Assembly: GCA_034509925.1 (NCBI GenBank)
Contig: CM067537.1
Coordinates: 5,280,501 to 5,344,500, forward strand
Length of the DNA stretch: 64,000 bases
Source of the DNA: Hirudinaria manillensis
Lineage: Eukaryota > Annelida > Clitellata > Hirudinida > Hirudinidae
Reading direction: 5' to 3'
Part shown: positions 1-64,000 of the stretch, piece by piece
Layout of the letters: each line of letters opens with the position of its first letter
How positions within the stretch are numbered: position 1 is the stretch's first letter
Notes under the pieces: generated by a model
Seen by the model: only the letters and a program-made list of their open reading frames with translations
What the model was told of the DNA's origin: nothing
The model's database searches: none
Translations under genes and position numbers: made by a program

Positions 1-3000
1 AGATTTGATGTTGCTATGGATCCTGAAATAATAATCGTTATGTATGAATTCGCCGTTGTTGACGATCCGCTAGAGGATGTTTCAGTGTTGGGATATGTTG
101 AAATCTCCGACGATGTTCCGTTCAAAGTATGCGTTGACGCATCGGTTGAATTTGACGTCGTACCTGTTGTAGAAGATGGAGAGATCGTGGATGTTCTGTT
201 GAAGGAAGTGGTCGACACGTTGATTGCAACTGGGGTAGTTGTAGATGATGATGTCATTGTCGAAGATCCGTTGAATGAAGTTGTCGACACGTTAACTGCA
301 AGCGGTGTAGTTGTCCAAGTCGTACCGTTGAATGGAGTCGATGAGAAATTGGCCGTCGTGAGATTAGATGTTGCTATGGATCCTGAAATAATAATCGTTA
401 TGTATGAATTCGTCGTTGTCGGTGATCCGTGGGATGATGTTTCAGTGTTGGGATATGTTGAAATCTCCGACGATGTTCTGTTCAAAGTATGCGTTGACGC
501 ATCGGTTGAATTTGACGTCGTACCTGTTGTGGAAGATGAAGATATTGTCGAAGTTCTGTTGAAGGAAGTGGTCGACACGTTGATTGCAACTGGGGTAGTT
601 GTAGATGATGATGTCATTGTCGAAGATCCGTTGAAAGAAGTTGTCGACTCGTTAACTGCAAGCGGTGAAGTTGTCCAAGTCGTACCGTTGAATGGTGTCG
701 ATGAGAAATTGGCCGTCGTGAGATTAGATGTTGCTATGGATCCTGAAATAATAATCGTTATGTATGAATTCGTCGTTGTCGGTGATCCGTGGGATGATGT
801 TTCAGTGTTGGGATATGTTGAAATCTCCGACGATGTTCTGTTCAAAGTATGCGTTGACGCATCGGTTGAATTTGACGTCGTACCTGTTGTGGAAGATGTG
901 TTGAAGGAAGTGGTCGACACGTTGATTGCAACTGGGGTAGTTGTAGACGATGATGTCATTGTCGAAGATCCGTTGAAAGAAGTTGTCGACTCGTTAACTG
1001 CAAGCGGTGTAGTTGTCCAAGTCGTACCGTTGAATGGAGTCGATGAGAAATTGGCCTTCGTGAGATTTGATGTTGCTATGGATCCTGAAATAATAATCGT
1101 TATGTATGAATTCGCCGTTGTTGACGATCCGCTAGAGGATGTTTCAGTGTTGGGATATGTTGAAATCTCCGACGATGTTCCGTTCAAAGTATGCGTTGAC
1201 GCATCGGTTGAATTTGACGTCGTACCTGTTGTAGAAGATGGAGAGATCGTGGATGTTCTGTTGAAGGAAGTGTTCGACACGTTGATTGCAACTGCGGTAG
1301 TTGTAGACGATGAAGTCGTACCGTTGAATGGTGTCGATGAGAAATTGGCCGTCGTGAGATTAGATGTTGCTATGGATCCTGAAATAATAATCGTTATGTA
1401 TGAATTCGTCGTTGTCGGTGATCCGTGGGATGATGTTTCAGTGTTGGGATATGTTGAAATCTCCGACGATGTTCCGTTCAAAGTATGCGTTGACGCATCG
1501 GTTGAATTTGACGTCGTACCTGTTGTGGAAGATGAAGATATTGTCGAAGTTCTGTTGAAGGAAGTGGTCGACACGTTGATTGCAACTGGGGTAGTTGTAG
1601 ACGATGATGTCATTGTCGAAGATCCGTTGAAAGATGTTATCGACTCGTTAACTGCAAGCGGTGAAGTTGTCCAAGTCGTACCGTTGAATGGAGTTGATGA
1701 GAAATTGGCTATCATGAGATTTGATGTTGCTATGGATACTGAAAGATTAATCGATGTATTTGCATTCGCTGTTGTCGGTGATCCGTTGGATGATGTTTCA
1801 GTGTTGAGAAATGTTGAAATCTCCGACGATGTTCCGTTCAAAGTATGCGTTGACGCATCGGTTGAATTTGACGTCGTACCTGTTGTGGAAGATGAAGATA
1901 TTGTCGAAGTTCTGTTGAAGGAAGTGGTCGACACGTTGATTGCAACTGGGGTAGTTGTAGACGATGATGTCATTGTCGAAGATCCGTTGAAAGATGTTAT
2001 CGACTCGTTAACTGCAAGCGGTGAAGTTGTCCAAGTCGTACCGTTGAATGGAGTTGATGAGAAATTGGCTATCATGAGATTTGATGTTGCTATGGATACT
2101 GAAAGATTAATCGATGTATTTGCATTCGCTGTTGTCGGTGATCCGTTGGATGATGTTTCAGTGTTGAGAAATGTTGAAATCTCCGACGATGTTCCGATGA
2201 AAGTATGCGTTGACGCATCGGTTGAATTTGACGTCGTACCTGTTGTGGAAAATGGAGAGATCGTCGATGTTCTGTTGAAGGAAGTGGTCGACACGTTGAT
2301 TGCAACTGGGGTAGTTGTAGATGATGATGTCATTGTCGAAGATCCGTTGAAAGAAGTTGTCGACTCGTTAACTGCAAGCGGTGTAGTTGTCCAAGTCGTA
2401 CCGTTGAATGGAGTCGATGAGAAATTGGCCTTCGTGAGATTTGATGTTTCTATGGATCCTGAAATAATAATCGTTATGTATGAATTCGCCGTTGTTGACG
2501 ATCCGCTAGAGGATGTTTCACTGTTGGGAAATATTGAGTTTGCCGACGATGTTCCGTTCAAAGTATGCGTTGACGCATCGGTTGAATTTGACGTCGTACC
2601 TGTTGTAGAAGATGGAGAGATCGTGGATGTTCTGTTGAAGGAAGTGTTCGACACGTTGATTGCAACTGCGGTAGTTGTAGACGATGATGTCATTGTCGAA
2701 GATCCGTTGAATGAAGTTGTCGACACGTTAACTGCAAGCGGTGTAGTTGTCCAAGTCGTACCGTTGAATGGTGTCGATGAGAAATTGGCCGTCGTGAGAT
2801 TAGATGTTGCTATGGATCCTGAAATAATAATCGTTATGTATGAATTCGTCGTTGTCGGTGATCCGTGGGATGATGTTTCAGTGTTGGGATATGTTGAAAT
2901 CTCCGACGATGTTCCGTTCAAAGTATGCGTTGACGCATCGGTTGAATTTGACGTCGTACCTGTTGTAGAAGATGGAGAGATCGTGGATGTTCTGTTGAAG

Positions 3001-6000
3001 GAAGTGTTCGACACGTTGATTGCAACTGCGGTAGTTGTAGACGATGATGTCATTGTCGAAGATCCGTTGAATGAAGTTGTCGACACGTTAACTGCAAGCG
3101 GTGTAGTTGTCCAAGTCGTACCGTTGAATGGTGTCGATGAGAAATTGGCCGTCGTGAGATTAGATGTTGCTATGGATCCTGAAATAATAATCGTTATGTA
3201 TGAATTCGTCGTTGTCGGTGATCCGTGGGATGATGTTTTCAGTGTTGGGATATGTTGAAATCTCCGACGATGTTCCGTTCAAAGTATGCGTTGACGCATC
3301 GGTTGAATTTGACGTCGTACCTGTTGTGGAAGATGAAGATATTGTCGAAGTTCTGTTGAAGGAAGTGGTCGACACGTTGATTGCAACTGGGGTAGTTGTA
3401 GACGATGATGTCATTGTCGAAGATCCGTTGAAAGATGTTATCGACTCGTTAACTGCAAGCGGTGAAGTTGTCCAAGTCGTACCGTTGAATGGAGTTGATG
3501 AGAAATTGGCTATCATGAGATTTGATGTTGCTATGGATACTGAAAGATTAATCGATGTATTTGCATTCGCTGTTGTCGGTGATCCGTTGGATGATGTTTC
3601 AGTGTTGAGAAATGTTGAAATCTCCGACGATGTTCCGTTCAAAGTATGCGTTGACGCATCGGTTGAATTTGACGTCGTACCTGTTGTGGAAGATGAAGAT
3701 ATTGTCGAAGTTCTGTTGAAGGAAGTGGTCGACACGTTGATTGCAACTGGGGTAGTTGTAGACGATGATGTCATTGTCGAAGATCCGTTGAAAGATGTTA
3801 TCGACTCGTTAACTGCAAGCGGTGAAGTTGTCCAAGTCGTACCGTTGAATGGAGTTGATGAGAAATTGGCTATCATGAGATTTGATGTTGCTATGGATCC
3901 TGAAATAATAATCGTTATGTATGAATTCGCCGTTGTTGACGATCCGCTAGAGGATGTTTCACTGTTGGGAAATATTGAGTTTGCCGACGATGTTCCGTTC
4001 AAAGTATGCGTTGACGCATCGGTTGAATTTGACGTCGTACCTGTTGTAGAAGATGGAGAGATCGTGGATGTTCTGTTGAAGGAAGTGTTCGACACGTTGA
4101 TTGCAACTGCGGTAGTTGTAGACGATGATGTCATTGTCGAAGATCCGTTGAATGAAGTTGTCGACACGTTAACTGCAAGCGGTGTAGTTGTCCAAGTCGT
4201 ACCGTTGAATGGTGTCGATGAGAAATTGGCCGTCGTGAGATTAGATGTTGCTATGGATCCTGAAATAACAATCGTTATGTATGAATTCGTCGTTGTCGGT
4301 GATCCGTGGGATGATGTTTCAGTGTTGGGATATGTTGAAATCTCCGACGATGTTCCGTTCAAAGTATGCGTTGACGCATCGGTTGAATTTGACGTCGTAC
4401 CTGTTGTAGAAGATGGAGAGATCGTGGATGTTCTGTTGAAGGAAGTGTTCGACACGTTGATTGCAACTGCGGTAGTTGTAGACGATGATGTCATTGTCGA
4501 AGATCCGTTGAATGAAGTTGTCGACACGTTAACTGCAAGCGGTGTAGTTGTCCAAGTCGTACCGTTGAATGGTGTCGATGAGAAATTGGCCGTCGTGAGA
4601 TTAGATGTTGCTATGGATCCTGAAATAATAATCGTTATGTATGAATTCGTCGTTGTCGGTGATCCGTGGGATGATGTTTCAGTGTTGGGATATGTTGAAA
4701 TCTCCGACGATGTTCCGTTCAAAGTATGCGTTGACGCATCGGTTGAATTTGACGTCGTACCTGTTGTGGAAGATGAAGATATTGTCGAAGTTCTGTTGAA
4801 GGAAGTGGTCGACACGTTGATTGCAACTGGGGTAGTTGTAGACGATGATGTCATTGTCGAAGATCCGTTGAAAGATGTTATCGACTCGTTAACTGCAAGC
4901 GGTGAAGTTGTCCAAGTCGTACCGTTGAATGGAGTTGATGAGAAATTGGCTATCATGAGATTTGATGTTGCTATGGATACTGAAAGATTAATCGATGTAT
5001 TTGCATTCGCTGTTGTCGGTGATCCGTTGGATGATGTTTCAGTGTTGAGAAATGTTGAAATCTCCGACGATGTTCCGTTCAAAGTATGCGTTGACGCATC
5101 GGTTGAATTTGACGTCGTACCTGTTGTGGAAGATGAAGATATTGTCGAAGTTCTGTTGAAGGAAGTGGTCGACACGTTGATTGCAACTGGGGTAGTTGTA
5201 GACGATGATGTCATTGTCGAAGATCCGTTGAAAGATGTTATCGACTCGTTAACTGCAAGCGGTGAAGTTGTCCAAGTCGTACCGTTGAATGGAGTTGATG
5301 AGAAATTGGCTATCATGAGATTTGATGTTGCTATGGATACTGAAAGATTAATCGATGTATTTGCATTCGCTGTTGTCGGTGATCCGTTGGATGATGTTTC
5401 AGTGTTGAGAAATGTTGAAATCTCCGACGATGTTCCGATGAAAGTATGCGTTGACGCATCGGTTGAATTTGACGTCGTACCTGTTGTGGAAAATGGAGAG
5501 ATCGTCGATGTTCTGTTGAAGGAAGTGGTCGACACGTTGATTGCAACTGGGGTAGTTGTAGATGATGATGTCATTGTCGAAGATCCGTTGAAAGAAGTTG
5601 TCGACTCGTTAACTGCAAGCGGTGTAGTTGTCCAAGTCGTACCGTTGAATGGAGTCGATGAGAAATTGGCCTTCGTGAGATTTGATGTTGCTATGGATCC
5701 TGAAATAATAATCGTTATGTATGAATTCGCCGTTGTTGACGATCCGCTAGAGGATGTTTCACTGTTGGGAAATATTGAGTTTGCCGACGATGTTCCGTTC
5801 AAAGTATGCGTTGACGCATCGGTTGAATTTGACGTCGTACCTGTTGTAGAAGATGGAGAGATCGTGGATGTTCTGTTGAAGGAAGTGGTCGACACGTTGA
5901 TTGCAACTGGGGTAGTTGTAGATGATGATGTCATTGTCGAAGATCCGTTGAATGAAGTTGTCGACACGTTAACTGCAAGCGGTGTAGTTGTCCAAGTCGT

Positions 6001-9000
6001 ACCGTTGAATGGTGTCGATGAGAAATTGGCCGTCGTGAGATTAGATGTTGCTATGGATCCTGAAATAATAATCGTTATGTATGAATTCGCCGTTGTTGAT
6101 GATCCGCTAGAGGATGTTTCACTGTTGGGAAATATTGAGTTTGCCGACGATGTTCCGTTCAAAGTATGCGTTGACGCATCGGTTGAATTTGACGTCGTAC
6201 CTGTTGTGGAAAATGGAGAGATCGTCGATGTTCTGTTGAAGGAAGTGGTCGACACGTTGATTGCAACTGGGGTAGTTGTAGATGATGATGTCATTGTCGA
6301 AGATCCGTTTAAAGAAGTTGTCGACTCGTTAACTGCAAGCGGTGTAGTTGTCCAAGTCGTACCGTTGAATGGTGTCGATGAGAAATTGGCCGTCGTGAGA
6401 TTAGATGTTGCTATGGATCCTGAAATAATAATCGTTATGTATGAATTCGCCGTTGTTGATGATCCGCTAAAGGATGTTTCAGTGTTGGGAAATGTTGAAA
6501 TCTCCGTCGATGTTCCGTTCAAAGTATGCATTGACCCATCGGTTGAATTTGACGTCGTACCTGTTGTGGAAGATGAAGATATTGTCGAAGTTCTGTTGAA
6601 GGAAGTGGTCGACACGTTGATTGCAACTGGGGTAGTTGTAGATGATGATGTCATTGTCGAAGATCCGTTGAAAGAAGTTGTCGACTCGTTAACTGCAAGC
6701 GGTGTAGTTGTCCAAGTCGTACCGTTGAATGGTGTCGATGAGAAATTGGCCGTCGTGAGATTAGATGTTGCTATGGATCCTGAAATAATAATCGTTATGT
6801 ATGAATTCGCCGTTGTCGGTGATCCGTGGGATGATGTTTCAGTGTTGGGATATGTTGAAATCTCCGACGATGTTCCGTTCAATGTATGCATTGACCCATC
6901 GGTTGAATTTGACGTCGTACCTGTTGTGGAAGATGAAGATATTGTCGAAGTTCTGTTGAAGGAAGTGGTCGACACGTTGATTGCAACTGGGGTAGTTGTA
7001 GATGATGATGTCATTGTCGAAGATCCGTTGAAAGAAGTTGTCGACTCGTTAACTGCAAGCGGTGTAGTTGTCCAAGTCGTACCGTTGAATGGAGTCGATG
7101 AGAAATTGGCCGTCGTGAGATTTGATGTTGCTATGGATCCTGAAACAGTAATCGTTATGTATGAATTCGCAGTTGTTGATGATCCGCTAGAGGATGTTTA
7201 ACTGTTGGGAAATATTGAGTTTGCCGACGATGTTCCGTTCAAAGTATGCGTTGACGCATCGGTTGAATTTGACGTCGTACCTGTTGTGGAAGATGAAGAT
7301 ATTGTCGAAGTTCTGTTGAAGGAAGTGGTCGACACGTTGATTGCAACTGGGGTAGTTGTAGACGATGATGTCATTGTCGAAGATCCGTTGAAAGATGTTG
7401 TCGACTCGTTAACTGCAAGCGGTGTAGTTGTCCAAGTCGTACCGTTGAATGGAGTCGATGAGAAATTGGCCTTCGTGAGATTTGATGTTGCTATGGATCC
7501 TGAAATAATAATCGTTATGTATGAATTCGCCGTTGTTGACGATCCGCTAGAGGATGTTTCACTGTTGGGAAATATTGAGTTTGCCGACGATGTTCCGTTC
7601 AAAGTATGCGTTGACGCATCGGTTGAATTTGACGTCGTACCTGTTGTAGAAGATGGAGAGATCGTGGATGTTCTGTTGAAGGAAGTGGTCGACACGTTGA
7701 TTGCAACTGCGGTAGTTGTAGATGATGATGTCATTGTCGAAGATCCGTTGAATGAAGTTGTCGACACGTTAACTGCAAGCGGTGTAGTTGTCCAAGTCGT
7801 ACCGTTGAATGGAGTCGATGAGAAATTGGCCGTCGTGAGATTTGATGTTGCTATGGATCCTGAAACAGTAATCGTTATGTATGAATTCGCAGTTGTTGAT
7901 GATCCGCTAGAGGATGTTTAACTGTTGGGAAATATTGAGTTTGCCGACGATGTTCCGTTCAAAGTATGCGTTGACGCATCGGTTGAATTTGACGTCGTAC
8001 CTGTTGTGGAAGATGAAGATATTGTCGAAGTTCTGTTGAAGGAAGTGGTCGACACGTTGATTGCAACTGGGGTAGTTGTAGACGATGATGTCATTGTCGA
8101 AGATCCGTTGAAAGATGTTGTCGACTCGTTAACTGCAAGCGGTGTAGTTGTCCAAGTCGTACCGTTGAATGGAGTCGATGAGAAATTGGCCTTCGTGAGA
8201 TTTGATGTTGCTATGGATCCTGAAATAATAATCGTTATGTATGAATTCGCCGTTGTTGACGATCCGCTAGAGGATGTTTCACTGTTGGGAAATATTGAGT
8301 TTGCCGACGATGTTCCGTTCAAAGTATGCGTTGACGCATCGGTTGAATTTGACGTCGTACCTGTTGTAGAAGATGGAGAGATCGTGGATGTTCTGTTGAA
8401 GGAAGTGGTCGACACGTTGATTGCAACTGCGGTAGTTGTAGATGATGATGTCATTGTCGAAGATCCGTTGAATGAAGTTGTCGACACGTTAACTGCAAGC
8501 GGTGTAGTTGTCCAAGTCGTACCGTTGAATGGTGTCGATGAGAAATTGGCCGTCGTGAGATTAGATGTTGCTATGGATCCTGAAATAATAATCGTTATGT
8601 ATGAATTCGCCGTTGTCGGTGATCCGTGGGATGATGTTTCAGTGTTGGGATATGTTGAAATCTCCGACGATGTTCCGTTCAATGTATGCATTGACCCATC
8701 GGTTGAATTTGACGTCGTACCTGTTGTGGAAGATGAAGATATTGTCGAAGTTCTGTTGAAGGAAGTGGTCGACACGTTGATTGCAACTGGGGTAGTTGTA
8801 GATGATGATGTCATTGTCGAAGATCCGTTGAAAGAAGTTGTCGACTCGTTAACTGCAAGCGGTGTAGTTGTCCAAGTCGTACCGTTGAATGGAGTCGATG
8901 AGAAATTGGCCTTCGTGAGATTTGATGTTGCTATGGATCCTGAAATAATAATCGTTATGTATGAATTCGCCGTTGTTGACGATCCGCTAGAGGATGTTTC

Positions 9001-12000
9001 ACTGTTGGGAAATATTGAGTTTGCCGACGATGTTCCGTTCAAAGTATGCGTTGACGCATCGGTTGAATTTGACGTCGTACCTGTTGTAGAAGATGGAGAG
9101 ATCGTGGATGTTCTGTTGAAGGAAGTGGTCGACACGTTGATTGCAACTGGGGTAGTTGTAGATGATGATGTCATTGTCGAAGATCCGTTGAATGAAGTTG
9201 TCGACACGTTAACTGCAAGCGGTGTAGTTGTCCAAGTCGTACCGTTGAATGGTGTCGATGAGAAATTGGCCGTCGTGAGATTAGATGTTGCTATGGATCC
9301 TGAAATAATAATCGTTATGTATGAATTCGCCGTTGTTGATGATCCGCTAGAGGATGTTTCACTGTTGGGAAATATTGAGTTTGCCGACGATGTTCCGTTC
9401 AAAGTATGCGTTGACGCATCGGTTGAATTTGACGTCGTACCTGTTGTAGAATATGGAGAGATCGTGGATGTTCTGTTGAAGGAAGTGGTCGACACGTTGA
9501 TTGCAACTGCGGTAGTTGTAGATGATGATGTCATTGTCGAAGATCCGTTGAATGAAGTTGTCGACACGTTAACTGCAAGCGGTGTAGTTGTCCAAGTCGT
9601 ACCGTTGAATGGTGTCGATGAGAAATTGGCCGTCGTGAGATTAGATGTTGCTATGGATCCTGAAATGATAATCGTTATGTATGAATTCGCCGTTGTCGGT
9701 GATCCGTGGGATGATGTTTCAGTGTTGGGATATGTTGAAATCTCCGACGATGTTCCGTTCAATGTATGCATTGACCCATCGGTTGAATTTGACGTCGTAC
9801 CTGTTGTGGAAGATGAAGATATTGTCGAAGTTCTGTTGAAGGAAGTGGTCGACACGTTGATTGCAACTGGGGTAGTTGTAGATGATGATGTCATTGTCGA
9901 AGATCCGTTGAAAGAAGTTGTCGACTCGTTAACTGCAAGCGGTGTAGTTGTCCAAGTCGTACCGTTGAATGGTGTCGATGAGAAATTGGCCGTCGTGAGA
10001 TTAGATGTTGCTATGGATCCTGAAATAATAATCGTTATGTATGAATTCGCCGTTGTTGATGATCCGCTAGAGGATGTTTCACTGTTGGGAAATATTGAGT
10101 TTGCCGACGATGTTCCGTTCAAAGTATGCGTTGACGCATCGGTTGAATTTGACGTCGTACCTGTTGTAGAATATGGAGAGATCGTGGATGTTCTGTTGAA
10201 GGAAGTGGTCGACACGTTGATTGCAACTGCGGTAGTTGTAGATGATGATGTCATTGTCGAAGATCCGTTGAATGAAGTTGTCGACACGTTAACTGCAAGC
10301 GGTTGTAGTTGTCCAAGTCGTACCGTTGAATGGTGTCGATGAGAAATTGGCCGTCGTGAGATTAGATGTTGCTATGGATCCTGAAATGATAATCGTTATG
10401 TATGAATTCGCCGTTGTCGGTGATCCGTGGGATGATGTTTCAGTGTTGGGATATGTTGAAATCTCCGACGATGTTCCGTTCAATGTATGCATTGACCCAT
10501 CGGTTGAATTTGACGTCGTACCTGTTGTGGAAGATGAAGATATTGTCGAAGTTCTGTTGAAGGAAGTGGTCGACACGTTGATTGCAACTGGGGTAGTTGT
10601 AGATGATGATGTCATTGTCGAAGATCCGTTGAAAGAAGTTGTCGACTCGTTAACTGCAAGCGGTGTAGTTGTCCAAGTCGTACCGTTGAATGGAGTCGAT
10701 GAGAAATTGGCCGTCGTGAGATTTGATGTTGCTATGGATCCTGAAACAGTAATCGTTATGTATGAATTCGCAGTTGTTGATGATCCGCTAGAGGATGTTT
10801 AACTGTTGGGAAATATTGAGTTTGCCGACGATGTTCCGTTCAAAGTATGCGTTGACGCATCGGTTGAATTTGACGTCGTACCTGTTGTAGAAGATGGAGA
10901 GATCGTGGATGTTCTGTTGAAGGAAGTGGTCGACACGTTGATTGCAACTGCGGTAGTTGTAGATGATGATGTCATTGTCGAAGATCCGTTGAATGAAGTT
11001 GTCGACACGTTAACTGCAAGCGGTGTAGTTGTCCAAGTCGTACCGTTGAATGGAGTCGATGAGAAATTGGCCGTCGTGAGATTTGATGTTGCTATGGATC
11101 CTGAAACAGTAATCGTTATGTATGAATTCGCAGTTGTTGATGATCCGCTAGAGGATGTTTAACTGTTGGGAAATATTGAGTTTGCCGACGATGTTCCGTT
11201 CAAAGTATGCGTTGACGCATCGGTTGAATTTGACGTCGTACCTGTTGTGGAAGATGAAGATATTGTCGAAGTTCTGTTGAAGGAAGTGGTCGACACGTTG
11301 ATTGCAACTGGGGTAGTTGTAGACGATGATGTCATTGTCGAAGATCCGTTGAAAGATGTTGTCGACTCGTTAACTGCAAGCGGTGTAGTTGTCCAAGTCG
11401 TACCGTTGAATGGAGTCGATGAGAAATTGGCCTTCGTGAGATTTGATGTTGCTATGGATCCTGAAATAATAATCGTTATGTATGAATTCGCCGTTGTTGA
11501 CGATCCGCTAGAGGATGTTTCACTGTTGGGAAATATTGAGTTTGCCGACGATGTTCCGTTCAAAGTATGCGTTGACGCATCGGTTGAATTTGACGTCGTA
11601 CCTGTTGTAGAAGATGGAGAGATCGTGGATGTTCTGTTGAAGGAAGTGGTCGACACGTTGATTGCAACTGCGGTAGTTGTAGATGATGATGTCATTGTCG
11701 AAGATCCGTTGAATGAAGTTGTCGACACGTTAACTGCAAGCGGTGTAGTTGTCCAAGTCGTACCGTTGAATGGTGTCGATGAGAAATTGGCCGTCGTGAG
11801 ATTAGATGTTGCTATGGATCCTGAAATAATAATCGTTATGTATGAATTCGCCGTTGTCGGTGATCCGTGGGATGATGTTTCAGTGTTGGGATATGTTGAA
11901 ATCTCCGACGATGTTCCGTTCAATGTATGCATTGACCCATCGGTTGAATTTGACGTCGTACCTGTTGTGGAAGATGAAGATATTGTCGAAGTTCTGTTGA

Positions 12001-15000
12001 AGGAAGTGGTCGACACGTTGATTGCAACTGGGGTAGTTGTAGATGATGATGTCATTGTCGAAGATCCGTTGAAAGAAGTTGTCGACTCGTTAACTGCAAG
12101 CGGTGTAGTTGTCCAAGTCGTACCGTTGAATGGAGTCGATGAGAAATTGGCCTTCGTGAGATTTGATGTTGCTATGGATCCTGAAATAATAATCGTTATG
12201 TATGAATTCGCCGTTGTTGACGATCCGCTAGAGGATGTTTCACTGTTGGGAAATATTGAGTTTGCCGACGATGTTCCGTTCAAAGTATGCGTTGACGCAT
12301 CGGTTGAATTTGACGTCGTACCTGTTGTAGAAGATGGAGAGATCGTGGATGTTCTGTTGAAGGAAGTGGTCGACACGTTGATTGCAACTGGGGTAGTTGT
12401 AGATGATGATGTCATTGTCGAAGATCCGTTGAATGAAGTTGTCGACACGTTAACTGCAAGCGGTGTAGTTGTCCAAGTCGTACCGTTGAATGGTGTCGAT
12501 GAGAAATTGGCCGTCGTGAGATTAGATGTTGCTATGGATCCTGAAATAATAATCGTTATGTATGAATTCGCCGTTGTTGATGATCCGCTAGAGGATGTTT
12601 CACTGTTGGGAAATATTGAGTTTGCCGACGATGTTCCGTTCAAAGTATGCGTTGACGCATCGGTTGAATTTGACGTCGTACCTGTTGTAGAATATGGAGA
12701 GATCGTGGATGTTCTGTTGAAGGAAGTGGTCGACACGTTGATTGCAACTGCGGTAGTTGTAGATGATGATGTCATTGTCGAAGATCCGTTGAATGAAGTT
12801 GTCGACACGTTAACTGCAAGCGGTGTAGTTGTCCAAGTCGTACCGTTGAATGGTGTCGATGAGAAATTGGCCGTCGTGAGATTAGATGTTGCTATGGATC
12901 CTGAAATGATAATCGTTATGTATGAATTCGCCGTTGTCGGTGATCCGTGGGATGATGTTTCAGTGTTGGGATATGTTGAAATCTCCGACGATGTTCCGTT
13001 CAATGTATGCATTGACCCATCGGTTGAATTTGACGTCGTACCTGTTGTGGAAGATGAAGATATTGTCGAAGTTCTGTTGAAGGAAGTGGTCGACACGTTG
13101 ATTGCAACTGGGGTAGTTGTAGATGATGATGTCATTGTCGAAGATCCGTTGAAAGAAGTTGTCGACTCGTTAACTGCAAGCGGTGTAGTTGTCCAAGTCG
13201 TACCGTTGAATGGTGTCGATGAGAAATTGGCCGTCGTGAGATTAGATGTTGCTATGGATCCTGAAATAATAATCGTTATGTATGAATTCGCCGTTGTTGA
13301 TGATCCGCTAGAGGATGTTTCACTGTTGGGAAATATTGAGTTTGCCGACGATGTTCCGTTCAAAGTATGCGTTGACGCATCGGTTGAATTTGACGTCGTA
13401 CCTGTTGTAGAATATGGAGAGATCGTGGATGTTCTGTTGAAGGAAGTGGTCGACACGTTGATTGCAACTGCGGTAGTTGTAGATGATGATGTCATTGTCG
13501 AAGATCCGTTGAATGAAGTTGTCGACACGTTAACTGCAAGCGGTGTAGTTGTCCAAGTCGTACCGTTGAATGGTGTCGATGAGAAATTGGCCGTCGTGAG
13601 ATTAGATGTTGCTATGGATCCTGAAATGATAATCGTTATGTATGAATTCGCCGTTGTCGGTGATCCGTGGGATGATGTTTCAGTGTTGGGATATGTTGAA
13701 ATCTCCGACGATGTTCCGTTCAATGTATGCATTGACCCATCGGTTGAATTTGACGTCGTACCTGTTGTGGAAGATGAAGATATTGTCGAAGTTCTGTTGA
13801 AGGAAGTGGTCGACACGTTGATTGCAACTGGGGTAGTTGTAGATGATGATGTCATTGTCGAAGATCCGTTGAAAGAAGTTGTCGACTCGTTAACTGCAAG
13901 CGGTGTAGTTGTCCAAGTCGTACCGTTGAATGGAGTCGATGAGAAATTGGCCGTCGTGAGATTTGATGTTGCTATGGATCCTGAAACAGTAATCGTTATG
14001 TATGAATTCGCAGTTGTTGATGATCCGCTAGAGGATGTTTAACTGTTGGGAAATATTGAGTTTGCCGACGATGTTCCGTTCAAAGTATGCGTTGACGCAT
14101 CGGTTGAATTTGACGTCGTACCTGTTGTGGAAGATGAAGATATTGTCGAAGTTCTGTTGAAGGAAGTGGTCGACACGTTGATTGCAACTGGGGTAGTTGT
14201 AGACGATGATGTCATTGTCGAAGATCCGTTGAAAGATGTTGTCGACTCGTTAACTGCAAGCGGTGTAGTTGTCCAAGTCGTACCGTTGAATGGAGTCGAT
14301 GAGAAATTGGCCTTCGTGAGATTTGATGTTGCTATGGATCCTGAAATAATAATCGTTATGTATGAATTCGCCGTTGTTGATGATCCGCTAGAGGATGTTT
14401 CACTGTTGGGAAATATTAAGTTTGCCGAAGATGTTCCGGTAAAAGTATGCGTGGACGCATCGGTTGAAATTGACATCGTACCTGTTGTGGAAGATGAAGA
14501 GATCGTGGATGTTCTGTTGAAGGAAGTGGTCGACACGTTGATTGCAACTGGGGTAGTTGTAGATGATGATTTCATTGTCGAAGATCCGTTGAATGAAGTT
14601 GTCGACACGTTAACTGCAAGCGGTGAAGTTGACCAAGTCGTACCGTTGAATGGAGTCGATGAGAAATTGGCCATCATGAGATTTGATGTTGCTATGGATC
14701 CTGAAATAATAATCGTTATGTATGAATTCGCCGTTGTCGGTGATCCGTGGGATGATGTTTCAGTGTTGGGATATGTTGAAATCTCCGACGATGTTCCGTT
14801 CAATGTATGCATTGACCCATCTGTTGAATTTGACGTCGTACCTGTTGTGGAAGATGAAGATATCGTCGTTGTTCTGTTGAAGGAAGTGGTCGACACGTTG
14901 ATTGCAACTGGGGTAGTTGTAGATGATGATGTCATTGTCGAAGATCCGTTGAAAGTAGTTGTCGACTCGTTAACTGCAAGCGGTGTAGTTGTCCAAGTCG

Positions 15001-18000
15001 TACCGTTGAATGGAGTCGATGAGAAATTGGCCGTCGTGAGATTAGATGTTGCTATGGATCCTGAAATAATAATCGTTATGTATGAATTCGCCGTTATTGA
15101 TGATCCGTGGGATGATGTTTCAGTGTTGGGAAATGTTGAAATCTCCGACGATGTTCCGGTCAAAGTATGCATTGACCCATCGGTTGAATTTGACGTCGTA
15201 CCTGTTGTGGAAGATGAAGAGATCGTGGATGTTCTGTTGAAGAAAGTGGTCGACACGTTGATTGCAACTGGGGTAGTTGTAGATGATGATGTCATTGTCG
15301 AAGATCCGTTGAATGAAGTTGTCGACACTTTAACTGCAAGCGGTGTAGTTGTCCAAGTCTTACCGTTGAATGGTGTCGATGAGAAATTGGCCGTCGTGAG
15401 ATTAGATGTTGCTATGGATCCTGAAATAATAATCGTTATGTATGAATTTGCCGTTGTTGATGATCCGCTAAAGGATGTTTCAGTGTTGGGAAATGTTGAA
15501 ATCTCCGTCGATGTTCCGTTCAAAGTATGCATTGACCCATCGGTTGAATTTGACGTCGTACCTGTTGTGGAAGATGAAGAGATCGTGGATGTTCTGTTGA
15601 AGAAAGTGGTCGACACGTTGATTGCAACTGGGGTAGTTGTAGATGATGATGTCATTGTCGAAGATCCGTTGAATGAAGTTGTCGACAATTTAACTGCAAG
15701 CGGTGTAGTTGTCCAAGTCGTACCGTTGAATGGAGTCGATGAGAAATTGGCCGTCGTGAGATTAGATGTTGCTATGGATCCTGAAATAATAATCTTTATG
15801 TATGAATTTGCCGTTTTCGATGATCCGTGGGATGATGTTTCAGTGTTGGGATATGTTGAAATCTCCGACGATGTTCCGTTCAATGTATGCATTGACCCAT
15901 CGGTTGAATTTGACGTCGTACCTGTTGTGGAAGATGAAGAGATCGTGGATGTTCTGTTGAAGGAAGTGGTGGACACGTTGATTGCAACTGGGGTAGTTGT
16001 AGATGATGATGTCATTGTCGAAGACCCGTTGAATGAAGTTGTCGACACGTTAACTGCAAGCGGTGTAGTTGTCCAAGTCGTACCGTTGAATGGTGTCGAT
16101 GAGAAATTTGCCGTCGTGAGATTAGATGTTGCTATGGATCCTGAAATAATAATCGTTGTGTATGAATTCGCCGTTGTTGGTGATCCGCTAGAGGATGTTT
16201 CACTGTTGGGAATTATTAAGTTTGCCGAAGATGTTCCGGTAAAAGTATGCGTGGACGCATCGGTTGAATTTGACGTCGTACCTGTTGTGGAAGATGAAGA
16301 GATCGTGGATGTTCTGTTGAAGGAAGTGGTCGACACGTTGATTGCAACTGGGGTAGTTGTAGATGATGATGTCATTGTCGAAGATCCGTTGAAAGTAGTT
16401 GTCGACTCGTTAACTGCAAGCGGTGTAGTTGTCCAAGTCGTACCGTTGAATGGAGTCGATGAGAAATTGGCCGTCGTGAGATTAGATGTTGCTATGGATC
16501 CTGAAATAATAATCGTTATGTATGAATTCGCCGTTGTCGGTGATCCGTGGGATGATGTTTCAGTGTTGGGATATGTTGAAATCTCCGACGATGTTCCGTT
16601 CAATGTATGCATTGACCCATCGGTTGAATTTGACGTCGTACCTGTTGTGGAAGATGAAGATATCGTCGATGTTCTGTTGAAGGAAGTGGTCGACACGTTG
16701 ATTGCAACTGGGGTACTTGTAGATGATGATGTCATTGTCGAAGATCCGTTGAATGAAGTTAACGACACGTTAACTGCAAGCGGTGTAGTTGTCCAAGTCG
16801 TACCGTTGAATGGAGTCGATGAGAAATTGGCCGTCGTGAGATTAGATGTTGCTATGGATCCTGAAATAATAATCGTTATGTATGAATTCGCCGTTGTCGG
16901 TGATCCGTGGGATGATGTTTCAGTGTTGGGATATGTTGAAATCTCCGACGATGTTCCGTTCAATGTATGCATTGACCCATCGGTTGAATTTGACGTCGTA
17001 CCTGTTGTGGAAGATGAAGATATCGTCGATGTTCTGTTGAAGGAAGTGGTCGACACGTTGATTGCAACTGGGGTACTTGTAGATGATGATGTCATTGTCG
17101 AAGATCCGTTGAATGAAGTTAACGACACGTTAACTGCAAGCGGTGTAGTTGTCCAAGTCGTACCGTTGAATGGAGTCGATGAGAAATTGGCCGTCGTGAG
17201 ATTAGATGTTGCTATGGATCCTGAAATAATAATCGTTATGTATGAATTCGCCGTTGTCGGTGATCCATGGGATGATGTTTCAGTGTTGGGATATGTTGAA
17301 ATCTCCGACGATGTTCCGTTCAATGTATGCATTGACCCATCGGTTGAATTTGACGTCGTACCTGTTGTGGAAGATGAAGATATCGTCGATGTTCTGTTGA
17401 AGGAAGTGGTCGACACGTTGATTGCAACTGGGGTACTTGTAGATGATGATGTCATTGTCGAAGATCCGTTGAATGAAGTTAACGACACGTTAACTGCAAG
17501 CGGTGTAGTTGTCCAAGTCGTACCGTTGAATGGAGTCGATGAGAAATTGGCCGTCGTGAGATTAGATGTTGCTATGGATCCTGAAATAATAATCGTTATG
17601 TATGAATTCGCCGTTGTCGGTGATCCGTGGGATGATGTTTCAGTGTTGGGATATGTTGAAATCTCCGACGATGTTCCGTTCAATGTATGCATTGACCCAT
17701 CGGTTGAATTTGACGTCGTACCTGTTGTGGAAGATGAAGATATCGTCGATGTTCTGTTGAAGGAAGTGGTCGACACGTTGATTGCAACTGGGGTACTTGT
17801 AGATGATGATGTCATTGTCGAAGATCCGTTGAATGAAGTTGTCGACACGTTAACTGCAAGCGGTGTAGTTGTCCAAGTCGTACCGTTGAATGGTGTCGAT
17901 GAGAAATTGGCCGTCGTGAGATTAGATGTTGCTATGGATCCTGAAATAATAATCTTTGTGTATGAATTCGCCGTTGTTGATGATCCGCTAAAGGATGTTT

Positions 18001-21000
18001 CAGTGTTGGGAAATGTTGAAATCTCCGACGATGTTCCGGTCAAAGTATGCGTTCACGCATCGGTTGAATTTGACGTCGTACCTGTTGCGGAAGATGAAGA
18101 GATCGTGGATGTTCTGTTGAAGGAAGTGGTCGACACGTTGATTGCAACTGGGGTAGTTGTATATGATGATGTCATTGTCGAAGATCCGTTGAATGAAGTT
18201 GTCGACACGTTAACTGCAAGCGGTGTAGTTGTCCAAGTCGTACCGTTGAATGGAGTCGATGAGAAATTGGCCGTCGTGAGATTAGATGTTGCTATGGATC
18301 CTGAAATAATAATCGTTATGTATGAATTCGCCGTTGTCGGTGATCCGTGGGATGATGTTTCAGTGTTGGGATATGTTGAAATCTCCGACGATGTTCCGTT
18401 CAATGTATGCATTGACCCATCGGTTGAATTTGACGTCGTACCTGTTGTGGAAGATGAAGATATCGTCGATGTTCTGTTGAAGGAAGTGGTCGACACGTTG
18501 ATTGCAACTGGGGTACTTGTAGATGATGATGTCATTGTCGAAGATCCGTTGAATGAAGTTAACGACACGTTAACTGCAAGCGGTGTAGTTGTCCAAGTCG
18601 TACCGTTGAATGGAGTCGATGAGAAATTGGCCGTCGTGAGATTAGATGTTGCTATGGATCCTGAAATAATAATCGTTATGTATGAATTCGCCGTTGTCGG
18701 TGATCCATGGGATGATGTTTCAGTGTTGGGATATGTTGAAATCTCCGACGATGTTCCGTTCAATGTATGCATTGACCCATCGGTTGAATTTGACGTCGTA
18801 CCTGTTGTGGAAGATGAAGATATCGTCGATGTTCTGTTGAAGGAAGTGGTCGACACGTTGATTGCAACTGGGGTACTTGTAGATGATGATGTCATTGTCG
18901 AAGATCCGTTGAATGAAGTTAACGACACGTTAACTGCAAGCGGTGTAGTTGTCCAAGTCGTACCGTTGAATGGAGTCGATGAGAAATTGGCCGTCGTGAG
19001 ATTAGATGTTGCTATGGATCCTGAAATAATAATCGTTATGTATGAATTCGCCGTTGTCGGTGATCCGTGGGATGATGTTTCAGTGTTGGGATATGTTGAA
19101 ATCTCCGACGATGTTCCGTTCAATGTATGCATTGACCCATCGGTTGAATTTGACGTCGTACCTGTTGTGGAAGATGAAGATATCGTCGATGTTCTGTTGA
19201 AGGAAGTGGTCGACACGTTGATTGCAACTGGGGTACTTGTAGATGATGATGTCATTGTCGAAGATCCGTTGAATGAAGTTGTCGACACGTTAACTGCAAG
19301 CGGTGTAGTTGTCCAAGTCGTACCGTTGAATGGTGTCGATGAGAAATTGGCCGTCGTGAGATTAGATGTTGCTATGGATCCTGAAATAATAATCTTTGTG
19401 TATGAATTCGCCGTTGTTGGTGATCCGCTAGAGGATGTTTCTGTTGGGAAATATTAAGTTTGCCGAAGATGTTCCGGTAAAAGTATGCGTGGACGCATCG
19501 GTTGAATTTGACGTCGTACCTGTTGTGGAAGATGAAGATATCGTCGATGTTCTGTTGAAGGAAGTCGTCGACACGTTGATTGCAACTGGGGTAGTTGTAG
19601 ATGATGATGTCATTGTCGAAGATCCGTTGAATGAAGTTGTCGACACGTTAACTGCAAGCGGTGTAGTTGTCCAAGTCGTACCGTTGAATGGAGTCGATGA
19701 GAAATTGGCCGTCGTGAGATTAGATGTTGCTATGGATCCTGAAATAATAATCGTTATGTATGAATTCGCCGTTGTCGGTGATCCGTGGGATGATGTTTCA
19801 GTGTTGGGATATGTTGAAATCTCCGACGATGTTCCGTTCAATGTATGCATTGACCCATCGGTTGAATTTGACGTCGTACCTGTTGTGGAAGATGAAGATA
19901 TCGTCGATGTTCTGTTGAAGGAAGTGGTCGACACGTTGATTGCAACTGGGGTACTTGTAGATGATGATGTCATTGTCGAAGATCCGTTGAATGAAGTTAA
20001 CGACACGTTAACTGCAAGCGGTGTAGTTGTCCAAGTCGTACCGTTGAATGGAGTCGATGAGAAATTGGCCGTCGTGAGATTAGATGTTGCTATGGATCCT
20101 GAAATAATAATCGTTATGTATGAATTCGCCGTTGTCGGTGATCCGTGGGATGATGTTTCAGTGTTGGGATATGTTGAAATCTCCGACGATGTTCCGTTCA
20201 ATGTATGCATTGACCCATCGGTTGAATTTGACGTCGTACCTGTTGTGGAAGATGAAGATATCGTCGATGTTCTGTTGAAGGAAGTGGTCGACACGTTGAT
20301 TGCAACTGGGGTACTTGTAGATGATGATGTCATTGTCGAAGATCCGTTGAATGAAGTTGTCGACACGTTAACTGCAAGCGGTGTAGTTGTCCAAGTCGTA
20401 CCGTTGAATGGTGTCGATGAGAAATTGGCCGTCGTGAGATTAGATGTTGCTATGGATCCTGAAATAATAATCTTTGTGTATGAATTCGCCGTTGTTGGTG
20501 ATCCGCTAGAGGATGTTTCTGTTGGGAAATATTAAGTTTGCCGAAGATGTTCCGGTAAAAGTATGCGTGGACGCATCGGTTGAATTTGACGTCGTACCTG
20601 TTGTGGAAGATGAAGATATCGTCGATGTTCTGTTGAAGGAAGTCGTCGACACGTTGATTGCAACTGGGGTAGTTGTAGATGATGATGTCATTGTCGAAGA
20701 TCCGTTGAATGAAGTTGTCGACACGTTACCTGCAAGCGGTGTAGTTGTCCAAGTCGTACCGTTGAATGGTGTCGATGAGAAATTGGCCGTCGTGAGATTA
20801 GATGTTGCTATGGATCCTGAAATAATAATCGTTATGTATGAATTCGCCGTTGTCGGTGATCCGTGGGATGATGTTTCAGTGTTGGGATATGTTGAAATCT
20901 CCGACGATGTTCCGTTCAATGTATGCATTGACCCATCGGTTGAATTTGACGTCGTACCTGTTGTGGAAGATGAAGATATCGTCGATGTTCTGTTGAAGGA

Positions 21001-24000
21001 AGTGGTCGACACGTTGATTGCAACTGGGGTACTTGTAGATGATGATGTCATTGTCGAAGATCCGTTGAATGAAGTTGTCGACACGTTAACTGCAAGCGGT
21101 GTAGTTGTCCAAGTCGTACCGTTGAATGGTGTCGATGAGAAATTGGCCGTCGTGAGATTAGATGTTGCTATGGATCCTGAAATAATAATCTTTGTGTATG
21201 AATTCGCCGTTGTTGGTGATCCGCTAGAGGATGTTTCTGTTGGGAAATATTAAGTTTGCCGAAGATGTTCCGGTAAAAGTATGCGTGGACGCATCGGTTG
21301 AATTTGACGTCGTACCTGTTGTGGAAGATGAAGAGATCGTGGATGTTCTGTTGAAGGAAGTGGTTGACACGTTGATTGCAACTGGGGTAGTTGTAGATGA
21401 TGATGTCATTGTCGAAGATCCGTTGAAAGAAGTTGTCGACTCGTTAACTGCAAGCAGTGAAGTTGTCCAAGTCGTACCGTTGAATGGAGTCGATGAGAAA
21501 TTGGCCGTCGTGAGGTTTGATGTTGCTATGGATCCTGAAACAGTAATCGTTATGTATGAATTTGCAGTTGTTGATGATCCGCTAGAGGATGTTTAACTGT
21601 TGGGAAATATTGAGTTTGCCGACGATGTTCCGATAAAAGTATGCGTTGACGCATCGGTTGAATTTGACATCGCACCTGTTGTGGAAGATGAAGATATCGT
21701 CGTTGTTCTGTTGAAGGAAGTGGTCGACACGTTGATTGCAACTGGGGTAGTTGTAGATGATGATGTCATTGTCGAAGATCCGTTGAAAGTAGTTGTCGAC
21801 TCGTTAACTGCAAGCGGTGTAGTTGTCCAAGTCGTACCGTTGAATGGAGTCGATGAGAAATTGGCCGTCGTGAGATTAGATGTTGCTATGGATCCTGAAA
21901 TAATAATCGTTATGTATGAATTCGCCGTTATTGATGATCCGTGGGATGATGTTTCAGTGTTGGGAAATGTTGAAATCTCCGACGATGTTCCGGTCAAAGT
22001 ATGCGTTCACGCATCGGTTGAATTTGACGTCGTACCTGTTGTGGAAGATGAAGAGATCGTGGATGTTCTGTTGAAGGAAGTGGTTGACACGTTGATTGCA
22101 ACTGGGGTAGTTGTAGATGATGATGTCATTGTCGAAGATCCGTTGAAAGAAGTTGTCGACTCGTTAACTGCAAGCAGTGAAGTTGTCCAAGTCGTACCGT
22201 TGAATGGAGTCGATGAGAAATTGGCCGTCGTGAGATTTGATGTTGCTATGGATCCTGAAACAGTAATCGTTATGTATGAATTTGCAGTTGTTGATGATTC
22301 GCTAGAGGATGTTTAACTGTTGGGAAATATTGAGTTTGCCGACGATGTTCCGATAAAAGTATGCGTTGACGCATCGGTTGAATTTGACATCGCACCTGTT
22401 GTGGAAGATGAAGATATCGTCGAAGTTCTGTTGAAGGAAGTGGTTGACACGTTGATTGCAACTGGGGTAGTTGTAGATGATGATGTCATTGTCGATGATC
22501 CGTTGAAAGTAGTTGTCGACTCGTTAACTGCAAGCGGTGTAGTTGTCCAAGTCGTACCGTTGAATGGAGTCGATGAGAAATTGGCCGTCGTGAGATTTGA
22601 TGTTGCTATGGATCCTGAAACAGTAATCGTTATGTATGAATTTGCAATTGTTGATGATCCGCTAGAGGATGTTTAACTGTTGGGAAATATTGAGTTTGCC
22701 GACGATGTTCCGATAAAAGTATGCGTTGACGCATCGGTTGAATTTGACGTCGTACTTGTTGTGGAAGATGAAGAGATCCTGGATGTTCTGTTGAAGGAAG
22801 TGGTCGACACGTTGATTGCAACTGGGGTGGTTGTAGATGATGATGTCATTGTCGAAGATCCGTTGAAAGAAGTTGTCGACTCGTTAACTGCAAGCGGTGA
22901 AGTTGTCCAAGTCGTACCGTTGAATGGAGTCGATGAGAAATTGGCCGTCGTGAGATTTGATGTTGCTATGGATCCTGAAACAGTAATCGTTATGTATGAA
23001 TTTGCAGTTGTTGATGATCCGCTAGAGGATGTTTAACTGTTGGGAAATATTGAGTTTGCGGACGATGTTCCGATAAAAGTATGCGTTGACGCATCGGTTG
23101 AATTTGACATCGCACCTGTTGTGGAAGATGAAGATATCGTCGAAGTTCTGTTGATGGAAGTGGTCGACACGTTGATTGCAACTGGGGTAGTTGTAGATGA
23201 TGATGTCATTGTCGAAGATCCGTTGAATGATTTTGTCGACACGTTAACTGCAAGCGGTGTAGTTGTCCAAGTCGTACCGTTGAATGGTGTCGATGAGAAA
23301 TTGGCCGTCGTGAGATTAGATGTTGCTATGGATCCTGAAATAATAATCGTTATGTATGAATTCGACGTTGTCGGTGATCCGTGGGATGATGTTTCAGTGT
23401 TGGGATATGTTGAAATCTCCGACGATGTTCCGTTCAATGTATGCATTGACCCATCGGTTGAAATTGACGTCGTACCTGTTGTGGAAGATGAAGATATCGT
23501 CGTTGTTCTGTTGAAGGAAGTGGTCGACACGTTGATTGCAACTGGGGTAGTTGTAGATGATGATGTCATTGTCGAAGATCCGTTGAAAGTAGTTGTCGAC
23601 TCGTTAACTGCAAGCGGTGTAGTTGTCCAAGTCGTACCGTTGAATGGAGTCGATGAGAAATTGGCCGTCGTGAGATTTGATGTTGCTATGGATCCTGAAA
23701 CAGTAATCGTTATGTATGAATTTGCAGTTGTTGATGATCCGCTAGAGGATGTTTAACTGTTAGGAAATATTGAGTTTGCCGACGATGTTCCGATAAAAGT
23801 ATGCGTTGACGGTTGAATTTGACGTCGTACCTGTTGTGGAAGATGAAGAGATCGTGGATGTTCTGTTGAAGGAAGTGGTCGACACGTTGATTGCAACTGG
23901 GGTGGTTGTAGATGATGATGTCATTGTCGAAGATCCGTTGAAAGAAGTTGTCGACTCGTTATCTGCAAGCGGTGAAGTTGTCCAAGTCGTACCGTTGAAT

Positions 24001-27000
24001 GGAGTCGATGAGAAATTGGCCGTCGTGAGATTTGATGTTGCTATGGATCCTGAAACAGTAATCGTTATGTATGAATTTGCAGTTGTTGATGATCCGCTAG
24101 AGGATGTTTAACTGTTGGGAAATATTGAGTTTGCGGACGATGTTCCGATAAAAGTATGCGTTGACGCATCGGTTGAATTTGACATCGCACCTGTTGTGGA
24201 AGATGAAGATATCGTCGAAGTTCTGTTGATGGAAGTGGTCGACACGTTGATTGCAACTGGGGTAGTTGTAGATGATGATGTCATTGTCGAAGATCCGTTG
24301 AATGATTTTGTCGACACGTTAACTGCAAGCGGTGTAGTTGTCCAAGTCGTACCGTTGAATGGTGTCGATGAGAAATTGGCCGTCGTGAGATTAGATGTTG
24401 CTATGGATCCTGAAATAATAATCGTTATGTATGAATTCGACGTTGTCGGTGATCCGTGGGATGATGTTTCAGTGTTGGGATATGTTGAAATCTCCGACGA
24501 TGTTCCGTTCAATGTATGCATTGACCCATCGGTTGAAATTGACGTCGTACCTGTTGTGGAAGATGAAGATATCGTCGTTGTTCTGTTGAAGGAAGTGGTC
24601 GACACGTTGATTGCAACTGGGGTAGTTGTAGATGATGATGTCATTGTCGAAGATCCGTTGAAAGTAGTTGTCGACTCGTTAACTGCAAGCGGTGTAGTTG
24701 TCCAAGTCGTACCGTTGAATGGAGTCGATGAGAAATTGGCCGTCGTGAGATTTGATGTTGCTATGGATCCTGAAACAGTAATCGTTATGTATGAATTTGC
24801 AGTTGTTGATGATTCGCTAGAGGATGTTTAACTGTTGGGAAATATTGAGTTTGCCGACGATGTTCCGATAAAAGTATGCGTTGACGCATCGGTTGAATTT
24901 GACATCGCACCTGTTGTGGAAGATGAAGATATCGTCGAAGTTCTGTTGAAGGAAGTGGTTGACACGTTGATTGCAACTGGGGTAGTTGTAGATGATGATG
25001 TCATTGTCGATGATCCGTTGAAAGTAGTTGTCGACTCGTTAACTGCAAGCGGTGTAGTTGTCCAAGTCGTACCGTTGAATGGAGTCGATGAGAAATTGGC
25101 CGTCGTGAGATTTGATGTTGCTATGGATCCTGAAACAGTAATCGTTATGTATGAATTTGCAATTGTTGATGATCCGCTAGAGGATGTTTAACTGTTGGGA
25201 AATATTGAGTTTGCCGACGATGTTCCGATAAAAGTATGCGTTGACGCATCGGTTGAATTTGACGTCGTACTTGTTGTGGAAGATGAAGAGATCCTGGATG
25301 TTCTGTTGAAGGAAGTGGTCGACACGTTGATTGCAACTGGGGTGGTTGTAGATGATGATGTCATTGTCGAAGATCCGTTGAAAGAAGTTGTCGACTCGTT
25401 AACTGCAAGCGGTGAAGTTGTCCAAGTCGTACCGTTGAATGGAGTCGATGAGAAATTGGCCGTCGTGAGATTTGATGTTGCTATGGATCCTGAAACAGTA
25501 ATCGTTATGTATGAATTTGCAGTTGTTGATGATCCGCTAGAGGATGTTTAACTGTTGGGAAATATTGAGTTTGCGGACGATGTTCCGATAAAAGTATGCG
25601 TTGACGCATCGGTTGAATTTGACATCGCACCTGTTGTGGAAGATGAAGATATCGTCGAAGTTCTGTTGATGGAAGTGGTCGACACGTTGATTGCAACTGG
25701 GGTAGTTGTAGATGATGATGTCATTGTCGAAGATCCGTTGAATGATTTTGTCGACACGTTAACTGCAAGCGGTGTAGTTGTCCAAGTCGTACCGTTGAAT
25801 GGTGTCGATGAGAAATTGGCCGTCGTGAGATTAGATGTTGCTATGGATCCTGAAATAATAATCGTTATGTATGAATTCGACGTTGTCGGTGATCCGTGGG
25901 ATGATGTTTCAGTGTTGGGATATGTTGAAATCTCCGACGATGTTCCGTTCAATGTATGCATTGACCCATCGGTTGAAATTGACGTCGTACCTGTTGTGGA
26001 AGATGAAGATATCGTCGTTGTTCTGTTGAAGGAAGTGGTCGACACGTTGATTGCAACTGGGGTAGTTGTAGATGATGATGTCATTGTCGAAGATCCGTTG
26101 AAAGTAGTTGTCGACTCGTTAACTGCAAGCGGTGTAGTTGTCCAAGTCGTACCGTTGAATGGAGTCGATGAGAAATTGGCCGTCGTGAGATTTGATGTTG
26201 CTATGGATCCTGAAACAGTAATCGTTATGTATGAATTTGCAGTTGTTGATGATCCGCTAGAGGATGTTTAACTGTTAGGAAATATTGAGTTTGCCGACGA
26301 TGTTCCGATAAAAGTATGCGTTGACGGTTGAATTTGACGTCGTACCTGTTGTGGAAGATGAAGAGATCGTGGATGTTCTGTTGAAGGAAGTGGTCGACAC
26401 GTTGATTGCAACTGGGGTGGTTGTAGATGATGATGTCATTGTCGAAGATCCGTTGAAAGAAGTTGTCGACTCGTTATCTGCAAGCGGTGAAGTTGTCCAA
26501 GTCGTACCGTTGAATGGAGTCGATGAGAAATTGGCCGTCGTGAGATTTGATGTTGCTATGGATCCTGAAACAGTAATCGTTATGTATGAATTTGCAGTTG
26601 TTGATGATCCGCTAGAGGATGTTTAACTGTTGGGAAATATTGAGTTTGCGGACGATGTTCCGATAAAAGTATGCGTTGACGCATCGGTTGAATTTGACAT
26701 CGCACCTGTTGTGGAAGATGAAGATATCGTCGAAGTTCTGTTGATGGAAGTGGTCGACACGTTGATTGCAACTGGGGTAGTTGTAGATGATGATGTCATT
26801 GTCGAAGATCCGTTGAATGAAGTTGTCGACACGTTAACTGCAAGCGGTGTAGTTGTCCAAGTCGTACCGTTGAATGGTGTCGATGAGAAATTGGCCGTCG
26901 TGAGATTAGATGTTGCTATGGATCCTGAAATAATAATCGTTATGTATGAATTCGACGTTGTCGGTGATCCGTGGGATGATGTGTCAGTGTTGGGATATGT

Positions 27001-30000
27001 TGAAATCTCCGACGATGTTCCGTTCAATGTATGCATTGACCCATCGGTTGAAATTGACGTCGTACCTGTTGTGGAAGATGAAGATATCGTCGTTGTTCTG
27101 TTGAAGGAAGTGGTCGACACGTTGATTGCAACTGGGGTAGTTGTAGATGATGATGTCATTGTCGATGATCCGTTGAATGAAGTTGTCGACACGTTAACTG
27201 CAAGCGGTGTAGTTGTCCAAGTCGTACCGTTGAATGGAGTTGATGAGAAATTGGCCGTCGTGAGATTAGATGTTGCTATGGATCCTGAAATAATAATCGT
27301 TATGTATGAATTCGCCGTTGTTGATGATCCGCTAAAGGATGTTTCAGTGTTGGGAAATGTTGAAATCTCCGTCGATGTTCCGGTCAAAGTATGCGTTTAC
27401 GCATCGGTTGAATTTGACGTCGTACCTGTTGTGGAAGATGAAGAGATCGTGGATGTTCTGTTGAAGGAAGTGGTCGACACGTTGATTGCAACTGGGGTAG
27501 TTGTAGATGATGATGTCATTGTCGAAGATCCGTTGAATGAAGTTGTCGACAGGTTAACTGCAAGCCGTGTAGTTGTCCAAGTCGTACCGTTGAATGGAGT
27601 CGATGAGAAATTGGCCGTCGTGAGATTAGATGTTGCTATGGATCCTGAAATAATAATCGTTATGTATGAATTCGCCGTTGTCGGTGATCCGCTAGAGGAT
27701 GTTTCAGTGTTGGGATATGTTGAAATCTCGGACGATGTTCCGATAAATGTATGCATTGACCCATCGGTTGAATTTGACGTCGTACCTGTTGTGGAAGATG
27801 AAGATATCGTCGATGTTCTGTTGAAGGATGTGGTCGACACGTTGATTGCAACTGGGGTAGTTGTAGATGATGATGTCATTGTCGAAGATCCGTTGAATGA
27901 AGTTGTCGACACGTTAACTGCAAGCGGTGTAGTTGTCCAAGTCGTACCGTTGAATGGTGTCGATGAGAAATTGGCCGTCGTGAGATTAGATGTTGCTATG
28001 GATCCTGAAATAATAATCGTTATGTATGAATTCGCCGTTGTTGATGATCCGTGGGATGATGTTTCAGTGTTGGGATATGTTGGAATCTCCGACGATGTTC
28101 CATTCAATGTATGCATTGACCCATCGGTTGAATTTGACGTCGTACCTGTTGTGGAAGATGAAGAGATCGTGGATGTTCTGTTGAAGGAAGTGGTCGACAC
28201 GTTGATTGCAACTGGGGTAGTTGTAGATGATGATGTCATTGTCGATGATCCGTTGAATGAAGTTGTCGACACGTTAACTGCAAGCGGTGTAGTTGTCCAA
28301 GTCGTACCGTTGAATGGAGTTGATGAGAAATTGGCCGTCGTGAGATTAGATGTTGCTATGGATCCTGAAATAATAATCGTTATGTATGAATTTGCCGTTG
28401 TTGATGATCCGCTAAAGGATGTTTCAGTGTTGGGAAATGTTGAAATCTCCGTCGATGTTCCGGTCAAAGTATGCGTTCACGCATCGGTTGAATTTGACGT
28501 CGTACCTGTTGTGGAAGATGAAGAGATCGTGGATGTTCTGTTGAAGGAAGTGGTCGACACGTTGATTGCAACTGGGGTAGTTGTAGATGATGATGTCATT
28601 GTCGAAGATCCGTTGAATGAAGTTGTCGACAGGTTAACTGCAAGCCGTGTAGTTGTCCAAGTCGTACCGTTGAATGGAGTCGATGAGAAATTGGCCGTCG
28701 TGAGATTAGATGTTGCTATGGATCCTGAAATAATAATCGTTATGTATGAATTCGCCGTTGTCGGTGATCCGTGGGATGATGTTTCAGTGTTGGGATATGT
28801 TGAAATCTCCGACGATGTTCCGTTCAATGTATGCATTGACCCATCGGTTGAATTTGACGTCGTACCTGTTGTGGAAGATGAAGATATCGTCGATGTTCTG
28901 TTGAAGGATGTGGTCGACACGTTGATTGCAACTGGGGTAGTTGTAGATGATGATGTCATTGTCGAAGATCCGTTGAATGAAGTTGTCGACACGTTAACTG
29001 CAAGCGGTGTAGTTGTCCAAGTCGTACCGTTGAATGGTGTCGATGAGAAATTGGCCGTCGTGAGATTAGATGTTGCTATGGATCCTGAAATAATAATCGT
29101 TATGTATGAATTCGCCGTTGTTGATGATCCGCTAAAGGATGTTTCAGTGTTGGGAAATGTTGGAATCTCCGACGATGTTCCATTCAATGTATGCATTGAC
29201 CCATCGGTTGAATTTGACGTCGTACCTGTTGTGGAAGATGAAGAGATCGTGGATGTTCTGTTGAAGGAAGTGGTCGACACGTTGATTGCAACTGGGGTAG
29301 TTGTAGATGATGATGTCATTGTCGATGATCCGTTGAATGAAGTTGTCGACACGTTAACTGCAAGCGGTGTAGTTGTCCAAGTCGTACCGTTGAATGGAGT
29401 TGATGAGAAATTGGCCGTCGTGAGATTAGATGTTGCTATGGATCCTGAAATAATAATCGTTATGTATGAATTTGCCGTTGTTGATGATCCGCTAAAGGAT
29501 GTTTCAGTGTTGGGAAATGTTGAAATCTCCGTCGATGTTCCGGTCAAAGTATGCGTTCACGCATCGGTTGAATTTGACGTCGTACCTGTTGTGGAAGATG
29601 AAGAGATCGTGGATGTTCTGTTGAAGGAAGTGGTCGACACGTTGATTGCAACTGGGGTAGTTGTAGATGATGATGTCATTGTCGAAGATCCGTTGAATGA
29701 AGTTGTCGACAGGTTAACTGCAAGCCGTGTAGTTGTCCAAGTCGTACCGTTGAATGGAGTCGATGAGAAATTGGCCGTCGTGAGATTAGATGTTGCTATG
29801 GATCCTGAAATAATAATCGTTATGTATGAATTCGCCGTTGTCGGTGATCCGTGGGATGATGTTTCAGTGTTGGGAAATGTTGAAATCTCCGTCGATGTTC
29901 CGGTCAAAGTATGCGTTGACGCATCGGTTGAATTTGACGTCGTACCTGTTGTGGAAGATGAAGAGATCGTGGATGTTCTGTTGAAGGAAGTGGTCGACAC

Positions 30001-33000
30001 GTTGATTGCAACTGGGGTAGTTGTAGATGATGATGTCATTGTCGAAGATCCGTTGAATGAAGTTGTCGACAGGTTAACTGCAAGCCGTGTAGTTGTCCAA
30101 GTCGTACCGTTGAATGGAGTCGATGAGAAATTGGCCGTCGTGAGATTAGATGTTGCTATGGATCCTGAAATAATAATCGTTATGTATGAATTCGCCGTTG
30201 TCGGTGATCCGTGGGATGATGTTTCAGTGTTGGGATATGTTGAAATCTCCGACGATGTTCCGTTCAATGTATGCATTGACCCATCGGTTGAATTTGACGT
30301 CGTACCTGTTGTGGAAGATGAAGACATCGTCGATGTTCTGTTGAAGGATGTGGTCGACACGTTGATTGCAACTGGGGTAGTTGTAGATGATGATGTCATT
30401 GTCGAAGATCCGTTGAATGAAGTTGTCGACACGTTAACTGCAAGCGGTGTAGTTGTCCAAGTCGTACCGTTGAATGGTGTCGATGAGAAATTGGCCGTCG
30501 TGAGATTAGATGTTGCTATGGATCCTGAAATAATAATCGTTATGTATGAATTCGCCGTTGTTGATGATCCGCTAAAGGATGTTTCAGTGTTGGGAAATGT
30601 TGGAATCTCCGACGATGTTCCATTCAATGTATGCATTGACCCATCGGTTGAATTTGACGTCGTACCTGTTGTGGAAGATGAAGAGATCGTGGATGTTCTG
30701 TTGAAGGAAGTGGTCGACACGTTGATTGCAACTGGGGTAGTTGTAGATGATGATGTCATTGTCGATGATCCGTTGAATGAAGTTGTCGACACGTTAACTG
30801 CAAGCGGTGTAGTTGTCCAAGTCGTACCGTTGAATGGAGTTGATGAGAAATTGGCCGTCGTGAGATTAGATGTTGCTATGGATCCTGAAATAATAATCGT
30901 TATGTATGAATTCGCCGTTGTTGATGATCCGCTAAAGGATGTTTCAGTGTTGGGAAATGTTGAAATCTCCGTCGATGTTCCGGTCAAAGTATGCGTTCAC
31001 GCATCGGTTGAATTTGACGTCGTACCTGTTGTGGAAGATGAAGAGATCGTGGATGTTCTGTTGAAGGAAGTGGTCGACACGTTGATTGCAACTGGGGTAG
31101 TTGTAGATGATGATGTCATTGTCGAAGATCCGTTGAATGAAGTTGTCGACAGGTTAACTGCAAGCCGTGTAGTTGTCCAAGTCGTACCGTTGAATGGAGT
31201 CGATGAGAAATTGGCCGTCGTGAGATTAGATGTTGCTATGGATCCTGAAATAATAATCGTTATGTATGAATTCGCCGTTGTCGGTGATCCGTGGGATGAT
31301 GTTTCAGTGTTGGGATATGTTGAAATCTCCGACGATGTTCCGTTCAATGTATGCATTGACCCATCGGTTGAAATTGACGTCGTACCTGTTGTGGAAGATG
31401 AAGATATCGTCGATGTTCTGTTGAAGGAAGTGGTCGACACGTTGATTGCAACTGGGGTAGTTGTAGATGATGATGTCATTGTCGATGATCCGTTGAATGA
31501 AGTTGTCGACACGTTAACTGCAAGCGGTGTAGTTGTCCAAGTCGTACCGTTGAATGGAGTTGATGAGAAATTGGCCGTCGTGAGATTAGATGTTGCTATG
31601 GATCCTGAAATAATAATCGTTATGTATGAATTCGCCGTTGTTGATGATCCGCTAAAGGATGTTTCAGTGTTGGGAAATGTTGGAATCTCCGACGATGTTC
31701 CGTTCAATGTATGCATTGACCCATCGGTTGAATTTGACGTCGTACCTGTTGTGGAAGATGAAGACATCGTCGATGTTCTGTTGAAGGATGTGGTCGACAC
31801 GTTGATTGCAACTGGGGTAGTTGTAGATGATGATGTCATTGTCGAAGATCCGTTGAATGAAGTTGTCGACACGTTAACTGCAAGCGGTGTAGTTGTCCAA
31901 GTCGTACCGTTGAATGGTGTCGATGAGAAATTGGCCGTCGTGAGATTAGATGTTGCTATGGATCCTGAAATAATAATCGTTATGTATGAATTCGCCGTTG
32001 TTGATGATCCGCTAAAGGATGTTTCAGTGTTGGGAAATGTTGGAATCTCCGACGATGTTCCGGTCAAAGTATGCGTTCACGCATCGGTTGAATTTGACGT
32101 CGTACCTGTTGTGGAAGATGAAGAGATCGTGGATGTTCTGTTGAAGGAAGTGGTCGACACGTTGATTGCAACTGGGGTAGTTGTAGATGATGATGTCATT
32201 GTCGATGATCCGTTGAATGAAGTTGTCGACACGTTAACTGCAAGCGGTGTAGTTGTCCAAGTCGTACCGTTGAATGGAGTTGATGAGAAATTGGCCGTCG
32301 TGAGATTAGATGTTGCTATGGATCCTGAAATAATAATCGTTATGTATGAATTCGCCGTTGTTGATGATCCGCTAAAGGATGTTTCAGTGTTGGGAAATGT
32401 TGGAATCTCCGACGATGTTCCGGTCAAAGTATGCGTTCACGCATCGGTTGAATTTGACGTCGTACCTGTTGTGGAAGATGAAGAGATCGTGGATGTTCTG
32501 TTGAAGGAAGTGGTCGACACGTTGATTGCAACTGGGGTAGTTGTAGATGATGATGTCATTGTCGATGATCCGTTGAATGAAGTTGTCGACACGTTAACTG
32601 CAAGCGGTGTAGTTGTCCAAGTCGTACCGTTGAATGGAGTTGATGAGAAATTGGCCGTCGTGAGATTAGATGTTGCTATGGATCCTGAAATAATAATCGT
32701 TATGTATGAATTCGCCGTTGTTGATGATCCGCTAAAGGATGTTTCAGTGTTGGGAAATGTTGGAATCTCCGACGATGTTCCGGTCAATGTATGCATTGAC
32801 ACATCGGTTGAATTTGACGTCGTACCTGTTGTGGAAGATGAAGAGATCGTGGATGTTCTGTTGAAGGAAGTGGTCGACACGTTGATTGCAACTGGGGTAG
32901 TTGTAGATGATGATGTCATTGTCGATGATCCGTTGAATGAAGTTGTCGACACGTTAACTGCAAGCGGTGTAGTTGTCCAAGTCGTACCGTTGAATGGAGT

Positions 33001-35028
33001 TGATGAGAAATTGGCCGTCGTGAGATTAGATGTTGCTATGGATCCTGAAATAATAATCGTTATGTATGAATTCGCCGTTGTTGATGATCCGCTAAAGGAT
33101 GTTTCAGTGTTGGGAAATGTTGGAATCTCCGACTTTGACCCGGTCAATGTGTGCGTCGACATATCGGTTGTATTTGATGTTGAACCTGTTCCAGAAGATG
33201 ATGAGATTGTCGAAGTTCCGTATAAAGAAGAGTTCGACACGTTAACTGCAAGCGGTGTTGTTGTCCAACTCGTACCGTTGAATGGAGTCGATGATGCATA
33301 TACCGTCGTGAGATTTGATGTTGCTATGGAACCTGAAACGGGAATCCTTTTAGTTGTATTCGCCTTTATTGTTGAAACATTAGAGAATGTTTCATTTTTG
33401 GAAAATGTTTATGACGCCGATTTTGTCCTATTCACTGGATGTATTGATGTATCGGTTGAATTTATAGTCGTACCTGTTGTAGAATATGATGAAATCGTCG
33501 AAGTTCTTTTGAAAGAAGTTGTCGACACTTTGTTTGCAAGTGTTGTTGTTGTCCATGTCTTGCCATTGAAAGGAGTCGATGAGGAATTAGCCGTTATAAG
33601 AGTTGATCTTTCAGTGGTACCTTGTAAAGAAAAATTTGTAAATTATTTTGTTTTGCAACTGATTCGTTGAATGGTGCCATCGTCTATTTGTTGATTCATA
33701 TTCGAGATATTTTACTAAGTTGATTTGATTATGAAATGGTTTGTAATTTATTGTTTTAACTTTACGTCATACCTGTAGTAGATGATGGTGATTTCGTCGA
33801 CGATCCATTTATTGAATTGGTCGACATGTTCATTGGAACTGGTTTAGTCGTCCATGTCTTACCGTATTTTAGAGTCGATGTGGAATTAGTCTTTTCAATA
33901 TTTGATGCCCCTGTTGATCCTGTAATATTTGAGAATTTATTTTTTTTTGGCTCTTTATTCCTTTTAATGATGTCATAAGTATTTAATGGTCTTGTCTTCT
34001 TTTTTTTTTATTTTTTCTGATGTCCGTTATGGTTGATATAGTTGTTTTTGTTTTCTTACCATTTGTTAGTTCTTCTGTTGATGAATATTCTTTGGTCCTT
34101 TGCATATTATTGTTTTGAGTTGATACTGTACTATTCTCCTGGTCGAAATCTATGGCTGTCAAATAGGATGTTAATCCATTGTTGTTGTTTATGGCTGTGC
34201 TAAATGAGGATAGTACAGGCGGTTTCAGAGTGGTATTTGCTGGTTGTCCTGAAATTACACAATTTTAAACAATTTTTACAACTTGTTACTTACGATGTGT
34301 ATGACATTATATTAAGATCTATATATTGCTAATACTTTTGGCTATTTTTAATTTATAGTTTAATTTTCTTTCATTTATTCTGTCGTTTTCATATTTTCAA
34401 TTTACATTGAAATCTTCTTAAATAAATAGATACAAGACATAAAATGAACTTTGACTATAAGTCTAACATATTTATTTACATAATTACATTTTGAATCTGT
34501 TACTTTGTATATCAACAAAAATTTTCCTCACACGCATGAATTCACTTTCATATATCAAATAAGTTTACCTTCTGCAGTCTTCACAATCGCTGTATTTATG
34601 ATAGACTTAAGATTACGCGGAAATTCTAAATACCAGTTACAAAATTTTATACGGACTAGATTAATAAACTTTTTCCGGCATGCTTCGGTTTGTGCTAGTA
34701 TTTGGATGTCGTGTTCGCAACCCTCTCTGTGCCGCCAAGAGTGACCAGTGGAATGTTGTACCTTCTCATCCGCATGGCTACATAACGCCTGTATTTATAT
34801 ATATAAATACTCATACAACTGTAACTTTCATATCTTACTTGCTCTTTCAACCGAAAGGACCATGACTATGGATCCGCTGAAACCAATGCCACAACAGAAA
34901 CACAGAAATGCCAGGAATCTGGCATGGGTTCTTTTGCGACGGTACCATAATGTCCTTACAATTATTCTCTTATGTCTCACTCCAGCTATTTCCTGAATTC
35001 CTGTTTTCCAGTCCTGAATGTCGCTCAT
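1..35028 (-). CDS. Giant mucin-like glycoprotein gene built from ~92 tandem cassette exons (3' part missing)
   Basis: Inferred gene model, right to left: exon 1 35028-34839, exon 2 34248-34060, three 147-bp exons (33919-33773, 33620-33474, 33332-33186), then about 92 exons of nominally 219 bp repeating every 360 bp from 33044, and a partial exon at 22-1. All join in phase 1. Each array exon codes 73 residues, more than half Ser/Thr, with about seven N-glycosylation sequons (NLT, NFS, NGT, NES, NGS, NVS, NRT). Acceptors read TTATTATTTCAG or similar, donors CAG then GTACGA. Stops and most frame-breaking indels lie in the 141-bp introns. Exon 1 starts after an in-frame TAG, and has a basic stretch (RRKRTHAR) and then about 23 hydrophobic residues, suggesting a type II signal anchor with a long glycosylated ectodomain. 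Function is unknown; an adhesive or protective mucin is a guess. Exon 1 is the least certain part. Confidence 0.62.
1372..5700. repeat. Higher-order duplication with 3,241-bp offset
   Basis: Rare unit variants near 1372-2450 recur at 4613-5690 in the same order with an offset of 3,241 bp (nine units plus one base). Examples are the units with ctatggatactgaaagatta and the single unit with gttccgatgaaagtatgcg (2196 and 5437). The extra base is the T insertion near 3236, which lies between the copies. A similar nine-unit offset links 7925 to 11166. This indicates block duplication of whole groups of units rather than single-unit slippage. Confidence 0.75.
22270..27300. repeat. Recent 2,515-bp tandem segmental duplication inside the array
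   Basis: Private variants repeat with an offset of exactly 2,515 bp. They include gattcgctagagg (22297 and 24812), the 5-bp deletion before the donor (about 23810 and 26325), the unit with cgtacttgttg (about 22750 and 25265), and the ttgatggaag variant (23152 and 25667). Seven units minus 5 bp equals 2,515 bp. The copies look identical through most of their length by eye, so the duplication is young, or is an assembly duplication. Confidence 0.85.
27390..32450. repeat. Three-unit (1,080-bp) higher-order repeat
   Basis: A marker unit with gcgttcacgc (gcgtttacgc in the first copy), which gives an in-frame stop on the minus strand, recurs at about 27397, 28477, 29557, 30997, 32077 and 32437. 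Spacings are 1080, 1080, 1440, 1080 and 360 bp. Other markers move with it: caagccgtgtag one unit later and tgttggaatctcc two units later. This is a second amplification mode, distinct from the nine-unit blocks on the left. Confidence 0.8.
33186..33919 (-). repeat. Diverged edge copies of the array unit (three 147-bp exons)
   Basis: Three diverged copies lie at the 5' end of the minus-strand gene. Each has a 49-codon Ser/Thr/Asn-rich exon between a CAG or AAG acceptor and a CAG/GT donor: 33919-33773, 33620-33474 and 33332-33186. They lack 24 codons that the array exon has gained (the NESTTSFN... segment). The intervals are 152, 141 and 141 bp. The first two carry in-frame TAA codons, at about 33643 and 33409, outside the exon frames. 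The 152-bp interval is not Ser/Thr-like at all, so it looks like an ordinary AT-rich intron. Confidence 0.75.
34060..34248 (-). CDS. Exon 2 of the mucin-like gene
   Basis: On the minus strand this 189-bp segment lies between a good acceptor (tgtaatttcag) and a strong donor (AATG then GTAAGA). It is open in the phase-1 frame that joins both neighbours. It codes 63 residues rich in Ser, Thr and Asn with sequons such as NTT and NST, but has no similarity to the repeat unit. It is too short and lacks a start codon, so it would be missed by a plain ORF scan. It is included in the overall gene entry and given separately because it is the clearest evidence for minus-strand splicing outside the repeat. 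Confidence 0.6.
34839..35028 (-). CDS. Candidate first exon with signal-anchor-like segment
   Basis: The ATG at 35028 is the first after an in-frame TAG. The exon codes 63 residues and ends at GCAA/GTAAGA in phase 1, matching the acceptor at 34248. Residues 30-38 are strongly basic. About residues 39-61 are hydrophobic (FLAFLCFCCGIGFSGSIVMVLS). Under the positive-inside rule this suits a type II signal anchor. Caveat: the DNA near 34870 reads ctatggatccgctgaaa, almost the same as the array's splice-acceptor junction, so part of this exon may be a relic of a repeat unit rather than an independent first exon. Confidence 0.4.
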
Positions 35029-37796
35029 CTGAATTCTAATGGTGATCTAGGTCACAAATGCCGGATAAATATCCCTTAAATTATTTACAATGTCTAAAAT
35101 TCAAGTTAAATCTTTTCTCTTAGAATTAACCCGAATGAAGTTAATAGTTAATTTCAGAAAAAAATCAAAAGTTGCAAATAATTTGGTGGTGAACAATTCT
35201 GAATTAAACCTTTATAATAAAGGACACAATAATCTCTTCAATAAAAATCAAAACCAATTTTTATTGCTAAAATTAATTTTTATTAGATGCTTATTTTTTA
35301 GAAATATATAATTAAGCACATAAACATACATTTACAAAATATACAATTATTTTTTACAAGATGGTTTATGACATCAAATTGACAAATTGATATGTAACTT
35401 AGGCGTGATCTTCCTGACAAAAACCAATTTTGAGCGTTGAATTTTCTCTTTTCAATCGGCTGAGTTTCCGAATCTTTGTTTCAAAATTGTGATCTTCTCT
35501 GGTCGAAAGTTGCATCGAAAATTCTACTGTCATTTTCAATGATAAAATGTTATCTTTATAGACTTAGACTTAAAGCTGGTTTTACTTTGTCTTAAGGCTA
35601 TGTAGATTAAGTAAACATTTACAATTTTTAGTAATCTACAAATCCTTAAATCTTCAGCAGGTCAAGACATGCAGTCGTCTTCTAATAAACCCGCTCGACC
35701 ATTGCTAACCTGATCACGTTCTAGTCCTTCGAAAATTTCTTTGCTGCGAAAATTAAATCTTTTTATTCTTCCCGATATGAGAGGGAAACCTTTTAAATAG
35801 ATACTATGCAGCCACACAATGACGCCCAATTTCATAGCCAGAGACCCCAAAGTCTTTTCAGAGTATTTCGTCTCTCCCACATCTACTAGCACCAAACTTT
35901 CACAAGAAATGTATCTTAACCTTTCATGACATCGGTGCTAAAAAAAAAACAAGATGTTGTTTTTCACTTAAAGTCTTTGAATTTTGAGTATTGAATAAGA
36001 AAAAAGAAGAATAGTCCGTCCAGAATTGTTAAGAATTTCTTTTTGAAAAAAAATATAATTTACGTAATGTCGTTTGTAAATTCATGCATAAAAATTGTTC
36101 TGTGACACGTTTGAATTTGTTAATTTGTTGTGGTTGTTAACTTACAAACATCGATTAATCAGTCCTTGGTTGAAGTATATTATCATGTTGCAATTTCTTT
36201 TGCGAATCTACAAAATAGTCTTCTTATCACCACATTCGATCTTCCCACAACGAATGATCTGGATTTTAGATATTTACAAGAATATGTAATAAATTGAATG
36301 CAATAAAAGTCTACTTTGAAAATGTCGAACAATAATATTAAAATGTCGCAATGTTAGTTTAACTTAGTTTTGTCTCATATTTTAAATATAACTTTTCGGA
36401 ATACCAAATGAGAGCAAAATGTCATACTAAGGTTGCATTTGATGTTCAATTACAACTTTAGGAAACTGCTTCAAAATTATTACTAAAACAAATATCAGTC
36501 AATTATGTTCACAAAATAATTGCATTCGAGTTCCTTTAGTCCACAGAAAATGATTTGATTGATTGCGATGGGGATTATGTAAAAAGAATTATTTCGCGTG
36601 TCTAAATTCCTCTTATTTTCTCAGGATAACGTGTGTTTGTGCAAATATTTATATTCATTATTGGTGAATTGCAATAAACACGGTGTGAAATGTAGGCCCT
36701 CCCTAATAATTAACGAAAACAAATCTTTGGTCGGTTCATATGATATTTTCAATTATTTCAAGTATTGATCAGTGCTTCACCTTTTCATTTTTGAAAAATT
36801 TAAATTTTAAGGTTTCTAAAATATAGGCGGAAAATGCCTTGAACCTACCCTGGTGAAAGATCTTTGGGTTAAGCACTAGATTGGCGTCTTTATTAATCGT
36901 TTTCCTAAATATCGCATTTTCATTCTTTTGAAAAATATTGTGAAAGTATTTATGAAAATCTATTAGATTATTATTAAATAATATTAAGAATATTATAAAA
37001 GCATTTATGAATGAAGTCTGTTATTAACATAAAAAATTATCCAAAGTGATACAAATTAAAAAAACACTAAACTATTCTCAGAAATTTCTGAGCTATTTTG
37101 TTGTGCGGGTATCAAGATCTTTGTTTCTATCATCACCATATCAGGGGTTGCATCAATGGGAACATCAATTAGCTCCAGTTAATCATGATTTGATGCCAGA
37201 GTGGACATGGAAAATTTAACCTAACGAATATTTGCACGGTAGACAAAGTACGATAAGCAAGGATCTCAGCTTAAAAGGGATTCCAGGCTTAAAATTTCTC
37301 CCGTGACGTATGTGAATTCCAAGCAGAAGTTACAATAACAGCATTGCATATCTTTTTCACAACATTATCTCCATAATGTTTCACAGTTGAACAAGGCTTG
37401 TGTGGCAAATATTATTTATATTATTATTACAATTATGTTAGTATTATAATTATTCTTTTTAGAGCAAAAATTATTGAACGTAAATATGAACGCGATTTAT
37501 ATCAGTCGATGACATTTAAAGGGTGAACAAGAAAAATAAAGTTGAGACTCTTGGAATAATAGCATAAGTCGTACTCTATAAATGGTCGTTTAATTAAAAC
37601 ATATTAACAAAATTAAATTAAAAAACACAGTTCTAAACGCAAAACGTATCTTAATTGCGTGCTAGAAAGTGTCCTGTGAACCGAAAACCCACATGAAATA
37701 GGCACTTATTTTCTGAATAGTTGTGAGACAAGTCGACCGAAGACAAAAGAGGATATTGATGGATGGGTCTTCATTCTTTTTTTACCTCATGTTATT
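35029..37796. other. AT-rich intergenic or upstream region, no recognised gene
   Basis: This stretch is AT-rich with short open frames only. The longest, on the minus strand at 35662-35895 (77 codons, charged, no recognised motif), has no splice or homology support that I can see. The segment just above 35028 would hold the promoter and 5' leader of the mucin-like gene. No clear TATA box or initiator stands out. Confidence 0.5.
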
Positions 37797-37802
37797 AGAG
37801 AG

Positions 37803-37808
37803 TTTATT
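37803..37808 (-). terminator. Polyadenylation signal AATAAA
   Basis: The plus strand reads tttatt, giving AATAAA on the minus strand about 23 bp beyond the TGA of the terminal exon at 37831-38109. Position and orientation fit a 3' end for that gene. Confidence 0.4.
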
Positions 37809-37830
37809 TTCGTAGCTGAAATTACATGAT

Positions 37831-38109
37831 TCAGATGGTCCAACCGCAAGAAGTGATATTGCAAGCGCGTGGTATTTCGACCTGGTACATCAACCGAAGC
37901 TGGAAATCATGTGGCATCGAGGCTTTAAAATCTGTTAGATTTACACAGGTCTTAAGAGTTGGAAGAATAATACGAACAACCGTGGCATTCTTTTCTTGAG
38001 GAATGCCGATAAGTTGAATTTGGGTCGGCATAGCAGTGGCTTTGCCATTTTTACTAACCGAAATGAAAACTGAATGTTGAGTAGGCGGAAGGATTGTTGA
38101 ACCTCTGAA
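37831..38109 (-). CDS. Probable terminal exon of an unidentified gene
   Basis: On the minus strand an acceptor-like cattcttag at 38110 precedes 92 open codons and a TGA at 37833-37831, with an AATAAA signal about 23 bp further on. The peptide alternates hydrophobic and polar residues and has sequons (KNAT, VNLT, CNIT) and three cysteines. It looks like part of an extracellular beta-rich domain. I do not recognise the family. No upstream exon could be assigned: the segment near 38220-38330 is open in one frame and ends at GCA/GTAAGT, but its translation is not convincing. Confidence 0.35.
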   Translation of the reverse strand, partial: FRGSTILPPTQHSVFISVSKNGKATAMPTQIQLIGIPQEKNATVVRIILPTLKTCVNLTDFKASMPHDFQLRLMYQVEIPRACNITSCGWTI

Positions 38110-38520
38110 CTAAGAATGTTTTTTATCAGAAAAAAAATAAAACAAATATTCTTATAAAATTAAAAAAAAAATAAAATAAAAGTTGAAATCAAATTCTGTC
38201 AACTTCGCTTATAAACTTACTGCTGTTATGTTTTCGTCGACTGCGCCATGTTATGTTTTCGAATCGCGACGAGTTCGTGTGTGTAAGGCTGCCGTTTATT
38301 AACAAATAAATCCATGTGGACCTGCGTCCAAAAAGACTGAATTGTACGTAAAATTATATTACATAATAAATCATTATTATGCAATATAATTATTCAATTA
38401 TATAACAATTGCCATCCACATGTATTGTTATTGTCTTTCAATTATAAATTTAGTATTATTAATATTATTATTTAATTACTTAATTATCATTACTATTATT
38501 ATTATTATTGTTATTATTAT

Positions 38521-38551
<31 letters not shown>

Positions 38552-39191
38552 TAATTAGTTAATTTATTCAAAATTGTCATCAAGAATTTACTCAGAATCA
38601 AAATCATTCTGCTAAGAAGGTCCGGATTGTCCCCGCCACTCGTCGTCGACATTCGACGTATTGTGACTCTTGATTTCGTTATTCGAAGTAATTTAATTTG
38701 ATTCTCAATTCCTGGAATATTTTTTTGTAAATTGTTTCGTTGGGAATGAAAAATTTGAACGACTCGTGGCTCTTGCTAGCCAATTAATTGTGAAATTAAC
38801 TTTTAATTTAAAACTGCCTGAACAGAAACATCTTAACTTAATGTGCTTAATACTCGGACTACATCGTATTCTTGGAAGATTTTGGAGTAATGTCTACGAG
38901 TGTCTGCGAACATCAATAATATTTTCCTAAACGTATTTTCGATTCCACGACAGCATTACATCAACGACACAGCAGATTCTATACAAATTTGTTGATTTGT
39001 TCCACTGGTCAGTCTCTATGGTGATGAATAATTACCCGAAACAAGTCTCATTTTATTTATTACATCAGTAATAATATTTTGAACATATCTCATCCATTAA
39101 TATAATTCTGGCATATCGACGGTGTTTATGGATGATGTCTTTTTTTCATCATTCCAACTTTCACAATACATCCTCTCTCTCCTTTGCACAG
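38110..39191. other. AT-rich intergenic DNA with an ATT microsatellite and an LTR-like scrap
   Basis: An (ATT)n tract fills about 38455-38555. At 38224 and 38249 the 13-mer tgttatgttttcg occurs twice. On the minus strand the first copy is preceded by TGGCGCAGTCGAC, which resembles an LTR end followed by a primer-binding site. It may be the edge of a decayed retroelement. No protein-coding remnant accompanies it. Confidence 0.4.
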
Positions 39192-39415
39192 GTTCTCACT
39201 TTTTCTGAGATACCGATGCGCATTTTCTATGGTACAGACATCATCGTCGTCATCTTCATCCCCATCGACGCCGGAACAGTGGCTTTATTTCCATGCTGAA
39301 CTGGATTACCGAGAAGCTTGGTGGGAGTAACGCAGATGTTGAAGACGAAGATGATGAGATGCAGGCTAATGATGATAAATACCAGATCCGTGTCTTCATA
39401 AATCCGAGATTGTAA
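39192..39415 (+). CDS. Possible terminal exon of an unidentified gene
   Basis: An excellent pyrimidine-rich acceptor (cctctctctcctttgcacag) ends at 39191. Two frames are plausible. One stops at TAA 39328-39330 and codes a Ser-rich stretch followed by a Trp/Tyr-rich tail. The other stops at TAA 39413-39415 and codes an acidic tail ending in QIRVFINPRL. AATAAA occurs at 39454 and 39472. No upstream donor could be assigned and no family is recognised, so this may be a non-coding exon or chance. Confidence 0.25.
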
Positions 39416-39477
39416 TTAGTCGAAAATGTTGTTTTGATGCAAAATTAGAAAGTAATAAATTGATTGGCTGCAATAAA

Positions 39478-42400
39478 TCGATTGATTTTGAAAGTCACTG
39501 AAACGAATTAATTAAAGATCATCTCTTCGTAAGAAACTTTATGCAATTCAGGACATGTCCCAAAAGCAATTTCGTTTGCCTTGAAGTTGGTAAAATACGA
39601 TCTTTTTTAATATAAATCTTTTTGATATAATGCTATTTATGCAATTTAATGACAGCATTTTACTAAGTTAGTCCATAATTCATATGTAACCAAGAAAGTA
39701 CTACTATTATTGATAGGATGCGAAAGAATAAAGTTTGCGAGTGAAAGACTGCGTTTAACTAAACGGTAGCAAAATAAATGTATTTTAAAAAAAAGTAGGA
39801 AGTTATATTAAGTATGGAAGGAACGAAAATGTCGGCCTGTTTTAACATTTGAGATAACAGTGCTTAAAGGGATGTACGCCAACTTCCTTATCAATTTCCA
39901 GGCCCATCCAGCAGAAAGTCAGTTCTGAAACAAAGAAACAAAGGCAGCTAACTGAGACCAGGTGGGTTGTTAATATTGCGAAGTACAAACCTTCTGTTGG
40001 GTTTTCATTGTACTGCTTCCACGTTAATGGTGTACAATGTACGCCGTATAAATCATCATCATCATCCTTTTGTTTATATCCTTACCATTAACATGTTTGA
40101 CTCTTGATCAGTACATGGAATAATTTATTTATAACATTATAATAATAAAATTTGTTTATTTCATTGATTAATCTACATGTGACTGTGAACTCAAAATATT
40201 ATCAAAATATGTTTTGGGGCTATAACCGCCACTTAAATTTTAAAATCCACTTGAGTAACAAATTAGTAAATATTACGTTAAGATATTACGACATAATGAT
40301 ACATCTGCTGACATGAAATTTATCATGAATATCCATAAAAGATGTCCTTACGTCCTAATATTTTGGAGAATAAAGAGTTGATATTTTACTCGATTATATA
40401 AACGATCAAAAGCAAAATAAATGTCCTATTACTGATGACGATGGCGACGATGATGATGATGATGCCGACGATGATCTGCCACTTGGATCAGTAACTATTT
40501 CAGGAATGTAACCGGATGGATAAGGCCCATTTCGAGCAGTTAACTGCTCTTGTAGGGTCACTCCGAAGCCGATACCAAGTTGTGTTTATGCAAGCGATCC
40601 CTGATGATGATGATGATGGTGTGTGATGATGTTCGTTGTGATGCAAGTTGCCATTCCAGTTCAAGATGAGATATTCTTGCTACGGCTGCTGCAAGTTTAT
40701 TTCCAGGAATAGAAAATATGACGTTGACGATTTATGGTGGCGATGGTAATGGTGATGATGATGATGATGATGATGACGATAGTGATGACGCAGTTATGAC
40801 GTTTACGGTGATAAAATTCTTTGATAGTTTTGATGCTGGTACATGAGGAGCAGGTGTTCCGATGAAATTGTAAATAAATAGTTGAGGCCACAAAAAGTCA
40901 GAAACGTTATTATCAGAACCATTATATCGGCCATCATCCTAAATAAAGTGCATCACTATCATAACCCCGGTAGCATCGCTATCACCATGACCATCATCAT
41001 CATCGTTGTCGTCATCATCATCATCAACAGAGCTATCATCTCTATCGGCTTTTCATCGTCCTCACTTTCATCAGTAATTCTTTCATTTCCTGAATGAAAG
41101 AATCTCACCGTAATGGCGGATGGTTCCAAATTGACGTTTTTTTTTTTTGCTCTGAGGGCAAAAAATATTTTAAATTTCTTCCAAAAAGGCATTCACTATT
41201 CGTGTTGATATCCACTCAGAAGATGAGTGCAATCAACCTTCACGTTGTCGTTTTTATCTTTGCTTCATCCATCCATCCATCCATCCATCAAAGCCGATTA
41301 TCTCGAAAATTGTTATTTTTATTGTGGGTGCTGGTCATGTTAAGTACTTGATCTCACGTCATTAAACTACATTTTCATCAAATGCTTGAAATTAGTAGTT
41401 GAAATTAAGTTCAATTTTTCTGCAACACAAAAAGCATACAAACGACAGCGAATGTTTACAATTAAATATTATTAATTAACAAATTAATTAATTTATTATT
41501 ATTATTGTTATTATTATTATTATTATTATTATTTATTAATTAATTAATTAAATGGGGTAGGGCCTTCGCGGGTTTCGTTGGACTTCAACTGATCATCCAC
41601 AAAAAGAACTCACAAATTGGAAGCATTAACAATAGTTTCCTACTTTCCAATGCTTGATATGATATGATAAAAATATGATAGAGATATGATAAAGAAAGAT
41701 ATCCTTCCAGAAGCAGACGCTTTGTAATAATTCGTGTTTTTATTTTTTTCCTTTCATTCTGCTAGCATTTCATAAAAAGTCCACATTTGTTTTGAATTTT
41801 CAATGTTTCAGAATGTTTCATTTTCTTTGGAATGGATTCAAAATAACCATAGAATTTGTTGAACTCTTGCTTAATATACAAAGCCTACGGAAATAATAAT
41901 ATTTACTTCCATAATTTTTTAATAAATATGAATCATGGATATAGCTATTAAACAACAAATTTAAGTTGTTAAAATAAATTGTCACTCAAAACATGCATAG
42001 AGGAAGCATTTAATGTATACTATGATTACGATGATGATGGTGTCGATGAGCATAATGATGACGATGATGACGTTTATGGTGATGATGACTTTGGTGGTGG
42101 TGGTGGTGATGGTGGTGTTAGTGGCGATGGTGATGATGATGATGCCGATGCTGATGGAAAAGTGAAAGGTGAGTCATTCTTGGAAGCTAGCTTGGACTTC
42201 TTTGTTTGTGATAGCATCATCAGTTTTCATCATCATCATCATAACCATGGCTGTCTGGAGGCAGGTGAAACTAGCACAGTTCGTCACGTTTCCTTAACTG
42301 TTTTTGGTGCGGTTATTGTATCAATATTTTTGCTATTTTTGCGATTTTAACCGTTAATAATTGATTAAGTTGTTAATTTGTTTAATTAAACAATAATTAA

Positions 42401-42989
42401 GACCATTACACTCATTATTAATAATTAACACCCACCATAAATAGTAATAATGATCATTACAAATATTATTTACCAATATTTTCTGGACATCCTCGCCCTA
42501 TTATACAAATTCGTGCTTTGTCCATCCATGTTCATCCACGGAATCCTTGTGTGCCCCCTTACTCCACGCCATCTCTCATTCTTGAACTGAGATTCGTGTC
42601 TCGAAGTAACTGTGAAGTTTATTTTAATTCAATTTTCTATTATTTATTATTATTATTTTTATTATTTCACTTTAATTTGTTTCGTTTCATTATTGTACTT
42701 CTTTTAATTGTTGCATAACATAAACTAAATTTTAAATTTCACGAAGGTTATTATTATATATATTATTATTATTATTATTATTATTGTAATTATGACATAT
42801 TGTTATTATTATTTTTTTTTGTGCTCCTATGTTCCCGTTGTCGTCGTAGCTGTGCCAGGCAGTTTTGCTGGATGAAAGAATTTCAAGAATGTATTCAGCC
42901 TTTTCATCACCATGTTGCCTTTAATATTTTGTTCATATCCTCCCAAAGGAATACGTTTTGTCATATTATTATGCATTTATAATAACTTA

Positions 42990-43020
<31 letters not shown>

Positions 43021-43951
43021 TAACTTTAGATTACGAGGCCACCGTAAATAATCTAATAGTTGAGAGGTGAATGAACTGATGAGAAGATAGATAAAGTATA
43101 GGAAAGATGACTGACCGCTGATTGATCGATCGATTGATTGATTGATTGTTTAATTGACTGACTGATTGATCGGGCGACTCTACCATCCTAATAACCTGAC
43201 GAAGACGGTAGTGGTAATGATGATGATGGTGGTGTTATTAGCGTTGTGACCTATGATCCTTGAGAAGTCTGCTCGCACTTTATTCAAGACTTTCACTGTT
43301 ATCTTCATCTTGAACATCCGCTGGCTAAAAAAGCACTTAACTAGGATGGGTATTAGACGAACAATGCTGACGGGGAGAGGTTGTGATAGTGATGATAATT
43401 GTCGCGAGGACGATGACGACGTTGATGATCATTTTGAACATGTTGGTGATCATGACATCTACTGTAACAACGAACCAACAATACAAGTAAGGCTATTGGT
43501 GATAAGCGGCATTGCACATACATGCAGATGATTGCTTCCTCATATATCCCTTGTACTTAACAATGCTAGAAGAGTTTCGAGAAGTTGATGCGCGTCTCCA
43601 CTACTCAATGGTAGACAAAAATCGTATTTTGTAATTATCCTCTGCATAGCTACATGAATTGGACAAAGCCGATATAATTAATCTAACTGCGGTCCCTCAT
43701 TTTGGCCTTGTGTGCCGCAATAGGTACCTCTTCTGGAATATCCAGGACTACCGTATCTAACGATGTTCATCCAGTAACTACAGTCAACGGAACTTAGAAA
43801 ATGTCCCATGATAGATCACCTCCACCTTATCCAAGCCAATCATCAGGTTGGTGTTAAAGTTGCCAATCGTCATCATTTCTGGATGTTTGCTTTGTTTTAA
43901 ACTGCTTTGTTTTTATACTCAACATTTCGATTTACTTTGTTAATCCTTATA
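39478..43951. other. Microsatellite-rich intergenic DNA
   Basis: No gene is supported here. The open frames present are translations of simple repeats, giving runs of Asp, His or Ile. Tracts include GAT at about 40436-40470, 40600-40620 and 40755-40790, ATC at 40987-41040, CATC at 41266-41290, ATT at 41480-41535, mixed GAT/GGT at 42010-42160, ATT at 42760-42785 and 42985-43020, and GATT at 43123-43170. ATC and GAT orientations alternate along the region. Confidence 0.7.
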
Positions 43952-44039
43952 TTATTATATATGTAATATGATTGATTGTTACATAAGCATGTTAAATATT
44001 TTTCGTTAATCGAATGGTAACTATTTTTTTACCAACGAT
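43952..44039. repeat. Left copy of 88-bp direct repeat flanking the retrotransposon
   Basis: The 88 bases ending in accaacgat directly abut the LTR. By eye they are identical to 49659-49746, directly after the other LTR. After the repeat, the left copy continues into the LTR (tgttgtaac) and the right copy continues into angiomotin upstream DNA (tgatcagg). Only the right copy retains the cag acceptor beyond the repeat. Confidence 0.95.
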
Positions 44040-44260
44040 TGTTGTAACCCGGGGTCTGATGAATTAATTAACGTAAGGATATCTTTATTGGATTTAACTA
44101 ATGGCAAATACGGCTGGACGATTTGGTCGATTGCTTGTCCTGACGGAACTGCCTAATGACTCGAATCGCTAGATACGACTTCGAAATAAAAGATTCTGAA
44201 TATTAACTAAACTTAATTAATTAATTATTTAATTAATTAATTAATGTCAGGGATCCAACA
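44040..44260 (-). repeat. LTR (3' LTR of the element)
   Basis: The LTR is 221 bp and bounded on the plus strand by tgttgtaaccc and ggatccaaca, so TG...CA in either orientation. It is identical by eye to 49438-49658. On the element's strand it contains AATAAA (plus-strand tttatt near 44083). The interior carries a TTAA-rich stretch at about 44210-44245. Confidence 0.96.
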
Positions 44261-44273
44261 TTACCCCCTCCTT
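44261..44273 (-). other. Polypurine tract
   Basis: On the minus strand AAGGAGGGGGTAA sits directly before the 3' LTR. This is the standard position and composition of the primer for plus-strand DNA synthesis in LTR retrotransposons. It overlaps the stop codon of the downstream reading frame. Confidence 0.9.
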
Positions 44274-46656
44274 AAATCTGTTCGTCCCGAACAGGCTGTT
44301 CTGTTTCTCCGTGATATTTTGCTAATCGATTGCTGTGGACCACTTTCATTCTAGTCCTTGCTGACTTCTGTATGCGGTATACCACGTCGTTTATTTTCTT
44401 TATGATTCGGTATGGTCCTTCCCAATCTTTTTGTAACTTTGGCGACTTCCCTTTTCTTCGTTGGGGGTTGTATAGCCAGACTAGTTCATCTTCTTTAAAA
44501 CTTACATCATTGGCTTGCCTATCGTATCTCGCTTTGGCTTGATCGCTATTAACACTTATATTTTTCCGGGCAACCTGATGTGTGTCGGCAAGTGTATTTC
44601 TTAGGCTTGAAACGTAGTCACATGCCGACTTAGGTTCTTCTGCTCTTCCGAACATCATATCGGCAGGAAGACGAATCTCCCTCCCGAATGTCATTTTCGA
44701 TGGACTGATTCCTGTCGTTTTATGCACGGCTGTCCGGTAGGCCATAAGGAAAAGTGGTAGGTATCTGTCCCAGTCATCTTGCTGTTCACTTACCATTTTT
44801 GACAAATACTGTTCCATGGTCCTATTAAATCTCTCGACCATACCGTCCGATTGCGGATGTAATGCAGTGGTTCTTGTCTTATGGATTCCAAGGTTTTCGC
44901 ATAGCTCTTGAAATATTTTCGACTCGAAATTCCTTCCTTGGTCCGAATGTAACTCTAATGGCACCCCGAATCGACTAATCCAATTATTTACGAGAGCATC
45001 AGCTACATTTTCCGCCTCCTGATTTGGCAGTGCAAACGCTTCGGTCCATTTGGTGAAGTAATCGCTGATCACTAATATGTACCGATTTCCCTTTTTTGAT
45101 GCAGGGAATGGTCCGGCAATATCCAAAGCTATTCTTTCAAAAGGTACTCCCACATTATAAGGTTGCATTAGACCTTTAGTCTTCTTTTGAGGACCTTTAC
45201 TGGTTGCGCAATTATTGCAATTTCTACACCACTCCTCAACGTCTTGTTTGTAGTGCAACCAGTAAAACCTCTCCCTCACCTTCCTGATGGTTTTATTCAC
45301 TCCTAGGTGTCCACCTGAGGTTCCGTTATGGAATTCTTGTAACACTTCAGAGACGCAAGATCTCGGAAGTACTATTTGAAGGTGATAGTCGGTGCCATCC
45401 TCTGTTTCCCACTTCCTATGTAGGAGTCCATTACTAATTCTCAAGGAATCCCACTGTGCCCAATAGGACTTAGTAACTTCTCCGTGCTCCGCTATCTGTT
45501 GCCAATCTGGTTTCACCCCGGCCTCCATCCACTGTAGTATGGGTGCAAGTGCTTCGTCTCTTAATTGTAGATCTCGTAACCCGCTTTCTGTCCAGGGTTC
45601 GGGAGCCGTGATACGAATTTGTCGACATTCTTCGGTCTCCTGTTTTTTCTCTGCGTTGTTGCAGTGTCTGCAGTTAAGTTGACAAGGACGTCGTGATAGC
45701 GCATCAGCGTTGTTGTGTATTTGACCTCTCCTGTGTTCAATATTGAACTGAAAACCCTGTAGTCTTTCAATCCACCTCGCCATTTGACCTTCTGGGTTTT
45801 TAAAGTTCAACAGCCACCTCAGAGAGGCGTGATCCGTTCTTAGCAAAAACGGCTGGCCCAAAAGATATTTCTGGAAGTGTTTCATGGATTCTACTGCTGC
45901 TAATAATTCTCTCCTGGTTACGCAATAGTTCCTTTCCGCTTTGGACAGTGAACGGCTATAAAATGCCAGAACTTTTTCTTCGTTTCCAACCTGCTGGGAA
46001 AGAACTGCCCCGATTCCACAGTTACTGGCATCTGTATCGAGGATAAAAGGTAATCCGGGAATAGGATATGCCAGGATCGGTGCCGTTGTCATAGCTTCTT
46101 TCAGATTATCAAATGCTTTCTCACAGCTGTCGTTCCAGATAAATGGCTTGCCTTTTACAGTAAGCTCATGAAGGCTTTTTGCGATGTTTGAAAAGTTGGC
46201 AATAAATCGTCTGTAATAGGTACAAAGTCCTAAGAAGCTTTGAAGTTCTTGGATATTTTTGGGTACAGGCCAATTTTTTACTACCTCGACTTTATCTGGA
46301 TCTGTACTAACACCTTCAGAAGACACGATATGGCCAAGGTATTTGACTTCTTTTTTAAAGAGTGAGCATTTCTTTGGACTCAGTTTCATGCCTGCCTCTC
46401 TAATCCTACTAAACACTTCTCGGAGGTTGTCTAAATGTTCTCCAAATGTTTTTCCGACAACAATTATGTCATCCAAATATACTAGGCATACTTTCCAATT
46501 GAGTCCCCTTAGTATATGTTCCATTAATCTTTCAAACGTCGCTGGGGCATTGCATAGCCCGAACGGCATGACAGTGAATTGCCATAGTCCTTCACCTGTC
46601 GAGAAAGCCGTTTTTTTCTTTATCGTCAGGATGTAACTCCACTTGCCAGTAACCAC
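44272..46656 (-). CDS. Retrotransposon Pol, second part: RT (C-terminal), RNase H, integrase
   Basis: The frame is open for 794 codons; the first dozen or so lie upstream of the frameshift and are read out of their natural frame. RT continues from about residue 16, with the YLDD catalytic motif near residue 59. RNase H starts near residue 203 (LDTDAS). The integrase has an HHCC zinc-binding domain near 443-483 and a DDE core with exactly 35 residues between the second Asp (HSDQG) and the Glu (MVERF). A GPY/F module and basic tail follow. All catalytic residues are present. It is the +1 frame continuation of the upstream ORF, so as assembled it is not expressed as one polyprotein. Confidence 0.93.
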   Translation of the reverse strand: MVTGKWSYILTIKKKTAFSTGEGLWQFTVMPFGLCNAPATFERLMEHILRGLNWKVCLVYLDDIIVVGKTFGEHLDNLREVFSRIREAGMKLSPKKCSLFKKEVKYLGHIVSSEGVSTDPDKVEVVKNWPVPKNIQELQSFLGLCTYYRRFIANFSNIAKSLHELTVKGKPFIWNDSCEKAFDNLKEAMTTAPILAYPIPGLPFILDTDASNCGIGAVLSQQVGNEEKVLAFYSRSLSKAERNYCVTRRELLAAVESMKHFQKYLLGQPFLLRTDHASLRWLLNFKNPEGQMARWIERLQGFQFNIEHRRGQIHNNADALSRRPCQLNCRHCNNAEKKQETEECRQIRITAPEPWTESGLRDLQLRDEALAPILQWMEAGVKPDWQQIAEHGEVTKSYWAQWDSLRISNGLLHRKWETEDGTDYHLQIVLPRSCVSEVLQEFHNGTSGGHLGVNKTIRKVRERFYWLHYKQDVEEWCRNCNNCATSKGPQKKTKGLMQPYNVGVPFERIALDIAGPFPASKKGNRYILVISDYFTKWTEAFALPNQEAENVADALVNNWISRFGVPLELHSDQGRNFESKIFQELCENLGIHKTRTTALHPQSDGMVERFNRTMEQYLSKMVSEQQDDWDRYLPLFLMAYRTAVHKTTGISPSKMTFGREIRLPADMMFGRAEEPKSACDYVSSLRNTLADTHQVARKNISVNSDQAKARYDRQANDVSFKEDELVWLYNPQRRKGKSPKLQKDWEGPYRIIKKINDVVYRIQKSARTRMKVVHSNRLAKYHGETEQPVRDEQI

Positions 46657-49357
46657 TTTTGAGATCTAATGTGGAAAAAATTTTTGATCCCGAGAGAGTG
46701 TCTAAAGTGTCATCGATTCTAGGTAAGGGGTAGCTGTCCTTAAGTGTCATTTCGTTCAGCTTTCTATAGTCGACACAAAAACGAAGTGATCCGTCTTTCT
46801 TCTTAACGAGTACCACCGGTGAGCTCCAGGGGCTATTTGACGGTTCAATAACCCCTTGGTCTTGCATTTCTTTTATCATTTCCTTGGCGTTTGCTCTTGT
46901 AGCTAAAGGAAGTGGACGGGGGTTTTGTCGAATGGGTTTAGCACCGGCCGTTTTTATTTGATGTTGCACGAGGTTAGTCCTACCCAAAGGGCTGTCTTGT
47001 TCAGCCATTATATCCTGAAATTCGCTAAGCAGATTTTTCGCTTGTTGATAATCTTCTTTTTGTAGAGTTTTGTCTAAATCTTTCAGGAGATTGTCCATTA
47101 ATGGTTTAGACATAGTATCCCTTTTGATATGCTTATTTCCACTTCCATCTAATGTTAATATGCGTTCCACGTTCCTGCAAAGTGCGATAGGTGTTCCTGC
47201 TTTGATCTGTTGTTCCTGGTCAGATAGATTCATTACCCTCAGTGGAACTCTGCCGGTGTTCAGCTTGACTAGTGCTCGTCCTATTAGTAGTCCTTGGCCA
47301 ATGCCCGATTGATCTTCGACTGCTCCTATACCAAATTTTGTATAGTCGCCTTCTAGCCCGCCCCAAATTAAGCTTTCCGACTGTGCCGGGATGGTCTCGT
47401 TTTGTAATACTTTTACAAACGTGTTTTTGACTTCTGTACCTCCGTAGTGTAGAGGAATCTCCATTGCTCCTTGTTGAAGGGTGCCGCCCTTCATGTCAAT
47501 GGAAATTCCATAGCGTCGCATGAAATCCAATCCCAGTATACATTCGTCTGTTATATTGGCTATCATAAATTCCTGTTCGAATGACTTGCCCCCTAAATCC
47601 ACTGTAATAGTTGTGGTTCCTTGAACTGGCACTAATTCTCCGGTGGCTGTTTTTAGCTTGTAGTTGTTGGTCGTTACTTTACTGTTTCTTGCCAACTTTG
47701 GTTGGACAATAGAAGTAGATGCCCCTGTGTCTATTACAAGATTATATTCTTTCCCTCCAATTTTCCCTTTAACCTCTAGTGATGATCCTTTTCCTAATGC
47801 TGTAACGTGAAAGACGAGTGGGGCATTTCGAGTTTGCTGAAACGATCTTTGCCCCTTAAAATTAGTAGCTTCAGGTTTTTCTGATTTATAGGGCTCTCTC
47901 CAGTATTGCCGATTTTTGGAGAAGGTCGTTCTACATTCTCGGGCTAAATGGCCAGGCTTGTTGCACCTGAAGCACCTTGGTCTTCTATCTACTACCTGGA
48001 GTCTTAAGTTTCTTTGGGGCTTGCTGAGGTCATTGATTTGTCGAGCTATTTTTGTAATCATCTCTCTGTCTTTGTCATTATCTTTATCTTTCTCCTTGCC
48101 TCTGTCTTCCTGAGCTTCAATTTTCTTTACATTCAAGCTTTTTTGGATTGAGGCTCTTGCCGCTTCCATGGAGATTGCAAACGCCAATGCTTCATGGCTG
48201 GCCTTTATTCCATGAATTTTTAGTGCCATTTTGGTTTCCGCATCCCTTATCCCGTCAACGAAGGCGTCAGTTACGATGTTTTCAATGAAATCCGTTGACT
48301 GTCCTGGGTGGGCTAGGTATGCGAGCCTTCTGACGTCAGCCTCTAGTTCTTGGAGTGATTCGCCCTGTTTTTGCGTACGGTTTTTTAATTCGTTTTTATG
48401 TACTTCCAGCATGTGGCCATTCCCAAATCTTCGTTCCATTGCTTCTGCTATTTCGGAATAGGCTTTACAATGTAACATTGTTTGTAAAAGCTCGGCTGCT
48501 CTCCCTCGCAGTACCATAATCAGCTCTGTTGCCTTTTCTTCCTCAGTCCATCTGTTACTTACGGCGGCAGTTTCAAACTGATGTCTAAACACGGCCCATG
48601 GCCCTTGTCCATCGAACAGTGGTGGTTTTACCGTTTTCTCTCTTACGCACGTTTCTAATTTCGGTTCGTTGTACTTTTTAAATTTCTCTCTTTCTTTTCT
48701 CTGTTCTTCTTTTAGTTCATCTATTTCTGCTCTGACCTGTTTTCTTAAGTCGGCCATCTCCTGTTCCGTGTGTGATATGAGGTTGGCTACGTCAGTTTTT
48801 ACCTCTTCCCGTAGGACATCCATGGCTACCTGGAAGTTGGCTATATCGGATTTCACATCTGACCGCAAAATATCATTGTTGGATTGCATATCCGACCGCA
48901 GAGTATCAATGTCACATTTCATATCTGACCGCAAAGCATCAATGCTGCAAATCATATCTGACCGTAAAACATTATTGTCTGACCGCAAAGCATCCATGCC
49001 GCAAGACATATCTGACCGTAAAACATTATTGTCTGACCGCAAAGCATCCATGCCGCAAGACATATCTGACCGTAAAACATCATTATCTGACCGCAAAGTA
49101 TTCAAGCCGCAAGTCATATCTGACCGCAAAGCCTCCAGGGCATTATTGTTGGCTTCCAGGGCATTCTGAAGGGCTTCCCTTTGTTTTTCTTCTTGAACCC
49201 CAAATTCATACTCCGACGGATCGTGATTATTTTCCAAAAGCCATTCCTCGAGCCGTCCTTGTAGTTCGGCTTTTAGGCCAGTTGCATCCAGGCCTCGATT
49301 CCTTAGTTCTCGTCTCAAATCGGGAACGCGCAAATCTTCCAGTATCTTAGGTCCCAT
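46592..49357 (-). CDS. Retrotransposon Gag-protease-RT (N-terminal part), SAP-domain Gag
   Basis: The frame has 921 codons from ATG 49357, 81 bp inside the 5' LTR. Residues 5-43 match a SAP DNA-binding motif (LRVPDLRREL...GLKAELQGRLEEWL). Residues about 75-165 are LRSDM-type repeats, probably coiled coil, continuing as charged helix to about 230. A retrotransposon Gag domain spans about 240-410, a CCHC zinc knuckle (CX2CX4HX4C) lies near 461-475, and an aspartic protease with DTGAS near 541. The RT starts near 820 and the frame is lost at about residue 915, in the RT fingers/palm, through one extra A in an A7 run near 46608. Gag and Pol share one frame, so the break is not a gag-pol recoding site. 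Confidence 0.92.
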   Translation of the reverse strand: MGPKILEDLRVPDLRRELRNRGLDATGLKAELQGRLEEWLLENNHDPSEYEFGVQEEKQREALQNALEANNNALEALRSDMTCGLNTLRSDNDVLRSDMSCGMDALRSDNNVLRSDMSCGMDALRSDNNVLRSDMICSIDALRSDMKCDIDTLRSDMQSNNDILRSDVKSDIANFQVAMDVLREEVKTDVANLISHTEQEMADLRKQVRAEIDELKEEQRKEREKFKKYNEPKLETCVREKTVKPPLFDGQGPWAVFRHQFETAAVSNRWTEEEKATELIMVLRGRAAELLQTMLHCKAYSEIAEAMERRFGNGHMLEVHKNELKNRTQKQGESLQELEADVRRLAYLAHPGQSTDFIENIVTDAFVDGIRDAETKMALKIHGIKASHEALAFAISMEAARASIQKSLNVKKIEAQEDRGKEKDKDNDKDREMITKIARQINDLSKPQRNLRLQVVDRRPRCFRCNKPGHLARECRTTFSKNRQYWREPYKSEKPEATNFKGQRSFQQTRNAPLVFHVTALGKGSSLEVKGKIGGKEYNLVIDTGASTSIVQPKLARNSKVTTNNYKLKTATGELVPVQGTTTITVDLGGKSFEQEFMIANITDECILGLDFMRRYGISIDMKGGTLQQGAMEIPLHYGGTEVKNTFVKVLQNETIPAQSESLIWGGLEGDYTKFGIGAVEDQSGIGQGLLIGRALVKLNTGRVPLRVMNLSDQEQQIKAGTPIALCRNVERILTLDGSGNKHIKRDTMSKPLMDNLLKDLDKTLQKEDYQQAKNLLSEFQDIMAEQDSPLGRTNLVQHQIKTAGAKPIRQNPRPLPLATRANAKEMIKEMQDQGVIEPSNSPWSSPVVLVKKKDGSLRFCVDYRKLNEMTLKDSYPLPRIDDTLDTLSGSKIFSTLDLKSGYWQVELHPDDKEKNGFLDR
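48957..49064 (-). repeat. 54-bp tandem duplication coding the LRSDN/LRSDM coiled-coil repeat
   Basis: Two identical 54-bp copies lie at 48957-49010 and 49011-49064, flanked by diverged partial copies from about 48843 to 49130. Each encodes 18 residues with two LRSD cores. The repeat lies between the SAP motif and Gag and probably forms an extendable helical rod. Confidence 0.85.
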
Positions 49358-49417
49358 TTCTGTCGTTAAAACTCGCTGTTTTTACCTCTAGTGAATCGAT
49401 ATCCCTTTACGACGCTA

Positions 49418-49436
49418 AATCCCACTCCTGACACCA
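49418..49436 (-). other. Primer-binding site for tRNA-Leu
   Basis: The plus strand reads aatcccactcctgacacca, one base before the 5' LTR boundary (TG at 49438). This equals the 3' end of animal tRNA-Leu including CCA, from memory of tRNA-Leu 3' sequences, over 19 bases. On the element's strand it is the complement, TGGTGTCAGGAGTGGGATT, next to the 5' LTR. Confidence 0.85.
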
Positions 49437-49437
49437 A

Positions 49438-49658
49438 TGTTGTAACCCGGGGTCTGATGAATTAATTAACGTAAGGATATCTTTATTGGATTTAACTAAT
49501 GGCAAATACGGCTGGACGATTTGGTCGATTGCTTGTCCTGACGGAACTGCCTAATGACTCGAATCGCTAGATACGACTTCGAAATAAAAGATTCTGAATA
49601 TTAACTAAACTTAATTAATTAATTATTTAATTAATTAATTAATGTCAGGGATCCAACA
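49438..49658 (-). repeat. LTR (5' LTR of the element)
   Basis: The LTR is 221 bp and identical by eye to 44040-44260. As the 5' LTR of the minus-strand element it would drive transcription leftwards, away from angiomotin. Its outer end lies 190 bp from the angiomotin start codon. Confidence 0.96.
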
Positions 49659-49746
49659 TTATTATATATGTAATATGATTGATTGTTACATAAGCATGTT
49701 AAATATTTTTCGTTAATCGAATGGTAACTATTTTTTTACCAACGAT
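49659..49746. repeat. Right copy of 88-bp direct repeat flanking the retrotransposon
   Basis: This copy is identical to 43952-44039. It includes a pyrimidine-rich stretch (taactatttttttacc) that leads into tgatcag at 49747-49753, a plausible 3' splice site for a 5' untranslated exon of the angiomotin gene. Confidence 0.95.
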
Positions 49747-49848
49747 TGATCAGGTAGCTTTCTAACGACCAGCAACGCCAAACTCAACCAACAGAAAGAC
49801 AGCGAAAAACATCTTGAAAAGATTGATGCAATCGGAAGGGGAGGCGCC

Positions 49849-52584
49849 ATGGATGATGACGTAGGCGATGAAACGACAACAACAACCAACAATCAAATCG
49901 ACCTTCAGCTTTCCGAGAATCCGGGTCAACAGGTGCTGACGGCCTGTCTGGAAAACCAGTTTCTGACTCACGCTGGTTTCGATTGCAGCTACCTTTCCCC
50001 TCACTCGCAAAACGTGCAACAATCGAAGAAAAGCGTCGATCTCTTAACGCAACTTGCACCGCGCTCTCTCCAACAACATCAATCGACTGATCTCCCCCAT
50101 AATTATCATTATCATCATCAATATCAACCTCATCATCTTCATCATCATCACCCCCAACAACAACAAGAACAGCATTTAATGCATTACCAGCATTCTTGCC
50201 AACCCGACATGCAGTTGCACCAACTACATCAGTACCGCCAACAACCACAGTTGTCACATGATCATTTCGTAGATAGTCCGCATGCAACTCAACGGCAAAT
50301 TGCTCACTACCAACCTCAACGGCAGATTAAATATCTTTCCAATCACAACAGCTTCGAAGGACGACCCTGGTCTAGTGTCTGCCTTCGCCCAACTCAGCGC
50401 AATTTTTCCCTTCCAAATTCCCCCCTTCTCTCGCAGCGTCATCAACTCCGCCAGTCGCATCATCAACAGCAGCCAAACTATCAACAGGAAGCTTTGTATC
50501 GACGTCTCATGCACCAGTACTCGCAACAAGAACAGCAACAACTGCCCAATTACGATCCACTTTACTACGATTTCTGTTTGCACTCTCGTTCGAATGATTG
50601 TCAATCTGTCCCTCTGGCCTTGCAGCAAACTTTACACGAATCTCAGAATTTGTCTCAACATCCTCAACATGCAAATCCTCATCGAGGGGCAACATCTCAC
50701 CTTCAGTACCGACTGCAACAACTTCACTCGCCACTGGATATGTACCTAACCAGTGGTAGTTTGGCAGATCATTCGATGACCTCCGAACAGCCGACACAGC
50801 GACCCCAAAGTGCTTTTCCTCATTTGGACTCTGCGAAACATTCTGAGACACTCAGGCAGCCCATTGACGAATCCTACGACGACGTCAACGAAGAAGATCA
50901 GCAGGATTCTTACGATCACCATTTATACCTCTACTTACGTCAGGCAGACAGCAGCAATAACAACAACACTCCTGAAACTGTAAACGACAACGTAGAAGTA
51001 GGCGTCGAGCACCCAATTGTGACACCTTTAAACCAATCGAAGACTGAACATAGAGCGGATCTTGTCTTTCGACCTAAAGTTCAACAGCAACAATGCCTAG
51101 CATCAGAGAACAATCTCGCTGAAATTAGCAGAACAGTGGGCGAAGAGAAGGTTTTGAAACAACTTCCACTATCTTCTTTAAAAATCTCTCCTGAGTCCAT
51201 GATTGGTCAACTTCTTGCCTCATCGAAACAGTTGACACTTCAACAGAAGCCGCCGTTGGCCCAAACCCAGCAGCCACCGCATCCGCAAACTAAGCAGCAA
51301 CAACCGACCAAGCAAGTGAATCAACAACAGCACACGAAACAACAACAGGCTCAACAAAATAAAATCATCAAAGATTCGGTGCCCTCTCAACAGACGACGC
51401 AAAAACCTCAGCAACCTCATTCAGCAAAGCCTATTTTGTCCATGACTCCTAGACCTTCATTTTTGGCTACATCGCAATCATCCACTCCACCATTTTTGCA
51501 ATCCGGTAAGAAGTTTAATGAAAGGCGTGGCTCGAAAGGTTCACCCACCAGTGCCACCGCACCCTGCACCCCAACATCAACCAACCAGCCCTCTTTTCCA
51601 AAAAGAAATTCTCCACCAAAAGCCTCCATGACAGCCTCAAGCTCTAACGGAAGCCTGGCAGACTCCCCAGTCTCTGCCTCAAATGCCCTAAAGTCCAATC
51701 CTCAAAAATCCATGGTCAACAGTAAGATATTGTCAGCCAGGAAAGGCAGCGCTCCACCAATTATACCTGGCTCGGCGTCACTGATACGCGGAGTTGTCAA
51801 CCCAGCCGCGCATAAGCAAATCACTTCTAAGATGACCATGATCAACGCGGTTAAGTCTTCGACACCAAATTCTCAAATACTTTCGGCTTCTAAGAAAAGC
51901 TCGTCTCCACCTATGCAGAAAAATCAGGTCATTCGTAAGTCTTCAGCGCCAAATCCTTACGGATCTGTTAATGGCGCCGGCTTAAGTCGTACCCGGCACT
52001 CGTCTGCTTCGAGTAACGGCAACAATGGCGTTGGTCACGGTCCATACTCGGTCACTCGATCGGCTCACCCTGCTAGTCGACCAACTAATTTGTCTTCTAA
52101 CGGTGCTAACGCTATTAGACTCAATGGAAACCTAGTCCCTAAAAGCACTTTAGTCGATAACCAACACGCCCTCTTCTCTAGTCCATTAGACACTGGGAGT
52201 ACTTACAAGGTGGTCCAGCCTTTGTCCTATCCATCTAAACTAGGTATCTTGACTGAAACGGTCATTGACGATTCAGGGAAAAATGAATCATTGGCAGATC
52301 AATTTGTTGACGAGGCTGACGAAATAGATGAGCAGGTCAAAGACTCATTGCCACCGGCGATGGCAGTACTTCCCACTTTTGAACAGCAATCTCAATACCA
52401 GCACTTTCCACTTTTACAGCAACCCCAACAATCGATTCAATCGAAGCAACGCCAACTCGACACGCATCAGCAACAACGACTGTTGAAGCAGATGTCCCAT
52501 CAACTTTTGCAGCAAAGTCTACAACAACACGAATCAGATTGTCTCAGATTTACACAACAACAACAACAGTTAATGCTTCAACAA

Positions 52585-52615
<31 letters not shown>

Positions 52616-55600
52616 AGTTAATCCTTCAACAACAACAGCAACAACAAGCGCAAAATTATCATCTTTCTTTACAGCAATGCAGCAGCTTAGCTAGTGCAAG
52701 AAGCTGCTTGGAGGCACTGCAAACTCCGGATGCTATAACTTCTCCGATAATGACTTCTACGCCGAAATCGAGAATGTTAGAAATGATATCAGTTGCCTTT
52801 CTTACCTTCATAACATTTTAGCGTGTATTAGTTCTGCACATTTAGAACGATTAAATTGCAGTATGATTTTAACGATAAATTGTGGAATTTCTATCTATTT
52901 CTACGAAAATATAAATTAGTTTTGCATAAATTTTTAAACTCTGCACGTGCCACTTTCCTATTTATTTTCTGGAAACCATAAGCATCAATTAGAACAAGAC
53001 ATTGATTATGCTTCCCAAATAGAACGCTCCGAACAGTTTGATTGGGGCCGTGCAAGCTCTGCTAAGTTTATTGCACTCGTTACTAATTAGCCACTTAAGA
53101 CCCTTTGTAATTTTCCAGATGTGAGTCCATGCATCCAGAAGGGGAAAGTGCCGACTTGGCGTCGAGGATTTCCCAAGTTGATCAACTTTCCGATGAGAAC
53201 AGAATCTTGAGGAAAGAGTTGGAAAGTTATTACAAGAAGATTAGTACTTTGGAAAAGGTTAAAAAATTTTAAGTAATTTCAATTACAAATGACGCACTTG
53301 ACAAATTCAATGACAAGGTTTGTAAATTATCACTGCTAGGGTATTGAAGAATTGTATTACATCAGAATAAAAGGCCAATTTGGACCTACTAACAATCTAC
53401 CCTTGTGGGTAAATGGTAAATACATTGGAGATCTCTTTTAAAATCAGGTCGAACGAGAAATAGAAAGAATGGGCAGAGCCTACGAGTCTCTCGTTAATCA
53501 AACAGAAAGGAGGGAAAACTTGGAAAGGATTGTAAGACTCAAATTGGAGTCTGAAGTCATCAGACTCAACGAAGACAACAAGGACTTCAAAGGCCAGTGA
53601 CCTATTTTGCATGACCTGATTAATATGACCTATTTGATTGATTTGATCGGCACTAATAAACAAAGGGAGCTACTGTATAAATATGTTATTCCTTAGGAGC
53701 CTAAGAATATTTGTGCTGAAGTGAAATGAGTAATGTTGAGATCGCTATACCTGATGACGATGATGATAATTATCAAATTCGCTTCACTTTCACTTTAGAT
53801 ATCGTCGAATTACTAGATTGATCTGACCAATAAATTATAGTTTTTTTTTAAAACCTTATGAACATCACCTGATAATAGGAATTGAAAATATCATTACATA
53901 TTCAAACAGATCAGCTACAGCAGTGTCTTGGTCAGTTGGAATCATTGAACGTAAGTTCGACAAGATTTAAAAATTGATGAATTCATTTTAGTAAAAATAT
54001 TACCATCCATTTACGATGCTTTACTCGAGTTTCACGCTAATGTGACTTCAATTGATTGTTGTTAGGAATCCCTGACACCTGGCAGCACACCTCTGACGTC
54101 ACCGACCCAATCTCTGGCCTCCTCGTCTGTCGAGTTGCAGCAGAAAAAGGAATTGCAACGCAAAGATGCTATGCTTATGAAACTATTGAAGCAAAGTAAG
54201 TGACTTTTTATTGATGAAACCGCCAAGACGTTAGCTTATTTTTTTATTTATTGCTTATTATTGTTTTACCTAAAGTTGATGGATTTGAAATTCTTTAATA
54301 ATATTTTGTTATTTTAGTAGTATTTTGTATAACAAACGTTTACAAATGTTTAAAATGCAAAATACAGGAAATAATAGATAAATACTAGATGGACCATGTT
54401 GATAAAATATTACAAGGTTATATGAGCTGGATTGCTTAACTTTCATGTTTGCCGGTAGGAAATAATAGATTATATCTATATTTATCCAGCTTGCTTTTAC
54501 GATAAAAGCATTTTTATGTCACAAAAACAATCCTGATTATATTACAAACCAGACAAAGTATTGGGTACTAGTACTTAAATATCATTATTGAAGGTTCTCT
54601 TGGGTAGTTATTCCAATGGGTAACAAGTACTTGTACTGAGATCTGAAAACAAAGTACTGGCTGGAATTCTATTAAAGAAGATAAAATTTTTGCAAAATCT
54701 TAGCCATTGAAACCATGTAACGCTGAAATCATTCGTGTTGTCATTAATTAGCCATCAAATAACAGTTTTTTATTAAATAATTCAAAACAAGGGAAAGCCT
54801 TTCCGGAAATAAAGCTAAACATTAAACTTTGCCACCATGTGACTCATTAAAAAACTCTTAAAATGCGAAAGAGTCGCGTGGTAATAATAGTAGCTCTTAA
54901 TAGCTACCGAGGTCACATCTAACGACATCTAAAATATAGAAAGAAAAAGTATTCCTGGGTTTATTAACTTTTCTATTAACTATTTAAAAAACTAATTAAC
55001 TTTTAACTATTTATACAGATTGTTTTTATAATTTTTTTTACAATTTTCGATTAGATCACACCCTTCTTAGCGCTAAAAGCGAACTGGAATTCGAAGCTTC
55101 AGTTTTAAGGAGAACCCTTGAAGAGCAGAAGAAACAGATGGCCATTTTAAAGCTATCTCTTGCCCAAGCACAGGCAGCTTCAAATAAATACTTTATTGAG
55201 GTGAGAATCTTAAAATTAGTGAGTTTTTGTAAACTCTTAAGAATTTAGATTATTGGTCACTTAAAGAAATAAAATTGACGTGAATGAATAGCAATTTGAA
55301 GTGAATGACGTTTGATTGTGATTCAAATGATGTGTCTTGAGAGCAATTTCATTTAGAATTTTATTTCGTATTGTGTTTTTGTCATTTCTAAGAACAATAT
55401 TAATATTAATATTTATGTATTGAAAGCAATTAGAACGTTTTTGTAGTTAGAAAATTTTCGTTCCCGGGAGGCAAGCGTCATCCACGTGAATCCCCAACAT
55501 CCAAACACTTCCAATTCCAACGAAAACAATAACGCTGGCATCAACGACAGCAACAACAATTACTTTGACAGCTATTTCGTCAACGGAATTCAATACGACA

Positions 55601-55843
55601 ATCGCTTCATTGGAAATCTCAGGCCACCGTTTACTGGGGAAAAGAGGTTGACAAAAGATGAGGTACGAACATATATAATAATAATTATTATTATTATAAT
55701 TATTTTTTTAAATAATTATTATTAATTATAATTTAATAATTATCATTGATTATTATTATCAATTATTATTATTATTAATGCATATAAATAAATCCTAAAA
55801 TTGTGCTTGCAATAAACTTAAAGCTATTAAAACTGTTAACTCT

Positions 55844-55884
<41 letters not shown>

Positions 55885-56769
55885 TTTCGAAATTATATTT
55901 TCGCACACTAAATTGAAGACCACATTATCTCTACTTCAAATCAAACTTTTTCAGTGCGAAACGGATGATGGCATATCATCAGATAGCAGTTCCATCAACA
56001 ACAACAACAACAACGAAAGTTGGGTGAAGGTTGCAGAAATAAGAAAACTCCTGGAAAATGTTATTGAGTTTGAACATTCGATATGCATCAGTCCCACGAG
56101 AAATAATTGACTCACGATATTTAAAATACTTTGTACTCGTTTCTTATCAGAATATTCCTATTATCTAAATACATTTACTAGTTAGCTCCACTTAGCCCAG
56201 CTAAGGCTTTTGCATATACATAAAGGATTGAAGATTCAAACCTGTCAGCGTTAATTTTTTTAATTTCGTATCTCGCCATTTTTCAGTGGGAGCAAAAATA
56301 TTCAGCAGGCTTGAAAGCCAGGCAGCTAGAGAGAATTGGAAGGTATGAAACCTTTACTTTTCACCTGTAATTAAATACATTTTATATAATTAATTAATTC
56401 GCAATCTCAATACCTCACAGTACTTTCGGCGGACCAAATCAGAGTTTCGTCCAAAAGACCTGCAGAGACGGATTGCTGCCAAAAAGGTCGAACAAGATGA
56501 ACTGCCTGGTCGTCACGAATGATCAGCGCGGCCTCCGTTGCGTCTGCGGAAGCTGCAACCACATCCCCCGCAAAGAGGAGATGCTGACTGAATGCCGCAC
56601 GCTCGATCAGAATGGGATCACAGTCGAACCACAATTTTCTATCCACAGTACTTTAGAAAGCGTGAATCCTTATTTCGACAGCCCCACCAGCCCGAGTGAT
56701 CAGACGATGATCATCCACGATGACGATGACGACGATGATGATGATGGCGACGACGACGTGCAATTCTAA
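49849..56769 (+). CDS. AMOT: Angiomotin-family scaffold protein, 10 coding exons
   Basis: Exons: 49849-52775, 53119-53257, 53448-53592, 53910-53950, 54066-54195, 55055-55200, 55447-55662, 55955-56059, 56287-56342, 56421-56769; phases agree and give 1,417 residues. The ATG has an optimal context (gcgccATGG). Exon 1 codes a low-complexity Gln/His/Ser-rich region with an LPNY near residue 231 (the L/PPxY type that binds YAP WW domains) and a long poly-Gln near 905-935. Exons 2-6 code the angiomotin coiled coil (ISQVDQLSDENRILRKELES; MGRAYESLVNQTERRENLE), and WEQKY starts exon 9. The C-terminus is a poly-Asp run ending VQF, a possible class II PDZ ligand. The family scaffolds junctional actin and restrains YAP. 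Exon 3 needs a GC donor (AAAG/GCCAGT). The exon 8 end (AAT/GTTATT) is weak; reading on would stop at 56110. Confidence 0.82.
55845..55882 (+). repeat. (AAT)n microsatellite in an angiomotin intron
   Basis: A near-perfect run of aat triplets lies in the intron between coding exons 7 and 8, within a wider ATT/TAA-rich stretch from about 55674. It is likely length-variable. Confidence 0.9.
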
Positions 56770-57662
56770 CACCCAAGTCGTTTTAATTCCCAATCCGTTT
56801 CGTGTTTTCTGTGTAATCAACATTTAAATTTCCAAAAATTTCAATGACTTTCAGTTTCAATTGTCGCCGTTTCAACACAACTCGCAGGGGCAAACGTTAC
56901 TTCGTGAAAGCAGACAATGGGTTAAATCAATGGGTTAACAATGCCATATAACAATTATATTGCACCAAAAGACATTAGCTGCCACAGAGAATTCGAGATG
57001 AGGCACAAAATTATCCACGAGGATATCCATGAATATTTACAGTCTTTGTGACTTGGAACTTAAGTTAATTGGAACTTTAACAAATCAATACTGTAGTGCT
57101 GCTTGTGCAACGGTCTATTTTGACTGTTTCAATCAGTTTCCAATATCATATTCAGCGCAATTATTTTTACACCTCAAGTCAGATATATACAGACAAAGGC
57201 ACTGTCCCCAGATAATGCCATAATATGCATGCACTGTCTAAACTATTTTTAAAAAATGTTCACAAAGATACCAGTGGCTAGACCCCACAAACGAGATCAT
57301 GGAAAAACCCAACATTTTTTATAGAATGAGTGATACACGCTATTAATAAATATGTTTAATTATACCGATTATAGCAACAAAATAATGAAAAGACATACTT
57401 AATTATCTCAGGTTAGAATTCTCACAGCATTTGCAGGAATGAAAAGAGTTTGTTAGATACAAATGAGTTTTTAGATGTGACCAATTTTATCATAATTAGC
57501 AACATTCCCCATCATCATCATCATCACCATCATTTCTGCTCAGGTATTTTAGATTGCAAGTGACCCAAATACAAACTCTATGAGTGATAGATCTTACTTA
57601 TAATGGATCAAACAAACAAAAAAAAACACAAAAAAAATAATGATCTTTACACTTAGGCAGCA
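56770..57662. other. Convergent 3' regions of angiomotin and NUP42
   Basis: There is no further coding exon. The stretch should contain both 3' UTRs. A short (ATC)n tract occurs at about 57511-57530 and an A-rich tract at 57617-57640. Confidence 0.5.
57345..57350 (+). terminator. Candidate polyadenylation signal for the angiomotin gene
   Basis: AATAAA in tattaataaatatg lies 576 bp after the stop codon on the plus strand. It also lies within 320 bp of the NUP42 stop codon on the opposite strand, so the two convergent 3' UTRs may overlap or nearly meet. Confidence 0.35.
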
Positions 57663-60339
57663 TCACAACAATTCCTTTGGGGGAGGGAATGTTGGAATGA
57701 AGTTGAAGGAATCAGACTTGAACTCCCTTAAGTCATCCTCCAACAAAGTATCCATCCTTGTGTAGAAGTCACCAGTCACTGTGAAAACATGTGACAAAGG
57801 AAGACGGATGTCAATATCAAATATAAAATTTACATTAAATTAATAATGCAAATTCTGAAATTAACATAATTTATTATAGAATGTTAAGTTATTTCTCCAT
57901 GCTTGCCTTTTGAAGGCTCTTGTCCAAAAGGTCCATTTCCAGGCTTCTGGAAAGAACCAAAAGCCTGACTCCTGTCACCGTCGACGTGCGTGCCACCGAA
58001 TGTGGTTGGATGATTTGCTGGCGAAGAGAAAGATGGAAACATTTCAGGGTTCTGTGACTGGCTGGGCTTGTAAAAGGCATTGAATTGTGAGTCCTGCTGC
58101 TGTTGTTGTTGAGTAGAAGACATCAACTCTTGTTGTTGTTGTTGTTGTTGTTTGAATGAATTGGAAGCATCAAGTTGTTGGTTCTGTTGGAAGATGTTTG
58201 TCTGCTTGAAGGCACTCTGTTGCAAAGATGGTTGCTGTTGTTGGAAGAATCCCACTGGGTTTTGTTGCTGCTGTTGTTGATGTTGTTGAAAAAATCCACT
58301 TTGTTGTGGTTGTGTTTGACCAAATCCTTGGTCGACTGCACCAAAGACAGTTATGTTTCCATGGCCAGAAGGAGTTTGGAAAGTACCTGGAAAAATTAGA
58401 TGACTTCACAATAACTAAAGAACTTTGATCCTTGAATGACTCCCAAAAATGTACATGGCTGCAAACCAATAACCAATGTTATGATTATTGTCAAATTAAA
58501 TTTTTAATAATTGTTATCTTGGCAGATTTGTTTCTGTAAAAAACATTAATTAAATTTATTTATTTATTATTTATTAGCTAAATTGCCATTAAAATTGGAT
58601 TCAAGTCAACCATTACCATCACTCACCGGAATTAAATGACGACTTCTGAGCCGATTTAAAGAAATCACTTGTCGTCTGCTTGCTACCATCATCTTTCTCA
58701 GACAAGGATTTTTTGATGAGATCCAACTATTAGAACACACAACCATCAAGTGTCATCATCATCATCATCGATTCAATGCATTGCATCAATTGTTTTAGCA
58801 ATGGAAGAAAAATAAATTGCAATAAATTGATAATTGCAATAAATTATTCAAATAAATAACAATTCATCACAATTCACCACATGTGCTTTTTGTTGATAAT
58901 TGACTTGTGACAAATGCTTTTTATGTCTGGAGTTTGAATCAAAAATTGTACTCAGCCAGTTCATCTGCAGAATAATGAAGTTACAAAAGTGATTAATGAA
59001 ACCACTCATGAATGAATGTATGGCCTACTATTTATGTTAACCATTGAAAGTTTAATATTTCTTTACTTTTATTTGAGTTGACATCATTATCAAAATCATG
59101 TACGAGGTCACTCACATAATCGGGGATGCGGTCTTCGCGTGTGGCCTGGAAGTAGACAAACCTCACCTCCTCTGCTGAGAAGTCTTCAAGACCTTTTATA
59201 AAAACAATTTATTTTCCTTCTTTATAATGCTTTCACTCAATGACAAATCATGTTGATTATGAAAACAAATTAGCATATTATTAAAACAAATGAATTATCT
59301 GCATATTCAAAGCCTTGTCAGGACAATAATGGCCTGAATAATGAATAATAATTATCTTTATTGACAACCAACATATTTGTTAATTCAAGACTTATTCTTC
59401 ACAATATTAGTGTACATTTCTTGAGATTGATGGAATACCTGGCAGAGAAGCAGAGTACTTGCAAGGCCCATAACAACTTAGAGGCCACATGCTTGAATTT
59501 ATCCATTCAGTCATTTCAGACTGCACAACATCTCTGTATGGAAATTTGATCGGATTATTATCACCGTTAAGAATTCCCATGTGATGTCCTTAAAATTTCA
59601 TACCTCTAGCATAGCATATTTTCAACATTTCATAACAACAATAATTTTGCAAGACCAAAACATATCATAAGATGTTAAAATAACTCCAAACTAATCTCAG
59701 TCACTGAGCTTATAGTTGTTATTATTAACAGTATAAACAAATAGGCCATTTAAACCTTATCATAAATGTCCTTTTGTAACAAATATCACAAGCAACTATC
59801 ATCAAAACTGAAATGGGAATTCTAGTTCACCCACTGACATGTAATCTTCAGGAGTAGGTTCTGCAGCCTCCGGAGCTTGCCCATGGTGGTCAGTTCTTTC
59901 CACATTAAAACGGCTGTAACGGTTGTTTTGCCTATAAGAACCCTGACCAGAAAACTGGTAGTCCTCAGGATCATCATAGTTATACCCTTCAGAATTATAT
60001 TGGGGCCTTTTGTTCTGATAGTAGGAACCATTCCCACCTCTATTATAACTGTAGCTGTTTTGGTTGTATCCTGCGATAAATATAAATCAAAAATGTTTGA
60101 GGAGTCCTATTAATCAATTTCTCCAATGATTTCGTTAGGCTTCACGACAATGCGTGTTGTCAGAATCGAACACTTAATAATTACAGATGTTAAATATCAC
60201 TAGAAAAGTGCAGTACTGTCACCTAACCAGAATAAGACCTATTATGTCCGTTATTTTGATCATAGTCCTCGTGGACATAGCGACAAGAGTCACCAAACTT
60301 GCAATGACCCCGCTGATAAAATCTACACATTTGTTGCAT
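57663..60339 (-). CDS. NUP42: Nucleoporin NUP42 (NUPL2/hCG1-type), 8 coding exons
   Basis: Exons from the start: 60339-60228, 60070-59831, 59531-59439, 59192-59116, 58964-58878, 58726-58627, 58386-57907, 57778-57663; phases agree and give 434 residues, close to the human length (423). Residues 5-24 form a CCCH zinc finger (CX7CX5CX3H). A Tyr/Asn/Gln-rich stretch follows, then the conserved block MTEWINSSMWPLSCYGP...GLEDFSAEEVRFVYFQ, a Gln-rich region with FG dipeptides (VFGA, GFGQ, TFGG, AFGS, PFGQ), and a C-terminal FPPPKELL like the GLE1-binding tail of NUP42. The protein works at the cytoplasmic face of the nuclear pore with GLE1 and DDX19 in mRNA export. The last intron uses a GC donor (AAAAG/GCAAGC). 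Without it the protein would end early at 57884 and lose the tail. Confidence 0.9.
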
Positions 60340-60730
60340 TTTCAATAATTTTCAATAAATTATGTTCCAGAATCAGACTAAAGTCAACACCGCGCGTAAT
60401 AGTAACGTAAAGTATTTTGATTCGCGACCATAGGCCACTAAACTTCTTGTTTACAAATTAGCTCAAAATAACATTATTTGTAGGTTTTTTTCAAATTTTT
60501 ATGCAAATATTTACGCTTTGCCACCGACATTATTTCTATTAATATTCTTGTTTAAAACTTATATAACTTTACTGATATTTTCATTTATTTAATTTAGTTA
60601 TACTTGTAAGCATTAAAGTGTAGCATTATATGCCCTGTATTTATGTAGTGGGTATTAAGCAAAAATGAAACGTTACCTCATTGTATTAATATAAAGCTGG
60701 TGGTCTGTTTACTCAGTTGAAATTTCCACT
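60340..60730. promoter_or_regulatory. Shared upstream region of divergent NUP42 and ACAT genes
   Basis: Only 391 bp separate the two start codons, which point away from each other. Both promoters and 5' leaders must lie here or overlap the first exons, so a bidirectional promoter is likely. No clear TATA box pair is visible. The sequence is AT-rich, apart from the part just above the NUP42 start (about 60385-60430). Confidence 0.5.

Positions 60731-64000
<3,270 letters not shown>

Follow-up and report, generated by a model that had tools for sequence, protein, structure and literature searches.

A predicted giant mucin-like gene with about 140 near-identical repeat exons and coding-like introns in a hirudinid leech

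A tandem array of 360-bp units in the genome of a hirudinid leech is likely, as we read its DNA, to form part of a single giant mucin-like gene on the minus strand, in which the repeat exons are spliced, the array has grown by unequal exchange and the introns derive from Ser/Thr coding repeats. The predicted gene has 146 exons, which comprise 68,443 nt and about 22,800 codons, and spans 89.7 kb. The initial annotation had placed a single giant gene within positions 1 to 35,028; a gene is indeed predicted there, but it extends to about 2.6 times that length, and its last exon is a giant run of repeats without interruption. The coding-like character of the introns, of which 111 of 141 are open in the exon's frame with a consensus that is 53% Ser/Thr, is a point that the initial annotation missed.

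Results

The window is the whole stretch of 64,000 nucleotides that was analysed (C12:5,280,501-5,344,500, in a 148.4-Mb genome); the sequence examined beyond it extended 100 kb before and 10 kb after, and negative coordinates denote bases before the window. A period of 360 gave the best fit to positions 1-35,028 among periods of 2-2,999 (identity 0.845), and TRF reported 88.8 copies at 1,313-33,251 with 94% matches. The array continues for about 16.9 kb past the window edge, to about -16,900 (C12 near 5,263,600), and constitutes the first half of the predicted gene. Over the whole array, acceptor and donor motifs (142 of each) alternate on the minus strand at distances of 219 and 141 bp; they were located with patterns that tolerate 8 substitutions and themselves contain the splice motifs, which makes the search mildly circular. 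Pairing of these motifs gave 140 exon-like and 141 intron-like segments, along with two unpaired intervals that were excluded from the counts. The predicted exons are 219 bp long in 132 of 140 cases and the predicted introns 141 bp long in 135 of 141; the 8 exons and 6 introns of other lengths were excluded from the column statistics. This spacing, together with the donor tally given below, bears out the unit first described, with a CAG acceptor and a CAG or CAA donor 219 bp apart on the minus strand. The count of about 92 near-identical exons was also close, as 93 lie wholly in the window, and it rises to 140 across the array.

A second array, with a 255-bp unit, adjoins the first and reaches about -54,550. 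Genome-wide, 142 of 145 scored candidates matched the 360-bp family and 147 of 149 matched the 255-bp family, all of them on C12 at this locus. One edge unit, at -16,756 to about -17,000 (C12 about 5,263,500-5,263,750), looks recombinant: an exon start runs into intron-type sequence that carries no donor, leaving an in-frame Ser/Thr-rich stretch. The gene model leaves out this doubtful segment, with its exon-like start and no clear donor.

Complete units of the 360-bp array fall into 95 distinct sequences among 140. Identical units, compared at spacings of 1-11 units, were commonest nine units apart (15 pairs) and then four units apart (9 pairs), and identical intron deletions recur in several copies. 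Such recurrence is the pattern to be expected if blocks of several units have been exchanged unequally. Each exon moves along with its intron and the exons are symmetric, so the array could change in length without loss of frame.

In the gene model, four leading exons precede the 140 array exons, after which come a diverged edge exon and, lastly, an exon of 37.3 kb (Table 1). All junctions are in phase 1 except those of three array exons carrying a one-base insertion. Five further minus-strand exons proposed earlier as joining in the same phase were recovered as the four leading exons and the short array unit, which also joins in phase 1. Exon 1 encodes one hydrophobic segment, near residues 40-60, with a peak hydropathy of 2.2 over 19 aa; judged by hydropathy only, it may be a signal anchor or signal peptide. 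An AG precedes this exon and could serve as an acceptor. Exons 1 and 2 occur once each in the genome. The predicted last exon holds 146 starts of an 85-aa Ser/Thr repeat, separated by 143 intervals of 255 bp and two of 256 bp. Two one-base insertions, both in T runs, divide it into open frames of 434, 1,528 and 10,570 aa and are perhaps assembly errors. If real, the two insertions in the second array and the three exonic ones in the first would break the frame.

Table 1. Coordinates and strands of predicted features of the locus and of other features of the window.
Feature	Position	Strand	Remarks
Predicted exon 1 (first coding)	34839..35028	-	ATG, basic N-terminus, open, GT donor, ends in phase 1
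Predicted exon 2, 189 bp, phase 1-1	34060..34248	-	Splice motifs and phase
Predicted exon 3 (147 bp, phase 1-1), a diverged repeat	33773..33919	-	Flanking introns AT-rich (24% and 26% GC)
Predicted exon 4 (147 bp), a diverged repeat	33474..33620	-	Ends match array acceptor and donor positions
360-bp array, part in the window	1..33332	-	93 complete exons (mostly 219 bp), introns mostly 141 bp
Short array unit	33186..33332	-	Joins in phase 1
Example array exon, 219 bp	32466..32684	-	
Example 141-bp intron	32325..32465	-	In-frame TGA in this copy
Predicted edge exon	-17,185 to -17,298	-	
Predicted last exon, 37.3 kb	-17,377 to TAA at -54,667 to -54,669	-	
Plus-strand ORF, 2,346 aa	26630..33670	+	
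Gypsy-like retrotransposon frames	44,272-49,381	-	Protease, RT, RNase H, integrase, SAP domain, zinc knuckle
Gln-rich ORF, about 1,000 aa	49,750-52,821	+	No Pfam match at 0.01

The donors of the array are highly uniform. Among the 141 introns, CAG/GTACGA was found 121 times, CAG/GTGCGA 7 times, CAG/GTAAGA and CAG/GTATGA 5 times each, CAA/GTACGA twice and the poor CAG/GTTCAA once, and every intron ends in TTTCAG (141 of 141). Both GT and TTTCAG are invariant in the 135 introns of 141 bp, and position +5 is G in 134 of them. The consensus of the 360-bp unit contains one good donor and one good acceptor on the minus strand and no comparable donor or acceptor on the plus strand; the 255-bp unit has no good donor or acceptor on either strand. 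When the unit was shuffled 3,000 times by mononucleotide, 0.2% of the shuffled sequences had a donor and an acceptor of at least this strength on one strand, a figure that, like the donor and acceptor scores, depends on approximate splice-site weights. By these approximate weights the array donor is moderate, with a score of 3.89 out of a possible 8.66. Near base 54 of each array exon (minus strand), a conserved AACG/GTACGACTTGG is similar to the real donor, shares its phase 1 and is a possible weak alternative donor (score 1.5 vs 3.9, approximate weights). The exon-exon junction word of the predicted spliced product, TCTTCYACAACAGGATCCATAGCAAC, has 0 occurrences in the genome, and the word of the retained form, TCTTCYACAACAGGTACGACGTCAAA, has 95 in the locus.

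The gene was said from the outset to lie opposite a long ORF, and that plus-strand ORF is real, at 2,346 aa. We give next to no credence to the idea that this ORF is itself the gene. It is open over its full length and its frame in the exons has the same third-position excess (p.005), but the codon-position test cannot pick a strand because the open frames of the two strands share their third positions. Its translation also scores 37.1 bits against Pfam DUF3303 (cut-off 21.2), although no single stretch passes alone, and the score is probably the sum of many weak repeat matches. Exon pN/pS was 1.18 in the open plus frame and 0.77 on the minus strand, and in a 10-kb piece of the second array ORFs of at least 60 aa were present on the minus strand only, the plus strand being closed. 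A plus-strand gene was rejected on account of this closure and of the lack of comparable plus-strand splice sites in the unit, and we judge the ORF to be a by-product of the repeat. The minus strand was chosen because of its splice motifs, the phase-1 chain of exons, the second array, the slight contrast in pN/pS and the resulting protein.

Patterns of variation differed between exon and intron copies. Among 63 distinct 219-bp exon copies, diversity at the three codon positions was.024,.041 and.075 (permutation p.005), whereas 49 distinct intron copies in the read-through frame gave.080,.144 and.112 (p.49). This third-position contrast also held within each part of the array, with p.001 for exons and.48 for introns in the 5' part and p.03 for exons and.44 for introns in the 3' part; the edge intron at 33,473 was also excluded from this comparison. 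One of the two other intron frames gave p.046 in the third-position test. Variable sites numbered 71 of 219 in exons and 79 of 141 in introns (p 1e-5), and the middle of the introns had a diversity of 0.103 against 0.044 for exons, with introns about twice as variable. Synonymous and nonsynonymous changes in the 141-bp segments numbered 30 and 71, compared to 30.2 and 71.9 expected, and therefore showed no synonymous bias. The second array had a third-position excess of its own (p.007). At the outer edge of the 360-bp array, donor and acceptor positions that match those of the array flank an AT-rich intron (26% GC). Taken as they stand, these patterns of sequence evolution support splicing of the 141-bp segments, and with it the earlier proposal of symmetric phase-1 exons on the minus strand separated by 141-bp introns.

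Loss of the reading frame was also unequal. Open copies number 136 of 140 among the exons and, when read in the exon's frame, 111 of 141 among the introns; the remaining 30 introns carry stops or frameshifts. Closed introns are concentrated in the 5' part of the array (29 of 85) as opposed to the 3' part (1 of 56). At the level of copies the difference in closure between introns and exons has p 1.6e-6, a value that counts duplicated copies. The raw number of stops, 31 in introns vs 3 in exons, is likewise inflated because duplicated copies are counted, and two of the three exonic stops follow a one-base insertion in the same exon. Since the repeat copies are related, copy counts overstate the evidence; a hand count of independent closures gave 7 in introns (4 stops, 3 indels) vs 4 in exons (1 stop, 3 one-base insertions), with p.09. 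An exon pN/pS of only 0.77 likewise counts against the favored reading, and stop variants in exons are not clearly depleted (1 seen vs 1.9 expected).

This last figure, the presence of some stops and frameshifts and the failure to find a homologue among the candidates searched in the protein collection would all be expected if the array were a satellite that stems from a mucin gene and has decayed or is not transcribed. We nevertheless regard such a satellite as very improbable, given a third-position excess that is specific to the exons and, in the last exon, an open frame of 10,570 aa. A simple satellite was rejected on the exon-specific excess and the 136 open exons of 140.

It might instead be that the array is not spliced at all and, in the manner of the second array, forms a single long exon that codes for 120-aa repeats, with splice-like motifs that are incidental or rarely used. 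Length is divisible by three in 135 of the 141 intron segments, and their openness (in the 3' part, 55 of 56 are open) and Ser/Thr-rich consensus would follow directly. We consider this unlikely, as the read-through frame has no third-position excess and diversity is doubled in both parts of the array, GT and TTTCAG are invariant, and matching sites border an ordinary intron at the array edge. Retention of every segment is impossible because 30 of 141 copies are closed. If the segments were alternatively retained, so that the array consisted of exitrons and each repeat gave either 73 or 120 aa, the same length, openness and Ser/Thr content would be accounted for, and the GC content of 42%, between that of exons and ordinary introns, and the moderate donor are exitron features as described in PMC4484396. 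The closed copies count against this version as well, and the segments, unlike the exitrons described in that source, have no synonymous bias; we think it quite unlikely to be correct.

The introns nevertheless resemble coding sequence more than ordinary introns of the gene do. Their Ser/Thr content in the exon's frame averages 48% over all 141 copies, and the 53% of the consensus was reached by none of 20,000 dinucleotide shuffles (20 +/- 5.5%). GC content is 42% for array introns and 45% for exons, as against 24-29% for three ordinary introns of this gene. Direct DNA similarity between intron and exon is weak and not significant, with 33 of 500 shuffles as good. The edge intron that begins at 33,473 shares 70% identity with the intron consensus and contains a stop; the intron beyond it is AT-rich and weakly similar (score 13, where 300 shuffles had a mean of 3.9 and a highest value of 17). 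Because the introns are so often open and so rich in Ser/Thr, coding ancestry is likely and retention is a live alternative, and the absence of codon-position bias argues against present coding constraint. The 141-bp segments therefore probably descend from Ser/Thr coding sequence or sometimes still serve as such. From the edge and array introns we infer intronization of a coding repeat, followed by multiplication and then by decay. In a fission-yeast survey, most candidate intronizations were overturned by transcripts (PMC3629103), which cautions against over-trusting this reading of the leech introns.

The predicted protein is rich in hydroxyl residues. Ser and Thr make up 53% of residues in the 136 open exons, 55% of the consensus 73-aa exon repeat and 62% of the 85-aa repeat, which also contains 8% Pro. 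In the open exons 928 of 950 Asn lie within N-X-S/T sequons, which, because the exon copies are near-identical, amounts to independent evidence from only about 7 of 7 sites. When the N-terminal 126 aa and two copies of either repeat were scanned against Pfam, nothing passed the cut-off, no VWD or SEA domain was found and one weak match lay below threshold; we call the protein mucin-like and not a mucin because neither domain was found in the parts scanned. Six joined repeat exons had no homologue at 1e-5 among the 8,000 candidates of the protein collection sharing most words, and the N-terminus had none at 0.01 among 35 candidates; both searches took candidates of 0.55-1.75 times the query length.

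Elsewhere in the window, the Gypsy-like retrotransposon has two overlapping reading frames, and 33-bp TTAA-type repeats lie near both of its sides (44,213-44,245 and 49,611-49,643). Exon-like ORFs at 61,141-61,867 on the plus strand look by eye like acetyl-CoA acyltransferase (thiolase). Rfam and tRNA scans of the window gave no matches; a search with the SL1 RNA family carries no weight, as the family matched in no control genome. In the wider genome, the mitochondrial-type COX1 is 97% identical to that of Poecilobdella javanica and 96% to that of Hirudinaria manillensis, which rank highest among the 120 matches listed; the leech is probably H. manillensis or closely related to it. A second full-length COX1 was seen at C9:3,026,446-3,027,786, on a contig of nuclear size, with a score equal to that of the copy on the 15.6-kb contig C23 (408.4 bits); it represents either a recent insertion into the nuclear genome or an artefact of assembly.

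Discussion

Under the single-gene reading that we favor, the product would be a giant mucin-like glycoprotein that is probably membrane-anchored. The 141-bp segments would be removed from most transcripts. The spliced array would encode a rod of some 140 x 73 aa with a high content of N-glycan sequons and of Ser/Thr, to which the last exon would add a second rod, of about 12,400 aa, with abundant possible sites for O-glycans. The array would expand by unequal exchange of blocks that combine exons with introns, so that whole modules are gained or lost with the frame intact. The introns would have arisen when repeat sequence coding for Ser/Thr acquired splice sites, and about a fifth of them would later have gained stops or frameshifts. 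Skipping of the predicted repeat exons, which the initial annotation proposed as cassettes, is possible. A bolder version, which we put forward tentatively and think rather doubtful, is that the gene has been caught in mass intronization: a repeat gained splice sites, duplication multiplied the new intron about 140-fold, and a unit can yield 73 aa if spliced or, in copies that are still open, 120 aa if retained.

Large genes with blocks of repeated similar exons include those for human MUC16, apolipoprotein(a), titin and nebulin. A closer likeness is chicken Muc13, which has at least 12 near-identical Ser/Thr-rich repeats of 20 aa, one per exon, in a region with an assembly gap, and for which control of repeat-domain length by splicing was proposed (PMC1552070). 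Both genes have Ser/Thr-rich tandem repeats that each occupy a near-identical exon (predicted in the leech), but the leech array has 140 repeats, mostly of 73 aa, and the SEA domain described for Muc13 was not found in the scanned parts of the leech protein (PMC1552070). As the term is used in that source, a mucin has a PTS domain plus a VWD or SEA domain. Repeats bounded by splice sites, a single phase and the codon-position contrast point, as a prediction from DNA, to one repeat per exon in the leech too.

The SmPoMuc genes of Schistosoma mansoni, a multigene family known from transcript data, contain up to about 20 genomic copies of a 27-bp exon 2 with its introns, in units of about 1 kb (PMC2576457). 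There, as in the leech, repeat exon and introns are tandemly duplicated and homogenised, and repeat number in SmPoMuc is variable; the leech gene differs from that description in being a single locus with 219-bp exons and 141-bp coding-like introns, predicted from DNA (PMC2576457). The spider silk genes MaSp2 and Flag also encode repetitive proteins and have almost identical introns throughout, but their product is silk and not a Ser/Thr- and sequon-rich protein (PMC3522626). Exitrons share with the leech introns a coding composition, a length divisible by three and a GC content between exon and intron, and differ, as described, in the synonymous bias and in the 30 closed copies of 141 found here (PMC4484396).

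The initial annotation knew of no described gene with so many near-identical cassette exons. Its claim of novelty holds for scale and is otherwise too strong; one mucin repeat per near-identical exon and a possible role of splicing in setting length had already been published (PMC1552070; PMC2576457 for tandem exon-plus-intron repeats). A literature search, with most subscription papers outside its scope, found no case with such a copy number or with coding-like introns, and a search combining leech, mucin, genome and tandem repeat had no leech-gene title among the matches listed. The repeated-exon type of mucin is thus known already, and what is new is its scale here and the coding-like nature of the introns.

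Standard annotation of genes may well fail on a locus of this kind. If the array is spliced, one gene has seen an intron gain multiplied about 140-fold. Open and closed copies coexist in it, and the passage from coding sequence to an ordinary intron would be traceable step by step within a single locus. Mass intronization, if true, would let one locus produce mucins in a great many lengths and glycan densities. The locus offers a natural test of how the spliceosome orders 140 near-identical exons and splice sites, and of whether splicing sets the repeat length of a surface glycoprotein.
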